NCBI GenBank assembly: GCA_017437045.1
Contig: JAFSBY010000002.1
Location: forward strand, 1 to 64,000
Origin: Alistipes sp.
Lineage (GTDB): Bacteria > Bacteroidota > Bacteroidia > Bacteroidales > Rikenellaceae
Length of the DNA stretch: 64,000 nt
Direction: 5' to 3'
The notes beneath the pieces are model-generated. The model was not told the origin of the DNA, did not search any database, and was given only the letters and a program-made list of their open reading frames with translations. Position numbers and translations under genes: made by a program. Of the stretch, positions 1 through 64,000 are shown in pieces (the stretch's first letter is position 1; each line of letters begins with the position of its first letter).

Positions 1-227
1 CTAAAATAATCTATCTTATTGGTAACCATTTCAATAGATGAGATTGTTCCCAGCTATATGTTTATTATTATTCTCTTAATAAGTTCTTACTAATCTCTCT
101 AATTCTCTATAAATCACCAAGTTAAATTATTTAATACGCATTTGGATATTATTGGGATGATTGGTATCTTTGTGGGATGCTGGGTGAGAGTTAGATGAAA
201 TTCCGTGTACACCTTGAGCATATTAAT
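1..227 (-). repeat. 230-bp dispersed repeat, partial copy
   Basis: The reverse complement of this stretch matches the direct repeats at 43006-43235 and 44685-44915. It starts with ATTAATATGCTCAAGGTGTA and ends, at the window edge, with GATTATTTTAG. The outer parts are nearly identical to the other copies, while about 70 bp just inside the ATTAATATG end has diverged. The copy is cut by the window edge, so its far end cannot be seen. No transposase accompanies it. The family is unknown to me. Confidence 0.85.
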
Positions 228-240
228 TTCAATTTTGCAT

Positions 241-661
241 TCTACATTTTGAATTTTTTTGCACAATCTTTACCTTCGCTCCGCATAGCCTTCCGGCATG
301 CGCCGATTCTAATGGCCGCCGGTAGGATGGGAGTTATAAGAATAATGGGAATAATGTGATTGTGGAGGCATAAAGTCTTTGGACCATACTCCCATAATTC
401 ATTTTGCATTTTGAATTCTACATTTTGAATTTTTTAGGACACTATCTTTACCCTCGCTTCGCATAGCCTTCCGGCATGCGCCGATTCTAATGGCCGCCGG
501 TAGGATGGGAGTGATAAGAAGAATGGGAATAATGTGATTGTGGAGACATAAAGTCTTTGGACTATACTCCCATAATTCATTTTGAATTTTGAATTCTACA
601 TTTTGAATTTTTTGGGGCTCTATCTTTACCTTCGCTCCGCATAGCCTTCCGGCATGCGCCG
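241..661. repeat. 178-bp tandem repeat, about 2.4 units
   Basis: Units begin near 241, 417 and 595, the last one partial. Each starts with TCTACATTTTGAATTTTTT and continues through GCATAGCCTTCCGGCATGCG at 283, 461 and 639, an exact 178-bp spacing. The units differ by only a few substitutions, so duplication is recent. Related AT-rich motifs and the phrase GGGAGTTATAAGAAT recur at 25150-25440. I see no gene here; open frames across it are translations of the repeat. Confidence 0.9.
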
Positions 662-727
662 CTCGGTTTAGATAGGATGCACCTCGGCAATGCCAGGTCA
701 TAGGCTTCCATGCAGCACTATTCCGAT

Positions 728-858
728 CGCGTTCAGCCATTTCGTTGCCCATGGCAATCCGAAAGTAGCAAAAATGTATCCGCCCTATGAGCAAGCTCAC
801 GTGCGCATACTTTTTTGCCACTTTCACCTCCTGCGGAGGCGGCAAATGGCTAAACGCG
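728..858. repeat. 131-bp imperfect inverted repeat upstream of dnaG
   Basis: The outer arms CGCGTTCAGCCATTT (728-742) and AAATGGCTAAACGCG (844-858) are complementary with one mismatch. Inner arms GAAAGTAGCAAAAATGTAT (761-779) and ATACTTTTTTGCCACTTTC pair at 17 of 19 positions, around a small TGAGC-AA-GCTCA tip. On paper this forms a single long stem or cruciform. It ends about 30 bp before the dnaG promoter. Its function is unknown. Confidence 0.8.
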
Positions 859-889
859 TTTTCTGTCGTCTGATTTTTCGCCTATTTTT

Positions 890-920
890 TTGGCATTGCG
901 CTCGGCTTTCACTATCTTTG
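890..920 (+). promoter_or_regulatory. dnaG promoter, Bacteroidetes type
   Basis: A -33 TTG at 890-892 and a -7 TATCTTTG at 913-920 fit the Bacteroidetes sigma-ABfr consensus with about 20 bp spacing. The dnaG start lies only 8 bp after the -7 box, so the message would be leaderless or nearly so. Confidence 0.75.
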
Positions 921-927
921 TAGCCCT

Positions 928-2910
928 ATGATCGATCGTGAAACTGTTGATAGAATCTATGCCGCGGCCAATATCGTTGATATTGTCGGAGACTATGTGA
1001 CGCTCAAACGCAAGGGCGTCAATTATACCGCGTGCTGTCCGTTTCACAACGAGAAAACCCCGTCGTTTATCGTCTCCCCGGCCAAGGGCGTCTATAAGTG
1101 CTTCGGATGTGGCAAGGGCGGCAATGCCGTGACCTTCCTAATGGAGCACGAGAGCTTGAGCTACCCCGAGGCCCTGAAGATGGTGGCCAAACGCTACAAT
1201 ATCGAGGTGCAGGAGCGCGAACAGACCGAGGAGGATGTGCGCCGCAACAACGACCGCGAGAGTATGTTTGCCGTCAATGGTTGGGCGGCCGACTATTTCG
1301 TCAATTACATGCGCAATGATGACGAGGGTCTTTCGGTCGGTATGGGCTACTTCCGCCAAAAGCGTCGGCTGACCGATGCCACGATCCGTAAGTTTGGGCT
1401 TGGTTTTTGCCCCTCGCGAGGTGATCGGATGTCGCAGGATGCCCTCAAGGCGGGCTATAAAAAGGAGTTTTTAGTCTCGACCGGTCTGTCGAAGGAGCGC
1501 GAGAGTGATGGGTCGCTCTATGACCGCTTCCGCGACCGCGTGATCTTCCCCGTACACAATATTTCGGGTCGCGTGGTGGCCTTCGGAGCCCGCACATTGC
1601 GCTCGGATAAGGAGGTGGCCAAATATCTCAACTCGCCCGAGAGTGAGATTTACAGCAAGAAGAATGAGATCTACGGTCTCTATTTCGCCAAGCGAGCCAT
1701 TCAGCAGCAGGATTGCGCCATCATGGTCGAGGGCTATCTGGATGTCATCTCGATGCACCAAGTGGGGGTTGAGAATGTCGTGGCCTCGTCGGGTACGTCG
1801 CTCACGGTCGAGCAGATTCGCCTCTTGGCTCGCTTCACACACAACATTACGATCATCTACGATGCGGATCCGGCAGGTATCAAGGCCGCTATGCGCGGTA
1901 TTGATTTGGTGCTGCAGGAGGGGCTGAACGTGCGCATTGTCTTGTTGCCCGATGGGGATGACCCCGACACCTTTGCCGGACGTCATACGGCCGATCAGGT
2001 GCGCCAATATATTGCTGACCATGAGCAGGATTTCCTCTCGTTCAAGGCAAAACGGCTCATGGGCGAGTCGGGCAATGATCCGATCCGCAAGTCGGCAGCC
2101 ATCAGCGATATGGTGGAGTCGATCGCCCGTATTCCCGATTCGATCCGCCGCTCGGTCTATATCAAGGAGTGCGCCTCTGCCATGCAGATCGAGGAGCAGG
2201 TGCTCATAGGGGAGGTGGCCCGGAAACGGTTGGCCTCGACCGGCGATCGGCAGTCGGATGAGTTTCTGCGCCGGCAGATGGCCCAGCAGCGTGCCGAGCA
2301 GTCGGTGCCGCAGCAGTCTGCAGGTCGGCCGATTGGCCCGATTGAGGCGGGTAGTTCGATCGAGGCGTTGGAGTCCGAGTTGGCTAAATACCTGCTCAAG
2401 TATGGCCATCTGTCGTTCGAGGTGACCGAGGGTCGCGAGACGATAGCCTACAACGTGGCCGAGTTTATCTTTGGAGAGTTGGATGTCGATGGGTTGAAGT
2501 TTACCAATCCGCAGAAGAACCAGATTCTGGATCTCTATCGCACGATGTGGCGTGAGGCCGGGGTGGGGGTGGAGATCCCGGTGCAGCCCTTTATTAACCA
2601 TCCGGATCCGGAGGTGTGCAACCAGGCGGTGGAGTTGCTGACCATCGATGAGAACTATACGGCCAGCGAATTGTGGCGGCAGAAGGAGATTCGGGTTGAG
2701 ACGAACGAGGAGATTCTATCTGCCGGTGTGCCGCGTGCGGCTACGCTCTTCAAATCGAAGGTGATCGAGCGTATGATTCGCGACGAACAGGCCAAATTGA
2801 AGGCCGGAAACTGCTCGGAGGAGGAGCAGATGGAGATCATCCGCCAATTGACGCAGCTCAACGAGGTGAAGGTGATCATCTCGCGGAAGATGGACCGCCT
2901 GATTTTGTAA
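928..2910 (+). CDS. dnaG: DNA primase DnaG
   Basis: Synthesises the RNA primers for chromosomal replication, acting with the replicative helicase at the fork. The N-terminal zinc-binding domain is intact, with ligands C37, H40, C58 and C61 in the CPFHNEKTPSF and YKCFGCG motifs. The RNA polymerase core follows, including the TOPRIM motifs EGYLDV near residue 268 and YDADPAG near 312. The C-terminal third is the helicase-interaction region and is less conserved. At 660 residues it has normal length for the family. The first ATG after a clear promoter was chosen. The gene is not in an obvious sigma-factor/rpsU operon and stands alone after a repeat-rich gap. Confidence 0.97.
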   Translation: MIDRETVDRIYAAANIVDIVGDYVTLKRKGVNYTACCPFHNEKTPSFIVSPAKGVYKCFGCGKGGNAVTFLMEHESLSYPEALKMVAKRYNIEVQEREQTEEDVRRNNDRESMFAVNGWAADYFVNYMRNDDEGLSVGMGYFRQKRRLTDATIRKFGLGFCPSRGDRMSQDALKAGYKKEFLVSTGLSKERESDGSLYDRFRDRVIFPVHNISGRVVAFGARTLRSDKEVAKYLNSPESEIYSKKNEIYGLYFAKRAIQQQDCAIMVEGYLDVISMHQVGVENVVASSGTSLTVEQIRLLARFTHNITIIYDADPAGIKAAMRGIDLVLQEGLNVRIVLLPDGDDPDTFAGRHTADQVRQYIADHEQDFLSFKAKRLMGESGNDPIRKSAAISDMVESIARIPDSIRRSVYIKECASAMQIEEQVLIGEVARKRLASTGDRQSDEFLRRQMAQQRAEQSVPQQSAGRPIGPIEAGSSIEALESELAKYLLKYGHLSFEVTEGRETIAYNVAEFIFGELDVDGLKFTNPQKNQILDLYRTMWREAGVGVEIPVQPFINHPDPEVCNQAVELLTIDENYTASELWRQKEIRVETNEEILSAGVPRAATLFKSKVIERMIRDEQAKLKAGNCSEEEQMEIIRQLTQLNEVKVIISRKMDRLIL

Positions 2911-3002
2911 GCGGGGGGCGCAGAGAGTATGTGGGGTGATTGCCGCAGGGAGTATGTGAGGTGATCTGCCAGGTACGGCAGGGGCACCTCAAAAGAAAAA
3001 AG

Positions 3003-3035
3003 AGGCTGTCGCGACGTGGTTGGTCGGACAGCCCC
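3003..3035 (-). terminator. Hairpin of the GGCTGTC/GACAGCC family
   Basis: GGCTGTC (3004-3010) and GACAGCC (3027-3033) pair with a nested GAC/GTC stem. The T-rich flank (CTCTTTTTTCTTTT) follows only when read on the minus strand, so it is oriented as a minus-strand terminator although dnaG lies upstream on the plus strand. Similar hairpins occur at 4425 and 36887. The rest of 2911-3199 shows no gene. Confidence 0.5.
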
Positions 3036-3199
3036 AGAGATGAGCCTCGGAGCGTATACGTATCACTACGCATACCGTGTGCAAACAGAAAATAAACAGA
3101 AAGATGTGTAAAACATATCAAAGATAAAAGAATTAGTTACCTTGACCCGATACCCATCTCTGAAGGACGAAAAGTGCAAATTAAGTGCCGTTTTGTGTG

Positions 3200-3661
3200 A
3201 TGAAAGAGCAAAAAAAGATAAATATTAAAAATAAACGAGCCACGTTCGACTACGAGATCCTCGAAGAGTGGATTGCCGGTGTGGTGCTCGTCGGGACGGA
3301 GATCAAGTCGATCCGTGCCGGCAAGGCCTCGATGGTCGATTCGTATTGCTACTTCGATCGGGGTGAATTGTGGATTCGCGGTGTGAATATTGCCGAGTAT
3401 GCTTGGGGTACGTGCAACAACCATACGCCGCGCCGCGATCGAAAGCTGCTGCTGACGGCTCGTGAGCTGACTAAGCTGGAGCGTGCCTCGCAAGATAAGG
3501 GTCTGACGATCGTGGGTCTGCGTCTGTTTCTCAACGAACGGGGATTGGCCAAGATTGTGATCGGTCTGGCGCGTGGTCGTAAGTCCTACGATAAGCGCGA
3601 GTATCTGAAGAGCAACGACGCGAAGCGCGAGATGGATAAGGCAATGAAAAATTACAGATAA
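3200..3661 (+). CDS. smpB: SsrA-binding protein SmpB
   Basis: Binds tmRNA and carries it into stalled ribosomes for trans-translation. The protein of 153 residues has the typical SmpB start ([19 protein letters not shown]), the [17 protein letters not shown] segment of the OB-fold core, and the basic C-terminal tail ending in [10 protein letters not shown] that folds in the decoding site. A GTG 15 bp upstream (3185) is in frame, but ATG 3200 matches family starts better. It precedes tsaB by 11 bp and probably shares its transcript. The ssrA gene itself is not in this window. Confidence 0.96.
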
Positions 3662-3672
3662 ACAATAGGTTT

Positions 3673-4380
3673 ATGGCATTGATACTCTGCATTGAGACCG
3701 GCACGGATATCTGCTCGGTCGCTTTGGCCCGCGATGGGGAACTTTTGGCCCTGCGCGAGAGTGACGAGGGGCGCGATCATGCCCGTCAGGTGGCTGTTTT
3801 TGTCGATGAATTGTTGGAGGAGCAGCAACTGCATCCCGAAGCTCTGGATGCGGTGGCCGTTGGCAAAGGCCCCGGCTCCTATACGGGGTTGCGCATTGGT
3901 GTCTCGTTTGCCAAAGGGTTGTGTTATGGCGTGGGCAAGCCGCTGATTGCCATCGGATCGCTCGATGCGCTGACCGAGGTGGCTCGTGAGGACTACGAGG
4001 CGGGTATTTTGGATGTGGAGCGTTGGTCGGAGGCACACCTCTGTCCGATGGTCGATGCTCGACGGATGGAGGTCTATACGCAGCAATTCAATGCCGAAGG
4101 AGAGGCCGAGAGTGAGGTGACGGCCGAGGTGGTAACGGCCGAGAGCTTTGCTGCACTGCGCGGTGATGGCCGTCCGTTCGTGATCTTCGGAAATGGCTCG
4201 AAGAAGTGTTGCGAGGTGCTGACAGATGCCGTGCAGGTGGATGTGGCTCCGTCGGCGCGCGGTTTGGTGCGTCTGGCCGAGGAGGCCTATCAGGCCGAAC
4301 AATTCGAGGATATAGCCTATTTTGAACCCTTCTATCTGAAGGATTTTGTGGTGATACCCTCCAAGAAAAAGCTCTTTTAA
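3673..4380 (+). CDS. tsaB: tRNA threonylcarbamoyladenosine biosynthesis protein TsaB
   Basis: A non-catalytic partner of TsaD in forming t6A37 on tRNAs that read ANN codons. The 235 residues belong to the ASKHA fold. The N-terminal strand ALILCIETGTDICSVAL and the family hallmark GKGPGSYTGLRIG at residues 64-76 are present. As usual for TsaB, the metal-binding histidines of TsaD are absent. The gene follows smpB by 11 bp and is closed by a strong terminator. The C terminus has the usual basic end (VVIPSKKKLF). Confidence 0.95.
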   Translation: MALILCIETGTDICSVALARDGELLALRESDEGRDHARQVAVFVDELLEEQQLHPEALDAVAVGKGPGSYTGLRIGVSFAKGLCYGVGKPLIAIGSLDALTEVAREDYEAGILDVERWSEAHLCPMVDARRMEVYTQQFNAEGEAESEVTAEVVTAESFAALRGDGRPFVIFGNGSKKCCEVLTDAVQVDVAPSARGLVRLAEEAYQAEQFEDIAYFEPFYLKDFVVIPSKKKLF

Positions 4381-4424
4381 GCGGGATCGTTTTCCTGTAG
4401 TAGAAATCGCCTGGGTATAACGTG

Positions 4425-4466
4425 AAAGGGGCTGTCGCAACTCAAAGGTTGGACAGCCCCTTCTTG
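4425..4466 (+). terminator. Terminator after tsaB
   Basis: AAGGGGCTGTC and GACAGCCCCTT form an 11-bp stem, with a nested CAAC/GTTG pair in the loop, followed by CTTGTG. It lies between convergent tsaB and the DUF4861 gene and could work in both directions. Confidence 0.8.
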
Positions 4467-4483
4467 TGTGTGGCGATGTGTGC

Positions 4484-5611
4484 CTACTGGATCGTGATGG
4501 TCAGCGGCTGTGCGAGTTTGGCCTGCAGATCCTCGATCTCCTCTAACCAATCCTCCATATCCTCTACGCCACCCTGGCTCCAGCCCGATGCGCTGTAGTA
4601 GGTCATCTTCTCACCCGACTTTACGGGAATCACGGCCAGCGTGTGACCCAGCAGATCGGCCTCGGTTTGAGCTCCGGGCAGTACGATGGCCTGGTAGATG
4701 TCACCATCGACCTCCGGCTGCTTCGAATCCGATACAGCCTCGACCATAGCGGCCCAGCCGGCACCCGTGCGGGTGGCTTTTACGTCGTGGCGGACGAATC
4801 CGGCAGCAATGGGCAGCGTCTCGAAGTCGCCCGTATAGACATTCTCCATCTTGTTGAAACGGTCGTCAGCGTCGAGCGTGATGGTCTTGACGAGCGACAC
4901 CTCTACGCCGTTTACATCCCAACCGACGTAGGTCAGCTCGACCGACGTGCGCAGCGGGCCGTTGTCGAGCGTGCGTGCCGTAGCGTAGTTGTGCTCCATG
5001 GGCCAGAATTTACCATCGACCATCGGCACCGAAGCACCACCGCCCAGCGTGCGGCCTACCTTGTAGCAGTCCATGCCGTCGCCGTAGTTGTGGTGGTAGT
5101 CGCCTTTGGCATACCACTCGTCGATGACCAGCTTCTCGGTGCACTTCACCCATACGTCGATACCCGGCGTGATGAGCTTCTCGGGCGAGGTCTCCAAGGC
5201 GGGACCATAGAGACGATAGGCGCAGAGGTTGTTCTCCCACGCATAGTCGTCGTAGCGTTCGGGCACCTGACGACCGAAGGCCTTCGGCTCATACACGCTG
5301 CGTACACCCGTCTTGAGGGTGAAGAGTTCGCTCTGACCACCATCCACGTCAACGGGGAAGATCAGGGCCTGCGGAGCCTCCTCGCCACGGTAGATCACCT
5401 GCGATGCAATCTCCTCGCCCTCATCGTTATAGACTACGATATTCTCGGCCGTAGCCTCGGGCAGTTTCTCGAGAATCGAGGCCCACGAGAGCTCAACCAT
5501 CTCGTCGTCACGCTCGGAGGGTGTAGGGTTGGTGATCGAAACCTGCATGGCGGTTTCCGAAGTGCAGGCAGCCAAGGCGGCAGCCCACAACAGAAGGGTA
5601 ATTTTTTTCAT
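4484..5611 (-). CDS. DUF4861 family lipoprotein
   Basis: A secreted lipoprotein of 375 residues whose signal peptide ends in a lipobox with C16 (WAAALAAC). The body resembles DUF4861 proteins, which are common in Bacteroidetes pectin-utilisation loci and are thought to be carbohydrate-active, though I cannot name a reaction. Recognisable stretches are YAWENNLCAYRLYGPALE, WYAKGDYHHNYGDGMDCYKV and the GPLRTSVELTY region. ATG 5611 was chosen over an in-frame ATG at 5641 because it starts the signal peptide cleanly. The gene is divergent from uxaC, suggesting co-regulation with galacturonate catabolism. Assignment is from sequence recall, without an HMM check. Confidence 0.8.
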   Translation of the reverse strand: MKKITLLLWAAALAACTSETAMQVSITNPTPSERDDEMVELSWASILEKLPEATAENIVVYNDEGEEIASQVIYRGEEAPQALIFPVDVDGGQSELFTLKTGVRSVYEPKAFGRQVPERYDDYAWENNLCAYRLYGPALETSPEKLITPGIDVWVKCTEKLVIDEWYAKGDYHHNYGDGMDCYKVGRTLGGGASVPMVDGKFWPMEHNYATARTLDNGPLRTSVELTYVGWDVNGVEVSLVKTITLDADDRFNKMENVYTGDFETLPIAAGFVRHDVKATRTGAGWAAMVEAVSDSKQPEVDGDIYQAIVLPGAQTEADLLGHTLAVIPVKSGEKMTYYSASGWSQGGVEDMEDWLEEIEDLQAKLAQPLTITIQ

Positions 5612-5651
5612 AATAAGCGTTGTTTTTAGTTTGTTTAGCATCGTTGATGGA

Positions 5652-5659
5652 CAAAATTA
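5652..5659 (-). promoter_or_regulatory. Putative -7 box for DUF4861 gene
   Basis: Read on the minus strand, TAATTTTG fits TAnnTTTG about 40 bp ahead of the start codon. No good TTG is visible at the right spacing, so support is moderate. Confidence 0.4.
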
Positions 5660-5723
5660 CAATTATTTCGCAAAAATAACTACACTTTAGCAAAGATTCT
5701 ATTGAAATTCGTGTGGATTTGGG

Positions 5724-5754
5724 TTGTAATTTTCGGAAAGATATATTAACTTTA
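5724..5754 (+). promoter_or_regulatory. uxaC promoter
   Basis: TTG at 5724-5726 and TAACTTTA at 5747-5754, spaced 20 bp apart, resemble the Bacteroidetes promoter with one deviation at the last -7 base. It would drive the hexuronate operon starting at uxaC. Confidence 0.55.
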
Positions 5755-5797
5755 CATGCTGAAATGTGTAACAATAATTAACCAACCTCATAGATTT

Positions 5798-7210
5798 ATG
5801 AAACAGTTTAATGACGACAACTTCCTGTTGCAGACGCCGGCAGCCGAGCGTCTTTATCACGAGCATGCGGCTAAGATGCCCATCATCGACTATCACTGCC
5901 ACCTGATTCCCGAGTATGTGGCCTCGAACCACAAGTTCGACAACCTCTCGAAGATCTGGCTGGAGGGTGACCACTACAAGTGGCGCGCCATGCGTACCAA
6001 CGGTGTGGACGAGCGTTTCTGCACGGGTAAGGATACGACCGACTGGGAGAAGTTCGAGAAGTGGGCCGAGACGGTTCCCTACACGATGCGTAACCCGCTC
6101 TACCACTGGACGCACCTCGAGCTGAAGACCGCCTTTGGCGTTGAGAAACTGCTGAATCCCTCGACTGCTCGTGAGATTTATGATGTCTGCACCGAGAAGC
6201 TGCAGCAGCCCGAGTTCTACGCTCGTGGTCTGATGGAGCACTACAACGTGGAGACGGTCTGCACGACGGACGATCCGATCGACTCGCTGGAGCACCACCT
6301 GAAGGTGGCCGCCGACGGCTTCAAGGTGAAGATGCTGCCTACGTGGCGTCCCGATAAGGCCATGGCCGTAGAGGTACCCGCCAACTTCAAGGCTTACATC
6401 GACAAGCTGGCCGAGGTGTCGGGTGTTGAGATCAAGAAGTTCCAGGATGTGATCGAGGCGCTGCGCGTACGTCATAAGTTCTTCGAGGAGGTGGGTTGCC
6501 GCCTTTCGGACCACGGTATCGAGGAGTTCTATGCCGAGGATTACACCCAGTCGGAGATCGACGCTATCTTCCTGAAGGTCTATGGCGGTCAGCCGCTGAC
6601 GCAGGAGGAGATCCTCAAGTACAAGACCGCAATGATGGTCGAGTTCGCCATCATGGACTGGGAGACGGGCTGGACGCAGCAGTTCCACTACGGTGCTATC
6701 CGCGACAACAACGGCCGTATGTTCCGCCAGCTGGGTCCCGACACGGGCTTCGACTCGATCGGTGACTTCACGGTGGCCAAGAAGATGTCGAAGTTCTTCA
6801 ACATGCTCGACGAGCAGGATAAGCTCACCAAGACGATCATCTACAACCTCAACCCGCGCGATAACGAGTTGGTGGCTACGATGCTGGGTAACTTCCAGGA
6901 TGGCCGCTACGGTGCCGGTAAGATTCAGTTCGGCTCGGGCTGGTGGTTCCTCGATCAGAAGGACGGTATGGAGAAGCAGATGAATGCCCTCTCGACGCTG
7001 GGTCTGTTGAGCCGCTTCGTGGGTATGTTGACCGACTCGCGTTCGTTCCTCTCGTATCCGCGTCACGAGTACTTCCGCCGTACGCTCTGCAACCTGCTGG
7101 GTAACGACATCGAGCAGGGTCTGCTGCCCGCATCGGAGATCGATTTCATCGGTAAGGAGATCGTTGAGGGTGTTTGCTACCGCAATGCAAAAAATTATTT
7201 CAAATTCTAA
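5798..7210 (+). CDS. uxaC: Glucuronate/galacturonate isomerase UxaC
   Basis: Cytoplasmic isomerase converting D-galacturonate to D-tagaturonate (and D-glucuronate to fructuronate), the first step of the locus pathway. The 470-residue protein has the UxaC amidohydrolase-type core with the metal-site motif DYHCHLIPEY at residues 31-40. Further family motifs are CTTDDP, FQDGRYGAGKIQFGSGWWF and LTDSRSFLSYPRHEYFRR. The start at 5798 matches family N-termini (MKQFNDDNFLLQT); an upstream ATG at 5756 would sit directly on the promoter. kdgK follows after 21 bp, so the two are co-transcribed. Confidence 0.96.
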   Translation: MKQFNDDNFLLQTPAAERLYHEHAAKMPIIDYHCHLIPEYVASNHKFDNLSKIWLEGDHYKWRAMRTNGVDERFCTGKDTTDWEKFEKWAETVPYTMRNPLYHWTHLELKTAFGVEKLLNPSTAREIYDVCTEKLQQPEFYARGLMEHYNVETVCTTDDPIDSLEHHLKVAADGFKVKMLPTWRPDKAMAVEVPANFKAYIDKLAEVSGVEIKKFQDVIEALRVRHKFFEEVGCRLSDHGIEEFYAEDYTQSEIDAIFLKVYGGQPLTQEEILKYKTAMMVEFAIMDWETGWTQQFHYGAIRDNNGRMFRQLGPDTGFDSIGDFTVAKKMSKFFNMLDEQDKLTKTIIYNLNPRDNELVATMLGNFQDGRYGAGKIQFGSGWWFLDQKDGMEKQMNALSTLGLLSRFVGMLTDSRSFLSYPRHEYFRRTLCNLLGNDIEQGLLPASEIDFIGKEIVEGVCYRNAKNYFKF

Positions 7211-7231
7211 TAACTCAAACAAACTACAACA

Positions 7232-8251
7232 ATGAAAATCGTAACTTTAGGTGAGATCATGCTGCGTCTCTCGACGCCGGGTAACACGCGTTTTGTTCAG
7301 TCGGATTCGTTCGACGTGGTGTATGGCGGTGGCGAGGCCAATGTGGCTGTCAGCTGCGCAAACTATGGCCATGAGGCCTATTTCGTGACGAAGCTGCCGA
7401 AGCATGAGATCGGCCAGTCGGCTGTCAATGCACTGCGTAAGTATGGTGTGAAGACCGACTTCATCGCTCGCGGTGGTGACCGTGTAGGTATCTACTTCCT
7501 CGAGACGGGTGCTTCGATGCGTCCCTCGAAGGTGATCTATGACCGCGCTCATTCGTCGATTGCCGAGGCTGATGTGGCTGATTTCGATTTCGATGCCATC
7601 ATGGAGGGTGCCGATTGGTTCCACTGGTCGGGTATCACGCCGGCTATCTCGGATAAGGCTGCCGAGCTGACGAAGTTGGCTTGCGAGGCTGCCAAGCGTC
7701 ACGGTGTTACGGTGTCGGTGGACCTGAACTTCCGCAAGAAGCTCTGGACCAAGGAGAAGGCACAGTCGATCATGCGCCCGCTGATGCAGTATGTCGATGT
7801 CTGCATCGGTAACGAGGAGGATGCCGAGCTTTGCCTGGGCTTCAAACCCGATGCTGACGTAGAGGGTGGCGAGACCAATGCTGAGGGCTACAAGGGTATC
7901 TTCACGCAGATGGCCAAGGAGTTTGGTTTCAAGTATGTGATCTCGACGCTGCGCGAGTCGTTCTCGGCTACGCACAACGGCTGGAAAGCTATGATCTACA
8001 ACGGTGAGGAGTTCTACGAGTCGAAGCGTTACGATATCAACCCGATCATCGACCGCGTAGGTGGTGGTGACTCGTTCTCGGGTGGTGTGATCCACGGCCT
8101 GCTGACCAAGCCCAACCAGGGTGAGGCTCTCGAGTTTGCTGTGGCTGCCTCGGCGTTGAAGCACACGATCAACGGCGACTTCAACCTCGTTTCGGTTGAG
8201 GAGGTAGAGTCGTTGGCCGGTGGTAATGCGAATGGCCGCGTACAGAGATAA
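7232..8251 (+). CDS. kdgK: 2-keto-3-deoxygluconate kinase
   Basis: Phosphorylates 2-keto-3-deoxygluconate (KDG) to KDPG with ATP, the fourth step from galacturonate. It is a PfkB-family kinase of 339 residues. The N-terminal signature YGGGEANVAVSCANYG and the C-terminal catalytic signature RVGGGDSFSGGV, with the base Asp near residue 280, are both present. It sits between uxaC and eda, which argues for KDG rather than another sugar as substrate. The stop codon lies inside the left arm of a structured repeat (8246-8368). Confidence 0.92.
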   Translation: MKIVTLGEIMLRLSTPGNTRFVQSDSFDVVYGGGEANVAVSCANYGHEAYFVTKLPKHEIGQSAVNALRKYGVKTDFIARGGDRVGIYFLETGASMRPSKVIYDRAHSSIAEADVADFDFDAIMEGADWFHWSGITPAISDKAAELTKLACEAAKRHGVTVSVDLNFRKKLWTKEKAQSIMRPLMQYVDVCIGNEEDAELCLGFKPDADVEGGETNAEGYKGIFTQMAKEFGFKYVISTLRESFSATHNGWKAMIYNGEEFYESKRYDINPIIDRVGGGDSFSGGVIHGLLTKPNQGEALEFAVAASALKHTINGDFNLVSVEEVESLAGGNANGRVQR

Positions 8252-8368
8252 TATGTCTAACGGGTGATTCCTACGTTACGCATCGCTCCGCAAATGCTCA
8301 CATACACCAGTATGCTGCGCTTTGCGGAGCTTGCAAGCCTTGAAATCCCCTCGTTATACCTATTATCT
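8246..8368 (+). repeat. Structured stop-codon element, copy 1
   Basis: The outer arms AGATAATATGTCTAACGGG (from 8246) and CCCCTCGTTATACCTATTATCT (to 8368) pair imperfectly. The inner stem is CTCCGCAAA/TTTGCGGAG. Conserved loops include CGTTACGC, TGCTCACATAC, AGTATGCTGCGC and GCAAGCCTTGAAATC. The kdgK stop codon is inside the left outer arm. Copies 2 and 3 at 12205 and 42770 have the same core but different stem sequences. Confidence 0.85.
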
Positions 8369-8373
8369 ATATT

Positions 8374-8409
8374 ATTCATTTTGAATTTTACATTCTAAAT
8401 TCTGCATTT
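8374..8409. repeat. AT-rich TTTGAATTTTACATTCTAAATT repeat
   Basis: A short run built from TTTTGAATTTT, ACATTCTAAATT and TCTGCATTT that recurs in this window (400-430, 580-610, 22027-22050, 23391-23473, 24865-24900, 25255-25290, 25410-25440, 25540-25565). It lies immediately before eda. Confidence 0.7.
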
Positions 8410-8414
8410 GCAAA

Positions 8415-9086
8415 ATGGCAAAATTTGATAAAATCGCCGTGATGAAGAAGATCGGCGAGACGGGTATGGTGCCCGTATTCTACCACAAGGACGTAGAGGT
8501 TGCCAAGAAGGTCGTGAAGGCTTGCTACGAGGGTGGTGTTCGCGCTTTCGAGTTCACGAACCGTGGTGACTTTGCACACGAGATTTTTGGTGAGTTGGTT
8601 AAGTGGGCAGCTGTTGAGTGCCCCGAGCTGGCGTTGGGTATCGGTTCGATCGTGGATGCTCCGACGGCTGCGCTCTATATCCAGCTGGGTGCTAACTTCA
8701 TCGTGGGTCCGCTCTTCAACCCCGAGATCGCTCCGGTTTGCAACCGTCGTTCGATTCCCTACTGCCCGGGTTGCGGTACGGTATCGGAGATTGGTAAGGC
8801 ACAGGAGTTGGGTTGCGACCTGACGAAGCTCTTCCCGGGTGATGTCTATGGCCCGAACATGGTGAAGGGTCTGATGGCTCCCTGCCCGTGGTCGAAGATC
8901 ATGGTGACGGGTGGCGTATCGCCCGACCGTGAGAATCTCACGTCGTGGTTCAAGGCCGGTGTCTATTGCGTAGGTATGGGCTCGAAGCTCTTCCCGGGCG
9001 ACAAGGTGAAGGCCGAGGATTGGGAGTATGTGACCAATAAGTGCCGCGAGTGCCTCGACATCATCGCTGAGATTCGTGCGAAGTAA
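8415..9086 (+). CDS. eda: 2-keto-3-deoxy-6-phosphogluconate aldolase
   Basis: Cleaves KDPG to pyruvate and glyceraldehyde 3-phosphate, the last step of galacturonate catabolism. It is a class I aldolase of 223 residues with a TIM-barrel fold. The Schiff-base lysine is probably K138 in TKLFPGD, and the proton-relay glutamate is E46 in RAFEFTNRG. The [24 protein letters not shown] and MVTGGVSP stretches are typical. The relatively long length suits the Bacteroidetes form, also called 4-hydroxy-2-oxoglutarate aldolase. It is followed 41 bp later by the hexuronate transporter. Confidence 0.95.
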
Positions 9087-9127
9087 TGCTTGAGAAAATC
9101 TAACCAAATTAACTGATAAACAACATT

Positions 9128-10720
9128 ATGCAAAACAATTCGAAGATGACGAACTGGCGTTGGTGGATGTGCTTGCTGCTGTTCGTTGCTACGACGGTCA
9201 ATTACCTCGACCGTCAGGTGCTTTCGCTGACGTGGAAGGACTTTATCGCTCCGGAGTTCCACTGGAACGATGATAACTATGGTACGATTACCGCCTTCTT
9301 CTCGATCTTCTATGCCTGCGCTTGCCTCTTTGCCGGTAAGTTCGTGGACTGGATGGGTACGAAGAAGGGCTTCTTGTGGGCCATTGGTGTTTGGTCGCTG
9401 GGTGCCTGTATGCACGCTGGTTGCGGCTGGGTGACCATGCAGATGGAGGGCATTGGCTCGGTAGCCGAGATGATTAAATTAACGGGTGATGCTGCTGTGG
9501 CTGTTGCTACGGTGAGTGTATGGCTCTTCTTGGTATGTCGTGGCATTTTGGCGTTGGGTGAGGCCGGTAACTTCCCCGCAGCCATCAAGGTGACGGCCGA
9601 GTACTTCCCCAAGAAGGACCGCGCGTTGGCAACCTCGCTCTTTAATGCAGGTGCTTCGGTTGGTGCTCTGGCAGCTCCGCTGACGATTCCGATTCTGGCT
9701 AAGGCTTGGGGTTGGGAGATGGCCTTTATTATCATCGGTGCACTGGGCTTTATCTGGATGTTCTTCTGGGTCTATATGTATGAGAAGCCTGAGAAGTCGA
9801 AGCATGTCAATAAGGCCGAGTTGGATTACATTCTCCAGGATGAGAAGGATGCTCCGAAGGCAGAGGCTGCAGCTACGGAGGAGAAGGCTATTCCTTTCAT
9901 GCAGTGCTTTGGTTACAAGCAGACCTGGTCGTTTATTGCCGGTAAGTTCCTTACTGACGGTGTATGGTGGTTCTATCTGTTCTGGGCTCCGGCTTACTTC
10001 TCGGAGATGGGTTACGGTATGGATACCACGTTGGGTAAGGTGTTGGTATTCGTACTCTATCTGATCGTGACGGTGATTTCGATCGGTGGTGGTTATCTGC
10101 CCAAGCTCTTTGTGGAGCAAAAGGGTATGGAGCCCTATGCAGGTCGTATGCGCGCCATGTTGATCTTTGCCTTCTTCCCGCTGTTGGCCCTCTTCGCTCA
10201 GCCGTTGCAGGATATCTCGATTTGGTTCCCCGCTCTTATCATCGGTATTGCCGGTGCGGGTCACCAGGCTTGGTCGGCTAATATCTTCTCGACCACGGGT
10301 GATATGTTCCCCAAATCGACCATTGCTACGATTACGGGTATTGGTGCCATGGCTGGTGGTATCGGTTCGTTCCTGATCAACAAGGGCGCTGGTATGCTCT
10401 TCACGAAGGCTGCCGGTGCATTCACTATGCCTGGTAATGATACGGTTTATGAACTTTCGACCAAGTCGATCACAGACGTCACGGGTGTTGCGTATCTGCG
10501 ACCCGAGGGCTTGACCTCGAATGAGGTGACAAAGGCTATGGTAGATAAAGTTCAGGAGATCGGTGGTACGATCGTCGAGGCTCCGATGGAGGCACTCGGT
10601 TTCGAGGGCAAGCCCGCCGGTTATATGATCATCTTCTGCATCTGTGCCGTGGCTTATCTGCTGGCTTGGTGCATCATGAAGTCGCTCGTGCCGAAGCACA
10701 AGCCGATCGTGGTTAAATAA
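9128..10720 (+). CDS. MFS hexuronate transporter, ExuT-like
   Basis: Inner-membrane proton symporter, probably for galacturonate or glucuronate, of the anion:cation symporter branch of the MFS. The N-terminal membrane segment contains VNYLDRQVLSL, a motif typical of ExuT, and the GEAGNFPAAIK motif marks the fourth segment. At 530 residues it is about 100 longer than E. coli ExuT. The extra length comes from a loop of about 35 residues near residue 100-135 and a loop of about 70 residues before the last segment (FTMPGNDTVYEL to GFEGKPAGY). Flanked by eda and uxaB, so the substrate assignment follows context. Confidence 0.9.
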   Translation: MQNNSKMTNWRWWMCLLLFVATTVNYLDRQVLSLTWKDFIAPEFHWNDDNYGTITAFFSIFYACACLFAGKFVDWMGTKKGFLWAIGVWSLGACMHAGCGWVTMQMEGIGSVAEMIKLTGDAAVAVATVSVWLFLVCRGILALGEAGNFPAAIKVTAEYFPKKDRALATSLFNAGASVGALAAPLTIPILAKAWGWEMAFIIIGALGFIWMFFWVYMYEKPEKSKHVNKAELDYILQDEKDAPKAEAAATEEKAIPFMQCFGYKQTWSFIAGKFLTDGVWWFYLFWAPAYFSEMGYGMDTTLGKVLVFVLYLIVTVISIGGGYLPKLFVEQKGMEPYAGRMRAMLIFAFFPLLALFAQPLQDISIWFPALIIGIAGAGHQAWSANIFSTTGDMFPKSTIATITGIGAMAGGIGSFLINKGAGMLFTKAAGAFTMPGNDTVYELSTKSITDVTGVAYLRPEGLTSNEVTKAMVDKVQEIGGTIVEAPMEALGFEGKPAGYMIIFCICAVAYLLAWCIMKSLVPKHKPIVVK

Positions 10721-10753
10721 GCAAAAAAGTATCTCTTAAATAACGCAAACAAA

Positions 10754-12208
10754 ATGATTCAGAAACTCAATAAATCGACCGTAGAGAAGGTCGAGCGTCC
10801 TGTAAAGATCCTTCAGTTTGGTGAGGGTAACTTCCTGCGTGCTTTCGTAGATTGGCAGATCGACATCGCCAACGAGAAGGGCGTGATGAATTCGGGTGTG
10901 GCTATCTGCCAGCCGATCATCGACCCCGAGAAGAAGGTGCTGAAGATGATCGAGATGCTCAACGAGCAGGACAACATGTACCACGTATACCTCGAGGGTA
11001 TCGAGAACAAGCAGCCCAAGAAGGATGTGCGCATGGTCAAGAGCGTGATGGATTCGTTCAACCCCTATGAGGAGTATGCCAAGTATGAACAGTATTTCCT
11101 CTCGCCCGAGCTTAAGATCACGATTTCGAACACGACCGAGGCCGGTATCCGCTACGAGGAGGGTGACGATCTGACGGCTTGCCCGCCGAAGTCGTATCCC
11201 GCCAAGATGACGGCTTTGCTCTACAAGCGATTCAAGCACTTCAACGGCGATCCGGAGAAGGGTCTGGTGATCATCTGCTGCGAGCTGATCGAGAACAACG
11301 GTTCGACGCTGCATGAGTATGTGATCAAGCATGCCGAGTACCACAAGCTGGGTCAGGACTTCATCGACTGGGTAGAGGCTAACTGCCACTTCTGCGATAC
11401 GTTGGTGGACCGCATCGTTCCGGGCTTCCCGCGCGATACGATCAACGAGATCAAGGAGGAGGTCGGCTTCGACGATAACCTCGTAGTGAAGGCCGAGTTG
11501 TACCACCTGTGGGCTATCGGTGGTCCGGGCTACAAGAAGGTGATGGAGGAGCTGCCGCTCGATAAGGCAGGTCTGCACGTGATCTTCATGCCCTCGATCA
11601 AGCAGTTCCGCGACAAGAAGGTGCGCATCCTGAATGGTTCGCACACCGGTATGGTGACGATGGCTCTGTTGATGGGTTGCGAGACGGTGATGGATGCCTT
11701 CAATACGCCCGATATCGAGAAGTTCGTAAACGACATGGTTGCCGAGGAGGTGATCCCGATGATCGAGGAGGATCAGGAGGAGCTGAAGGCCTTCGCATCG
11801 AGCATCCTGGAGCGTTTCTACAACCCCTATATCAAGCACATGCTGAAGTCGATCTCGCTCAACTCGCTCTCGAAGTGGGAGGCTCGCAACTATCCGACGG
11901 TCAAGGACAACTGGTTCAAGGCCGGCAAGGTAGCCGAGCACGAGTGCATGACCTTCGCTGCCCTGATGGCTTACTACAGCCCGAAGAGCGGTTTCGAGCC
12001 CGATGATACGGCCGAGTTCGTGGCCTACATCCGCGAGAACTGGAATTCGGAGGATCTGGAGGGTACGGTAGCCAAGATCGTCAAGGAGAGCGGTATCTTC
12101 ACCGTGGACTTCTCGGAGGTTCCGGGCTTCATCCCCGCTGTTGCCAAGTATCTGAAGGATATCGAGGAACTGGGTATGGCTGCAGCCCTGAAGAAGTTCC
12201 TGGCCTAA
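10754..12208 (+). CDS. uxaB: Tagaturonate reductase UxaB
   Basis: NADH-dependent reduction of D-tagaturonate to D-altronate, the second pathway step. The 484-residue protein belongs to the polyol-specific long-chain dehydrogenase family. It has an N-terminal Rossmann region starting KILQFGEGNFLRAFVDW and the mannitol-dehydrogenase C-domain with the catalytic-lysine segment around KVRILNGSHTG. The SNTTEAGIRY segment is also typical. It could be fructuronate reductase UxaD/UxuB instead, but the neighbouring uxaA supports the altronate route. Its stop codon abuts the second structured element. Confidence 0.93.
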   Translation: MIQKLNKSTVEKVERPVKILQFGEGNFLRAFVDWQIDIANEKGVMNSGVAICQPIIDPEKKVLKMIEMLNEQDNMYHVYLEGIENKQPKKDVRMVKSVMDSFNPYEEYAKYEQYFLSPELKITISNTTEAGIRYEEGDDLTACPPKSYPAKMTALLYKRFKHFNGDPEKGLVIICCELIENNGSTLHEYVIKHAEYHKLGQDFIDWVEANCHFCDTLVDRIVPGFPRDTINEIKEEVGFDDNLVVKAELYHLWAIGGPGYKKVMEELPLDKAGLHVIFMPSIKQFRDKKVRILNGSHTGMVTMALLMGCETVMDAFNTPDIEKFVNDMVAEEVIPMIEEDQEELKAFASSILERFYNPYIKHMLKSISLNSLSKWEARNYPTVKDNWFKAGKVAEHECMTFAALMAYYSPKSGFEPDDTAEFVAYIRENWNSEDLEGTVAKIVKESGIFTVDFSEVPGFIPAVAKYLKDIEELGMAAALKKFLA

Positions 12209-12326
12209 ATTTTTGCGTGGGTAATTTCTGCGTTACGCTTGCTGCTCAACTGCTCACATACAAACAGTATGCTCCGCGTTGAGCCTCTGCGCAAGCCTTG
12301 AAATTCCCTCCCGCAAATAATTTAAG
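12205..12326 (+). repeat. Structured stop-codon element, copy 2
   Basis: The outer arms CCTAAATTTTTGCGTGGG and CCCTCCCGCAAATAATTTAAG pair across the element, with GTAATTTC/GAAATT next to the core. The inner stem is GCTCAAC/GTTGAGC. Loops CGTTACGC, TGCTCACATAC, AGTATGCTCCGC and GCGCAAGCCTTGAAAT are shared with copies 1 and 3. The uxaB stop codon (12206-12208) is in the left arm. Confidence 0.85.
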
Positions 12327-12344
12327 CTCATAAGATGTTCAATC

Positions 12345-12384
12345 GAGGGGCGAGTGCCACGCAAGCGCACATCGCCCCTCTTTT
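12345..12384 (+). terminator. Terminator between uxaB and uxaA
   Basis: GAGGGGCGA (12345-12353) and TCGCCCCTC (12372-12380) form a 9-bp GC-rich stem followed by TTTT. It suggests that uxaA and the pectinase genes either have their own promoter or receive only read-through from uxaC-uxaB. Confidence 0.8.
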
Positions 12385-12413
12385 GCTAAACCCTGAAAAC
12401 ACAAACTTTTGAG

Positions 12414-13907
12414 ATGAAAAGATTTCTGAAAATCAATGCTGTCGATAATGTGGCAGTAGCCATCGCTGATGATCTGAAGGCCGGCGAGGTGGTGGAGATC
12501 GACGGTCAGGCGATCACGCTGTTGGAGGATATCACCCGTGGCCATAAGTTCGCCTTGCGCGACATTGCCCAGGGTGAGAATGTCATCAAATATGGTTATC
12601 CGATCGGTCACGCCACCGAGGAGGTGAAGCAGGGTGGCTGGATTCACTCGCATAACCTCAAGACCAATCTGCACGATAACCTGGAGTACACCTACGACCA
12701 TAAGAGCTATACGATCGACTACCCGAAGCGGGACGATCTGAAGGTGATGGGCTATCTGCGCAAGAACAATACGATGGGTATCCGCAACGAGTTGTGGATC
12801 GTGCCGTCGGTGGGTTGCGTCAATGGTCAGGCACAGGCGATTGCCGAGCGCGTGAAGCGTGAGTGCGACTGCTCGCATCTGGACGACGTACGTGTCTATA
12901 CGCACAACTACGGCTGTTCGCAGCTGGGCGAGGACCATGCCAATACGCAGCATGCGTTGGCTGCGCTGGTGAAGCACCCGAATGCCGGTGCGGTGCTGGT
13001 GCTGGGTCTGGGTTGCGAGAACAACCAGATCGCCTCGTTCAAGGAGGTGATCGGCGAGTGGGACGAGGAGCGTGTGAAGTTCCTCATCGCCCAGGAGGTC
13101 GAGGATGAGATCGCAACGGGCTTCGAGATCTGCAAGGAGCTGGTCGAGAAGACGCGCGAGGATAAGCGCGAGCCGCTGCCGTTGAGCTACCTGCGTGTCG
13201 GTCTGAAGTGTGGTGGTTCGGATGGCTTCTCGGGCATCACGGCCAACCCGCTGGTGGGTCTGTTCTCGGACTGGCTCATCGCGCAGGGAGGTACGACGAT
13301 CCTGACGGAGGTGCCGGAGATGTTCGGTGCCGAGACGATCCTGATGGACCGTGCCATCAACAAGGAGGTCTTCGAGAATACGGTCTGCCTGATCAACGAT
13401 TTCAAGGGCTACTTCCGCAAATACGATCAGCCGATCTACGAGAACCCCTCGCCGGGTAACAAGAAGGGTGGCATCACGACGCTCGAGGAGAAGTCGCTCG
13501 GTTGCGTACAGAAGGGTGGTGCCCAGCAGGTAGTCGATGTGTTGAGCTACTGCCAGCCGATCGTCAAGAATGGTCTGAATCTGTTGCAGGCTCCGGGTAA
13601 CGACCTGGTTGCCGCCTCGTCGCTCGCTTTGTCGGGTTGCCAGATTGTCCTCTTCACGACGGGTCGTGGTACGCCGTTTGGTGCCTTTGTGCCGACGATG
13701 AAGATCTCGACCAACACGCAGCTCTCGCAGTTCAAGGCCAACTGGATCGACTTCAATGCCGGTACGATGGTCGAGGATGAGGAGCCGCAGGTGGTGCTGG
13801 AGCGTCTGATCGAGAAGATCATCGCTACGGTCAATGGTGAGCCGCTGAAGCACGAGAAGACGGGCTTCAAGGAGATCGCTATCTTCAAAACGGGTGTGAC
13901 CCTTTAA
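12414..13907 (+). CDS. uxaA: Altronate dehydratase UxaA
   Basis: Dehydrates D-altronate to 2-keto-3-deoxygluconate; an iron-dependent enzyme. The 497 residues comprise an N-terminal SAF domain (about residues 5-90, with GHKFALRDIAQGENVIKYG) and a C-terminal dehydratase domain. The latter includes GYLRKNNTMGIRNELWIVP, RTHNYGC-type and GLKCGGSDGFSGITANP motifs, with cysteines likely to bind the metal. It overlaps the pectinesterase reading frame region by a few bases at the 3' end, so translation is likely coupled. It could be mistaken for galactarate dehydratase, but the pathway context fits UxaA. Confidence 0.95.
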   Translation: MKRFLKINAVDNVAVAIADDLKAGEVVEIDGQAITLLEDITRGHKFALRDIAQGENVIKYGYPIGHATEEVKQGGWIHSHNLKTNLHDNLEYTYDHKSYTIDYPKRDDLKVMGYLRKNNTMGIRNELWIVPSVGCVNGQAQAIAERVKRECDCSHLDDVRVYTHNYGCSQLGEDHANTQHALAALVKHPNAGAVLVLGLGCENNQIASFKEVIGEWDEERVKFLIAQEVEDEIATGFEICKELVEKTREDKREPLPLSYLRVGLKCGGSDGFSGITANPLVGLFSDWLIAQGGTTILTEVPEMFGAETILMDRAINKEVFENTVCLINDFKGYFRKYDQPIYENPSPGNKKGGITTLEEKSLGCVQKGGAQQVVDVLSYCQPIVKNGLNLLQAPGNDLVAASSLALSGCQIVLFTTGRGTPFGAFVPTMKISTNTQLSQFKANWIDFNAGTMVEDEEPQVVLERLIEKIIATVNGEPLKHEKTGFKEIAIFKTGVTL

Positions 13908-13921
13908 TGCCCCTTGAGCCG

Positions 13922-14899
13922 ATGAAACGATTGCTCTATGCGGCGTTGCTGCTGGTGGGATGCCAGAGTGCGCCCAAGACGGAGTGGGTGGTCGATTGCA
14001 ACGGCGGAGGAGATTTTACGAGCGTTCAGGAGTGTCTGGACGCTCTTCCTTCCAAGCCGACCACGTGGCGTACGGTGACGATCAAGGAGGGTACCTATCA
14101 AGAGAAGGTGACCGTGGATGTCTATAAGGATAAGTTGCACATCGTGGGCGAGGGTGATGTACGCATCGTCTGGGACGACCACTCGGGTAAGACGGTCGAT
14201 GGCTACACGATGTCCACCTACGATTGTTGGACGATGTCGGTGCAGGCCGATGAGGTGTGGATGGAGAACCTGACGATCGAGAACTCGGCAGGCCGTGTGG
14301 GTCAGGCCGTAGCTCTTGAGACGCGTGGCGACCGCATCCGCATCGAGAATTGCCGCCTGCTGGGCAACCAGGATACCTTCTTCACGAAGGATTACGTGGC
14401 CCGCATCTACGTCAAGGACAGCTACATCGAGGGTACGTGTGATTTTATCTTCGGCGCCTCGACTACGGTCTTTGACAACTGCGAGATTCACTGCAAGCAG
14501 AACAGCTACATCACGGCAGCCTCGACGGCCGAGCGTACGATCTATGGCTACATCTTCCGCAACTGCCGCATCTCGACGGCTCCCGAAGTGACGGCCATGT
14601 ACCTGGGTCGCCCCTGGAAATCGACCGGTCGCACGGTCTGGATCGAGTGCTACATGCCCGAGCAGATTCGCCCCGAGGGGTGGCACAACTGGGGCGCGAA
14701 GGATCGCGAGGAGCGTTCGTTCTATGCCGAGTATAAGTGCTACGGTCCGGGTGCCGATCGCTCGAAGCGCGTGCCTTGGTCGCATGAGCTGACCGACGAG
14801 CAGGCTGCTGACTACACCCTGGAGAAGATTTTTGCTATCAAGGTCGGCTCGGAGCAATACCGCTGGCCGTGGGATGGAACCTTTAACCTGAACGAATAA
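13922..14899 (+). CDS. Pectinesterase, lipoprotein
   Basis: Removes methyl esters from homogalacturonan, exposing it to polygalacturonase. Carbohydrate esterase family 8 beta-helix of about 325 residues. A lipobox (LLLVGC, C14) predicts surface or periplasmic anchoring. The catalytic motifs are all present: GNQDTFF near residue 150, the EGTCDFIFGAS segment with the nucleophilic Asp near 173, and YLGRPWK with the substrate-binding Arg near 230. ATG 13907 is also in frame, overlapping the uxaA stop, but ATG 13922 gives the cleaner signal peptide. Confidence 0.94.
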   Translation: MKRLLYAALLLVGCQSAPKTEWVVDCNGGGDFTSVQECLDALPSKPTTWRTVTIKEGTYQEKVTVDVYKDKLHIVGEGDVRIVWDDHSGKTVDGYTMSTYDCWTMSVQADEVWMENLTIENSAGRVGQAVALETRGDRIRIENCRLLGNQDTFFTKDYVARIYVKDSYIEGTCDFIFGASTTVFDNCEIHCKQNSYITAASTAERTIYGYIFRNCRISTAPEVTAMYLGRPWKSTGRTVWIECYMPEQIRPEGWHNWGAKDREERSFYAEYKCYGPGADRSKRVPWSHELTDEQAADYTLEKIFAIKVGSEQYRWPWDGTFNLNE

Positions 14900-16542
14900 T
14901 GAAACGACTACTGACGTTGAGCCTCGTGGTGCTGATGGCTGCCGCAGCCTCGGCACAGACGGTGTGGACGCCCGATTTGGGCAATGGAAAGTATAAGAAT
15001 CCGGTCTTGTATGCCGACTATTCGGATCCGGACCTGATTCGCGTGGGGGACGACTATTGGCTGACCGCCTCGTCGTTCAACTGTGTACCCGGTCTGCCGA
15101 TTCTCCATTCGACCGATTTGGTGAATTGGGAGATCGTGAACCATGTCTTTGTGAATCAGCCTCCCTACGATAAGTTTGATAAGCCGCGCCATGGCGATGG
15201 TGTGTGGGCACCCTGCATCCGCTACCACGATGGGTGGTACTATGTCTATTGGGGTGATCCGGATCGTGGTATTCTGATGTCGAAGACGCAGGATCCGCGT
15301 GGCGCATGGACCGAGCCCCATCTGGTGAAGGCTGCCAAGGGTATCATCGACACCTCGCCGCTGTGGGACGAGGATGGCAAGGCCTACCTGGTACACGGCT
15401 GGGCCGGTTCGCGTGCCGGTTTGAAGAGTGTGCTGACCGTAGCCGAGCTCTCGCCCGATGGCGAGCGGATCATCGGCCCCGAGGTGATGATCTTCGACGG
15501 CCATGGTGGTCACCCGACCATCGAGGGCCCGAAATTCTACAAGCGCAATGGCTGGTATTATGTCTTTGCTCCGGCCGGTGGCGTGAAGACGGGCTGGCAG
15601 GTGGTGCTGCGCTCGCGTTCGCCCTATGGGCCTTATGAGATCAAGACCGTGCTGGAGGAGGGTTCGACCGGTATTCCGGGCCCGCACCAAGGCGGTTGGG
15701 TCGAGGATGTCAAGGGCGATTGCTGGTTCATGCACTTTGTCGATCTGTATGCCTACGGACGTGTCTGCCACCTGCAACCGATGCAGTGGACGGACGATGA
15801 TTGGTGCACGATGGGCGAGGATTATGACGGCAACGGCATTGGTGAGCCGGTGCAGAGCTATCGCAAGCCCGCCACGCAGGTAGCCTCGGCGGTGAAGACA
15901 CCGGCCGATAGCGATGAGTTCTCAGATTATCGGCTGGGTCTGCAGTGGCAGTGGCATGCCAACCCCGAGGTGCGTTGGATGTTCACGAACCCCTCGGCCG
16001 GAGAGATTCGCCTCTATTGCCGTGCTCACGATGCCGAGTGGCACAACCTGTCGGACAACGGCAACCTGCTGTTGCAGAAGATCAACGCCCCGACCTATAC
16101 GGCGACGACCAAGCTGCGCTTTAACCCCTCGTATGAGGGTGATCGTGCCGGTCTGATCATCATGGGTCACGACTACGCGACGATCGGTCTGCGTCTGCAG
16201 GAGGGTAAGATCGTGGTTGAGCAGGGTCGCTGCCCCGATGCGATGCGCAAGCATACGGCCGAGCAGGTGGTAGCCTCGCAGCCCTATGCGGCTGATGGCA
16301 AGCCCGTGGAGGTCTATTTCCGTTGCAAGATCCGCCAAGTGTGGAATAAGGGCGAGCAGCCCCGCATGTTCTGCCGCTTTGCCTATAGCAAGGATGGCAA
16401 GAAGTTCCACGAGCTGGGCGAGGAGTTCGAGGCCCAGGCCGGCCATTGGATCGGTGCGAAGGTGGGCTACTACACCGATGCCTCGATCTTGAAGAACGAC
16501 GGCGGCTGGATCGACGTGGATTGGTTCCGCACGAGCAAGTAG
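14899..16542 (+). CDS. Glycoside hydrolase family 43
   Basis: Secreted exo-acting beta-xylosidase or alpha-L-arabinofuranosidase, probably trimming pectin side chains. The 547 residues start with a signal peptide ending near AAASAQ. A five-bladed propeller follows, with the catalytic base in YSDPDLIRVGDDYW (about residues 35-50) and the acid in the PTIEGPKFYKRNGWYYVF segment. The C-terminal 180 residues look like the concanavalin-like sandwich seen in longer GH43 enzymes. The start codon shares one base with the pectinesterase stop (TAATG), indicating translational coupling. Exact substrate is not readable from sequence. Confidence 0.92.
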   Translation: MKRLLTLSLVVLMAAAASAQTVWTPDLGNGKYKNPVLYADYSDPDLIRVGDDYWLTASSFNCVPGLPILHSTDLVNWEIVNHVFVNQPPYDKFDKPRHGDGVWAPCIRYHDGWYYVYWGDPDRGILMSKTQDPRGAWTEPHLVKAAKGIIDTSPLWDEDGKAYLVHGWAGSRAGLKSVLTVAELSPDGERIIGPEVMIFDGHGGHPTIEGPKFYKRNGWYYVFAPAGGVKTGWQVVLRSRSPYGPYEIKTVLEEGSTGIPGPHQGGWVEDVKGDCWFMHFVDLYAYGRVCHLQPMQWTDDDWCTMGEDYDGNGIGEPVQSYRKPATQVASAVKTPADSDEFSDYRLGLQWQWHANPEVRWMFTNPSAGEIRLYCRAHDAEWHNLSDNGNLLLQKINAPTYTATTKLRFNPSYEGDRAGLIIMGHDYATIGLRLQEGKIVVEQGRCPDAMRKHTAEQVVASQPYAADGKPVEVYFRCKIRQVWNKGEQPRMFCRFAYSKDGKKFHELGEEFEAQAGHWIGAKVGYYTDASILKNDGGWIDVDWFRTSK

Positions 16543-16567
16543 GGTAGAGGGCGATCCGTCCCATTAC

Positions 16568-16615
16568 AAATTACATTACATTACAGGGGGTGCCCCCTGT
16601 AATGTAATGTAATTT
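16568..16615. repeat. Perfect 48-bp palindrome, copy 1
   Basis: Arms of 23 bp, AAATTACATTACATTACAGG plus GGG and its complement, are separated by 2 bp (TG). The same palindrome occurs at 24918 and 25461. It could act as a terminator for the GH43 transcript, but has no T-run of its own. The remainder of 16543-16724 holds no gene. Confidence 0.95.
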
Positions 16616-16724
16616 ATATGTGAGGGCCCGACTCGGCGCAGAATTAGTTGGTGCTTTCATATTTTTTGTGTAATTTTAACTCGTGATCGTGCCGTGGCAG
16701 GGTCGCATGTTACGGGTGTAGAGT

Positions 16725-19565
16725 ATGAGCAAGTATCTCGGTCGATTGATCTGCGCGTTAGGGGCGTGTGTCGTGGGCTATGCTGCGGCAGAGGCCTCCA
16801 TGCCTGCCTCCAAGCCTACGGAAACTGCCAAGCAGGTGGCGTGGTATCCGATCGAGACGATTCATCGTCCCTATGTGCGGTGGTGGTGGTTGGGCAGTGC
16901 CGTCGATCGGGAGAGTTTGACCTACAACCTTGAAGCGTTTGCCCAGCAGGGCTTCGGTGGCGTGGAGATCACCCCGATCTATGGCGTGCAGGGTGGTGAA
17001 GCCAACGAGATCGACTACCTCTCGCCCCGGTGGATGGAGATGCTCCGCCACACCCTTGCAGAGGGCGAACGGTTGGGTGTGGCCATTGATATGAATAATG
17101 GCACGGGGTGGCCCTTTGGTGGTCCGCAGGTCGGCTACGAACACTCGGCACAGAAGTTTATCATCGAGCGGTGGCCGTTAGCGGCAGAAGAGCCCTTTAA
17201 GCACCAGATTCGGCCGAGCGATCCCAAACAACAGGATGTGGCCAAGCTGGTGGCTGTCAAGGCTGTTGCGGGCGATCGGCAGATCGACATCACGGATCGG
17301 GTAGACCCGAATAACCGACTCCTTTGGAGTGCCCCCGATACGGCCGAGTGGACGATCTATGCCCTCTTCTCGGGGCGTACGCGCCAAAAGGTGAAGCGTG
17401 CTGCGCCGGGTGGTGCGGGGTTGGTCATGAACCATTATGACAGTAGTGCGTTGTATCACTATTTGGGGCGATTTGAACGCGCCTTTTCAGAGAGTGGAGT
17501 AGCCTATCCCAAGACCCTGTTCAACGATTCGTTCGAGGTCTATGGGTCGAGTTGGGACGACAAACTTCCTGCGGCATTCCTCGCCCGCAACGGCTATTCG
17601 CTGCTCGACTGCCTGCCCGAGCTCCATGGGGAGGGGGATTCGGACCGTCGGGCCCGCATCGTGAGCGACTACCGCGAGACGCTCACCGAGTTGCTGCTCG
17701 AAAACTTCACGCAACCCTGGACGGCGTGGGCACATCGACACGGAGCCGTCACGCGCAACCAGGCGCATGGATCGCCGGCCAACCTGATTGATATCTACGC
17801 AGCGGTCGATATTCCCGAGTGCGAATCGTTCGGACGCTCGGAGTTCGACCTGCCACAACTGCGCTACGATTCGATCCGCAAACCCAACGACGGCACACCG
17901 GCTGTCTTGAAATTTGCCTCGTCGGCTGCCCACCTTACGGGTAAACGTACCACCTCGGCCGAGGCATTGACGTGGCTGACGGAGCATTTCCGCACCTCCC
18001 TTTCGCAATGCAAGCCCGAGATCGACCAGATGTTGGCCTCGGGGGTGAATCACCTCGTCTTTCATGGTGCGCCCTACTCACCCAAGGGGGCGGAGTTCCC
18101 TGCTTGGCGATTCTATGCCTCGATCAATATGAGCCCTACGGCGGCCTTTTGGCGCGATGTGCGCCCTTTGGCCGACTATATAGCCCGATGCCAGTCGTTC
18201 CTTGCGGCCGGTGAGCCGGATAATGAGCTGTTGCTCTACCTCCCGCAGTACGATATTTGGCATGAGCAGCAGGGAAACCCCTTCCTGATCTTCGATATCC
18301 ACAAGATGGACCGCACGATGCCCCACATCAAGGCGACGATGGATGCGTTGGTCGCTGCGGGCTACGATGCCGACTACCTTTCGGACCGCTACCTGCAAAC
18401 ACTCCGCGTAGAGCGGGGCGTGATCTGCTCGGAGGGCGGTGCGCGTTACCGTGCGCTGTTGATCCCCGCCTGCCACAAGATGCCGACCGAGAGCCTGGCC
18501 AAGTTGCTTTCGCTCGCCAAGCAGGGGGCAACGATCCTCTTTGCGGAGCACTATCCCGATGATGTGCCGGGGTGGAGACGCCTTGCCGAACGACCGCAAT
18601 TTGCACGTTTAAGACATCAGCTCCCTGCCGATACCGACTTCTCGACTGTCGAGGTGCATCGCAAGGGACGCGGACGGATCATTACGGGTTCGACGCTCGA
18701 TGATCTCTGCCAAGCGGCCGGCATTCGTCCCGAGCCCTTCAAGCGGGAGTTGGGCGGCACGATGATCCGCCGCAGGAACGAGGTGGGCGGCTACAACTAC
18801 CTCCTTTCGATGCTCCGCAACCGCCCTATTGACGGCTGGGTGAGGCTCGCTACCGATGCCGAGGCGGCGCTGATCTTTGACCCGATGACGGGGCAAATGG
18901 GGAGGGCACAGACCCGTCGCAACGCGGAGGGGACGATGGAGGTGAAGCTGCAACTACGACCGGGTGAGTCGTTGATCCTCAAGACCTTTGCCGAGCCGAT
19001 CGAGTACGAACGCTGGTGGCCCTATATCGCCCGTCGGGGTGAGCCGCGTGTGATCGACCGAGGGTGGCAGCTCTCCTTCCCCGAATCGACGCCTGCCATC
19101 GCGGAGCGCTTCGACATCGACACGCTCTGCGCCTGGACCGCGCTGCCTGATCCGCGTGCCCGCATCAACCAGGCTACGGCACGCTACGAGGTGCGCTTTA
19201 GGCTCGATGACACGGCCCATGAGGCCGATGATTGGCTGCTCGACCTGGGCGACGTGCGCGAGAGTGCCGAGGTGTGGCTCAACGGTGAGCGGGTGGCTAC
19301 GCTGACAACCATCCCCTTTGCGGTGCGGGTAGGCGACTATCTTCGCCCCGGGGAGAACCGTCTGCGGATTGAGGTGACGAACCTCCCGTCGAACCGCATT
19401 GCCGAGATGGAGCGGCAGGGCATCAAGTGGCGCATCTTCAAGGATGCCAACATCGCCAGCGTGACGGGGCAGAAGAGCTTCTCGTTTGGCGATTGGCCGA
19501 CCGACCCCTCGGGGTTGAACAGTCGGGTCACGCTGACGCCCATTCACTACGAAACGCAAAACTGA
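16725..19565 (+). CDS. GH106 alpha-L-rhamnosidase
   Basis: Secreted rhamnosidase expected to remove rhamnose from rhamnogalacturonan. The 946 residues start with a signal peptide ending near YAAAEA. The GH106 N-terminal motif RPYVRWWWLGSAVDRESL, followed by FGGVEITPIYGVQG, is clear. The middle catalytic region (about residues 100-700) includes DMNNGTGWPFGGPQVG, and a C-terminal galactose-binding-like sandwich ends with NRLRIEVTNLPSNRIAEMER. Length is normal for the family. GH105 follows after 15 bp, so the pair works on the same polymer. Confidence 0.93.
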   Translation: MSKYLGRLICALGACVVGYAAAEASMPASKPTETAKQVAWYPIETIHRPYVRWWWLGSAVDRESLTYNLEAFAQQGFGGVEITPIYGVQGGEANEIDYLSPRWMEMLRHTLAEGERLGVAIDMNNGTGWPFGGPQVGYEHSAQKFIIERWPLAAEEPFKHQIRPSDPKQQDVAKLVAVKAVAGDRQIDITDRVDPNNRLLWSAPDTAEWTIYALFSGRTRQKVKRAAPGGAGLVMNHYDSSALYHYLGRFERAFSESGVAYPKTLFNDSFEVYGSSWDDKLPAAFLARNGYSLLDCLPELHGEGDSDRRARIVSDYRETLTELLLENFTQPWTAWAHRHGAVTRNQAHGSPANLIDIYAAVDIPECESFGRSEFDLPQLRYDSIRKPNDGTPAVLKFASSAAHLTGKRTTSAEALTWLTEHFRTSLSQCKPEIDQMLASGVNHLVFHGAPYSPKGAEFPAWRFYASINMSPTAAFWRDVRPLADYIARCQSFLAAGEPDNELLLYLPQYDIWHEQQGNPFLIFDIHKMDRTMPHIKATMDALVAAGYDADYLSDRYLQTLRVERGVICSEGGARYRALLIPACHKMPTESLAKLLSLAKQGATILFAEHYPDDVPGWRRLAERPQFARLRHQLPADTDFSTVEVHRKGRGRIITGSTLDDLCQAAGIRPEPFKRELGGTMIRRRNEVGGYNYLLSMLRNRPIDGWVRLATDAEAALIFDPMTGQMGRAQTRRNAEGTMEVKLQLRPGESLILKTFAEPIEYERWWPYIARRGEPRVIDRGWQLSFPESTPAIAERFDIDTLCAWTALPDPRARINQATARYEVRFRLDDTAHEADDWLLDLGDVRESAEVWLNGERVATLTTIPFAVRVGDYLRPGENRLRIEVTNLPSNRIAEMERQGIKWRIFKDANIASVTGQKSFSFGDWPTDPSGLNSRVTLTPIHYETQN

Positions 19566-19580
19566 AACAAGCATAAACCA

Positions 19581-20714
19581 ATGAAAAAGAGCCTATTATC
19601 GCTGTTGCTGCTCTGCTTTGCTGCCGCCTCGGTGGGTGCGCAGGAGCTACCGCCGCGTGCCGAGATTTTGGAGGTCACGCGCCGTGTGAATGACTACCTG
19701 ATGCTCAAGAAGTATCCCGATCCGACGGCCGTGATGCCCTACTATGCGCGCAAGAAGGTCTATGAGTCGAACATCTGGACCCGCGCGGTCTATTACGAGG
19801 GGTTGATGGCCCTCTATGCGATCTGTCCCGACAATCGCTACTACGATTATGCCGTGCGTTGGGCCGACTTCCACAAGTGGGGCATGCGCCGCGACGATAC
19901 GACAACGCGCAATGCCGACAACTACTGCTGCTCGCAGACCTACATCGATCTGTATCGCCTTGAGCCGCAGCCCGAACGCCTGCGTAAGACCCTCGCCTTG
20001 TGCAATATGTTGGTCAATACGCCCCAGGTCGAGGATTGGACCTGGATTGATGCCATTCAGATGGGTATGCCCGTCTTGGTCAAGTTAGGCACGTTGCAGG
20101 GCGATGTGCGCTACTACGAGAAGGCCTACGCCATGTATGCCTGGAGCCGCAATACGTTGGCCGGAGGTCTCTACAACGAGCAGGAGGGGCTTTGGTGGCG
20201 CGATAAGGACTTTGTGCCGCCCTACAAAGAGCCCAACGGCGAGGATTGCTATTGGTCGCGCGGCAATGGCTGGGTGGTGGCTGCGTTGGTGCGCGTCTTG
20301 CAGGAGCTGCCTGCGGATGCTGCCCACCGCGACCTCTATATCAAGGATTTGCGCACGATGTGCAAGGCCCTGAAGGCGTGCCAGCGCGAGGATGGCTTCT
20401 GGAATGTCAGCCTGCATGACGGCTCGCACTTTGGCGGCAAGGAGTTGAGCGGTACGGCCCTCTTCGTCTATGGCATGGCGTGGGGCATCAACAACGGAGT
20501 GCTGGATCGTGCGGAGTATCTGCCCGTTGTCGTGAAGGCATGGAACGCCATGGTCCGCGAGGCGGTTCACCCGAATGGCTTCCTCGGTTATGTGCAGGGC
20601 ACGGGCAAAGAGCCCAAAGATGGGCAGCCGGTGGCCTACGACGCGAAACCCGACTTTGAGGATTACGGCACGGGATGTTTCCTCCTGGCCGGCTCGGAGG
20701 TCTATAAACTTTAG
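19581..20714 (+). CDS. GH105 unsaturated rhamnogalacturonyl hydrolase
   Basis: Removes the 4,5-unsaturated galacturonyl residue left by pectin or rhamnogalacturonan lyases. An (alpha/alpha)6-barrel enzyme of 377 residues with a signal peptide ending near VGAQ. The catalytic region WIDAIQMGMPVLVKLG, with the likely general-acid Asp near residue 157, and the YWSRGNGWVVAALVRVL segment match YteR/YesR-type enzymes. Since no lyase is encoded in this window, its substrate must come from a lyase elsewhere. Its product would need KduI/KduD, also not seen here. Confidence 0.93.
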   Translation: MKKSLLSLLLLCFAAASVGAQELPPRAEILEVTRRVNDYLMLKKYPDPTAVMPYYARKKVYESNIWTRAVYYEGLMALYAICPDNRYYDYAVRWADFHKWGMRRDDTTTRNADNYCCSQTYIDLYRLEPQPERLRKTLALCNMLVNTPQVEDWTWIDAIQMGMPVLVKLGTLQGDVRYYEKAYAMYAWSRNTLAGGLYNEQEGLWWRDKDFVPPYKEPNGEDCYWSRGNGWVVAALVRVLQELPADAAHRDLYIKDLRTMCKALKACQREDGFWNVSLHDGSHFGGKELSGTALFVYGMAWGINNGVLDRAEYLPVVVKAWNAMVREAVHPNGFLGYVQGTGKEPKDGQPVAYDAKPDFEDYGTGCFLLAGSEVYKL

Positions 20715-20725
20715 TTGCGGTGCGT

Positions 20726-22027
20726 ATGAAGAAGATGCTCTTTCTGTGGATGATCCTGCCCCTTATGGGCTTTGCTGCGGGCGACCGATTCCCCGATGGT
20801 ACGCCGATCTCGAAGTGGTTCTCGGAGGTGCAGCCGGTGGATGTGGCGACGCTCGGTGAGCGGTTCGTGGTGACCGATTATGGCGTGCAGCAGGATAGCA
20901 CGTTGCTGCAGACCGCGCGGTTGCAGGCCGTCATCGACCGTGCGGCCGAGCGTGGTGGTGTGGTGGTGATCCCCCGAGGGGTCTTTTTGAGCGGTGCGCT
21001 CTTCTTTAAGCAGGGCACGCACCTCCATTTAGAGGAGGGGGCGGTGTTGAAGGGTAGCGACGATGTTGCCGACTTCCCGATTGTCGATACGCGCATCGAG
21101 GGGCAGTCGGTGAAGTACTTTGCCGCCCTGGTCAATGCCGATCGTGTGCGGGGCTTCACGATCTCGGGCAAGGGGGCTATCGACGGCAACGGCCTGCGCT
21201 ATTGGCGCGCCTTCTGGCTGCGTCGGCAGTGGAATCGGAAGTGCACGAACATGGACGAGCAGCGTCCCCGCCTGGTCTACATCTCCCATGCCGAGGATGT
21301 GCAGATCGAGGGGGTCACCCTGCGCAATTCGCCCTTCTGGACCTGCCATATCTACCGCTCGGAGCGGGTGAAGGTGGTCGGTGTGACCCTCTTTGCACCG
21401 GCTAAACCGGTCAAGGCACCCAGCTCGGATGCGCTCGATTTGGATGTCTGCCGCGATGTGCTGGTCAAGGGGTGCTATCTCTCGGTCAATGACGATGCCG
21501 TGGCACTCAAGGGCGGCAAAGGCCCCTGGGCAGACCAAGACCCCAACAACGGCAGCAATGAGCGGATCATCATCGAGGATTGCACCTTCGGTTTCTGCCA
21601 TAGTTGCCTGACCTGCGGCTCGGAGTCGATCCACAACCGCAACGTGATCCTGCGCCGCATTCGGGTCGATGAGGCCAACCGCCTGCTGTGGCTCAAGATG
21701 CGCCCCGATACGCCGCAGAACTACGAGTATATCACCGTGGAGGATATTCGGGGCAATGTCGGCTCGTTCCTCTACATCCGCCCCTGGACGCAGTTCTTCG
21801 ACCTGAAGGATCGGAAGGATCCCCCGATGTCGTATGGCGACCATATCACGATGCGTCGCTGCGAGATCGACTGCAAGACCTTCTTCAATGTGCGGCCTGC
21901 GGAGGATCAATACCGTCTCTCGAATTTCCGGTTTGAGGATTTGACCATCCGTGCCGAGCAACCTGCCTGCGACCGTTCGCAGATCGAGGGTTTCACCTGG
22001 CAGCGGGTCAAGGTAAACGGAGATTAA
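20726..22027 (+). CDS. GH28 polygalacturonase family protein
   Basis: Hydrolyses galacturonan or rhamnogalacturonan linkages; a right-handed beta-helix of 433 residues with a signal peptide (start MKKMLFLWMILPLMGFAAG). The GH28 catalytic aspartates lie in SSDALDLD and in SVNDDAVALKGG. The usual histidine motif is represented by FGFCHSCLTCGSES, a modified form of the GHG-containing consensus. ATG 20726 is preferred over GTG 20720. It ends the pectinase run; the next gene is convergent. Confidence 0.9.
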   Translation: MKKMLFLWMILPLMGFAAGDRFPDGTPISKWFSEVQPVDVATLGERFVVTDYGVQQDSTLLQTARLQAVIDRAAERGGVVVIPRGVFLSGALFFKQGTHLHLEEGAVLKGSDDVADFPIVDTRIEGQSVKYFAALVNADRVRGFTISGKGAIDGNGLRYWRAFWLRRQWNRKCTNMDEQRPRLVYISHAEDVQIEGVTLRNSPFWTCHIYRSERVKVVGVTLFAPAKPVKAPSSDALDLDVCRDVLVKGCYLSVNDDAVALKGGKGPWADQDPNNGSNERIIIEDCTFGFCHSCLTCGSESIHNRNVILRRIRVDEANRLLWLKMRPDTPQNYEYITVEDIRGNVGSFLYIRPWTQFFDLKDRKDPPMSYGDHITMRRCEIDCKTFFNVRPAEDQYRLSNFRFEDLTIRAEQPACDRSQIEGFTWQRVKVNGD

Positions 22028-22056
22028 ATGTAGAATTTAGAATTTAGCCTCCGCCG

Positions 22057-23379
22057 CTAACTCACCTTTTCGTAGAGGCTCTTCAGGCGGCGGGTCATGC
22101 CGTATTGACACCCTCCGCGCACGATCATGTAGAGCGTGAAGGCGGCCCAGAGGGCATCGTTGCCGATGAGTGGCTCTCCTCCGTAGAAGAGCACAAAGAA
22201 GGCGGCCGCAGCGCAAAGCATCGAATTGCGCATCACACGGCTCTCCGTAGCCCCGATCATGATGCCGTCCAAGGCAAAGGGCACGGCGCAGAAGAGGGGC
22301 ACGAGGATGATCCAGACGATGTAGCTGCCTGCCAGCTCGATGATCTGCTCGGCTTGTGGCTGGCTGTGATCGACAAAGAGCGACAGCAGCTCCCGCCATC
22401 CCGCGACGTAGCCCCCGACGAAGAGCAGGGCGATGGCTACGCTCCAGAGGATCGAACGGTTGATGCAACGACGCAGGTTGTAGCCGTCGCGTGCCCCGAT
22501 GAATCGTCCCGTGAGGGCCTCGGCGGCATAGGCAAAGCCGTCGGCCATGTAGGAGAAGAGCGTGAAGAGCTGCATGAGCAAGGTATTGACCGCCAGCAGG
22601 TTCTTGTCCTCCATGCGTGCCGAAGCAGCCGTAAAGAAGGTGTAGACGATCACGTTGCACAACGTGCGAATCATGATGTCGCGATTGATGCGGAAGAAGC
22701 TCTTGAGGGGTTCTATGGCCAGCACCCTCCGCCAGTCGATGCGGGTCAGCAGGTGGCGATAGTTGTACCACAGCAGCCACAACGAGAGGGCTACACCGAG
22801 GTATTGCGCCAGCACCGAGGCGTAGGCGATGCCGACAATGCCCTGCTCGAGCCCGAAGGCGAAGAGGAAGCTGCAGCCGATGTGGACCAAATTGACCACG
22901 ATGGCCGTAGCCATGGGTATCACGGCATTTTGCATGCCCGTAAACCAGCCGTTGAAGCCGAAGAGCAGGATGCCGGCAGGCACGGCCCAGATGCGGGCAA
23001 AGAAGTAGGCGCGTGTCATCTCGTCGCCCTGCATGATGCGGAGGGCTAACTCACCCAGGGGCCACTGCAGCAGCAGGAGCACCACACCGATCGCCGCGGC
23101 AATGAGCAGCGCACGGATGAGCATGTTGGTGCACTCGGCCCAATCCTTGGCGCCGTAGGCTTGCGCCGTCAGGCCGCTCGTGCCCATGCGGACAAAGGAG
23201 CAATTCCAATAGATAAAGTTAAAGATCGAGGCTCCGATGGCCAATGCCCCGATCGTGGCGGCCGAATCTGCGCCCCAATGACCGGCTATGGCGGTCGAGG
23301 CGATGCCCATCAGCGGAACGGTGACGTTCGAGATGATGTTCGGAACGGCTAAACGGATGATGGCGCGGTTGATCTGCAT
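22057..23379 (-). CDS. MATE family efflux transporter
   Basis: Inner-membrane exporter using a Na+ or H+ gradient. The 440 residues contain about twelve hydrophobic segments. The N-terminal stretch RLAVPNIISNVTVPLMGIASTAIAGHWG is typical of the DinF-like branch, with the duplicate half beginning around FFRINRDIMIRTLCNV. The substrate is not predictable. ATG 23379 was chosen over 23409, which would add residues encoded by an AT-rich repeat. The gene is convergent with the pectinase operon. Confidence 0.9.
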   Translation of the reverse strand: MQINRAIIRLAVPNIISNVTVPLMGIASTAIAGHWGADSAATIGALAIGASIFNFIYWNCSFVRMGTSGLTAQAYGAKDWAECTNMLIRALLIAAAIGVVLLLLQWPLGELALRIMQGDEMTRAYFFARIWAVPAGILLFGFNGWFTGMQNAVIPMATAIVVNLVHIGCSFLFAFGLEQGIVGIAYASVLAQYLGVALSLWLLWYNYRHLLTRIDWRRVLAIEPLKSFFRINRDIMIRTLCNVIVYTFFTAASARMEDKNLLAVNTLLMQLFTLFSYMADGFAYAAEALTGRFIGARDGYNLRRCINRSILWSVAIALLFVGGYVAGWRELLSLFVDHSQPQAEQIIELAGSYIVWIILVPLFCAVPFALDGIMIGATESRVMRNSMLCAAAAFFVLFYGGEPLIGNDALWAAFTLYMIVRGGCQYGMTRRLKSLYEKVS

Positions 23380-23390
23380 ACGGCTTTGCC

Positions 23391-23473
23391 TAAATTCAAA
23401 ATGTAGCATTCAAAATTCAACATGAATTATAAGCGGAATAATTCTAAATTCTACATTCTAAATTTTGAATTTG
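23391..23473. repeat. AT-rich AAATTCAAAATGTAG repeat cluster
   Basis: Alternating TAAATTCAAAATG, CATTCAAAATTCAA and TTCTAAATTCTACATTCTAAATT motifs, belonging to the same family as 8374-8409. It lies in the 5' leader of the MATE gene. Confidence 0.7.
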
Positions 23474-23491
23474 TCTTATCTCTTTCGGACG

Positions 23492-23523
23492 CAAAGGTAG
23501 CAAGTTTTCGTCGTATTTTGCAA
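23492..23523 (-). promoter_or_regulatory. MATE gene promoter
   Basis: On the minus strand TACCTTTG (complement of 23492-23499) lies 21 bp after TTG (complement of 23521-23523), fitting the Bacteroidetes promoter. The predicted leader of about 110 nt contains the AT-rich repeat. Confidence 0.6.
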
Positions 23524-23563
23524 TTTGGGCGGTCGGCATGTGCGTTTTTCCTAAAATTTAACG

Positions 23564-23571
23564 TACCTTTG
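23564..23571 (+). promoter_or_regulatory. -7 box for pseudouridine synthase gene
   Basis: TACCTTTG matches TAnnTTTG and lies 31 bp ahead of the start codon. The expected -33 position holds only a GTTTTT run. Confidence 0.55.
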
Positions 23572-23602
23572 CAGCCGCAAATCAGCAATTTAATAGCATA
23601 AG

Positions 23603-24859
23603 ATGGAAAAGAAATTCAACGACTCAAGCTCGGCCTTGTCGCGTTTCGGACGTGATAAGCGGGTGCGCACCGTGACGGCCGCCACCGAGCGCGTAGAGCG
23701 TCGTCCGCACACCGAGCATTCGGAGGGTGGACGCTTCGAGCGCGATGCCAAGCGTTCGACCAACAATTTTAATCGCCCGGAGCGCGACTTTAATCGTTCG
23801 GAGCGCAGCTTCAATCGCACGGAACGTGACTTTAATCGTTCGGAGCGTACGGCAAAACCGGCCAAGCGTGCCTCGTACAATCCTCATTTTTCGGAGGATA
23901 ACCGTCCGCTCTTCGAGGAGCGCGGTGCACGCGAGGAGCGCAAGCCCTTTGGACCGAAGCGCGGGGGCAGCAAACCCTACGGTCAGAAACCTGCGGGCGA
24001 GAAGCCCTATGGGCAGCGTCCTGCGGGTGACAAGCGATTCGGAGGCAAGCCCTTCGAGGGTCGCAAGGGTGCCCCGAAGCGTAGCTATACGGCCTCGGAC
24101 GAGCGTCCGCAACACTACCCGAAGTTCAACCCCGAGCGTCAGACGGGCCAGATGCGCCTGAATCGGTTCTTGGCGCAGTCGGGCATCTGCTCGCGCCGCG
24201 AGGCTGACGACCTGATCACAGCCGGGCTGGTGACGGTCAATGGGGTGCTGGTGACGGAGTTGGGCACGAAGGTGCTGCCTACGGACGAGGTGAAGTTCAA
24301 CGACGAGCGTCTGCAGGGAGAGAAGCGGGTCTACTTGGTGCTGAACAAGCCGAAGGGTTATGTCACCTCGCTCGATGATCCGCATGCCGACAAGTTAGTG
24401 ATGGACCTGGTCAAGAATGCCTGCACGGAGCGCATCTATCCCGTAGGGCGATTGGATAAGAACTCGTTGGGTCTGCTGCTCTTCACGAACGATGGCGACC
24501 TGACGAAGACCCTCACGCACCCGTCGTACCGCAAAAAGAAGATCTACCAGGTGACGCTCGACAAGCCCCTGACGCGTGCCGACATGGACCGCTTGGCCGA
24601 GGGTATCACGCTCGAGGATGGCGAGATCTATGCCGACGAGATCTCCTACCTGAAGGACAACAAGCAGGAGGTGGGCATCGAGATCCACTCGGGCCGCAAC
24701 CGCATCGTGCGCCGTATGTTTGAGTTCTTGGGCTACACGGTGACCAAGCTCGACCGCGTCTATTATGCGGGACTGACGAAGAAGAACCTCAAGCGTGGCG
24801 CTTGGCGTTTCCTGACCAAGGAGGAGGTCACGCGCCTCAAGGCGGGTCTCTACGAGTAG
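23603..24859 (+). CDS. rRNA pseudouridine synthase, RsuA/RluB family, with long basic N-terminus
   Basis: Converts uridine to pseudouridine in rRNA, probably 23S. Residues about 185-235 form an S4 RNA-binding domain (MRLNRFLAQSGICSRREADD), followed by the catalytic domain with the aspartate motif GRLDKNSLGLLLFTNDGDL. The first 180 residues are low-complexity and basic, with a repeated block of NRxERDFNRSER type (about residues 53-83) and a KPYGQKPAGEKPYGQ-type block. This tail is probably disordered and may bind RNA. RluB and RluE-type specificity cannot be separated by eye. Confidence 0.9.
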   Translation: MEKKFNDSSSALSRFGRDKRVRTVTAATERVERRPHTEHSEGGRFERDAKRSTNNFNRPERDFNRSERSFNRTERDFNRSERTAKPAKRASYNPHFSEDNRPLFEERGAREERKPFGPKRGGSKPYGQKPAGEKPYGQRPAGDKRFGGKPFEGRKGAPKRSYTASDERPQHYPKFNPERQTGQMRLNRFLAQSGICSRREADDLITAGLVTVNGVLVTELGTKVLPTDEVKFNDERLQGEKRVYLVLNKPKGYVTSLDDPHADKLVMDLVKNACTERIYPVGRLDKNSLGLLLFTNDGDLTKTLTHPSYRKKKIYQVTLDKPLTRADMDRLAEGITLEDGEIYADEISYLKDNKQEVGIEIHSGRNRIVRRMFEFLGYTVTKLDRVYYAGLTKKNLKRGAWRFLTKEEVTRLKAGLYE

Positions 24860-24917
24860 GCGTAGTCTAAATTCAAAATTTAGAATTTAGAATTCAAAAT
24901 TATTTTTTTGAATTACA

Positions 24918-24965
24918 AAATTACATTACATTACAGGGGGCACCCCCTGTAATGTAATGTAATTT
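24918..24965. repeat. Perfect 48-bp palindrome, copy 2
   Basis: Same 23-bp arms as at 16568 with a CA spacer. Flanking ATTACAA/TTGTAAT extends the pairing after a one-base bulge. Confidence 0.95.
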
Positions 24966-25460
24966 GTAATTAGAGGCTGCGCCTCCGCTTGATATCCACA
25001 TTCCCTCCTAAATCCTCCCTTTGCCAAAGGGAGGCTTCGCCTCCACTTACTAATATTACTAATACCTACAATCCCTCCTAAATCCTCCCTTTGATAAGGG
25101 AGGACTTGAGGGGTGATTCTAACGACCGTCTGTGCTGGAAGTTCTAATAACCGCTGATATAGAGGGAGTTATAAGAATCATAGGAATAATGAGCATGCGG
25201 ATGCTTATAGGGCTTTAGACAGCCTTCCCATAACTCCCATTATTCCCATAATTCATTTTGAATTTTGAATTCTAAATTTTGAATTTAGGCTACGCCTCTC
25301 CAACGACCGCTGATATAGAGGGAGTTATAAGAATAATAGGAATAATGAGAATGCCTATAAGTCATTAGACTATAATCCCATAACTTTTATTATTCCTATC
25401 ATTCATTCTAAATTTTGAATTCTAAATTCTAAATTTTGAATTTGGCCTGCTTCGCCTCCA

Positions 25461-25518
25461 ATTACAAATTACATTACATTACAGGGGGCACCCCCTGTAA
25501 TGTAATGTAATTTGTAAT
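25461..25518. repeat. Perfect 58-bp palindrome, copy 3
   Basis: The same palindrome with arms extended to 28 bp (ATTACAAATTACATTACATT onward) around a CA/GC centre. It is the longest of the three copies and 540 bp from copy 2 in the same intergenic gap. Confidence 0.95.
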
Positions 25519-25564
25519 TCTCCAAAAAAATAATTTTGAATTTTGAATTCTAAATTCTAAATTT

Positions 25565-26812
25565 CTAATGCGTCGCCTTCCACCACGAGGTCTGATCCTT
25601 CGAGAGACACAGCTCGCTGGTCGAGGGGTCGGAGGTGGTCAGTCCCGTGAAGGTCTCGATCAGAATCGTGCCATTCTGCGTGTAGAAACGGGGCGTGTGA
25701 CGACGGCAGGCACTCGGCACGGTGCGCTCCAACTGCACCTCAAAGGCGGTCAGCAGCTGCTCGTCGCTGCATAAGGTCCGCACATAGTCGCCATAATCGA
25801 CAAAGCGTTGCGGATGATAACCATCCATGCGCTGGATCGTGTTGATATCGACCTGCACCCCCTTCGAGGCGGCATTGATCTGCTGCATGACACGGGCCAA
25901 CCCCTCCAGCTCGGCACAGCGCGTCACAGCGATCGTGCCGTAGGGGCGCGACACTCCATAATTATCCACGTAGCCCAAATAGAAGTTGTAGAAGGTGCGG
26001 CAGATGCCCTCGTAGTCGGGCTCCCCGATCATGTAACGACCACATTGGGCATAGGGAAAGCCATAGGCCATGATCTCGTTGGGCGAGGCGATCAGGTGGT
26101 CGGTGACGTGGCGCAGCTCGTAGGCCACCTCGATCGACGACATGTAGCAATCGTCGAAGAGGATATACTCGAAATGGATGTTGGCTGCCGCGATCGCCTC
26201 GGCCAAGGTCGAGATGTCGGTGCGGTGCTGCTCCGAGGTGCCACCAAACCAGCGGGTGATGGGCAGGCCGTCGGGCGTGGTCTGCTCCCAATACTCCGCA
26301 TGCGACGCTTCGGAGGCGTAGGAGGGCTCGACGTTGAGCGTGCTCGTCTCGGGCTGTGCGGGCAGCCAGGCCATGCCGTGCGAACCGATGGTCATCGCAT
26401 AGCGTTTGGCCGGAGCGATCGTCTGCACGTCGCGCAGGATCGTGCGGATGCCCTCGGTGGTCGTGATGGCCGGTTCGAGGTAGTGTTTGTGGTATTTTTG
26501 CACCACCTTGCCCTGTTCCTCAACCAACTCAAACAGATCGCCAATCAATTTGCCGGCCTCTTCGTTGCCCGTGCCAAACTGCATCAGGAAGACCAGCACG
26601 CGGCAATTCTCGGGCGTGCCTTTGGCAATGACGCTCTTCATGTCCTCGATGTTGGTCAGGAAGAACGAGGTCAGGTTGCCCGACCAGGGGAAGTACATCA
26701 GCAGGGTCTGTTCAGCCACCTGCGATTCGGGAGGCGTGGGGTCGCCATCGCTCTTCGAGCAACCCACGGCCAAGAGCAGCGTGCAGAGTAGGGTGTAAAG
26801 GTATCTCTTCAT
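25565..26812 (-). CDS. Clostripain-family (C11) peptidase lipoprotein
   Basis: A secreted cysteine peptidase of the C11 family, 415 residues, with a lipobox cysteine near residue 18 (LLLAVGC). The catalytic His is in TIGSHGMAW and the catalytic Cys in LFDDCYMSSIEVAYEL, followed by the typical ASPNEIMAYGFPY. C11 enzymes cleave after Arg or Lys. Surface anchoring suggests action on external proteins or processing of cell-surface partners. It follows a DUF4919 gene by 6 bp, so they share a transcript and perhaps a compartment. Confidence 0.9.
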   Translation of the reverse strand: MKRYLYTLLCTLLLAVGCSKSDGDPTPPESQVAEQTLLMYFPWSGNLTSFFLTNIEDMKSVIAKGTPENCRVLVFLMQFGTGNEEAGKLIGDLFELVEEQGKVVQKYHKHYLEPAITTTEGIRTILRDVQTIAPAKRYAMTIGSHGMAWLPAQPETSTLNVEPSYASEASHAEYWEQTTPDGLPITRWFGGTSEQHRTDISTLAEAIAAANIHFEYILFDDCYMSSIEVAYELRHVTDHLIASPNEIMAYGFPYAQCGRYMIGEPDYEGICRTFYNFYLGYVDNYGVSRPYGTIAVTRCAELEGLARVMQQINAASKGVQVDINTIQRMDGYHPQRFVDYGDYVRTLCSDEQLLTAFEVQLERTVPSACRRHTPRFYTQNGTILIETFTGLTTSDPSTSELCLSKDQTSWWKATH

Positions 26813-26818
26813 GATTCG

Positions 26819-27568
26819 TTATTTATATTCGCGGGGTTTGAGGTTATTGAACTGCCACGTGCGATCGCGTTTGTAGGTGTAGCCCTCGGGCTTGTTGCGA
26901 TAGATGCGGCTGAAATCGTAGTAGAAGCCTTTGCGCTTCTTGCCATCAATGACATAGGAGGAGGCCAGCGGGATGAACTCCACGTCGCGGCTCACGATGC
27001 GGGCCTTGCCGTGCGGATAGCCCTCGGCAGCCATCACCGAGAGGGCGTGGTCGAACATCAGGATGTGGCGCGGGGTGCGTTGCGTCAGCCCATCGCCCGA
27101 GGCGACAATGGCACGCAGGACGCCGTTCATGGCGCGTGCCCACTGCTCGGCTTTGGCCTTGTCACCCAACTGCTCGTAGGCGTAGGTCAGCACGTTGAGC
27201 ACCTGGGGCGAGAAGGGGTCGCTTTCGCGGGCTCCGTTGGCGGCGATGATCAGCTCCTCGATCCGACTGCGCTCGGCATGGTCGGGGTCGAGTCCCGTCA
27301 GCAGCTCTAACATGCGCTCCATGTCGGGATTCGTGGCCAGGGGCTTGTAGCTCTCTTGGTAGGCATAGCCGTAGTAGAGGTAGTGGAAATCCTCGTCCGA
27401 AAGGGTCGGATCGCCCTGCTCGAGGCGCAACAAGAGCTTCGGGTAATAGTAGGGCGAAGCGGAATCGGTGATCCGCTCCAAGATATCCTCCTCGACGGGC
27501 GTTTTGGCCTCGGCCGTAGCGAGGTTCAGACCCACGAAGAGCAGCAGCAAGGCAAGCAATCGTCTCAT
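26819..27568 (-). CDS. DUF4919 family exported protein
   Basis: About 249 residues with a signal peptide (LLALLLLFVGLNLATAEA). The body matches my recollection of the Bacteroidetes family DUF4919: a helical N-terminal part with YYYPKLLLRLEQGDPTLSDEDFHYLYYG, a TPR-like middle (VLTYAYEQLGDKAKAEQWA), and a C-terminal part ending RTWQFNNLKPREYK. Function is unknown. ATG 27568 replaces an upstream TTG. It lies between dapA (45 bp) and the C11 peptidase (6 bp). Confidence 0.8.
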   Translation of the reverse strand: MRRLLALLLLFVGLNLATAEAKTPVEEDILERITDSASPYYYPKLLLRLEQGDPTLSDEDFHYLYYGYAYQESYKPLATNPDMERMLELLTGLDPDHAERSRIEELIIAANGARESDPFSPQVLNVLTYAYEQLGDKAKAEQWARAMNGVLRAIVASGDGLTQRTPRHILMFDHALSVMAAEGYPHGKARIVSRDVEFIPLASSYVIDGKKRKGFYYDFSRIYRNKPEGYTYKRDRTWQFNNLKPREYK

Positions 27569-27613
27569 GTTCCGGTACAAATTCGTTGGTTTGTTTGTAT
27601 GAGAACGTAGCGG

Positions 27614-28510
27614 TTAGTGTAAATCGTATTTTTCGATCAGCATTTTGAACCGCTCACGCAACTGCTCCGAGCCGGGAACGAGCGGCAGACGCATCGTCGG
27701 GCCGATCTTGCCCATCACCGAGAGGGCACATTTCGCACCCACAGGGTTGCCCTCGGCAAAGAGAGCCGCTACGGCATCCTCCATGTCAGCCTCCTGCCAG
27801 ATGCGACGTGCTGCGGCATAGTCGCCCCGCTTGGCCTCCGCAATGCAGTTCATGAAGAGCCGCGGGAAGACATTGGCCGCCACGGAGATCACCCCGTCGC
27901 CTCCGCGCTCCATCAGGTCGATGGCAATGCCGTCGTCGCCCGACAGCACGAGGAAACCCTCGGGACGGTTGTCGATGATCTGCTGCATCTGCTCTAAATT
28001 GCCCGACGCCTCCTTGATGCCGATGATGTTCGGAATCTCACGCGCCAAGCGCAGCGTCGTCTCAGCGGTCATGTTTACGCCCGAACGCCCCGGAATGTTG
28101 TAGAGGATGACGGGCAGCGGCGAATGCTCGGCTACGGTCTTAAAGTGCTGATAAAGACCCTCTTGTGAGGGTTTGTTGTAGTAGGGCGTAACGCTCAAAA
28201 TGGCATCCGCACCGCGCAGGTCGAACTCGCGCAGCTGGTCCAATACCTCCGAGGTCGAGTTGCCGCCGCAACCCATCACCAACGGCACGCGACCGTTGAT
28301 CTTGTGGGCCGTGTACATGGCAATGACGGCACGCTCGGAGTTGTAGAGCGTGGGCGTTTCGGCCGTCGTACCGAGGGCTACGATGTAATCGACACCGCCC
28401 TCAATGACATAATTGACCATCTCGCCTAAAGCCTGATAATCGACCTGTCCTTCGGTCGTAAAGGGGGTAATCATGGCGACACCTACGCCTGCAAGTTTGT
28501 GGTTTAGCAT
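27614..28510 (-). CDS. dapA: 4-hydroxy-tetrahydrodipicolinate synthase
   Basis: Condenses pyruvate with aspartate semialdehyde in lysine and diaminopimelate synthesis. The 298-residue TIM-barrel protein has the family start GVGVAMITPF, the GTTAETPTL motif, YYNKPSQEGLYQHF, the YNIPGRSGVNM segment and the Schiff-base lysine in GIKEASGNL (near residue 165). All are canonical. It begins 26 bp downstream of ligA and is probably co-transcribed. Confidence 0.97.
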   Translation of the reverse strand: MLNHKLAGVGVAMITPFTTEGQVDYQALGEMVNYVIEGGVDYIVALGTTAETPTLYNSERAVIAMYTAHKINGRVPLVMGCGGNSTSEVLDQLREFDLRGADAILSVTPYYNKPSQEGLYQHFKTVAEHSPLPVILYNIPGRSGVNMTAETTLRLAREIPNIIGIKEASGNLEQMQQIIDNRPEGFLVLSGDDGIAIDLMERGGDGVISVAANVFPRLFMNCIAEAKRGDYAAARRIWQEADMEDAVAALFAEGNPVGAKCALSVMGKIGPTMRLPLVPGSEQLRERFKMLIEKYDLH

Positions 28511-28536
28511 ATCTTGTACGTTTTTTCTTGTTCAAC

Positions 28537-31160
<2,624 letters not shown>

Positions 31161-31174
<14 letters not shown>

Positions 31175-31790
31175 CAACTATAATTGGTGCCGAGGAGCGG
31201 CCTGGATGCTGCTCTTGCTGGCCGGATGTGGAATGGCCGAGGGGGATGAGGATGATCGTAAACGCAGCGATTATCTGACCTTCTCGGACTCCTCATTTAT
31301 GGCCTATTGCATCGAGACGTATGACCTGAATGGTGACGGCCGTTTTTCGCGCTATGAGGCCGAACGGGTGGTCGAGATTGACTGCTCGGGTCGCGGAATC
31401 GCCTCGTTAGACGAGCTGGACGACTTTGTCCATCTGCGTCGGTTGGACTGCTCGGAGAATCGGCTCCAACGGCTCGATTTGCGGCCGTGTGACGAGTTGG
31501 AAGCCGTTGCTTGTCAGAATAATGCACTCATGCAGCTGGAGGTGGACGGGTTGCGCTCGCTCGAATCGCTCAATTGTGCTAACAACGCCCTGCAACGGCT
31601 CGATCTGGCCTCGAATGGCTCGCTGCGCCAGCTCGACGCACGCGCCAATGGCTTCACGACACTCGACCTCTCGCTCTGCAGCGGCTCGTTGCAGGCCGAT
31701 GTGCGGGGCAATGCCCAACTCGCAACGCTCTATTATCGGGCAGGTCAGCAGATCGCCTATGAGTCTCCTACTGTGCTGGTTATGCGTTGA
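31161..31790 (+). CDS. Leucine-rich-repeat lipoprotein with EF-hand-like segment
   Basis: About 209 residues with a lipoprotein signal (WMLLLLAGC). A calcium-loop-like segment DLNGDGRFSRYEAERV follows near residue 50. Then come five or six short repeats of the pattern LxxLDCSENRLQRLDLR, LNCANNALQRLDLAS and LDARANGFTTLDLS, a Bacteroidetes LRR type. It is probably an adhesion or binding module at the cell surface. The start inside the previous gene (ATG 31161, overlapping by 14 bp) suggests coupled translation. No catalytic motif is visible. Confidence 0.75.
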
Positions 31791-31862
31791 GTGGGGTGCG
31801 ATTGTTCATAAAATGGTGAAAAAAGTTTTCGGCGAAAATTCGGCTATATCAAAACTTTTTCT

Positions 31863-31870
31863 TACTTTTG
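31863..31870 (+). promoter_or_regulatory. -7 box for purA
   Basis: TACTTTTG fits TAnnTTTG and lies 57 bp ahead of the purA start. The -33 region is AT-rich without a clear TTG. Confidence 0.45.
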
Positions 31871-31927
31871 ACTGCAAAATGTTTTTTGCAGTTTTTTTGT
31901 GCAAATTCATAGACTTAAAAAGATACA

Positions 31928-33193
31928 ATGAAAAAGGTAGATGTGATCCTCGGCCTGCAGTGGGGCGATGAGGGCAAAGGTAAAGTGGTGGATGTACTGA
32001 CTCCGAACTACGAGGTTGTGGCTCGTTTCCAGGGTGGCCCGAATGCCGGCCACACGTTGGAGTTTAACGGTGAGAAGTATGTCTTGCGCTCGATTCCGTC
32101 GGGAATCTTCCAGGGTGGCAAGGCCAATATCATCGGTGGCGGTGTGGTACTCGATGCCATTCTGTTCCGTCTCGAGGCTGAAGAGTTGGCCAAGAGTGGT
32201 CACGATCTGACCAAGCAACTCTCGATCTCGAAGAAGGCACACCTGATTCTGCCGACGCACCGTATGCTCGATGCAGCGTATGAGGCTGCCAAGGGTAGCG
32301 CCAAGATCGGTACGACGGGTAAGGGTATCGGCCCGACCTACACCGATAAGGTGAGCCGCAACGGTATGCGCGTAGGCGATCTGTTGAGCCCCGATTTCAA
32401 GCAGATCTATGCCCGCGCCAAGGCACGCCACGAGGCGATCCTGAAGAGCCTGAACTACACGTACGACATCACGGCGCTCGAGCAGGAGTGGTTTGAGGCC
32501 GTAGAGTACCTCAAGCAGTTTAACCTGATCGACAGCGAGTTCTTTGTGAATAACGCCCTGAAAGCCGACAAGAGTGTGCTGGCCGAGGGTGCACAGGGTA
32601 CGTTGCTCGACGTCGATTTCGGCTCATATCCCTTTGTTACCTCGTCGAATACGGTTTGCGCAGGTGCCTGCACCGGTCTGGGTGTAGCTCCGAACCGCAT
32701 TGGTGAGGTGTTCGGTATCTTTAAGGCCTATTGCACACGCGTAGGTAGTGGTCCCTTCCCGACCGAGCTTTTCGACGAGACGGGTGCCACGTTGCGCCGC
32801 ATCGGCCATGAGTTTGGTGCCGTGACGGGCCGTGAGCGTCGTTGCGGTTGGCTCGACCTGGTAGCCCTGAAGTACTCGATCATGATCAACGGTGTGACCC
32901 AGCTGATCATGATGAAGGCAGACGTGATGAACGACTTCGAGACGATCCGTGTTGCCACCTCCTACAAGGTCAATGGCGTGGAGACCACCGAGTTCCCCTA
33001 TTCGATCGAGGAGGGCGTAGAGCCGGTTTATACGGACTTCGCCGGTTGGCAGTGCGATCTGCGCGCTTGTCGCAGCTACGAGGAGTTCCCCGAGGCTTTC
33101 AAACGTTACGTCGATTTTATCGAGCAGGAGACGGGTGTCCCCGTCAAGATCATCTCGGTAGGTCCGGATCGTGACGAGACCGTCCTGCGGTAA
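31928..33193 (+). CDS. purA: Adenylosuccinate synthetase
   Basis: Makes adenylosuccinate from IMP, aspartate and GTP, the first committed step to AMP. The 421 residues are canonical: GLQWGDEGKGKVVD P-loop with catalytic Asp near residue 14, GGPNAGHTLEF, GTTGKGIGPTYTDK, EGAQGTLLDVDFGSYPFVTSSN, and the C-terminal RRCGWLDLVALKYS. Length is normal. It stands alone after an AT-rich promoter region. Confidence 0.98.
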   Translation: MKKVDVILGLQWGDEGKGKVVDVLTPNYEVVARFQGGPNAGHTLEFNGEKYVLRSIPSGIFQGGKANIIGGGVVLDAILFRLEAEELAKSGHDLTKQLSISKKAHLILPTHRMLDAAYEAAKGSAKIGTTGKGIGPTYTDKVSRNGMRVGDLLSPDFKQIYARAKARHEAILKSLNYTYDITALEQEWFEAVEYLKQFNLIDSEFFVNNALKADKSVLAEGAQGTLLDVDFGSYPFVTSSNTVCAGACTGLGVAPNRIGEVFGIFKAYCTRVGSGPFPTELFDETGATLRRIGHEFGAVTGRERRCGWLDLVALKYSIMINGVTQLIMMKADVMNDFETIRVATSYKVNGVETTEFPYSIEEGVEPVYTDFAGWQCDLRACRSYEEFPEAFKRYVDFIEQETGVPVKIISVGPDRDETVLR

Positions 33194-33233
33194 GGGGGCT
33201 CCGCCTGTTAAGACCCATCATTAACAATTATAT

Positions 33234-34112
33234 ATGAATAAAAATCTTCGCATTGTCGTGCTGGCCAAGCAGGTGCCGGATACACGACAAGTTGGCAAAG
33301 ATGCCATGACGGCAGAGGGCACGGTCAACCGTGCTGCTCTGCCGGCTATTTTTAATCCGGAGGACCTCAATGCCCTGGAGTTCGCTTTGACACTCAAGGA
33401 GCAACGACCCGGTTCGACGGTTTACCTGCTGACAATGGGGCCGCAACGTGCGGCCGATATTATCCGTGAGGCGATGTATCGCGGTGCTGACGGGGGCTAC
33501 CTGCTCTCGGGACGCGAATTTGCCGGATCGGATACGCTGGCTACTTCGTATGCCCTCTCCTGCGCATTGCGCAAGATCGAGGCCGATGTGATCGTTGCAG
33601 GCCGACAGGCTATCGACGGTGATACGGCCCAGGTGGGTCCGCAGGTGGCCGAGAAGCTGGGCTTGCCGCAAGTCACCTACGCCGAGCAACTCGTCGAAGT
33701 GGGGGAGCAACATCTGGTGATTCGCCGTCGCATAGCCGAAGGTGTCGAGGTGGTGGAAGCCCCGATCCCGTTGGTGGTGACGGTCAATGGGTCGGCACCT
33801 GCTTGCCGCCCACGTCATGCAAAACGTTTGATGTTTTACAAATCGGCTCGTTGCCGTTCCGAAGTGGCTGCAGATCCGCAGTCGATGGTGGCCCGACGTG
33901 TAGCCGAGAAACCCGAATTGCTGATCGAAGAGTGGTCGGCTGCAGATATCAATCCCGATCCGACACAGCTGGGGTTGCAAGGCTCCCCGACGAAGGTCAA
34001 GCGGATTGAGAATGTGGTCTTCCAGGCCAAGGAGGCGAAACGCCTGACGGCCGAGGATGGCGAGATGGAGGGGCTGATCCGGGAGTTGATCGCCGCCCAT
34101 ACGATCGGTTAA
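33234..34112 (+). CDS. etfB: Electron transfer flavoprotein beta subunit
   Basis: With EtfA, carries electrons from acyl-CoA dehydrogenase to further acceptors. The 292 residues have the ETF-beta fold, with VVLAKQVPDT at the start, DLNALEFAL, and the signature stretch AGRQAIDGDTAQVGPQVAEKLGLPQ. It binds AMP in the family. EtfA follows after 17 bp and the dehydrogenase after that, forming a three-gene operon. Confidence 0.95.
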   Translation: MNKNLRIVVLAKQVPDTRQVGKDAMTAEGTVNRAALPAIFNPEDLNALEFALTLKEQRPGSTVYLLTMGPQRAADIIREAMYRGADGGYLLSGREFAGSDTLATSYALSCALRKIEADVIVAGRQAIDGDTAQVGPQVAEKLGLPQVTYAEQLVEVGEQHLVIRRRIAEGVEVVEAPIPLVVTVNGSAPACRPRHAKRLMFYKSARCRSEVAADPQSMVARRVAEKPELLIEEWSAADINPDPTQLGLQGSPTKVKRIENVVFQAKEAKRLTAEDGEMEGLIRELIAAHTIG

Positions 34113-34129
34113 TGTAAAGCAGCAAACAC

Positions 34130-35149
34130 ATGAATAATCTTTTTGTCTATATAGAGACCGAGGGGCGCAGGGTGGCCGATGTCAGCCTGGAGCTTCTCAC
34201 CAAAGGCCGTGAGTTGGCTACCCGTCTGGATGTCAAGCTCGAAGCGGTCGTTGTCGGTGCCGATTTGGAGGGCATCGAAGCAGAGTTGGCACCCTATGGG
34301 GTGGATACGGTCTGGGTGGCCGACGATCCGATCTTTGCACCCTTCCGCACGTTGCCTCATACGGCTGTGCTGACGGGACTGATCCGAGACGAGCAACCGC
34401 AGATCGTGCTTTTCGGAGCTACCTGCGTGGGTCGAGATTTCGCGCCGCGCGTATCGTCGGCCCTGCACAGTGGCTTGACGGCCGATTGCACGCAGCTCGA
34501 GATTGGTGACCACACGGATGCCAAGACGCAACATACGTATCAGGATCTGTTGTATCAGATTCGCCCCGCCTTTGGCGGTAACATCATTGCCACGATTGTC
34601 AATCCAGACCATCGCCCGCAGATGGCAACCGTCCGTGAGGGTGTGATGCGCAAGGCCTTTGCCGCCACACCGGGTGCTGCCGAGCGCAAGACGATCGCCT
34701 GGAAGAACTACCTTTCGGAGGGTGACCTGGCGGTACGCATCATCGAGCGTGAGATCGTGGAGCGTAAGATTGATATCAAGGGGGCGCAGATCATCGTGGC
34801 AGGTGGCTACGGGGTCGGCTCGAAGGAGAATTTTGCATTGATTCATGAATTGGCCGAGGTATTGGGCGGCGAGGTGGGTGCTTCGCGTGCTGCGGTCGAT
34901 GCAGGCTTTACGGAGCCGGAGCGTCAGATCGGACAGACGGGCGTCACGGTGCGTCCGAAGCTCTACATCGCTTGTGGTATCTCGGGTCAGATTCAGCACA
35001 CGGCCGGTATGGATCAATCGGCCATGGTGATCTCGATTAACACGGATCCGGCAGCCCCGATGAATCGGTTGGCAGACTATGCCATCACCGGTTCGATCGA
35101 AGAGGTGGTGCCGAAGTTGATCAAGTTTTACAAACAAAACGCAAAGTAA
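34130..35149 (+). CDS. etfA: Electron transfer flavoprotein alpha subunit
   Basis: Binds the redox-active FAD of the ETF heterodimer. The 339 residues contain the FAD-binding C-terminal part: AGGYGVGSKENF, GASRAAVDAGF, GQTGVTVRPKLYIACGISGQIQH and VISINTDPAAP (approximately residues 223-305). The N-terminal domain is a nucleotide-binding-like fold without a cofactor. Its stop codon overlaps the start of the dehydrogenase by one base (TAATG). Confidence 0.95.
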   Translation: MNNLFVYIETEGRRVADVSLELLTKGRELATRLDVKLEAVVVGADLEGIEAELAPYGVDTVWVADDPIFAPFRTLPHTAVLTGLIRDEQPQIVLFGATCVGRDFAPRVSSALHSGLTADCTQLEIGDHTDAKTQHTYQDLLYQIRPAFGGNIIATIVNPDHRPQMATVREGVMRKAFAATPGAAERKTIAWKNYLSEGDLAVRIIEREIVERKIDIKGAQIIVAGGYGVGSKENFALIHELAEVLGGEVGASRAAVDAGFTEPERQIGQTGVTVRPKLYIACGISGQIQHTAGMDQSAMVISINTDPAAPMNRLADYAITGSIEEVVPKLIKFYKQNAK

Positions 35150-36864
35150 TGGCAAATTTCTTTCTTGATAATACAGATCTGCAACTGCAGTTGGAGCATC
35201 CGCTGATGGAGCGACTCCTGGAGTTGCGCGAACGCGGCTATGCCGAGCGGGAGCAGTATGATTTTGCTCCCCAAGATTTTGACGATGCGATGGATTCGTT
35301 GCGTCGTGTGATGGAGTTGGCCGGTGAGGTGTGTGGCGAGACGTTGGCCGCCAATGCCGAGTCGGTGGATCGTGAAGGTCCTCACCACGAGGGGGATCGG
35401 GTGCGTTATGCCTCGGGTACGGTCGAAAATCTGGCTGCTTTCCATGCCGCCGGGTTGGATGGTATGGCTCTGCCGCGTCGTTTTGGCGGTCTGAACCTGC
35501 CTTTGTTGAGTTCGATCATGGTCAATGAGATGATCGCCCGTGCCGATGCCGGTTTCCAGAATGTCTGGGGACTGCAGGATTGTGCCGAGACGCTCAATGA
35601 GTTTGGCTCGGAGGAGCAGAAGGCCAAATACCTCCCCATGACGGTCGAGGGTGCTACCTGGTCGATGGCCCTGACCGAGCCGGATGCCGGATCGGATTTG
35701 GGTGCCGTGATGTTGAAGGCTGCGTGGTCCGAGGAGCGCGGATGTTGGTTGCTCAACGGCGTGAAACGCTTCATTACGAATGGTGACGGCGATCTGTCGT
35801 TGGTGCTGGCACGCACGGAGGAGGGTACGACCGATGCACGCGGTCTGTCGATGTTTGTCTATGACAAGCGCAATGGCGGCGTGAAGGTGCGTCGTATCGA
35901 GCATAAGCTGGGTATTAAGGGCTCGCCGACGTGTGAATTGGTCTATCAGGATGCACCGGCCGAATTGGTCGGAGATCGTCGGATGGGTCTGATCAAATAT
36001 GTCATGTCGCTGATGAATGCTGCCCGTCTGGGTATTGGTGCACAGTCGGTCGGTACGTGTGAGGCGGCCTACCGCGAGGCGGTGAAGTATGCCGGTGAGC
36101 GTGAGCAGTTTGGCAAGCCGATCATCCGCTTTACGGCCGTGGCCGAGCTCTTGCAGCAGATGAAGGCCAAGACGCAGGCCGTGCGCACGTTGCTCTACGA
36201 GACGGCCCGTTTTGTCGAGATTTACAAGGCACTGGCAGCCATCAGCAAGGAGCGCGCGCTGGAGAGTGAGGAGCGTCAGGAGATGAAGTTCTACAATCGA
36301 CTGGCCGATGGCTTCACGCCGCTGTTGAAGCTCTTTGCGTCGGAGTATGCCAATCAGTTGGCCTACGATGCCATCCAGATTCATGGTGGCTCGGGCTTTA
36401 TGCAGGACTATCCGTGTGAGCGAATCTACCGCGACGCCCGCATCATGAGTATCTATGAGGGAACCTCGCAGTTGCAGGTCGTAGCGGCCATCAATGGCGT
36501 GACCAAAGGTACCTTCTTGGAGCAGATCGAACGCTATGCTACGGCCGCATATAGCGAGCCGATGCAGTCGCAGGTGGCCTCGTTACAGCGACTCACCGAG
36601 CAGCTGCGTGCGATGATCGAGCGCGTCGAGACGCTAGACAAGGCGTGTGCAGGCTATAAGGAGCTGCATGCCCGTCGTCTGGTTGAGTCGGTCGGCTACA
36701 TTGTGATGGGCTATCTGTTGGTGCGTCAGGCAAGCCTCCATCCGGAGGTCTATGCCGATTCGGCACAGGTGTTCTGCCGCTTGGCCGAGGGTAAGGTTGC
36801 CGAGGCAGCCGCAACGATTGCCGCCTCACCCGTGGAGGATGTGGCCTTATACCAGATGGCGTAA
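35149..36864 (+). CDS. Acyl-CoA dehydrogenase
   Basis: FAD-dependent oxidation of an acyl-CoA, passing electrons to the adjacent EtfBA. The 571 residues include the typical ACAD signatures WSMALTEPDAGSDLG, GVKRFITNGDGDLS, HKLGIKGSPTCELVYQD and the C-terminal YANQLAYDAIQIHGGSGFMQDYPCERIYRDARI. About 100 extra C-terminal residues correspond to the longer bacterial branch. Substrate chain length is unknown. In anaerobes such operons often serve butyrate-like or amino-acid fermentation in the reducing direction, but that is inference. Confidence 0.93.
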   Translation: MANFFLDNTDLQLQLEHPLMERLLELRERGYAEREQYDFAPQDFDDAMDSLRRVMELAGEVCGETLAANAESVDREGPHHEGDRVRYASGTVENLAAFHAAGLDGMALPRRFGGLNLPLLSSIMVNEMIARADAGFQNVWGLQDCAETLNEFGSEEQKAKYLPMTVEGATWSMALTEPDAGSDLGAVMLKAAWSEERGCWLLNGVKRFITNGDGDLSLVLARTEEGTTDARGLSMFVYDKRNGGVKVRRIEHKLGIKGSPTCELVYQDAPAELVGDRRMGLIKYVMSLMNAARLGIGAQSVGTCEAAYREAVKYAGEREQFGKPIIRFTAVAELLQQMKAKTQAVRTLLYETARFVEIYKALAAISKERALESEERQEMKFYNRLADGFTPLLKLFASEYANQLAYDAIQIHGGSGFMQDYPCERIYRDARIMSIYEGTSQLQVVAAINGVTKGTFLEQIERYATAAYSEPMQSQVASLQRLTEQLRAMIERVETLDKACAGYKELHARRLVESVGYIVMGYLLVRQASLHPEVYADSAQVFCRLAEGKVAEAAATIAASPVEDVALYQMA

Positions 36865-36884
36865 AGAGGTGTTCCTCGAAACGA

Positions 36885-36924
36885 AAGGGGCTGTCCAACC
36901 GAAATGTTGTGACAGCCCCGTTTT
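36885..36924 (+). terminator. Terminator after the ETF operon
   Basis: GGGGCTGTC (36887-36895) and GACAGCCCC (36911-36919) with a nested CAAC/GTTG pair, followed by GTTTTG. Same family as 4425-4466. Confidence 0.8.
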
Positions 36925-36929
36925 GTTGG

Positions 36930-37853
36930 TTATTGTTGTTGGCGGTAGGTCGAAGGCGACATGCCGGTGTGTTGTTTGAAGTATTTGCCAAAGAAGGATT
37001 GGTTGGGGAAGCTGAGCCGATAGGCCACCTCCTGAATGCTCAATCCGGAGTATTTGAGCAGGTATTTGGCCTCCATCAAGATATACCGATTCATCCAATC
37101 GGTGACTGAAAGGCCGCTCACACGACGCACTATGGTGGTCAGATAGCGCGAGGAGATGCAGAGCCGATCGGCATACCAGGTGACGCTTTGACGCTCGAGG
37201 TAGTGCTCCGAGAGGGCTTGGATGAAGTTGCGGAAATACTCCTCGGCACGGGCTGTAGTGTGGCTCTTCGTGCCCTTTTCGGTGGCAATATGCTCCATGA
37301 AGAGGTCGAGGCAGAGATAGGTGGTCGCCTCCACCATCGAGCGGATCACCTCATCGCCAAACTCCGAGTTGCTGAAGGCGCGAATGTGTTGTTGCAGCAA
37401 CGTCAGTGTGCCGGTCAGACGGCCGGCCTCCTCATCGGAGAGGTGGATGATGCCCTGCTCCATGATGGTCATCATCACCTGCATGAGTTTTTTGAGGTTG
37501 AGGTTGCATTCGGCCATATAGCTCTGGTCGAGCATCAGCACCCACCCTTCGAAACTGCTCTCATCGTGTGAGCGGGTGTTGGTGCTGGCGTCGATGATCG
37601 TGCGGGGCGGGATGACCATCAGACTGTTCGACTCGATGGTGAACTCACGCTGATTGCACATGGCGCGACTCGACCCGTGGGTACAGAACAGAAAGAGGAT
37701 GGCATCGACACGCAGCGGATCCTCGATCAACAGGCGTTGTTGCCCGATCTGACTTTGTCCGATCAAAATACCTTTATGGACGGCGATATGTGCCGGTTTT
37801 GCATACTTTTGTATCCCAGCAATGGAGAGACTTTCGATCTTATATTCTGACAT
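36930..37853 (-). CDS. AraC-family transcriptional regulator
   Basis: A DNA-binding regulator of 307 residues. The N-terminal two-thirds resemble a cupin-like sensor (AIDASTNTRSHDESS region, residues about 20-190). The C-terminal 100 residues form the two helix-turn-helix motifs: ISSRYLTTIVRRVSGLS, then IQEVAYRLSFPNQSFFGKYF with the family hallmark and HTGMSPSTYRQQQ end. It is convergent with the ETF operon and divergent from the phosphoesterase gene, so it might control the latter. The ligand is unknown. Confidence 0.92.
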   Translation of the reverse strand: MSEYKIESLSIAGIQKYAKPAHIAVHKGILIGQSQIGQQRLLIEDPLRVDAILFLFCTHGSSRAMCNQREFTIESNSLMVIPPRTIIDASTNTRSHDESSFEGWVLMLDQSYMAECNLNLKKLMQVMMTIMEQGIIHLSDEEAGRLTGTLTLLQQHIRAFSNSEFGDEVIRSMVEATTYLCLDLFMEHIATEKGTKSHTTARAEEYFRNFIQALSEHYLERQSVTWYADRLCISSRYLTTIVRRVSGLSVTDWMNRYILMEAKYLLKYSGLSIQEVAYRLSFPNQSFFGKYFKQHTGMSPSTYRQQQ

Positions 37854-37881
37854 GTTTGAACAGTTTTCGTCTGTTTGGGTG

Positions 37882-37889
37882 CAAAGGTA
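37882..37889 (-). promoter_or_regulatory. -7 box for the AraC gene
   Basis: TACCTTTG on the minus strand lies 28 bp ahead of the start codon. The -33 is not clear. Confidence 0.5.
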
Positions 37890-38060
37890 TGCCCTTTTCG
37901 GGAGAAATAAAGGGCTTTTTTGTCTATTTGTTGGTCAAAATGTACACAAACACTATAAACCTACTCAAATCTAAAGATAGAACAAAATAGAGTACTTTTA
38001 GACCAGCTTTGCCGTGTTTTGTGATTTGGTAAATCAGAATGAAAGTGAGACCTTTGCACC

Positions 38061-38870
38061 ATGAAAAGGACTAAATGTGTTATGAAGAGACTCTTCTGGG
38101 TGCTTTTTGCATGGCTGGGAGTAGGGTGTACGACCGAATATCATCCCTACGACACCCATGTCAAAGGGGAACATAATATCAATCCTACACATATTCAACT
38201 CATCGAAAAACAGTATGCCGGCAAGCAGGAATTGCGCTTTGCAGTCATCAGCGATACCCAACGCTGGTATGATGAGACGGAGGATGCTGTGGAGGAGATC
38301 AACGAACGTACGGATATTGATTTTGTGCTCCATACGGGCGATCTGACCGATTTCGGTGCCCGCAAAGAGTTTGAGTTGCAGCGCGATATACTGAATCATC
38401 TGCGTGTGCCCTATGTGGCCTTGATCGGCAACCACGACTGCATTGCCACGGGGCGCACGATCTATCGCAAGATTTTTGGCGACTACAACTTTGCCTTTAC
38501 GGCCGGTTCGGTGCGTTTTATCTGTCTGAATACCAACTCGCTCGAATGTGGTGAGGGGCAGCCCGATTTGGCCTTTATGGAGCAGGAGCTGCGCACCTTC
38601 CCTGAGGGGGTGACAAAGACCATTGTGGCCTTCCATGCCGCCCCTTGGTCTGAGCAGTTTGATCCGGAGTTGGTCGAGCCGTTTGCACGCCTGGTGGCGA
38701 GCTATCCGGGGGTGCAGTGCTGCATCTATGGCCACGGCCACCATTTCGGGGAGGATATTCCGTATGAGGATGGGATTCCCTATATCCAATGTGGCAATAT
38801 CGAGAAAGAGGCCATGTTGATTTTTACGGTTGATGAATCGGGATTTAGCTATGAGAAGGTGGATTTTTAA
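38061..38870 (+). CDS. Calcineurin-like metallophosphoesterase lipoprotein
   Basis: An exported phosphoesterase of about 269 residues, with a lipobox (AWLGVGC) near residue 23. The metal-binding motifs run in order: AVISDTQ, HTGDLTDFG, LIGNHDC, VAFHAAP and IYGHGHHFG, all five blocks of the superfamily. It could act on nucleotides, phospholipids or phosphodiesters. ATG 38061 or ATG 38082 are both possible starts; the second gives a shorter signal peptide. The next gene begins inside its 3' end. Confidence 0.88.
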   Translation: MKRTKCVMKRLFWVLFAWLGVGCTTEYHPYDTHVKGEHNINPTHIQLIEKQYAGKQELRFAVISDTQRWYDETEDAVEEINERTDIDFVLHTGDLTDFGARKEFELQRDILNHLRVPYVALIGNHDCIATGRTIYRKIFGDYNFAFTAGSVRFICLNTNSLECGEGQPDLAFMEQELRTFPEGVTKTIVAFHAAPWSEQFDPELVEPFARLVASYPGVQCCIYGHGHHFGEDIPYEDGIPYIQCGNIEKEAMLIFTVDESGFSYEKVDF

Positions 38871-39507
38871 GTGGTCGCTTGCGGGGCTGCTGATGGTCGT
38901 TGCCTCGTCGCTCTATGCACAGTTGCCCGATTCGCTGTCGCGGGGCAGGGAGTATCGTACCGATCCCTCGTACGAAGGGTGGAGCCGTCTGATCCCGACC
39001 CACGTCAAGGGTCAGTATGCCGGCGGCCTGGGTGTAGCCTCGGTGGGCTTGGGCTGGGATTATGGCCGACATGCCCAATGGGAGACCGATCTGATGGCAG
39101 GGTGGTTGCCGGCCGAGTATTCCGACCATACGCGCTTTATCTTTGCACTGAAACAGCATTATATCCCCTGGCAGTTGCGGCTGCATAGTCGTTGGTCGGT
39201 GGACCCGCTCACGTGTGGTTGCTATTTCAGTGTGATCACGGGTGACAACTTCTGGATCGAGGAGCCGAGTATCTATGGCGGCAGCTATTACCGTTTCCCG
39301 TCGCGCCTGCGTGCCTATATCTATGTAGGGCAGCGTCTGACGTATCACATCAAGCGACCGGAATCGACCCTGCGCAGCATCACCTTCTTCTATGAGTTGA
39401 GTGCCTGCGATTTGGCACTGGTCTCGAAGGGCACGAACAAGTCGCTCGAGTGGACGGATGTCTTCACCTTTTCGTGTGGCGTGAAATTCCATCTCTTCAA
39501 GCCCTAA
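38851..39507 (+). CDS. Predicted outer-membrane beta-barrel protein
   Basis: 218 residues with a signal peptide ending in SSLYAQ. The mature part alternates hydrophobic and aromatic residues (AGGLGVASVGLGWDYG, YYRFPSRLRAYIYVGQRL) and ends in a strand with a basic aromatic terminus (GVKFHLFKP), as expected for a small outer-membrane barrel. I do not recognise the family. It starts 20 bp inside the phosphoesterase gene, so the two are translationally coupled and probably work in the same envelope compartment. Confidence 0.65.
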   Translation: MRRWIFKWSLAGLLMVVASSLYAQLPDSLSRGREYRTDPSYEGWSRLIPTHVKGQYAGGLGVASVGLGWDYGRHAQWETDLMAGWLPAEYSDHTRFIFALKQHYIPWQLRLHSRWSVDPLTCGCYFSVITGDNFWIEEPSIYGGSYYRFPSRLRAYIYVGQRLTYHIKRPESTLRSITFFYELSACDLALVSKGTNKSLEWTDVFTFSCGVKFHLFKP

Positions 39508-39528
39508 AAAGTAGGCTTACGGTCAAAA

Positions 39529-39590
39529 GAGGTTGAATAAAACGTTGTATTCTTGACAAAATACACGTTTTATTCAACCTCTCGTTTTTT
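39529..39590. terminator. Bidirectional terminator
   Basis: GAGGTTGAATAAAACG and CGTTTTATTCAACCTC form a 16-bp stem with an inner TGTAT/ATACA pair, followed by TCGTTTTTTTT. It separates two convergent genes. Confidence 0.85.
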
Positions 39591-39606
39591 TTGGGGGCGG
39601 CAATCG

Positions 39607-41073
39607 CTACTTCTCCCAGTGGAACGGTGCAAAGTCGGCCGCAGCCTGCGCATCGCGCCACGAGGGCTTACGCATGGCATAGATGATCAGCGGAATGACC
39701 ACGACAACCACGCAGCCGATGATGAGCACCGAGTACCACACCGTCTTACTGCCGGTGGCAATCTGTGCAGGGGGCACGAAGCTCAACACGAAGGCCAGCA
39801 GTGCTCCGGCAAAGCCCAGCAGGGCCAGCAGCCACATCAAGCCGTTGCCTTGGCCGATGCGGAAGGGTCGCGGGGTATCCTTCATCTTGTAGCGCAAGAC
39901 GATGGCGGCCGAGAACATCAGCATGTACATGATCAGATAGAGCAACACGGTGAGTTGCGAGAGAATCTGATAGAACGACTGCACCGAGGGCATTACGACA
40001 AAGAGCAGTGACAGGAGGGTGACGATGCAACCCTGGATGAGCAGGATGTTGCGCTGCACTCCGGCCTTGTTGGCTCGCTGGAAGAAGGGAGGCAGGTAGC
40101 CCGCCTTGCCGACGGCATAGATACCGCGCGAGGGGCCTGCGACCCACGTCAGCACACCGGCCAAGACGCCAAACATCAGGGCGATGGCGATGATCGGCTT
40201 GGCCCACGAGAGGTGCAGATACTCAAAATAGCGGTCGAAGCCCACCAAGAGCGATTGCGTGAGGTTGATCTCGTTCGAGGGGATGATCAGACCCAGTGCA
40301 AAGGTTCCCAAGATGAAGATTGAGACGGTCATCAAGGCACCGATAATAATAGCACGCGGATAGTTGCGCGCCGGATTTTTGACCTCCATGACGTGGATAC
40401 CCATCATCTCCATACCGGCATAGAAGAGGAAGATGCTGCTGGCTAACACCAAGTTGTCGAAATGATTCAGATCGGGAAAGAAACTCTGGTGCATGTTCAT
40501 CTGATTCTGGCCGCCCGTCATCAGGTAGATCACGCCCATGACGATCAACAGCCCGGCCGGAATAATCGTGCCGATCATACCGCCCCATTTCGAGACCTTG
40601 CCGACCCACGAAAGACCCTTCAGGGCGACCAGCGTGGCGATCCAATAGATGGCCAGTACGACCACGATCGTGAAGAATTTGTTGGAGGCCAACGCCATGT
40701 CGTGCTGTTGGTTCATGCCGATAAAGGCGATCGAAACAGCACCGAAGGTGAGTACGGTGGGGTACCAGATGGTCGATTGGATCCATTGCAGGAAGATCGC
40801 CAAAAAACCGGCTCGGGCACCGAAGGCTTCGCCCACCCAACGAAATACGCCGCCCTGCTTATCCGAGAACATGGCTGCCAACTCGGCTGCAACCATGGCC
40901 GTCGGAATCAGAAAGACGATGGCGGCAAACAGATAATAGAAGGCCGACGAGAGTCCATATTCGGCCTCGGCCGCCAATCCTCGCAGACTGACCACCGCCG
41001 TGACATTCATGATGGCGAGGGTCATTACGCTCAATTTGAACCCCTTTGATGAGGTCGTTTTCTTTGTCTCCAT
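39607..41073 (-). CDS. APC-family amino acid antiporter, GadC-like
   Basis: Inner-membrane amino-acid exchanger of 488 residues with about twelve membrane segments. The start KLSVMTLAIMNVTAVVSLRG and the segment FSDKQGGVFRWVGEAFG resemble glutamate/GABA antiporters. No decarboxylase gene is adjacent, so the exchanged pair cannot be fixed. A role in acid resistance, as for GadC, is inference. Other APC members (YjeM-like) are a possible alternative. Confidence 0.82.
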   Translation of the reverse strand: METKKTTSSKGFKLSVMTLAIMNVTAVVSLRGLAAEAEYGLSSAFYYLFAAIVFLIPTAMVAAELAAMFSDKQGGVFRWVGEAFGARAGFLAIFLQWIQSTIWYPTVLTFGAVSIAFIGMNQQHDMALASNKFFTIVVVLAIYWIATLVALKGLSWVGKVSKWGGMIGTIIPAGLLIVMGVIYLMTGGQNQMNMHQSFFPDLNHFDNLVLASSIFLFYAGMEMMGIHVMEVKNPARNYPRAIIIGALMTVSIFILGTFALGLIIPSNEINLTQSLLVGFDRYFEYLHLSWAKPIIAIALMFGVLAGVLTWVAGPSRGIYAVGKAGYLPPFFQRANKAGVQRNILLIQGCIVTLLSLLFVVMPSVQSFYQILSQLTVLLYLIMYMLMFSAAIVLRYKMKDTPRPFRIGQGNGLMWLLALLGFAGALLAFVLSFVPPAQIATGSKTVWYSVLIIGCVVVVVIPLIIYAMRKPSWRDAQAAADFAPFHWEK

Positions 41074-41136
41074 CCTTTTTTGTGTAGATTTGTTTTACGC
41101 TCGGAGAAAAAATACAACTACCGTGCAAAAAATTTG

Positions 41137-41144
41137 TATCTTTG
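41137..41144 (+). promoter_or_regulatory. -7 box for DUF5106 gene
   Basis: TATCTTTG lies just 4 bp before ATG 41149, so that the start would be leaderless or nearly so. This position supports ATG 41149 rather than an upstream frame start. Confidence 0.55.
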
Positions 41145-41148
41145 CTCT

Positions 41149-42096
41149 ATGAACCATTTTTGTAAGATGATTGTGGCCTTTTTGGCCCTGGGAGCGATCG
41201 CTTGTGGCGGTGCAGGCAGTGCATCGAAGCCGGCTAAAGCGGAGGCAGCAGTGGAGAAGCAGCCCCGCAAACCGTTGTTGCATCAGTTTCAACCTCCGCA
41301 GCCCCCCATACACCTCGATCGGGAGGGACAACTCGAATATCTGCTGACCCACTTCTGGGACGGATTCGACTTTGCGGATACGGCCGGTTTGGCAACCATC
41401 GACACGGCCGTGATGCTGCAACGCATGGGTCTTTTTGGGGCGTTGGCCGCCCAGCGGCCGCTCGATCGGGCTCCGATCGATCGTCTGATGCGTCGAGCGA
41501 CCACCTCGCGCCCGATGCTCGACCTGTTCCTCTACCTCTCCGAAATGGTCTTTCATGATCCCAACTCTCCGCTACGCAACGACGAACACTACATTCCGAT
41601 CCTGGAGGCGCAACTATCGACCGATTTCTATGACGAGTATGAGCGCATAGCCCCCGAGTATGACCTGCACTTGGCACGTCAAAACCGGATCGGCCACCGA
41701 GCCAATGATTTCCGCTATGCAACCGCCGATGGTCGCCGTCGCTCGCTCTATGATCTACAGGCCGATTATGTGCTCCTCTTCTTTAATAATCCCGATTGCG
41801 CCATGTGCAAGGAGTTGCGCGAGCAGATCGGCCAATCGCCGAGACTCACCGAGTTGATCGCCTCGGGACGTATGCGGGTCTTGGCCCTCTATCCCGACGA
41901 GGACCTGACCGCTTGGAAGGCCTACCAGCCCAATATCCCCGCCTCGTGGATCAACAGCTACGATCCGGGTTGTCGCATTCGGGAGGAGAATCTCTATAAC
42001 CTCAATGCCATCCCCTCGCTCTACCTGCTTGATCGCCAGAAAAAGGTCTTGGTCAAGGATGCCGCCTCGATCGCCGAGATCGAACAAGGACTATAA
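41149..42096 (+). CDS. DUF5106/thioredoxin-like lipoprotein
   Basis: 315 residues with a lipobox (ALGAIAC). The helical region (about residues 50-170) resembles DUF5106, and a thioredoxin-like domain follows with YVLLFFNNPDCAMCKELREQIG, containing a CxxC variant CAMC near residue 222. The usual cis-Pro strand appears as NAIPSLYLLD. It could reduce or chaperone envelope proteins. Starting at 41149 places the signal peptide at the N-terminus; the longer frame to 41080 would precede the promoter. Confidence 0.82.
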   Translation: MNHFCKMIVAFLALGAIACGGAGSASKPAKAEAAVEKQPRKPLLHQFQPPQPPIHLDREGQLEYLLTHFWDGFDFADTAGLATIDTAVMLQRMGLFGALAAQRPLDRAPIDRLMRRATTSRPMLDLFLYLSEMVFHDPNSPLRNDEHYIPILEAQLSTDFYDEYERIAPEYDLHLARQNRIGHRANDFRYATADGRRRSLYDLQADYVLLFFNNPDCAMCKELREQIGQSPRLTELIASGRMRVLALYPDEDLTAWKAYQPNIPASWINSYDPGCRIREENLYNLNAIPSLYLLDRQKKVLVKDAASIAEIEQGL

Positions 42097-42139
42097 GTTT
42101 TGCTTATGGAACTATAAGGAAATAGAATTGCTAAAAACG

Positions 42140-42169
42140 TTGTAATTCCGCTCAAATGTGTTATCTTTG
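42140..42169 (+). promoter_or_regulatory. Rubrerythrin promoter
   Basis: TTG at 42140-42142 and TATCTTTG at 42162-42169, spaced 19 bp, a near-perfect Bacteroidetes promoter 53 bp ahead of the start codon. Confidence 0.8.
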
Positions 42170-42222
42170 TAGACGGAAACAGAATACAACACACATTTAA
42201 TAACATAAAAACAGCAAAGATT

Positions 42223-42771
42223 ATGGCAAAGAAATTCCGTTGTACCGTATGCGGTTACATTCATGAGGGTAACGAGGCTCCCGAGCAGTGCCCGTTGTGC
42301 AAGGTTGGTGCAGAGAAGTTTGTGGAGGTCGTTGAGGACGGCGCACTCGATTTCGTAACCGAGCATAAGCTGGGTGATGGCAAGGGTTCGGATGCCGAGT
42401 TGTGGCAGGGTCTGCAGGACCACTTCATGGGCGAGTGCACCGAGGTGGGTATGTATCTGGCTATGAGCCGTCAGGCCGATCGTGAGGGCTATCCCGAGAT
42501 CGCCGAGGCCTTCAAGCGTTATGCCTGGGAGGAGGCTGAGCATGCTGCCAAGTTTGCCGAGCTGATCGGTGAGGTGGTATGGGACACCAAGACCAACCTC
42601 TACAAGCGTATGAACGCCGAGTGTGGTGCTTGCGAGGGTAAGATGCACCTGGCCAAGATCGCCAAGGAGCAGAACCTTGACGCCGTTCACGACACCGTTC
42701 ACGAGATGGCCAAGGACGAGGCTCGTCACGGGAAGGGTTTTGAGGGGTTGTATAACCGCTACTTCAAATAA
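42223..42771 (+). CDS. Rubrerythrin, rubredoxin domain first
   Basis: Reduces hydrogen peroxide in anaerobes. The 182 residues carry an N-terminal rubredoxin-like domain with two CxxC knuckles (CTVCGY and CPLCK, residues about 6-28). The ferritin-like diiron domain follows, with glutamates in [30 protein letters not shown] and [13 protein letters not shown]. The domain order is the reverse of classical rubrerythrin. The stop codon lies at the edge of the third structured element. Confidence 0.93.
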
Positions 42772-42890
42772 AAATCCGTCTGATGGACGATTTCGGCGTT
42801 ATGCTTGAGGCGAAAATGCTCACATACGCATAGTATGCTCCGCTTTTCGCCTCTGCGCAAGCCTTGAAATCGTCTCATCATACGAATTTT
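42770..42890 (+). repeat. Structured stop-codon element, copy 3
   Basis: The outer arms AAAAATCCGTCTGATGGACG and CGTCTCATCATACGAATTTTT pair over more than 20 positions. The inner stem is GAGGCGAAAA/TTTTCGCCTC. Core loops CGTTATGC, TGCTCACATAC, AGTATGCTCCGC and GCGCAAGCCTTGAAATC match copies 1 and 2. It begins at the rubrerythrin stop codon and ends in a T-run, so could terminate transcription. Confidence 0.87.
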
Positions 42891-42893
42891 TTT

Positions 42894-43003
42894 CGGGTGA
42901 GGCTGTGATCCATTGGGTCGCAGCCTTTTTGTGTGCCTAAAAATAGCCGCACGCTATGCTTTTTTAGCGCAAGCCTTGAAATCGTCTCATCATACGAATT
43001 TTT
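42894..43003 (+). repeat. 110-bp host tandem unit, first copy
   Basis: Starts with CGGGTGAGGCTGTGATCC, a GGCTG/CAGCC terminator hairpin ending in TTTTTGTG, then AAAAATAGCCGCACGCTATGC and the right half of the stop-codon element (GCGCAAGCCTTGAAATCG to GAATTTTT). A near copy is at 44921 and a partial third at 45032. The lipoprotein cassette is inserted between units one and two. Confidence 0.85.
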
Positions 43004-43005
43004 CA

Positions 43006-43235
43006 ATTAATATGCTCAAGGTGTACAATAACTTGCACCCCATGCTCTACAAAGTTATGAATCATTCCAATAATATCCAAATGCTTGTTAAATAATTTAA
43101 CTTGGTGATTTATAGAGAATTAGAGAAATTAGTGAGAGAGTAATAATAAACATATAGCAGGGAACAATCTCATCTATTGAAATGGTTACCAATCAGTTAG
43201 ATTATTTTAGTGTTCACCTGTGATATATTAACTAA
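43006..43235 (+). repeat. 230-bp dispersed repeat, copy at left of cassette
   Basis: Runs from ATTAATATGCTCAAGGTGTA to GTGATATATTAACTAA. It is a direct repeat of 44685-44915, with few differences. The reverse complement is at 1-227. It contains no obvious gene; the AT-rich interior includes ATAATATCCAAATGC and TTATAGAGAATTAGAGA. It may be the end of a mobile element. Confidence 0.88.
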
Positions 43236-43356
43236 ACTGATACTGACCATAAACAGACAGCCGATAGGCGAATGGTTCAGGGAACAATGGAAGAAGTTAC
43301 AGGAAGGATTGCGAAAAACAGAAGAGCCAAGAAAAAATAGAGGATTTAGGTTATAA
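43210..43356 (+). pseudogene. Possible C-terminal coding remnant
   Basis: An open frame without a good start ends at 43356 and would encode RQPIGEWFREQWKKLQEG, then LRKTEEPRKNRGFRL. The composition is protein-like, with an amphipathic, basic C-terminus of the kind seen in mobilisation or relaxase proteins. The family is not recognised. The frame begins inside the repeat, so it is probably a leftover of an inserted element. Confidence 0.3.
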
Positions 43357-43475
43357 ATTCTGTTCTCTATATTGCAAAACATCAATAAAATAACTAATTT
43401 TGTATTCGGATTGGACTAACCCTCTCCATGACATAAGAAAAAGAAGAAGCGTTATGTTTATCTTGTAGGTGAAAA

Positions 43476-43612
43476 CGTAGGAAATTTTCAAACTGATACA
43501 AGAGATAGCATAGTGGTTCTCACGCATATAGCGTGGGCTGCTATTGTTACATCTGTATCAGAGGTTTCCTACGACCTTCACTTAGACGTGGCATAGTCGG
43601 CTCACGTTTTTT
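43476..43612 (+). promoter_or_regulatory. Structured leader and terminator upstream of lipoprotein gene
   Basis: A long hairpin spans 43476-43573: CGTAGGAAA/TTTCCTACG, CTGATACA/TGTATCAG, ATAGCA/TGCTAT and a tip CTCACGC/GCGTGGG. A second hairpin ACGTG (43586-43590)/CACGT (43603-43607) precedes TTTTTT. GTCGGCTC (43597-43604) could instead pair with GAGCCGAT (43636-43643), which would break the terminator. This looks like an attenuator 49 bp before the lipoprotein gene. The rest of 43357-43660 shows no gene. Confidence 0.6.
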
Positions 43613-43660
43613 CAATATAAATTTAATAGCCCAATAGAGCCGATAGGGAATTATACGAAT

Positions 43661-44467
43661 ATGAATAAGCTTATTATTCCATTTTTTTTAATCACTGCCT
43701 TCCTTGCAGTGGGTTGCAGCGATGATGAGCCAAAAGATGTTGTCAATGAAATCAAGATGTCCGTTTCTGCCGAAACAGGTACGTACATACCATGGGGCAG
43801 TGATACTCCTGTAGAGTGCATGCTTGTTATGTCTGAAGACAATCCCGGAGTATGGGAGCCACTTGGCTTTAATAGTATTAAATGGTTTACATACGAAAGA
43901 GGACATGAATATTACCTTTCGGTGGAGCGAACCATTCTCGCCAATCCTCCCATGGATGCACCAGATCGTACCTATTCGCTGTTGAGAATCCTTCAAGACC
44001 GTATTGTCACAGAGCCGGAGATACCTATAGATAAAGAAATCAATTCGGAGGAAGACATTGAGTACTATGATATGTGCCCCTTTAACAAGTATGCCATAGA
44101 AAAGGAAATCATTGTCAATGAGAATGGAGAAATTTCCTATGCCGATGGTCACAGCCTTCCGTCTTATGATAATGCCCGCATTTGGTTAGAGTGTATTCTT
44201 GATAAGGCAGATCCGAATTGGCTAAAATTCAATAAAATACCCTATATGGCAATCTATTCATTTGTATTGTCACCGCTTACGGATGAAATACGGCTGGTGC
44301 GCAACGAATCATCCGGTCCGATGTTCAAGGAGGTCATTCCTGAAAGTGAGTTTGCCCATATCACCCAATCCATGAAGCCGGACGAAGAACTCCGTTACGC
44401 GCTCATCCTTGCCAATGTCTATAAGAAGGGACTTCAGAAGCTGGAATTTACGATAAAGAAACAATAA
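43661..44467 (+). CDS. Lipoprotein with DUF4377-like domain
   Basis: 268 residues with a lipobox (AFLAVGC, C19). Residues about 32-112 resemble DUF4377, with ETGTYIPWGSDTPVECMLV, EPLGFNSIKWFTYERGHEY and the YLSVERTILANPPMDA stretch. The C-terminal half is unassigned. Codon use is AT-rich compared with neighbours (many AAT, ATA and AAA), suggesting recent acquisition. It lies in the cassette bounded by the 230-bp direct repeats and follows a structured leader. Confidence 0.7.
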   Translation: MNKLIIPFFLITAFLAVGCSDDEPKDVVNEIKMSVSAETGTYIPWGSDTPVECMLVMSEDNPGVWEPLGFNSIKWFTYERGHEYYLSVERTILANPPMDAPDRTYSLLRILQDRIVTEPEIPIDKEINSEEDIEYYDMCPFNKYAIEKEIIVNENGEISYADGHSLPSYDNARIWLECILDKADPNWLKFNKIPYMAIYSFVLSPLTDEIRLVRNESSGPMFKEVIPESEFAHITQSMKPDEELRYALILANVYKKGLQKLEFTIKKQ

Positions 44468-44476
44468 TACATAGCC

Positions 44477-44689
44477 ATGATGAATAAACTTATCAACCCG
44501 ATTCTTTTTATCATGTGTCTGCTTGCTATGGCTTGCAGCGATAATAATAATGAAAATGAAACTTTTGCTCCGTTCAGTCTTGAGAAAAGATACTATGAAG
44601 TACGATGGGAGCGCAATGCTACTTCTATTCCTATCATAAACGGTAGTGGCGATATTAGTTTGGCAATAGAGGATGAAAATATATATTAA
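44477..44689 (+). pseudogene. Truncated lipoprotein cut by repeat
   Basis: A 70-residue frame with a lipoprotein signal (MCLLAMAC) followed by FAPFSLEKRYYEVRWERN and the start of an immunoglobulin-like repeat (IPIINGSGDISLAIEDEN). It ends in a stop formed at the boundary of the 230-bp repeat (44685), so the gene was most likely longer and interrupted. It follows the DUF4377-like gene by 9 bp. Confidence 0.7.
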
Positions 44690-44915
44690 TATGCTCAAGG
44701 TGTACAATAACTTGCACCCCATGCTCTACAAAGTTATGAATCATTCCAATAATATCCAAATGCTTGTTAAATAATTTAACTGGGTGATTTATAGAGAATT
44801 AGAGAGATAATTAAGAGAAATAATAATAAACATATAGCTGAGAACAAATGACCCCAACAGAAAGGTTACCAATCAGTTAGATTATTTTAGTGTTCACCTG
44901 TGATATATTAACTAA
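44685..44915 (+). repeat. 230-bp dispersed repeat, copy at right of cassette
   Basis: Direct repeat of 43006-43235. Immediately after it comes AATTTTT (44914-44920), which also precedes the left copy at 42997-43003, as expected for a 7-bp target-site duplication around the whole 1.9-kb insertion. The left end truncates the second lipoprotein. Confidence 0.88.
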
Positions 44916-44920
44916 TTTTT

Positions 44921-45075
44921 CGGTAGGGCTGTGATCTGTGGGTCGCAGCCTTTTTGTGTGCCTAAAAATAGCCGCACGCTATGCTTTTTTAGCGCAAGCC
45001 TTGAAATCGTCTCATCATACGAATTTTTTTTCGGGTGAGGCTGTGATCCATTGGGTCGCAGCCTTTTTGTGTGCC
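44921..45075 (+). repeat. Host tandem unit, second and partial third copies
   Basis: Unit two (44921-45030) repeats the terminator hairpin GGCTGTGATC...GCAGCCTTTTTGTG, the AAAAATAGCCGCACGC block and the GCGCAAGCCTTGAAATCG tail. A partial third unit at 45032-45075 contains only the terminator part. Together with 42894-43003 it forms an array interrupted by the cassette. Confidence 0.85.
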
Positions 45076-45085
45076 CTCTCTCCGA

Positions 45086-45427
45086 TCAGCTGGTGCGATT
45101 GAGGCGATCTTCGGCTATGCGTAGCAGGAGCGAGGCTTTGCGGACCACCCAGTCGTAGCCCTCTTGGATCAGGATCGCAACATCCGAAACCGTTTCGAGT
45201 CGAGCCGTCGCACGTCGTAGGGTATCCCGAATGGTCAGCAGGTAGCTCAACAAAGCCACGAGCGAAAACAGCACGCAGATGACCAACGCAGCTCCGGCAA
45301 AGCCGAGCCACTCGGAGAGCCAGACCAGCAGGGCGGTGATACCGGTCAATAATGCCCCGGCAGCTCCCACTACAAAGAGAATCAAGGCCAATCCGAGATG
45401 GCTGCGGCGTTCCGTACGCTTACTCAT
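45086..45427 (-). CDS. Small membrane protein of the holin-III (DUF/Phage_holin_3_6) type
   Basis: 113 residues with two adjacent membrane helices (ALILFVVGAAGALLTGITALLV and GFAGAALVICVLFSLVALLSYLL blocks) and a cytoplasmic amphipathic tail. This layout matches the PF07332-like family that is usually found with YtxH-type proteins in Bacteroidetes. Despite the holin name, a role in lysis is doubtful; envelope stress or cell-surface maintenance is more likely. It follows the YtxH gene by 15 bp. Confidence 0.65.
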   Translation of the reverse strand: MSKRTERRSHLGLALILFVVGAAGALLTGITALLVWLSEWLGFAGAALVICVLFSLVALLSYLLTIRDTLRRATARLETVSDVAILIQEGYDWVVRKASLLLRIAEDRLNRTS

Positions 45428-45442
45428 GAGCGGCTGGGCACT

Positions 45443-45664
45443 TTACTCCTCGTTGCATTTACAACGGGCCTGTTCGATCTCGGCTTTCAGCTGGTCGTGA
45501 GCTTGCGTAGCCTTGCTCTTGAGTTTCTCGACCTCGTCGTCGATCAAATCCTTGATCTTGTGGCGTAGCTCCGGACCCGACTGCGGGGTGAATAACATGG
45601 CGAGGGCCGACCCGATGATCACGCCTCCCAACATCGAGGCGATGCAGATAGTGGTGTTTTTCAT
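45443..45664 (-). CDS. YtxH domain protein
   Basis: 73 residues with an N-terminal glycine-rich membrane segment (CIASMLGGVIIGSALAMLF) followed by TPQSGPELRHKIKDLIDDE, the YtxH hallmark, and a charged coiled-coil-like tail ending in CKCNEE. Such proteins are linked to general stress in other bacteria. ATG 45664 was taken; the frame upstream is open but poorly supported. Forms a pair with the 45086 gene. Confidence 0.8.
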   Translation of the reverse strand: MKNTTICIASMLGGVIIGSALAMLFTPQSGPELRHKIKDLIDDEVEKLKSKATQAHDQLKAEIEQARCKCNEE

Positions 45665-45728
45665 AACGACTCTATATTTTTTAAGTGAACAACACCCTGC
45701 GAAACGCAAACAACGCGCCAAAAAGTTG

Positions 45729-45736
45729 TATCTTTA
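45729..45736 (+). promoter_or_regulatory. -7 box for the SLOG gene
   Basis: TATCTTTA lies 22 bp before ATG 45759 and differs from consensus at the last position. No clear -33. Confidence 0.4.
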
Positions 45737-45758
45737 CCGAAAAATTTTTGCCCTTGTC

Positions 45759-46244
45759 ATGTCTCGCGCCACCACCATAGCCTTTACGGGCCATCGCCAC
45801 TATCGCGGTGAGGTCGATGTGGCCTTGTCGGCCCTCTTGCAGCGTTGCTACGAGGAGGGCTATCGCACCTTCTTGTGTGGTATGGCCGTAGGTTTCGATC
45901 TGGCAGCGGCCGAGGCGGTTATGGCGCTGCGGAGCGTGTATGCCGATGTGCGGTTGGTCGCTGTAATCCCCTTTGCGGGGCAGGCGCAACGCTTCTCGGA
46001 GCGGGCACGACGCCGTTATGAGCAGGTGGTGGAGATGGCCGACGAACGAGTGGTGCTCTCGCCCTCGTTTCATCGCGGGTGTTATCAGCAGCGCAACCTC
46101 TATATGGTCGATCGGGCTTCGCTACTCATCGCGTGGTATAACGGCACGTCGGGCGGCACCGAGCAGACCTATCTGGCCGCCCAACACTGCGGTTTGCGCA
46201 TCGAGAATCTCGGTTGTGTAGCACCCGATCTGCGTCTGTTTTAA
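45759..46244 (+). CDS. SLOG/DUF1273 family protein
   Basis: 161 residues with a Rossmann-like nucleotide-binding fold of the SLOG superfamily (DUF1273/YpsA-like). It starts with TIAFTGHRHYRG, continues with RTFLCGMAVGFDLAAAEAVMAL, and has the phosphate-loop-like AWYNGTSGGTEQTYLAA. Members may bind or process nucleotides or nucleotide-derived signals; the exact role is unknown. The frame is open back to 45513, but only ATG 45759 gives the family N-terminus. Confidence 0.82.
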   Translation: MSRATTIAFTGHRHYRGEVDVALSALLQRCYEEGYRTFLCGMAVGFDLAAAEAVMALRSVYADVRLVAVIPFAGQAQRFSERARRRYEQVVEMADERVVLSPSFHRGCYQQRNLYMVDRASLLIAWYNGTSGGTEQTYLAAQHCGLRIENLGCVAPDLRLF

Positions 46245-46260
46245 CCCCTTCCAAACAAAA

Positions 46261-46292
46261 AAGGAACGCATCTTACACGATGCGTTCCCTCT
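46261..46292. terminator. Bidirectional terminator
   Basis: GGAACGCATC (46263-46272) and GATGCGTTCC (46279-46288) with A-run before and CTCTTATT after. It separates the convergent SLOG and phosphofructokinase genes. Confidence 0.85.
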
Positions 46293-46313
46293 TATTATTC
46301 GGTCAGCCGCAGC

Positions 46314-47546
46314 TTACCAATTCAGAATCTTGTGGAAGTCGAACTCCTCGGGGTCGGCTACATAGGCCTTGGCAGCCTCATAGTCAGCCGGCGTGATGGC
46401 ATTGATGATGTTCTCGACCACCGACGAGAATTTGTCCGAGTTGATATCGACCAGACGCGGCGGAATCTTGCCCGTCGTGGGATCCTGCAGATCCTTCAGG
46501 TAGAGCGGAGCAACGTTACCCTCCGAATCTACATAGACCATGCAGCCCGTCTTGCCCTCCGAGAAGAGCTTGTGAACACCGATACCGAGCTCCGAGCAGT
46601 AGGTCAGGTCGTAGGCGATCGGCGTCTGGCAACGCACCTCGTAACCCAACTCTACGGGACGGCTCTTCACCTTCAGACCCAGCTCCTTGACCTTCTTTTC
46701 GATCATCTCGTTGAAGATGTGAGCCTTCGAGACCTTACCCAACTCGGGGTGACCGTGCTCGTCGTAGGTGAAGTGGATGCCGCTCTTCTTGATCTCCTCA
46801 TCCGAGAGCGAGTGGAATACACCCTCCGAGATCACGGCTGCACCGTAGTCCATGCCCATGATCTTGCGCTTGAGGATGGCCGAGATCACCAGGTTTACGA
46901 TCTTATCGACGGTGATCTCCGTCTTGTTGAACATCTCGGGGATGACGATCATCGGGTAGTGGCAAGCCTCACCGATACCGAATGCCAGGTGGCCGGCCGA
47001 ACGACCCATGGCAGCCAATACGAACCAGTTGCCGCTCGTACGAGCATCTACATAGACCGCGCGAGCGATCACAGCACCCTTATCCTTGGCCGACTCATAA
47101 CCGAACGTCGGAGCACCCTTCGGCAACGGCAGGTCGTTGTCGATTGTCTTCGGTACGTGGATGTTGGCGATGGGGTATTGCTTGGCCTCGAGGAACTTGG
47201 CGATGCGGTTGGCCGTCGAGGCCGTGTCATCACCACCCACCGTGACGAGCAGCTTGATGTTGTTCTTGGTGAAGAAGTCGAGGTTGAAGTTGTTCTCGAA
47301 ATCCGAATCCTTCGGCTTGAAACGGCTCATCTGCAGGAACGAACCGCCCTGGTTGAAGATGGCATCGGCCATCGTGAAGTCGATCTCCACGGTGCGCGGA
47401 TTGGGGTTGAACAGACCCGTGTAGCCCTCATGCAGACCGATCACCTTGTAACCGTGGTGCAGGAAGGTCTTGGCAACGCTGCCGACTACCGTGTTCATGC
47501 CGGGAGCCGGGCCGCCACCGGTCAGAATTGCAATTGCTTCTTTCAT
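46314..47546 (-). CDS. Phosphofructokinase, probably PPi-dependent
   Basis: Phosphorylates fructose 6-phosphate to the 1,6-bisphosphate in glycolysis. 410 residues. The nucleotide loop is GGGPAPGMN (residues 10-18) and the substrate motif is PKTIDND (near 132-138). At 104-107 the sequence is GGDD rather than GGDG; the second Asp is the mark of PPi-dependent enzymes, since it blocks the ATP alpha-phosphate site. The phosphoryl donor is therefore inferred, not certain. A fructokinase gene is divergently oriented next door. Confidence 0.88.
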   Translation of the reverse strand: MKEAIAILTGGGPAPGMNTVVGSVAKTFLHHGYKVIGLHEGYTGLFNPNPRTVEIDFTMADAIFNQGGSFLQMSRFKPKDSDFENNFNLDFFTKNNIKLLVTVGGDDTASTANRIAKFLEAKQYPIANIHVPKTIDNDLPLPKGAPTFGYESAKDKGAVIARAVYVDARTSGNWFVLAAMGRSAGHLAFGIGEACHYPMIVIPEMFNKTEITVDKIVNLVISAILKRKIMGMDYGAAVISEGVFHSLSDEEIKKSGIHFTYDEHGHPELGKVSKAHIFNEMIEKKVKELGLKVKSRPVELGYEVRCQTPIAYDLTYCSELGIGVHKLFSEGKTGCMVYVDSEGNVAPLYLKDLQDPTTGKIPPRLVDINSDKFSSVVENIINAITPADYEAAKAYVADPEEFDFHKILNW

Positions 47547-47619
47547 AGTGCGTGTTGTTATTTAATAGTGTTTTTTTTGAATTTATTCGGTTGCGTCGAT
47601 CTGTGACGCAATATTCGCT

Positions 47620-47627
47620 CAAAAATA
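47620..47627 (-). promoter_or_regulatory. -7 box for phosphofructokinase
   Basis: TATTTTTG on the minus strand fits TAnnTTTG about 73 bp before the start codon. The -33 is unclear. Confidence 0.4.
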
Positions 47628-47722
47628 GCATCTTTTTTCGGGATGACCAAATATTCCCGCGCTATTTTCGACGAAAAACAGGGAAGCGTGCGGTTTGCTG
47701 CAAAGAAAATAGCTGCGAAGTT

Positions 47723-47752
47723 TTGAAGAGTGCGATTTCTCGGTTATCTTTG
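47723..47752 (+). promoter_or_regulatory. Fructokinase promoter
   Basis: TTG at 47723-47725 and TATCTTTG at 47745-47752 with 19 bp between them. The start codon is 29 bp further on. Confidence 0.75.
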
Positions 47753-47781
47753 TAGAAGTGGTACACAAAAACATATAGGGG

Positions 47782-48672
47782 ATGAAAAATCAAGGTGTTG
47801 TGATCGGTGTGGGGGAGATCTTGTTTGATCTGTTGCCCGAAGGAAAGAAGTTGGGTGGTGCACCTGCCAATTTTGCCTATCATGTGGCGCAGTTGGGCTG
47901 CGAGAGTGTCGTCGTGAGTGCCGTGGGACGCGATGCGTTGGGTGACGAGGCGATCGAAACGCTCACCGAGCGTGGGGTGGGGTTGCTCGTTGAGCGTGTT
48001 GATGCGCCGACCGGTGTGGTGCGCGTGACGCTCGATAAGGCCGGTGTGGCCAACTACGATATTTGCGAAGGGGTAGCGTGGGATATGCTCTCCTTTGGTG
48101 ATGAGTTGCAGACGTTGGCTCAACGTTGCCGTGCGGTCTGCTTTGGCACGCTGGCACAACGCAGCGAAAAGACGCGGCAAGCGATTCGGAGCCTGCTGGC
48201 CGCTATTCCGGCAGCCAATGAGGCGCTGTTGATCTATGATATCAACCTGCGTCAGCATTACTACTCGAAGGAGCTGATCGAGTCCTCGTTGGATCTTTGC
48301 AACGTGCTGAAGATCAATGATGGCGAGCTGAAAGAGGTGGCTCCGTTGCTGGGCCTTCCGGAGAACAACTTCGAGGCGGCCAGTCGGGAGTTGATAGCCC
48401 GTCACGGGCTGCGGATGGTGGTGCTGACCTGTGGCGAGCAGGGTAGTTGGATCTACACCGCCGAGGAGGCACTGTTTCAGCCCACGCCGCAGGTTGAGGT
48501 AGCCGATACGGTGGGTGCCGGAGATTCGTTTACGGCTACGTTGTGCGCCTCGCTGTTGCAGGGTTACGCACTTTCGGAGGCGCATCGTCGTGCAGCGGTA
48601 TTGGCGGCCTATGTTTGCACACAGATAGGCGCAATGCCTCGTTACGATGCCGACAAGGTGCTGGGCGCGTAA
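47782..48672 (+). CDS. PfkB-family fructokinase
   Basis: Phosphorylates a free sugar, probably fructose, to the 6-phosphate. 296 residues with the PfkB signature 1 region KKLGGAPANFAYHVAQLG and signature 2 DTVGAGDSFTATL (base Asp near residue 244). The DINLRQHYYS segment is shared with fructokinases. Its divergent placement next to a phosphofructokinase supports fructose feeding into glycolysis. Other hexoses or ribose cannot be excluded. Confidence 0.88.
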   Translation: MKNQGVVIGVGEILFDLLPEGKKLGGAPANFAYHVAQLGCESVVVSAVGRDALGDEAIETLTERGVGLLVERVDAPTGVVRVTLDKAGVANYDICEGVAWDMLSFGDELQTLAQRCRAVCFGTLAQRSEKTRQAIRSLLAAIPAANEALLIYDINLRQHYYSKELIESSLDLCNVLKINDGELKEVAPLLGLPENNFEAASRELIARHGLRMVVLTCGEQGSWIYTAEEALFQPTPQVEVADTVGAGDSFTATLCASLLQGYALSEAHRRAAVLAAYVCTQIGAMPRYDADKVLGA

Positions 48673-48711
48673 CTTTTGGCCGAGGGGGCGATTCATCGTG
48701 GGTTGGATTTG

Positions 48712-48741
48712 TTGGTATTTATGATTTTAATCGTATCTTTG
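48712..48741 (+). promoter_or_regulatory. Glycosyltransferase promoter
   Basis: TTG at 48712-48714 and TATCTTTG at 48734-48741 (19 bp spacing), 26 bp before ATG 48768. Confidence 0.75.
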
Positions 48742-48767
48742 TGAAAACGTTTGAATCATCACGAACT

Positions 48768-49820
48768 ATGCGACTCTGTTATCTTTCGCGCAATTATAAG
48801 AATGTGGCCCTCGGAGGCGGCAAGGCAAAAACCGATATCGAACAGACGCTCGCCGCGATGGGGACAGTCAATTTGGGGTTGCGGCAGACCCGCAGCACCA
48901 ATAAAATCTATGACTTTGTACGCAACCTGACCGGTGTGCTGCGCACTATGTGGCGACTGCAGAAGGGGGATGTGCTGGTGTTGCAATATCCCGTCAAGAA
49001 GTGGTTTGAACCGCTCTGCAAGGCCGCTCATCGCCGTCAGGCAAAGGTCGTGGCGATCATCCATGATCTGGGCTCGTTTCGTCGCAAAAGGCTCACCGTG
49101 GCCGAGGAGATCGCCCGCTTGAACCATGCCGATGTGGTCATAGCCCCCAACCCCTATCAGCAGCAGTGGCTCGTGGAGCAGGGGTGTCGTGCGCGGGTGA
49201 CCGTCTATGGATTGCATGACTACCTCTCGGACGAGGTGATCGAGCCGGCACATTCGGCCCCCGAACCTGATGCGGCGGGCAAGGTCCATTTTTCGGCCTG
49301 CTTTGTGGGAAATCTTTCGCCCAAAATCAACGGCTATCTCTACCGCTTGGCCGATCGGCTGCATGAGGTGACGCTACACCTCTATGGCCCGTCGTTTGCC
49401 GAGGGAGAGTCGCGGTCGAATGCCCCGCTTCAGTACCACGGTTTCGGGCATGATATGACCCTGATGCGTTCGATCGAGGGGGACTTTGGTATCTCGTGGT
49501 ATGGCGAGTCGATAGCCGGTCCGGAGGGGGCATTAGGTGAGTATATGGCCTTCAATAATCCACATAAGGTTTCGCTTTATCTGCGATGTGGTATTCCGCT
49601 CATTATCTGGCGTAAGGCAGGTCTTGGCAGTTTGGTCGAGCGGGAGGGTATCGGCCTGGTGGTCGAGTCGCTCGAAGAGCTTGAGGAGCGGCTCACGACG
49701 CTGCCCCTGGAGGAGTATCGCACCATGCAGGAGAATGTGCGACGTGTCGTGACTCAAATCGCCTCGGGCGGGTCGTGTCGTCGCGCTGTCGAGGAGGCGA
49801 TGGCCTTGCTGCAAGCGTAG
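48768..49820 (+). CDS. Glycosyltransferase, galactofuranosyltransferase-like
   Basis: About 350 residues starting MRLCYLSRNYKNVALGGGKAK. The sequence resembles WbbI/GlfT-like glycosyltransferases of cell-surface polysaccharide synthesis: LQYPVKKWFEPLCKAAHR, VVAIIHDLGSFRR, HADVVIAPNPYQQQWL, and C-terminal FGISWYGESIAGPEGALGEYMAFNNPHK. The NPHKVSLYL region is common in galactofuranosyltransferases. The sugar donor is not certain. The frame is open upstream to 48543, but the promoter sits inside that extension, so ATG 48768 is used. Confidence 0.8.
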   Translation: MRLCYLSRNYKNVALGGGKAKTDIEQTLAAMGTVNLGLRQTRSTNKIYDFVRNLTGVLRTMWRLQKGDVLVLQYPVKKWFEPLCKAAHRRQAKVVAIIHDLGSFRRKRLTVAEEIARLNHADVVIAPNPYQQQWLVEQGCRARVTVYGLHDYLSDEVIEPAHSAPEPDAAGKVHFSACFVGNLSPKINGYLYRLADRLHEVTLHLYGPSFAEGESRSNAPLQYHGFGHDMTLMRSIEGDFGISWYGESIAGPEGALGEYMAFNNPHKVSLYLRCGIPLIIWRKAGLGSLVEREGIGLVVESLEELEERLTTLPLEEYRTMQENVRRVVTQIASGGSCRRAVEEAMALLQA

Positions 49821-49871
49821 CAGCTTCGTTGGGGCGTTGAAGCGCGGCGATGTGCCGTGCCGGAGTGATTG

Positions 49872-49906
49872 GTGCACATTCCCGAAATGGGTCGGGGATG
49901 TGCATT
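49872..49906 (+). terminator. Terminator after glycosyltransferase gene
   Basis: TGCACATTCCC and GGGGATGTGCA form an 11-bp stem with one mismatch, followed by TTTGTATTTT. It overlaps the -33 region of the next promoter. Confidence 0.65.
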
Positions 49907-49936
49907 TGTATTTTCTAAAGAAAATAACTATCTTTG
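49906..49936 (+). promoter_or_regulatory. Promoter of lipoprotein/radical SAM operon
   Basis: TTG at 49906-49908 and TATCTTTG at 49929-49936, spaced 20 bp. It lies 35 bp before the lipoprotein start. Confidence 0.75.
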
Positions 49937-49971
49937 CAAAATTGGAATAGAGTGCCAATAAAAACGAGGTT

Positions 49972-50268
49972 ATGAAGAAGCGTGTGAAATTGATGCTGGC
50001 AGCCCTCTTGGGTTTTTCGGCGGCCTGCGCGACGGTGAAGAACACCCCGCAAGATGAGGTTGCCGCCTCGGCTGATCAGCCTGAGAAGCGCACAGAGGGA
50101 CAGTTGAAGATTGATTCGACCTATGTGCCGCAACGCATTCGTTTGATGTATGGCGTTCCTTCGCCCCGCCCGACGGTGCAGCCGACCGATTCGGTGAACT
50201 TGCAGCGCGATAGCGTGTCGGGTAGGACGATCACGGTCCTGCCGCTCGAAGATCCGACCGAAAAATAA
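49972..50268 (+). CDS. Small lipoprotein, putative radical-SAM substrate
   Basis: 98 residues with a lipobox cysteine in LGFSAACATV (near residue 19), so it would be exported and anchored. The mature part contains QRIRLMYGVPSPRPTVQP. The MYGVP motif recalls the family TIGR04134, the putative modified lipoproteins of the rSAM/lipoprotein system, but this member is short. It lies 14 bp ahead of a TIGR04133-type radical SAM enzyme. Function and modification are unknown; family membership is a recollection that needs an HMM search. Confidence 0.65.
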   Translation: MKKRVKLMLAALLGFSAACATVKNTPQDEVAASADQPEKRTEGQLKIDSTYVPQRIRLMYGVPSPRPTVQPTDSVNLQRDSVSGRTITVLPLEDPTEK

Positions 50269-50282
50269 GCGGATAGGAGGGT

Positions 50283-51368
50283 ATGGGCGGTTGCAGATTG
50301 GGACTTCGCAAGCGGTGGGCATTGGGCCTTTTTGCCGATATGTATCGGGAGAAGGTCGCCGAGCACCGGCTCGATACGCTCTTTTGGGAGTGTACGTTGC
50401 GTTGCAATCTGCATTGTCGCCATTGTGGCAGTGATTGTCGGGTCGATCCGGCATTGCCCGATATGCCGTTAGCCGATTTTCTGCGGGTGCTCGACGAAGA
50501 GGTTACGCCCCATGTCGATCCGCGCACGGTGTTGATCATCCTGACGGGTGGCGAGGTGCTCTTGCGAGAGGATTTGGAGCAGATCGGTCGGGAATTGCTT
50601 CGACGGGGTTATCCGTGGGGCATGGTGAGCAATGGCTTTGCGCTGACCGAAAAACGATTGGAGTCGCTGCTGGAGGCCGGATTGCGCTCGCTGACCGTGA
50701 GCCTGGATGGCTTCGAGGCCGAGCATACCGCGATGCGAGGTCATCCGTTGAGTTTCCGACGAGCCGAAGCGGCGATTCGGGCGGCAACGGCCCATCCCGA
50801 GTTGGCCTTCGATGTGGTGACCTGCGTGACCGCTCCGATGGTCGGACGACTGGAGGAGTTTGGGCAGTGGTTGGCCGACCGAGGGGTACAAGAGTGGCGG
50901 TTGTTCTCGATCTTCCCGATGGGAAGAGCCAAGGGCGAGGAGTCGTTGGTGCTCTCGGGACGGGAGTTCCACACGATGCTTGACTACATCCGTCGCACGC
51001 GACGTCAGGGTGGCCCGATTCGACCCTCCTATGCCTGTGAGGGCTTTTTAGGTGGGTATGAGGCCGAGGTGCGTGACCATTTTTACCAATGTGCAGCCGG
51101 TGTGTCGGTGGCCTCGATTCGGGTCGATGGAACAATCTCGGGATGTACCTCGGTGCGTGCCGATTATAGCCAGGGTAACATCTACCGCGACTCCTTTTGG
51201 CAGGTGTGGCAAGAGCGATTTGAGCCATTCCGCGACCGAACATGGATGCGTAAGGGGGCATGTGCCGATTGTCGGATGTTCCGCTATTGTCAGGGTGGAG
51301 GCATGCACCTGCGCGATGAGGCCGGGGAGTTGCTCTACTGCCATTACGAGAAATTGAAGGATAAGTAA
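50283..51368 (+). CDS. Radical SAM/SPASM protein, TIGR04133-like
   Basis: 361 residues. The radical SAM cluster is bound by CNLHCRHC (in ECTLRCNLHCRHCGSDC, residues about 35-51), followed by a SAM-binding GGEVLL segment. A C-terminal SPASM-type region has several more cysteines (CAAGVSVASIRVDGTISGC, then GACADCRMFRYCQGGG). The start GGCRLGLRKRWALGLFADMYR fits the family of enzymes paired with small lipoproteins. It probably modifies the lipoprotein encoded just upstream. DsbD-like starts 15 bp after, so the three genes form one operon. Confidence 0.85.
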   Translation: MGGCRLGLRKRWALGLFADMYREKVAEHRLDTLFWECTLRCNLHCRHCGSDCRVDPALPDMPLADFLRVLDEEVTPHVDPRTVLIILTGGEVLLREDLEQIGRELLRRGYPWGMVSNGFALTEKRLESLLEAGLRSLTVSLDGFEAEHTAMRGHPLSFRRAEAAIRAATAHPELAFDVVTCVTAPMVGRLEEFGQWLADRGVQEWRLFSIFPMGRAKGEESLVLSGREFHTMLDYIRRTRRQGGPIRPSYACEGFLGGYEAEVRDHFYQCAAGVSVASIRVDGTISGCTSVRADYSQGNIYRDSFWQVWQERFEPFRDRTWMRKGACADCRMFRYCQGGGMHLRDEAGELLYCHYEKLKDK

Positions 51369-51383
51369 CATAAAAATTATACA

Positions 51384-53363
51384 ATGAAGAGATTTTTGTT
51401 TCGCTTTTCGCTGCTCGTAGCAGCGGTGATGATGGTCAGCTCGCTCGCTGCACAAGAGGTGCGCTGGGCCATCAAAGGGGGAGAACAACGGGCTGACAGT
51501 TGCCGAGTAGAGCTTACGGCACGCATCCCGAATGGCTTCCACATGTATGACATGGGCCCCTACAAGGGAGGGCCGACGGCTACCTCGATCGTTCTGACGG
51601 CCGAAGGTGCCGAGGTGCTGGGCGCGGTGGAGCCGTTAGCCGAGGCACATCGTGAGTTTAGTGTCCCCTTCAATATGGAGATCGGCTACTACGAAGGGAC
51701 GGTGAAGTTCGCCCAATGGGTGCGTCTGACCGAGCCGTCGGCTACGGTGAAGGCCGCCATCGAGTGGATGATCTGCGATGCACGTGGTTGCCAACCCCCT
51801 TCGGATCTGGAACTTACGTTGTCGTTGGGTGAACCGAAGGCGACGACCAGCGTAGCGGCTGCAGAGCCGACAGCGGCCACCCCGATGGATGCAGCGGCCG
51901 GAGATGGTTCGCTGTGGACCCTGCTGTTGGAGGCTATCGTATGGGGATTTGCAGCGTTGCTCACCCCGTGTGTATTCCCGATGGTGCCGATGACCGTGTC
52001 GTACTTCCTCAAGGGCGAGGGTGGTGTAGCGCGTGGTCGTATGCGTGCTGCGCTGTATGGTATCTTTATCGTGGCGTTGTATACGCTGCCGATTGCTGCT
52101 ATCATTCTGATTACCCGCTTCTTGGGTGGTGATACGGTGACGGCCGACATCTTCAACTGGCTGGCCACGCACTGGGTGCCGAACCTGATCTTCTTCTTGG
52201 TGTTTATGCTCTTTGCAGCCTCGTTCTTCGGCGCGTTTGAGATTACGATGCCCTCGTGGCTGGTGAATAAATCGGATGCCAAGGCCGACACGAAGGGTTT
52301 AGGCGGTATCTTCTTCCTGGCCTTGACGTTGGTGCTTGTCTCCTTCTCGTGTACGGGTCCGATCGTTGGTTCGGTGTTGATCAAATCTACGGCCGGTGAG
52401 TTCTGGTCGCCGATTCTGACCATGCTGGCCTTCTCGGTGGCCTTTGCGCTGCCCTTTACGCTCTTTGCCTTCTTCCCCTCGTTGCTGAAGAATCTGCCCA
52501 AGAGTGGTGGCTGGCTCAACTCGGTGAAGGTGGTCATCGCCTTTATCGAGGTGGCGCTTGGTCTGAAGTTCCTCTCGGTGGCCGATCAGGTGTACCACTG
52601 GGGTATCTTGGATCGTGAGGTCTATCTGGCCATCTGGATCGTGGTCTTCTCGTTGCTGGGCCTCTACCTGCTGGGTAAGATTCGCTTTGCGCACGACGAT
52701 GAGGTGAAGCATGTGAGTGTGACGCGTCTGGCGTTGGCGATTGTGACCTTCTCGTTTGTGGTCTATCTGATTCCGGGTATGTGGGGCGCGCCGCTGTCGC
52801 GTCTGTCGGGCTATCTGCCCCCGCTCACCACGCAGGATTTTGTGCTCGGTGAGGAGGCTGTGGTCGCTCCGCAGCAGAGCGAAAAGCAGGTCCCGCTGAA
52901 GCGCAAATACAGCGATTTCCTGCACCTGCCGCACGGCTTGGAGGGTTTCTTCGATCTGGAGGAGGCGCGAGCCTATGCCAAGCAGGTCGATAAACCGCTC
53001 TTTATCGACTTTACGGGACATGGATGTGTGAATTGCCGCGAGATGGAGATGGTTGTATGGGCCGATCCGGAGGTGTTGCAGTTGCTCAAGCAGGAGTATG
53101 TGCTTTGCGCCCTCTATTCGGACGATAAGAAGACGTTGCCCGAGGCTGAGTGGGTCACGACCGATGCCGGCAAGGTGCTCAAGCAGTTGGGTAAGATCAA
53201 CTCCTACTATGCGCTCAAGACCTTTGGCGTCAATGCGCAGCCCTATTATGTGTTGCAGAATGCCGAGGGCGAGACGTTGGTGACGCCGCGTAGCTACGAT
53301 CTCGATATTGAGGCATTTGCCGACTTCCTGCGTCGGGGTGTTGCGGCATACAAGGCCAAGTAG
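51384..53363 (+). CDS. DsbD-family thiol:disulfide interchange protein
   Basis: Transfers reducing power from cytoplasmic thioredoxin across the inner membrane to envelope proteins. 659 residues: an exported N-terminal domain (DsbD-alpha like, with C near 129-135 in ICDARGCQPP), about eight membrane helices with the functional cysteines in LTPCVFPMVP (C196) and SFSCTGPIVG (C323), and a C-terminal thioredoxin domain with GCVNC (C548/C551). All cysteine pairs are present. Position after the radical SAM gene suggests a shared envelope role. Confidence 0.93.
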   Translation: MKRFLFRFSLLVAAVMMVSSLAAQEVRWAIKGGEQRADSCRVELTARIPNGFHMYDMGPYKGGPTATSIVLTAEGAEVLGAVEPLAEAHREFSVPFNMEIGYYEGTVKFAQWVRLTEPSATVKAAIEWMICDARGCQPPSDLELTLSLGEPKATTSVAAAEPTAATPMDAAAGDGSLWTLLLEAIVWGFAALLTPCVFPMVPMTVSYFLKGEGGVARGRMRAALYGIFIVALYTLPIAAIILITRFLGGDTVTADIFNWLATHWVPNLIFFLVFMLFAASFFGAFEITMPSWLVNKSDAKADTKGLGGIFFLALTLVLVSFSCTGPIVGSVLIKSTAGEFWSPILTMLAFSVAFALPFTLFAFFPSLLKNLPKSGGWLNSVKVVIAFIEVALGLKFLSVADQVYHWGILDREVYLAIWIVVFSLLGLYLLGKIRFAHDDEVKHVSVTRLALAIVTFSFVVYLIPGMWGAPLSRLSGYLPPLTTQDFVLGEEAVVAPQQSEKQVPLKRKYSDFLHLPHGLEGFFDLEEARAYAKQVDKPLFIDFTGHGCVNCREMEMVVWADPEVLQLLKQEYVLCALYSDDKKTLPEAEWVTTDAGKVLKQLGKINSYYALKTFGVNAQPYYVLQNAEGETLVTPRSYDLDIEAFADFLRRGVAAYKAK

Positions 53364-53383
53364 GGTAGCGATACACGCAGCAT

Positions 53384-53424
53384 AAACAAGGAGCTATTCG
53401 CATCGAATAGCTCCTTGTTTTTGT
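53384..53424 (+). terminator. Terminator after DsbD-like gene
   Basis: AAACAAGGAGCTATTCG and CGAATAGCTCCTTGTTT form a 17-bp perfect stem with a 3-base loop, followed by TTGTTTTG. It ends the rSAM operon. Confidence 0.9.
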
Positions 53425-53471
53425 TTTGCACTCCTTGCACCTACAGGCAAACGTAGGTTACAGGCCTAAAA

Positions 53472-53503
53472 AGCAAAAAGATGTCTTGCGACATCTTCTT
53501 GCT
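53472..53503 (-). terminator. tRNA-Ser terminator
   Basis: Read on the minus strand, AGCAAGAAGATGTC and GACATCTTTTTGCT pair with a GCAA loop and are followed by TTTTT. It lies 14 bp beyond the tRNA-Ser 3' end. Confidence 0.85.
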
Positions 53504-53516
53504 TCGTTGGATTGTG

Positions 53517-53605
53517 CGGAGAGGACGAGATTCGAACTCGTGGTACGGAATAACCCGTACGTCGGTTTAGCAAACCGGTGGTTTCAGCCACTCACCCACC
53601 TCTCC
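53517..53605 (-). tRNA. tRNA-Ser(GCT)
   Basis: The transcript begins GGAGAGGTGGGTGAGTGGC and carries the long variable arm typical of tRNA-Ser (GTACGGGTTATTCCGTAC). Anticodon loop TTGCTAA gives anticodon GCT, reading AGC and AGU. T-arm GTTCGAATC and closing CCTCTCC are present. Discriminator base is G. CCA is not encoded. Confidence 0.97.
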
Positions 53606-53644
53606 GTAGCCTTCGTAATGGGAGGTTTCTCCCAAAAGGGTTTG

Positions 53645-53675
53645 CAAATATAGTGTCTTTTTTTGGAATGCACAA
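53645..53675 (-). promoter_or_regulatory. tRNA-Ser promoter
   Basis: On the minus strand, TATATTTG (complement of 53645-53652) with TTG (complement of 53673-53675) 20 bp upstream. It lies 40 bp ahead of the tRNA. Confidence 0.65.
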
Positions 53676-53709
53676 AAAATCCGTCCTATTTTTCAAAAAA
53701 AAACTGAAT

Positions 53710-53897
53710 AGCGGGCAAGAAATCGGCCGTTGGGGCGGGGATAAGTACGCCTCGCGATGTGAACATCCAGTCGAGGTGAGGGGAGACTGAATTGGCTGCT
53801 GCGTGGGCCTAAAGCCCCACTCCGCGACGCCGATCCAGATGGACCCCTTGGGGAGGTTACAAAACAAAAACTTTTCTTTGCAGAAAAGTCTTTTTTA
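53710..53897. other. Structured GC-rich non-coding segment between two tRNAs
   Basis: No convincing gene. Hairpins visible are CCTCG/CGAGG around 53749-53776 with an inner GATGT/ACATC, GGGC/GCCC around 53806-53817, and CCCCTTGGGG at 53843-53852. On the plus strand an ACTTTTC/GAAAAGT hairpin (53870-53889) is followed by a CTTTTTT run. It could be a small RNA or decayed tRNA-region sequence. A further TGTATG/CATACA hairpin follows at 53897-53944. Confidence 0.4.
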
Positions 53898-53943
53898 TTT
53901 GTCGCATCGCCTTGTATGTAAACATACAGTCGACACGACAAAT

Positions 53944-53971
53944 AAAAAAACCTATGCCAAAGCATAGGTTT
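53944..53971 (-). terminator. tRNA-Pro terminator
   Basis: On the minus strand AAACCTATGC and GCATAGGTTT pair with a TTTG loop followed by TTTTATT. It is 8 bp beyond the tRNA-Pro 3' end. Confidence 0.85.
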
Positions 53972-53979
53972 TTGTTTTG

Positions 53980-54054
53980 TCGGGGAGACTGGATTCGAAC
54001 CAGCGACCTCCAACTCCCGAAGCTGGCGCGCTAACCGGACTGCGCTACACCCCG
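53980..54054 (-). tRNA. tRNA-Pro(CGG)
   Basis: Begins CGGGGTGTAGCGCAGTCCGG, with anticodon loop TTCGGGA giving CGG for codon CCG. T-arm GGTTCGAATCC and 3' end CTCCCCG are present; there is one U-U mismatch in the acceptor stem. Discriminator A. CCA is not encoded. Confidence 0.96.
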
Positions 54055-54084
54055 AACTGATACCCTTATCGGTTTAAGAGCATG

Positions 54085-54115
54085 CAAAGATACATCGAAA
54101 AACCGAACTGACCAA
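54085..54115 (-). promoter_or_regulatory. tRNA-Pro promoter
   Basis: TATCTTTG on the minus strand (complement of 54085-54092) with TTG (complement of 54113-54115) 20 bp upstream, 30 bp ahead of the tRNA. Confidence 0.7.
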
Positions 54116-54132
54116 ATTATTTTGAAACTTTT

Positions 54133-54918
54133 TTACTCTTCTTCGCGTTTTACCCCCTTCTCGGCAATAAAAAAGAGGTCGTAGCAACCCGGCTCATAGT
54201 CCGTAAGTCGATAATCCTCCATCCGAATGGAGGTCGTCGCGTCGGGAGCCTCTTGCAATAGCCGACGGCGATTGCGTCGATTGAGGATGTCGTAAGGCCA
54301 TTGGAGCATCCAACGCGGCAGGCGATGCTGCAGATCCAAAATATCCCAACGCATCAGGCGTTGCACACTGGCACGATTTCGCTCGTAGTAGGCCGTAACG
54401 CGCTCGTTGCCCACAACGCCCATCGGTTCGATCTTGCTGAACCAGACCGAAAGCAGATTTTGTAGCTCCTCGACCCGATATTCGCGGACATGCCACGGAT
54501 TGCGCGTGAGCGACATGGGGGCGTTGGGTGTGGTGAGGATGAGCCGTCCGCCCGGACGCAATACACGGTGTATCTCGCGCACGAAACGCACATCGTCGCG
54601 GATATGCTCGATCACCTGGAAGGTGATGACACAATCGAAACTCTCGTTCGGATAGGGGAGCGGGGGAACGGTCGTCTGGAGAAACTCCACGTTGTCGGGC
54701 AACTCACTACCCTGGATGGCATGGAATTTATCGACCGTCACGTAGCGCGTAGCGTGCGGGGCGATCACCTCAATGCCATAGCCCGAGCCGGTGCCGATCT
54801 CCAGCACATCGCCCGAGATGCGTTTTGCCGCCTCGTGGTAGGCCAGCACGGAGCGCTGATAGACGAAATTGTCCGAGGCCTCGCACGAGACCCGTTCGGC
54901 CGTTTGGATCTTGCTCAT
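54133..54918 (-). CDS. Class I SAM-dependent methyltransferase
   Basis: 261 residues. SAM-binding motif I is DVLEIGTGSGYGIEVIA (residues about 39-55), motif II YVTVDKF, and the later FDCVITFQVIEHIRDD and RPGGRLILTTPN stretches match the Methyltransf_11 type. The substrate is unknown. It starts 3 bp after the S1-domain protein gene, so the two are co-transcribed. The N-terminal part SCEASDNFVYQRSVLAYHEA is probably an accessory substrate-binding helix. Confidence 0.87.
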   Translation of the reverse strand: MSKIQTAERVSCEASDNFVYQRSVLAYHEAAKRISGDVLEIGTGSGYGIEVIAPHATRYVTVDKFHAIQGSELPDNVEFLQTTVPPLPYPNESFDCVITFQVIEHIRDDVRFVREIHRVLRPGGRLILTTPNAPMSLTRNPWHVREYRVEELQNLLSVWFSKIEPMGVVGNERVTAYYERNRASVQRLMRWDILDLQHRLPRWMLQWPYDILNRRNRRRLLQEAPDATTSIRMEDYRLTDYEPGCYDLFFIAEKGVKREEE

Positions 54919-54921
54919 GGA

Positions 54922-55755
54922 CTACAGCATTTTGATGCCCTCTTCGGTCTGCTCGATCTCGCGGCTCTTCAGCAGCACACCCACGCAGCGTTTGAAGACC
55001 TTCTTGCTCATCTGCGTCAGACGTGCCACCTCCTGCGGGTCGCTATTATCGTTGATAGGTAGGAATCCGTCGTGCTTGCGCAACAGGTCGCGCAATACCT
55101 CGACCGAATCCTTCACCTGGGCATAGCCCTGTTGCTGGAGGCTGACGTCGATGCGGCCATCGTCTGTGATGCGGCGTACATAGCCCTTGGCGCGGTCACC
55201 GACACGGATCGGGCGGAAGAGCTGGTTGCGGTAGATCATGCCCCAATGGCGGTTGTTGATGATCACGCGGAAGCCGATCGGGCTCTCGGAGGCGACCAGC
55301 ACATCGACCTCGTCACGTACCTTGACCGAGATGATCTCGTTGTCGATAAAACTCTTGAGTTTGTTTGTCGCTACGCAGCGGCCCGTGATGTTATCCTCGT
55401 AGGCATAGACAATATAGGAGTGTCCGGCCAGGATGCCTCCTTGCTGGTTGCGGTTGGGCAGGAACAGATCCTTGCCCACCAAACCCCAATCGAGGAAGGC
55501 TCCGTGAACGCTCTTATCGACGACGCGCAGGAAGGCCACTTCACCGACTCGGATTGTCGGAGTTTCGGTAGTGGCTACCAGGCGATCCTCCGAATCGTGG
55601 TAAACGAAGACCTCTTTGCTGTCGCCCACGCGATCGGTGAGCGAGGTGTAGCGGTTCGGGAGCAGCACTTCGTTCTGTTCCTCGTCCATCAGGTAAAGAC
55701 CATGTTCGGTGATACGGCTCACCGTCAAAAGGTGTGTGCGTCCGGCTTTGAGCAT
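54922..55755 (-). CDS. S1-domain RNA-binding protein, CvfB-like
   Basis: 277 residues containing several S1-like OB folds and a C-terminal winged-helix-type end (about residues 215-277, [20 protein letters not shown]). The segment [20 protein letters not shown] is the hallmark of CvfB/YitL proteins. In other bacteria CvfB affects virulence gene expression and RNA metabolism. ATG 55755 is chosen because it follows a consensus promoter; the upstream open frame is not supported. It heads an operon with the methyltransferase gene. Confidence 0.88.
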
Positions 55756-55777
55756 ACTGCGTGTGTTTGATTCTCGG

Positions 55778-55785
55778 CAAAGATA
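55778..55785 (-). promoter_or_regulatory. -7 box for CvfB-like operon
   Basis: TATCTTTG on the minus strand lies 23 bp ahead of ATG 55755; divergent from the uvrA promoter at 55841. Confidence 0.65.
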
Positions 55786-55840
55786 CGCTTTTTTCTTGAA
55801 AAAACGGTCGATGGTGCTTTTTCGTTTCGGTGTTGTGTTG

Positions 55841-55848
55841 TATCTTTG
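55841..55848 (+). promoter_or_regulatory. -7 box for uvrA
   Basis: TATCTTTG lies 57 bp ahead of the uvrA start. The -33 region is not clear. Confidence 0.6.
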
Positions 55849-55904
55849 CATATTCGCCCCGCGTGTAACGTACTAAAACGGGCCCGGAGGCGTTCGTAGA
55901 GCAG

Positions 55905-58754
55905 ATGAAACAAGATTCGATCCATATATTGGGAGCTCGGGTGCACAACCTGAAAAATGTCGATCTGGAGATTCCGCGCCGCAAATTGGTGGTGGTGACG
56001 GGCTTGAGCGGATCGGGGAAATCGTCGCTGGCCTTCGATACGATCTATGCCGAGGGGCAACGACGCTATATGGAGACGCTGTCGGCTTATGCTCGCCATT
56101 TTGTGGGGAGCATGGAGCGTCCCGATGTCGATAAGATCACGGGGCTCAGTCCGGTGGTCGCCATCGAGCAAAAGACGACGAATAAGAATCCGCGTTCGAC
56201 GGTCGGCACGGTGACCGAAATCAACGATTTTCTGCGTCTGCTCTTTGCGCGCGCCTCGCGTGCCTACTCGCCGATTACCGGGGAGCGGATGGTGCACTAT
56301 ACCGAGGAGCGCATTGCGCAGCTGATTCTGGAGAGCTTCGATGGGCGCAAGATTGCCCTGATGGCTCCGGTGGTCAAGGGGCGAAAGGGCCACTACCGCG
56401 AGCTGTTTGAGTCGTTGGCCAAGAAGGGGTATCTCTATGCCCGCATTGATGGCGAGATTCAGGAGTTCCACAGCGGCATGCGGCTGGATCGTTACAAGAC
56501 CCATACGATCGATCTGGTGGTGGATCGCCTGCGGGTGAATGCCGACTCGGCCGACCGCATTGCTACGTCGCTCAAAGAGGCGATGCGGCAAGGTAAAGGA
56601 ACAATGTCGGTCTATGATTATGGGGCTGACGAACAGCGATATTACTCGCTTCACCTCATGTGTCCCTCGACCGGTGTGGCATTTGAAGATCCGGCCCCAC
56701 ACACCTTCTCGTTTAACTCCCCGAAGGGTGCTTGTCCCCATTGCAACGGCTTGGGCGAGGAGGCTGTATTCGACTTGGCGAAGATCATCCCGGATAGCAG
56801 TAAATCCATTCGGGAGGGGGCAATCGATCCGCTCGGTAAGTATCGCAACAACATGACCTTTGCCATGTTGGAGATGATCGGCCACCGCTATGATTTTACG
56901 CTCGATGACCCCATTGAGACCCTCTCGCAGACCGCTTTACACGTGGTGCTCTATGGCGATGCGGAGCCTTTGACGGTCGATTTGAGCCGCTTTAGTGCTC
57001 CGGCCGGCGGGGTGCAGTTCCTGCAATGGGAGGGCGTTGCGGGTTGCATCGAACGGTTGGAGGAGGATGATACGAAGCGCGGGCAGAAGTGGCGCGAGCA
57101 ATTTTTGATCCATCAGAAGTGTACGGCTTGTGGTGGTTCACGCTTGAATGCCGAGGCGTTGCATTTCCGAATTGGCGATAAGAATATAGCTGATCTTTCG
57201 GCACTTTCGATTGCCGACTTCGCGCAATGGATGAACACGATCGAAGCGCACATGGATGCCAAGGAGCAGCAGATAGCCCGCGAAATTGTCAAAGAGATCC
57301 GCGAGCGCGTGCACTTTCTGCTCGATGTGGGATTGGGTTACCTGTCGTTGGATCGTGCGTCGCGCACGTTGTCGGGTGGTGAGAGCCAACGTATCCGTTT
57401 AGCCACGCAGATCGGCTCGAAGCTGGTCAATGTGCTCTATATCCTCGATGAGCCCTCAATCGGGCTGCATCAACGCGACAATCAGCGGTTGATTCGCAGC
57501 TTGAGCAACCTGCGCGATGCCGGGAACTCGGTCATCGTGGTCGAGCACGATGAGGAGATGATGCGGGCAGCCGATTTTATTGTCGATGTTGGTCCGCGTG
57601 CCGGTCGCAAGGGTGGTTACATCATGGCTGCCGGCAGCTTTGAGGAGGTTCTGCAGGCCGAGAGCATCACGGCCGACTACCTAACCGGCCGTCGCAAGAT
57701 CGAGATTCCGACGACGTTGCGTGCGGGCAATGGGGCTGAGATTCGGTTGCGTGGTGCTCGGGGCAACAACCTCAAGGGGATTGATGTGGCCTTTCCGCTC
57801 GGGAAACTGATCTGTGTGACAGGTGTGAGCGGCTCGGGTAAATCGACCCTGATCAATGAGACATTGCGTCCGATCTTGAGCCGCAAACTCTACCGTTCGT
57901 TTGATCGGCCGTTGCCGTACGATTCGATTGAGGGCATTGAGGGGGTCGATAAGCTCGTGGTGGTCGATCAATCGCCCATTGGGCGCACGCCGCGCAGCAA
58001 TCCGGCCACCTATGCCAACATCTTTGGCGATATTCGCAAACTCTTTGAGAAGACCCCCGATGCGCAGATTCGCGGTTTCAAGGCGGGACATTTTTCCTTC
58101 AATGTGCGTGGAGGTCGTTGCGAGGCGTGTCGCGGTGCCGGTGTGCAGACCATCGAGATGAATTTCCTGCCCGATGTCTATGTCCGTTGCAAGAGCTGCG
58201 GAGGCAATCGTTACACGCGCGAGACGCTTGAGGTGCGGTATAAGGGCAAGACGATCAACGACGTGCTGAATATGACGGTCAATATGGCTGTCGAGTTTTT
58301 CGAGTCGATCCCCTCCATTTATCAAAAACTGAAGGCCATTCAGGATGTCGGTCTGGGCTATTTGACCCTGGGGCAACCCTGTACAACCCTCTCGGGTGGC
58401 GAAAGCCAGCGCATCAAACTCTCCTCGGAGTTGGCCAAGACGGATACGGGACGCACGCTCTATATCTTGGATGAGCCGACGACGGGTCTGCACTTTGAGG
58501 ATGTGCGGTTGCTGCTCGATGTGCTCAATAAGCTGGTCGATCGAGGCAATACGGTGATTGTTATCGAGCATAACCTGGATGTGATCAAGGTGGCCGACCA
58601 CCTGATCGACATCGGCCCGGAGGGGGGAGCTGCGGGCGGAAATGTGGTCGCTACGGGTACACCCGCAGAGGTGGCAGCCTGCGAGGAGAGCTATACGGGA
58701 CATTTCCTGCGCCCTCTTTTGGCAGCGCAGGAGCAAAAAAATATTACCAAATAG
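55905..58754 (+). CDS. uvrA: Excinuclease ABC subunit UvrA
   Basis: Recognises DNA damage with UvrB in nucleotide excision repair. 949 residues with two ABC ATPase units: Walker [13 protein letters not shown] (about 33-44) and [12 protein letters not shown] (about 640), the ABC signatures [17 protein letters not shown] and [18 protein letters not shown], and Walker B motifs [10 protein letters not shown] and [10 protein letters not shown]. Zinc knuckles occur in [19 protein letters not shown], and CEACRGAGV with CKSCGGNRY. Length and order are normal. It has its own promoter and divergent neighbours. Confidence 0.98.
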
Positions 58755-58777
58755 TTACCAAAGCGTTAAAAAAAAGT

Positions 58778-58785
58778 TATCTTTG
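58778..58785 (+). promoter_or_regulatory. -7 box for Na/Pi cotransporter
   Basis: TATCTTTG between the uvrA stop and ATG 58876, giving a leader of about 85 nt. -33 TTA only partly matches. Confidence 0.55.
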
Positions 58786-58875
58786 TGGAAAGGGGTTGCA
58801 AGGCGTGAGTGAATGGACTACTTTTGCTTGCGAAAAGATCCACATGGACGATAATTTTCACAATTCAAAATAAGT

Positions 58876-60582
58876 ATGGTTTTACAAATTTGTACGCTCT
58901 TAGGTGCCCTCGGCATGTTCCTCTACGGAATGACCATGATGAGCAACGGCCTTCAGAAGGCGGCCGGTAATCGCCTTCGCAACTTCTTGGCCGCGATGAC
59001 CTCCAACTCATTTAAGCGTGTGACGACCGGTTTGGGTATTACGGCCGTGATTCAGTCGTCGAGTGCCACGACCGTGATGGTGGTCGGTTTCGTGAATGCT
59101 GGTCTGCTGACGCTGACGCAGGCCGTTGGTGTGATCATGGGTGCCAATATCGGTACGACGGTGACCGCCTGGATGGTCTCGCTGCTCGGATTTAAGGCCG
59201 ATATCTCGATTTTGGCGGTGCCCCTCATGGCTGTCGGTTTTATCTTGAGCCTGGCTAAGAAGGAGCAGTATAAACACATGAGCGAATTGGTCATTGGCTT
59301 TGCGTTGCTCTTCTTGGGCCTCTCGCTCATGAAGGCCTCGGTGCCCGATTTGGATGAAAATTCGGTAGCTTTTATCCAGCAGTGGACAGGTTATAAGTTC
59401 TGGTCGGTGCTGATCTTTCTGGTTTTCGGTACGGTGCTGACTCTCGTGCTGCAATCGTCGAGTGCTACGATGGCTTTGACGTTGATTATGCTCAGCGTGG
59501 GATGGATTCCCTTCCCGATGGCTGCAGCCATGGTGTTGGGTGAGAATATCGGTACGACCATTACGGCCAATATCGCTGCCTCGATCGGTAATCCGAATGC
59601 CCGCCGAGCCGCTTTGGCGCACACGCTCTTCAATGTCTTTGGTGTGATTTGGGCCTTGATTCTCTTTACCCCCTTCCTGAATTTGGTCGGCCTGCTGATT
59701 GAGTGGTTGGGGTATCCCAACCCGATGACGATCGACTATTCCGGTGGTATCGTGGAGGGTAGCAACGAATCGACTGCGGCACTGTATGGTGTTTCGATGT
59801 TGCACACGCTCTTCAATGTGATCAATACCTGTATCTTGGTCGGCTTCACGCCGCTGATCGTGAAGGCTGTAACGGCTGCCATCAAGTCCAAGCCGAAGGA
59901 TCAGGAGGAGGAGAAGGTTAAGCTCAAGTTTATCAGTGCCGGTCCGCTGGGTACGCCCGAGTTGGCCATGACGCAGGCCAAGAACGAGATCGTACACTTT
60001 GCACAAATCTCGCGCAATGGCTTGGGGTATATCAAGCAGGCGGTACATGCCACCAACGAGGAGGAGTTTGAACTCTATCGCAAGAAGCTGGTCAAGTATG
60101 AGGAGATCTCGGATCGCATCGAGTATGAGATTGCGACCTTCCTGAACGCCCTGCCGCAGGAGGATATCAGCGAGCACACCCAGAAGCAGGTGAAGGCGAT
60201 GTATAAGATCATCAACGAGCTGGAGAGCTTGGGTGACTCGGGCGAGGCGATCAGCCGTATCCTTTCGCGCCGCAACATCCACGGCAAACGCTTCACGGAT
60301 AAGAATGTGGAGAAGATCGACTCGATGATCGAATTGGTGGATAAGGCCTATGAGGTGATGATCGAGAACCTTGCGACGAAGGAGTTTACGCAGGCCGATC
60401 TGCGCCGTGCAGTCGATTGTGAGATCGAGATCAACAACATGCGCACTCTGCTACGTGAGGAGGAGATCCTCAAGATCGAGCAGAACGAGTCGAACTACCC
60501 GAGCAGCGTTTATTATATCGACGTGATTGCCGAGTTCGAGCGCATGGGCGACTATATCATCAATGTCTCGGAGGCGTTGTAA
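58876..60582 (+). CDS. Na+/phosphate cotransporter family protein
   Basis: Probably takes up phosphate with sodium. 568 residues: about eight membrane helices with the duplicated signature QSSSATTVMVVG (near 61) and QSSSATMALTLIM (near 192), each followed by a GxNIGTT motif. The C-terminal 210 residues are cytoplasmic and PhoU-like (KYEEISDRIEYEIATFLNAL). The combination is the usual NptA/YjbB-type arrangement with regulatory domain. The substrate could also be another anion. It ends at a strong terminator. Confidence 0.92.
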   Translation: MVLQICTLLGALGMFLYGMTMMSNGLQKAAGNRLRNFLAAMTSNSFKRVTTGLGITAVIQSSSATTVMVVGFVNAGLLTLTQAVGVIMGANIGTTVTAWMVSLLGFKADISILAVPLMAVGFILSLAKKEQYKHMSELVIGFALLFLGLSLMKASVPDLDENSVAFIQQWTGYKFWSVLIFLVFGTVLTLVLQSSSATMALTLIMLSVGWIPFPMAAAMVLGENIGTTITANIAASIGNPNARRAALAHTLFNVFGVIWALILFTPFLNLVGLLIEWLGYPNPMTIDYSGGIVEGSNESTAALYGVSMLHTLFNVINTCILVGFTPLIVKAVTAAIKSKPKDQEEEKVKLKFISAGPLGTPELAMTQAKNEIVHFAQISRNGLGYIKQAVHATNEEEFELYRKKLVKYEEISDRIEYEIATFLNALPQEDISEHTQKQVKAMYKIINELESLGDSGEAISRILSRRNIHGKRFTDKNVEKIDSMIELVDKAYEVMIENLATKEFTQADLRRAVDCEIEINNMRTLLREEEILKIEQNESNYPSSVYYIDVIAEFERMGDYIINVSEAL

Positions 60583-60626
60583 AAACGCTGGTTACACACA
60601 CGGGAATCCGTCTGCGACTTTCCGCC

Positions 60627-60668
60627 AAAAGGACTGTTCAACGTGCTGGTTGAGCAGTCCTTTTTTTT
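60627..60668 (+). terminator. Terminator after Na/Pi gene
   Basis: AAAAGGACTG and its partner CAGTCCTTTT flank a TTCAAC/GGTTGA inner pair, followed by an eight-base T run. Directly precedes the convergent nitroreductase stop. Confidence 0.85.
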
Positions 60669-60671
60669 GTT

Positions 60672-61280
60672 TTATCGGTAGATAGCCCTCCGCGTCTCGA
60701 TAGGAGAGAGTTGTGGATGGGGCGCAGGGAGTTGGTCGATGGATCCAAAGGGCATCTGCGCCACCAGGCGCCAGGTGGGGTGAAGGCTCCATTGGCGGGC
60801 TACTCGCTCCTCAATCAGAGGATTGTAGTGTTGCAGGGAGGCACCCAGACCGGCCTCTTCCAGCAGTGTCCAGAGTGCGAGTTGGTGCATGGCCGAGGTG
60901 TGCTCGGCATAGTGCTCCATCTGATCAGCATAGGTGGCATACGTGCGTTTTGCGGCATCAATCACGGCCATATCTTCGTAAAAGAGCAGGGTCCCCCAGC
61001 CGGCAGCAAAGCTCGTTTCGACCTTCTCGCGCGAATTTTCAAAGGCCTCGGGCGGCAGAAGGGCGTGCAGAGCCTCCAAAACCAGCTTCCAAAGGGTTTT
61101 ATGATGTGCTCCGAAGAGGATGACGATGCGTGTGGACTGGGTGTTAAAGGCCGAAGGCATGGTGCGAAGGGTTGCATCGACCAACTCGATCACCCGATCC
61201 TCGGAGATCGGGCGATTCGGGCCCAGTCGATAACAGCTGCGGCGATTGGCTACCGCCTCAAGAAAACTGCGTTGTTGCAT
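60672..61280 (-). CDS. Nitroreductase family protein
   Basis: 202 residues with the FMN-binding nitroreductase fold. ANRRSCYRLGPNRPI (residues about 10-25) carries the Arg pair that contacts FMN phosphate, and FNTQSTRIVIL and WTLLEEAGLGASLQHYNPLIEE match the HBN/Frm2-like subgroup. Substrate is unknown; it may reduce nitroaromatics or similar oxidants. The start codon lies just after a minus-strand terminator hairpin (61284-61316), which is an unusual place for an initiation site. Confidence 0.88.
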   Translation of the reverse strand: MQQRSFLEAVANRRSCYRLGPNRPISEDRVIELVDATLRTMPSAFNTQSTRIVILFGAHHKTLWKLVLEALHALLPPEAFENSREKVETSFAAGWGTLLFYEDMAVIDAAKRTYATYADQMEHYAEHTSAMHQLALWTLLEEAGLGASLQHYNPLIEERVARQWSLHPTWRLVAQMPFGSIDQLPAPHPQLSPIETRRAIYR

Positions 61281-61283
61281 AAC

Positions 61284-61316
61284 AAAAGGGGTTGGTCTGA
61301 ATAAACAACCAACCCC
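61284..61316 (-). terminator. Terminator hairpin abutting nitroreductase start
   Basis: On the minus strand AGGGGTTGGT and ACCAACCCCT form a 10-bp stem followed by TTTTG, 4 bp before the nitroreductase ATG. It probably terminates the outer-membrane-protein gene upstream, but might also affect initiation of the nitroreductase. Confidence 0.7.
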
Positions 61317-61365
61317 TGATGCAAATTTTTGGCCAAAATAGAAAAAATCCCTGCCTGTCGGCCTG

Positions 61366-62100
61366 TTAGGGACGATTGATCTGCCAAGCCACGCCCATGC
61401 TGACAGCCCAACTGCGCGATGGAGCCTTGAGGTCGATGTTGGCCGCTACATCGAGCTGCAATCTTTCGCAGAGCATGTAGTTGATGCCCCAATCGGCAAA
61501 ATAGGCGTTTTCGCCTGCATGGAAATAGTTGTAATTCTCGACAAAACAGCCCAGTCGATCGGTTAAACTGATCCCCAGACAGAGGGCTACAAAGGCCGTG
61601 GGACGCTTTTGGATATCGCTCCACTCGGCTCCGACGTTGTACCCTAAACTCAATCGGTCTGATAGCGGATTCTCGAAAAGCAGGTAGAGCGAAGGGGCAA
61701 ACTTATCGACCTTGATCTCGTCGCTCATCGTGCCGGGAATGGGGCATTGCGCCAGCACAGAGATAGCCGGAATGGCACCTTGACCCTCGAAAAGGGCGAT
61801 CTTGGTACCGAGGTTGAGCCCTGTGAAGTAACACTCCTTATCCTGCAGATAGTAATCCCCACCCAGGCGTAACTCAAAGCCCTTCAGAACGCCATAGCGG
61901 AAGAGCGTGTTGCTGAAGGTGAACGATTCGCCCTCGTCGCCGCCATCGTATTGCAAACCTTGCTCGAGTTGAAAGACACCTCGGCTTACCGTAGCAGGTC
62001 CGGTCGATGCACCGGGGCGATCGGCCGTGAACGACTCTTGAGCTGCCGCGGGTAGGGTAGTGCCGAGAAGCAGTAAGAGGATCCATCTTAAATTTTTCAT
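61366..62100 (-). CDS. Outer-membrane transporter-like protein (PF13557 type)
   Basis: 244 residues with a signal peptide ending near PAAAQ. The mature part starts ESFTADRPGASTGPATVSRGVFQLEQGLQY, a pattern seen in the family described as phenol-degradation MetA-like outer-membrane proteins (PF13557). Alternating strands and the final segment GVAWQINRP fit a beta-barrel. Its cargo is not known. The family name is historical and does not imply phenol use here. Confidence 0.78.
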   Translation of the reverse strand: MKNLRWILLLLLGTTLPAAAQESFTADRPGASTGPATVSRGVFQLEQGLQYDGGDEGESFTFSNTLFRYGVLKGFELRLGGDYYLQDKECYFTGLNLGTKIALFEGQGAIPAISVLAQCPIPGTMSDEIKVDKFAPSLYLLFENPLSDRLSLGYNVGAEWSDIQKRPTAFVALCLGISLTDRLGCFVENYNYFHAGENAYFADWGINYMLCERLQLDVAANIDLKAPSRSWAVSMGVAWQINRP

Positions 62101-62423
62101 ATCAAAATGGTGTGTAAGTGATTATTTCGTAACCGAGCGAATGGGGCAAATGGATTTATAAGAACAAAGTAACAAAAATTTACGTGTTATTCCAAGAAAT
62201 CGAGCAATCTATCAACGCGGTAAATCATTATTTCCGGACGAATAGGGGATGGATTTCTGAGGATTTCGGTTGGCTCGATCGGCCTGCCGACTATCGCAGG
62301 CGGTCTGTGATCTCATCGCATGATAGGGTTCACCCTCTTAAAAAGAGCCACTCGGAACCTCTTGATTCGTGTCGGGGAAAAGAGTTTTTTTATCAAAAAT
62401 TTGGAGAATTGATTTTTTCGCCT

Positions 62424-62431
62424 TATCTTTG
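62424..62431 (+). promoter_or_regulatory. -7 box for tRNA-Gly region
   Basis: TATCTTTG with a TTG about 20 bp upstream at 62401-62403. It precedes both the partial tRNA-Gly copy and the complete tRNA. Confidence 0.6.
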
Positions 62432-62457
62432 CACTCGCATTTGAGAAAAATGCTTTT

Positions 62458-62494
62458 GCGGAAATAGCTCAGGAAAGTAGAGCACAACCTTGCC
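62458..62494 (+). pseudogene. Partial tRNA-Gly 5' half
   Basis: GCGGAAATAGCTCAG matches the 5' end of the intact tRNA-Gly, and AGTAGAGCACAACCTTGCC continues to the anticodon with only a D-loop difference. Then the similarity stops. The downstream piece CCAACCTTGGCAAGG (62518-62532) is an inverted echo of the anticodon arm. CACATCCAACC and GGTTAGGATGTG form a further hairpin between the two copies. Confidence 0.85.
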
Positions 62495-62566
62495 CCAAAG
62501 GAAAATAAACACATCCAACCTTGGCAAGGGGAGAGAAGCAAAGCAACGGTTAGGATGTGATTTTTT

Positions 62567-62639
62567 GCGGAAATAGCTCAGTTGGTAGAGCACAACCTTG
62601 CCAAGGTTGGGGTCGCGAGTTCGAGTCTCGTTTTCCGCT
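62567..62639 (+). tRNA. tRNA-Gly(GCC)
   Basis: Begins GCGGAAATAGCTCAGTTGG, anticodon loop TTGCCAA giving GCC, T-arm GAGTTCGAGTCTC and 3' end TTTTCCGC with discriminator T. CCA is not encoded. It marks the boundary of an accessory segment, a common position for integration. Confidence 0.97.
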
Positions 62640-62672
62640 CAAAGTCCAAAAGTTTTGAGGACAAAATCAAGC

Positions 62673-62706
62673 AAAACCCTTTGAAATATCGTTTCAGAGG
62701 GTTTTT
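62673..62706 (+). terminator. tRNA-Gly terminator
   Basis: AAACCCTTTGAAA and TTTCAGAGGGTTT pair with an ATATCG loop, followed by a TTTT run. Lies 34 bp beyond the tRNA. Confidence 0.85.
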
Positions 62707-62915
62707 CATTTGTTGTCGCTCGGTATCGCTCCGACTTCGTGGAGCCCCTACTCGACATAGCTAGAACCTCGAAGTGTCCCTCCGAATATCCATCGTGAAA
62801 ACAAGGGACACTTACTCCGAAATGAGGGGACACTTTGGACTTTGGGGCAAATTTATTTGACCATCAGTAAACTTTTCAGGCTGACAGTTGCCTACACTTT
62901 CTAAAAAACAGTCAG

Positions 62916-63365
62916 ATGAAAAGTACATTCAGAATCCTATTCTATGCAAAGTGGATGGCTCGTGCTGACAAGGCGGCTCTGTTGGCATTTTTGGAGCGTT
63001 GGTTTGACTCCGAGTGTGAGTTTGAGGTGCGCTTTGCGGTGGTTGTGGCGATGTGTTATTTCCTTAACGAGGAGTGGCTTGACAAGGTTTTTGAGCGCAT
63101 CAACAGGCTCAATTTCGACCGCATAAAGTCAAAATATAAAACCATCAAAGTCAAACCAAAAGAGGCGCAACAAGGCACTGTGCAGGGCGCGGAGCCGTAC
63201 TATGTGCGAATGGGTGTTGCGTGGCTGTTGGCGACTGCATTGGCGAAGTTCCCTGACCAAACAAGGGCCTTTGTCCGCTCGTCAAACCTGCCTGCTGATG
63301 TAGTAAAACTCTATGTCCGCAAGGCCCGCGAGTCGTTCCGCACACGCACGGTCGAGGCGGTGTGA
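62916..63365 (+). pseudogene. Truncated AlkD-like DNA alkylation repair protein
   Basis: 149 residues. The frame from ERWFDSECEFEVRFAVVVAM through AEPYYVRMGVAWLLATALA and KFPDQTRAFVRSS to KARESFRT matches the C-terminal HEAT-repeat half of DNA alkylation repair proteins (PF08713 type). The N-terminal half of about 100 residues, with the DNA-binding part, is missing, and the first 20 residues seem to be read from unrelated sequence. It is probably a decayed fragment. It lies beyond tRNA-Gly in an accessory segment. The gap 62707-62915 contains several GTGTCCC/GGGACAC inverted repeats and no gene. Confidence 0.65.
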
Positions 63366-63447
63366 TCTATTAAACACACAAAGTTATAATCGTGATAACA
63401 TGTTTATCCTCTTGAAATAACGATTACAACTTTGTGTTACGAAGGCT

Positions 63448-64000
63448 TTAATTATTCTTAAAAATATCCCAATTTAATTTGATATCCTTTCCGACTTGAT
63501 AGTTAAAGTTTTTGATAAACTTAACTGCGATGTCATTATAGTATTTTGAGTCAGTTTTCATAAAATTACTTACGCTTGTTACAGATCCGTCCTCAAAAGC
63601 CTTTTTATACGTATCGGTAACAATGTCGATTATGTCATATACAATTTGTCCAAGTTTGGTTTCTATGTCATCGGCCTTATAACCAGACAAAATAGATCCA
63701 AAGTTGAGGTCTATGTTTGCTAAAGTTCTAGGATTGTCTAAAATCTCTTGCTCTGTAATGGTTTCATTAACTAACATAGAGCATAATCCCATCAATGCAA
63801 ATAGTGTTTGTTTGCCATTCTTTAGAATAGTCAACTGATCGGGAGTGAGCCTGCTTGTCTTAAATTTAGACTCTATATCTCTATATCGATCATTGAGATC
63901 TATTAGATCCAATACAAATTGTTTCTTCTCTGGGTCTTTTTGATATTCTTCTTGATATATTTGCTTATATATATTTTGATTTTCAAATAGTGCTTTCTTT
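63448..64000 (-). CDS. Unknown AT-rich gene, 5' end outside window
   Basis: The frame stays open to the window edge, so the start is not seen and at least 183 residues are encoded. The visible part is hydrophilic and helical: DLIDLNDRYRDIESKFKTSR, LTILKNGKQTLFALMGLCSM, then YKADDIETKLGQIVYDIIDI and NYQVGKDIKLNWDIFKNN at the end. I recognise no family. The base composition is clearly AT-richer than the chromosome, as expected for a recently acquired accessory gene next to a tRNA. Confidence 0.6.
   Translation of the reverse strand, partial: KKALFENQNIYKQIYQEEYQKDPEKKQFVLDLIDLNDRYRDIESKFKTSRLTPDQLTILKNGKQTLFALMGLCSMLVNETITEQEILDNPRTLANIDLNFGSILSGYKADDIETKLGQIVYDIIDIVTDTYKKAFEDGSVTSVSNFMKTDSKYYNDIAVKFIKNFNYQVGKDIKLNWDIFKNN

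Follow-up and report, generated by a model that had tools for sequence, protein, structure and literature searches.

What are the long hairpins that begin at the stop codons of three genes in an Alistipes genome, and what keeps them folded? A preliminary description of the window, the whole 64,000-nucleotide stretch of DNA analyzed here, proposed a family of structured elements with covarying stems, and its three copies are present where it placed them. The features concerned are as follows.

7232..8251, + strand: host gene 1, kdgK, pfkB-family sugar kinase (Pfam PF00294)
8246..8368, + strand: copy 1, full hairpin (covariance-model match G000:C8:8248-8363, E 1.7e-23)
8295..8316, + strand: apex core of copy 1 (core-pattern search)
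10754..12208, + strand: host gene 2, uxaB, mannitol dehydrogenase family (Pfam PF01232/PF08125)
12206..12324, + strand: copy 2, full hairpin (covariance-model match, E 1.2e-25)
12251..12273, + strand: apex core of copy 2 (core-pattern search)
12345..12380, + strand: separate terminator-like hairpin 3' of copy 2
42223..42771, + strand: host gene 3, rubrerythrin (Pfam PF02915/PF21349)
42770..42891, + strand: copy 3, full hairpin (covariance-model match, E 2.3e-31)
42817..42839, + strand: apex core of copy 3 (core-pattern search)
42899..42927, + strand: separate terminator-like hairpin 3' of copy 3
42967..43005, + strand: right-half fragment of copy 3, inside a duplicated block
44992..45030, + strand: right-half fragment of copy 3, inside a duplicated block

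As had been described, all three copies start at or near stop codons: that of kdgK (8249-8251) lies inside the left arm of copy 1, that of uxaB (12206-12208) forms the first bases of the left arm of copy 2, and that of rubrerythrin (42769-42771) sits at the foot of the left arm of copy 3. Each copy is predicted to form a single long hairpin (as RNA, -49.8, -39.2, and -53.9 kcal/mol for copies 1, 2, and 3, with fold z-scores of -8.1, -5.0, and -8.5), and the inner stems of all three match the earlier account. The window contains exactly three occurrences of the pattern TGCTCACATACN{2,12}GTATGCT, where 100 shuffles give an expectation of 0.00. The core loops that had been called conserved do recur, but GAAAT, which pairs with ATTTC, is a covarying helix and not a loop. 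In other copies the apex covaries as well, TCCTCA..CTCCGG replacing TGCTCA..CTCCGC and, in a second case, TTTAC/GTAAA replacing CATAC/GTATG. Likewise, the outer arms do differ, but not entirely, a GT[CAT]T[AG]A start being common to 11 of the 43 copies in this genome. The minus strand of the element is predicted to fold better than the plus strand.

The dispersed family is real: searching the 2.2-Mb genome of the window with a covariance model yielded those 43 copies, 40 of them at E<1e-5. Across the genus, 18 of 25 genomes carry 2–87 copies each (90 candidates were scored per genome, and the high counts are lower bounds) and 7 have none, while 6 genomes of other families also gave matches in the same scan. 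Tandem arrays of the element, with a period of about 125 bp, occur as well. Presence varies between species: at the uxaB site the element was found in 5 of 17 readable genomes, the intergenic DNA of the element-free genomes giving no confident alignment, and in close relatives it is missing from the same genes or another palindrome stands in its place. Rfam searches returned no matches at the three window copies at E up to 1, nor did any model match the element at gathering score in 12 loci of other groups, and the papers listed by a literature text search for the core letters were unrelated as judged by title. This is a large family of hairpin-forming repeats of about 120 bases that apparently has no name.

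The covariation is genuine. Among 35 Rikenellaceae copies, chosen by eye with the more divergent copies of that family excluded, there were 264 double-change cells against 93.4 in shuffles, and the covariation score was 0.512, against 0.152 when shuffled and at most 0.130 in slid controls. The score was 0.573 vs 0.157 for 78 distinct model-aligned copies, a set fitted to the model and hence leaning towards it, and 0.567 vs 0.221 for 68 copies outside Rikenellaceae, where slid controls reached up to 0.446. At orthologous sites, between the window's genome and that of locus L219 the kdgK copy differs by three double-compensated and three single changes, and in diverged orthologues double changes outnumber single ones 13 to 3, 12 to 3, and 12 to 2. 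The element can thus be retained at orthologous genes while its stems turn over as compensated pairs.

Placement relative to genes is non-random too, with 24 of the 43 copies of the window's genome opening their left arm on the stop codon of a gene that runs in the same sense. Among 69 Rikenellaceae matches, 39 left ends and 1 right end lie at stop codons, and among 65 matches from other groups, where placement is less strict, 26 and 13 do so; these counts are rough, as the ORF caller sometimes picks antisense shadow ORFs. The outcome set beforehand as refuting a functional family, namely three copies only, no covariation, and random placement, did not occur. A separate terminator-like hairpin lies 3' of 26 of the 43 copies (2.0 in shuffles), copies 2 and 3 included, and the element is therefore probably transcribed. 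Its place in this genus is after the stop codon and ahead of that hairpin, in the sense direction. These downstream hairpins led us to reject termination, one of the roles first proposed, as the main role. That the element is itself an intrinsic terminator or attenuator gains something from copies in which an A run opens the outer arms and a T run closes them (e.g., copy 3 and, from the same genome, C13:34225 and C44:8849), but a T run directly 3' of the hairpin occurs in some copies only, and copy 1 has none and is followed by a same-strand gene; we consider this role very improbable.

The element reaches well beyond the genus, which the preliminary description did not foresee. At least 116 stretches, drawn from several phyla, contain its exact 22-base core; the core was the search key, so apex invariance among the retrieved copies is by construction. 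Two loops outside the key recur too: of 68 copies, 36 have CGTT in the left flank and 34 have GCCTT in the right flank, where shuffles give 13.1 and 9.4. One host is Yersinia rohdei (L048). Carriage by phages or plasmids was rejected: viral_contigs gave 0 matches, a gammaproteobacterial query gave 1 among 72,556 plasmid records and 1 among 50,697 phage-collection records, the latter only partial, covering 39 bases of a 691-kb Salmonella record, and a Yersinia copy gave 0 among 20,395 E. coli records.

Besides the uneven occupancy of the uxaB site and the tandem arrays, evidence for mobility comes from two genomes. One (G011) holds 15 near-identical 120-bp copies with shared ends (GAGG..CCTC) and differing left flanks, indicating that the element moved recently; target duplication at these copies, judged by eye, is not consistent, which may count against a mobile element. 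In a Legionella genome (G077) a search at ≤2 mismatches gave 57 occurrences of the end GGTTCTGTGCACTTATC, many of them as inverted pairs 125 apart and, in the copies read by eye, with TA borders, an anatomy close to that of classical MITEs; solitary ends exist there as well, three of which were read over about 190 nt. MITEs in general are short, non-coding, and multicopy with terminal inverted repeats; the element shares these traits, with a length of about 120 bp, complementary ends, 43 copies in the window's genome, and the 15 near-identical ones in G011. Template switching during replication can correct one arm of a quasipalindrome from the other, and an ordinary MITE with no structural requirement might keep its arms complementary by this means alone. 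Such an origin would accord with the Legionella anatomy, with the predominance of double changes in diverged orthologues, with equal G.T and A.C mispairs in the genus (see below), and with a copy (L224) whose inner stem is still good despite decayed loops. Correction should, however, erase internal mismatches too, yet mismatched loops recur across groups, namely the core (itself the search key) and the loops CGTT and GCCTT, which lay outside the key, and we regard this explanation as improbable.

A REP-like mobile element was the best of the roles in the preliminary description, but RAYT, the Y1 transposase that moves REPs and REPINs, is absent from the genus (PF01797 in 0 of 25 genomes, the carriers of as many as 87 copies among them). 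REPs, REPINs, and CGTC repeats are described as dispersed extragenic palindromes lying mostly 3' of genes (PMC3733652), which the element resembles; REPs bear GTAG or CGTC end tags and measure 20–40 bp, far below the ~120 bp of the element. Identity with RAYT-moved REPs was rejected on the absence of RAYT and is hardly credible.

Mispairs bear on whether the fold acts as DNA or RNA. Within the genus the two kinds of mispair, G.T and A.C, are equally common (28 and 27), against 7:0 in a small control of 13 tRNAs (Fisher p 0.015). Outside Rikenellaceae G.T exceeds A.C (41 vs 21, p 0.015), as it does in the four apex-adjacent pairs of all 191 copies (25 vs 9; 61 vs 52 over all nine pairs), which leans to RNA. 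Tentatively, we favor action of the fold as single-stranded or extruded DNA over action as RNA. The preliminary interpretation is partly supported: the dispersed family, its covariation, and its preference for stop codons are upheld, but the mispairs do not establish selection for an RNA structure. A cis-acting 3'-UTR RNA element, originally spread by mobility, then selected at each host gene, and protecting the mRNA 3' end or acting on terminating ribosomes, would fit the sense placement at stop codons, the probable transcription, the retention at orthologous genes with compensated stems, as at kdgK, and the G.T excess outside Rikenellaceae. The lack of such an excess in the genus, the recent burst in G011, the loss or replacement at the same genes of close relatives, and the looser placement in other groups speak against it, and we hold it to be possible but unlikely.

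We suggest instead, with a probability of roughly 0.55, that the repeat is mobile but not autonomous, an imperfect palindrome about 120 bp long whose ends are fixed and which an enzyme supplied in trans would spread; our best reading is of an element MITE- or YPAL-like in behavior and held to a fold. This enzyme or a host factor would read the fold plus conserved unpaired positions, putatively TCA/CTSC near the apex and CGTT/GCCTT in mid-element. With fold and unpaired positions recognized, the stems would be free to drift provided both arms change together. As a by-product, the host-gene mRNA would carry a strong 3'-UTR hairpin, which may explain the persistence of sense copies beside stop codons. 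Against a mobile element stand the absence of RAYT, the transposase searched for; the sense orientation at Rikenellaceae stop codons, unexplained by simple DNA transposition; the retention at the same genes across genomes, which looks like host function; and the good stem of the loop-decayed L224 copy, not expected under selection for recognition of the loops.

Integron attC sites likewise keep their structure while stem sequence varies and unpaired bases matter, and they carry R''/R' boxes. By eye these boxes are not conserved in the element, and identity was rejected for that reason; the likeness is in manner of working, the reading of attC by integron integrases being an analogy for recognition of a folded strand. 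YPALs, according to a 2006 paper on them, reportedly overlap terminators and follow stop codons at short distance, and placement just after stop codons is seen for the element too. YPAL, or RU-2, is described as a palindrome of about 168 bp with many intergenic copies, whose targets span or adjoin dyad symmetry and for which an effect on RNA stability is supposed (PMC2229807, PMC2759123, PMC2267715); it is reported from Yersinia and Erwinia, with 3 copies in E. coli (table in PMC2847712). The 168-nt RU-2 sequence printed in table 1b of PMC2759123 is longer than the element and, by eye, lacks its core, and identity with YPAL was rejected on that ground. QMITE2 of Coxiella burnetii, with full (~190 bp) and short forms, is alike by description: it forms a strong hairpin, and its copies overlap gene ends by 1–10 bp, kdgK included (PMC5896051). 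Unlike the element, it is reported with 7–9-bp direct repeats, and its relatives are named there only in alphaproteobacteria and one gammaproteobacterium (PMC5896051). Kristensenii39 and Aldovae3, repeats of 142 and 154 bp found de novo in Yersinia, are present in Y. rohdei in 8 and 7 copies, respectively (PMC2847712), and are likened to the element by size and that shared host.

As a rule, small palindromic repeats have been described from single genera and resemble one another in sequence, whereas the core of this element spans phyla and its stems differ yet pair. A more doubtful extension is that all copies form a single cross-phylum family, in which a recombinase or transposase would recognize the folded strand through a few unpaired bases, leave the stems free, and work in unrelated bacteria, while in Rikenellaceae the element would serve as a recurrent module of mRNA 3' ends. 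The element offers a test bed for the recognition of mobile elements by shape, for the passage of such elements between distant bacteria, and for the effect of a long stop-codon hairpin on mRNA.

The window holds three copies of the element, as the preliminary description had it, and each forms one long hairpin that folds beyond shuffled sequence:

8243-8369: stretch folded for copy 1, at the kdgK stop codon
12203-12326: stretch folded for copy 2, at the uxaB stop codon
42769-42893: stretch folded for copy 3, at the rubrerythrin stop codon

Against shuffles, copies 1–3 folded as RNA with z scores of -8.1, -5.0 and -8.5, and as DNA, on either strand, with z scores of -4.0 to -8.5. For single-stranded DNA, every copy gave a more stable fold on the minus strand than on the plus strand, by 3.5 to 6.8 kcal/mol. 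From the outside inward, the hairpin consists of an outer arm, with the stop codon inside or touching it; a helix, in many copies with the sequence GATTTC/GAAATC; an internal loop whose left side carries CGTT and whose right side carries GCCTT; the inner stem; a further internal loop, TCA/CTCC (or CTGC); and an apex made of a 5-bp stem, CATAC/GTATG, and a short loop. Rfam gave no match at the three copies at E values up to 1, and no published description of the element was found in the open-licence literature searched, within which the word "unnamed" applies to it. The Yersinia repeats Kristensenii39 and Aldovae3, as well as QMITE2, could be relatives, judging by description rather than sequence. 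Near copy 3, an exact 90-nt direct repeat (42914-43003 and 44939-45028), composed of a terminator and the right half of that copy, brackets a segment of about 1.9 kb that encodes a DUF4377 protein (43661-44467); further repeats, of 134 nt and 55 nt, lie inside.

The claim that the stems covary was borne out in a set of 35 Rikenellaceae copies (A2, chosen by eye among 103 representatives of 137 copies, excluding more divergent Rikenellaceae forms), where the covariation score was 0.512 versus 0.152 in shuffles and at most 0.130 in slid controls; 85.1% of cells were paired versus 63.9%, and both sides had changed in 264 cells versus 93.4. A score of 0.573 versus 0.157 was obtained for 78 distinct genus copies, in an alignment fitted to the A2 covariance model and so biased toward it, and a model-free MAFFT alignment of 68 copies from beyond Rikenellaceae scored 0.567 versus 0.221 over eight inner pairs; one slid control there reached 0.446, for which A and T runs are the probable cause. 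The measure of further standard pair types was not above shuffles in any of these three sets. Among genus copies, the apex GC and CATAC pairs likewise vary with compensation.

In the window's own genome, the exact apex pattern has 11 matches and its reverse none, and the A2 model, which nine of its 35 members match by construction as own-genome copies, finds 43 copies at a cutoff of E≤0.1, of which 40 score below 1e-5. Across 41 genomes, with at most 90 candidates scored in each, the model placed the element at E≤1e-4 in 18 of the 25 genus members, with 2 to 87 copies each, and in 6 of 16 from other families of the order, with 1 to 6. The exact core TGCTCACATACN{3,7}GTATGCTCCGC, with 22 fixed bases, occurs in at least 116 stretches of a 257-billion-base collection, in which we calculate a chance expectation of about 0.15. 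By title, the carriers among the matches listed include Alistipes/Rikenellaceae, Yersinia, Vibrio, Legionella, Edaphovirga, Nitrosomonas, Desulfobacteraceae, Myxococcales, an alphaproteobacterium, Listeria newyorkensis, Clostridia and an Anaerolinea; many of the records are metagenome assemblies, where stray contigs are possible, and at least some belong to named strains (Yersinia rohdei, Vibrio tasmaniensis, Legionella feeleii, Edaphovirga cremea, Nitrosomonas eutropha and Listeria newyorkensis). The apex is invariant in these copies by construction, because it was the search key. Outside the key, CGTT was present in 36 of 68 left flanks beyond Rikenellaceae versus 13.1 in shuffles, and GCCTT in 34 of 68 right flanks versus 9.4. 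Run on 100 of the at least 116 core stretches, the model gave 134 matches at E≤0.01, some of them off the exact core (e.g., L060:582-696).

Placement relative to stop codons proved non-random, as had been proposed. In a hand tally from simple ORF calls, the left end lies -20 to +28 from a same-sense stop in 24 of the 43 own-genome copies. Ten others come second or later in a tandem pair or array, and the remaining nine have a spanning or opposite-sense ORF and no same-sense ORF called at the site, which could reflect either shadow ORFs or genuine exceptions. Right ends in this genome are never that close to an opposite stop, save for copy 2, where an antisense shadow ORF is 17 nt away. In the 100 fetched loci, the left end falls between -30 and +40 relative to a sense stop in 39 of 69 Rikenellaceae matches and the right end by an opposite stop in one; the corresponding counts for other groups are 26 and 13 of 65. 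A terminator-like hairpin (-15 kcal/mol or better, T-rich tail, ≤170 nt downstream) lies 3' of 26 of the 43 own copies, versus 2.0 in shuffles and 1/43 in upstream coding stretches. In the genus, therefore, the element tends to sit between stop codon and terminator. In genome G011, the element precedes 14 of 23 matches to a shared terminator form and not the other nine; this species' terminators (L338-L360) are a dispersed sequence family (GGGGATGGCTAAAATAC..).

At 15 loci of G011, a near-identical 120-bp unit (GAGGCTGAATAAAAAG...CTTTTTCTTCAACCTC) has differing left flanks. Legionella G077 contains 57 occurrences of the end GGTTCTGTGCACTTATC (≤2 mismatches), with many in inverted pairs 125 apart and TA borders in the copies read; at L314 of this genome, a short palindrome consists of two element ends alone, the middle deleted. 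The own genome and L065 both contain tandem arrays with a period of ~125. In two second pair members (G000:C43:77203-77319 and 94682-94798), the left arm is, by eye, joined to another repeat (..GCGGTCTTTGCRCTCGGCTTAATCGCAACCTT..), as if by template switching.

The uxaB 3' flank, readable in 17 of 18 matches, carries the element in five (own, L201-L204) and lacks it in 12. At kdgK (loci 218-245, 27 of 28 readable), reading by eye placed the element at the 3' end in four (own, L219, L222, L224), one decayed, and a different long palindrome in four (L220, L221, L223, L231). This second family, with apex GGGCAGTAC..GTACAGCCC, takes the element's place in L220, L221 and L223 and has four apex copies in the own genome (G000:C32:104328-104615, G000:C31:7940), three of them in tandem at 132-bp spacing; the L231 palindrome is a diverged relative whose stems seem, by eye, to covary.

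Among 20 copies fetched by place from G020 and G024, a set outside which the uxaB and kdgK copies fall, seven are found at gene 3' ends for which the own-genome orthologue bears a copy as well (an eighth BLAST match, L304, was excluded for a mismatched upstream flank), against an estimated chance expectation of ~2% (~33 own loci in some 1,900 genes). Over these genes together with the uxaB and kdgK sites, diverged pairs show mainly double changes that compensate each other; in alignments fitted to the model, double and single stem changes number 13 and 3 at C39, 12 and 3 at C24:83393, 12 and 2 at C33, and 10 and 3 at C40, and 0 to 4 and 1 to 4 in other pairs. These changes reflect either fast compensation or in-place copy replacement. 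At uxaB, the L201/L203 variant differs inside outermost arms identical to those of the own copy and L202, and replacement or conversion is therefore favoured at that site.

Selection on pairing at the transcript level is expected to tolerate G·U more than A·C. G·T and A·C mispairs numbered 9 and 14 in A2 and, at pairs at least 75% Watson-Crick, 28 and 27 in the genus set and 43 and 60 in a mixed set; 13 tRNAs of the same loci gave 7 and 0 (Fisher p 0.015 versus the genus set). Pointing the other way, the four apex-adjoining pairs of 191 copies gave 25 and 9 (61 and 52 when all nine pairs are counted), and the 68 copies of other groups 41 and 21 (p 0.015). Because related sequences are non-independent, we take the genus result as neutral and that for other groups as mildly RNA-like.

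Taken together, the evidence fits a non-autonomous, fold-dependent palindromic mobile element, which would need to fold and whose conserved unpaired bases would then serve as recognition marks. The REP-repeat transposase RAYT (PF01797), present in 13 of 16 genomes of other families, was found in none of the 25 from the genus and is therefore rejected as the mover there. The end sequences differ among hosts (GAGG.., GAAG.., GGTTCTGTGCAC.., GAACCTGTTCA..), which suggests that different transposases may serve different hosts.
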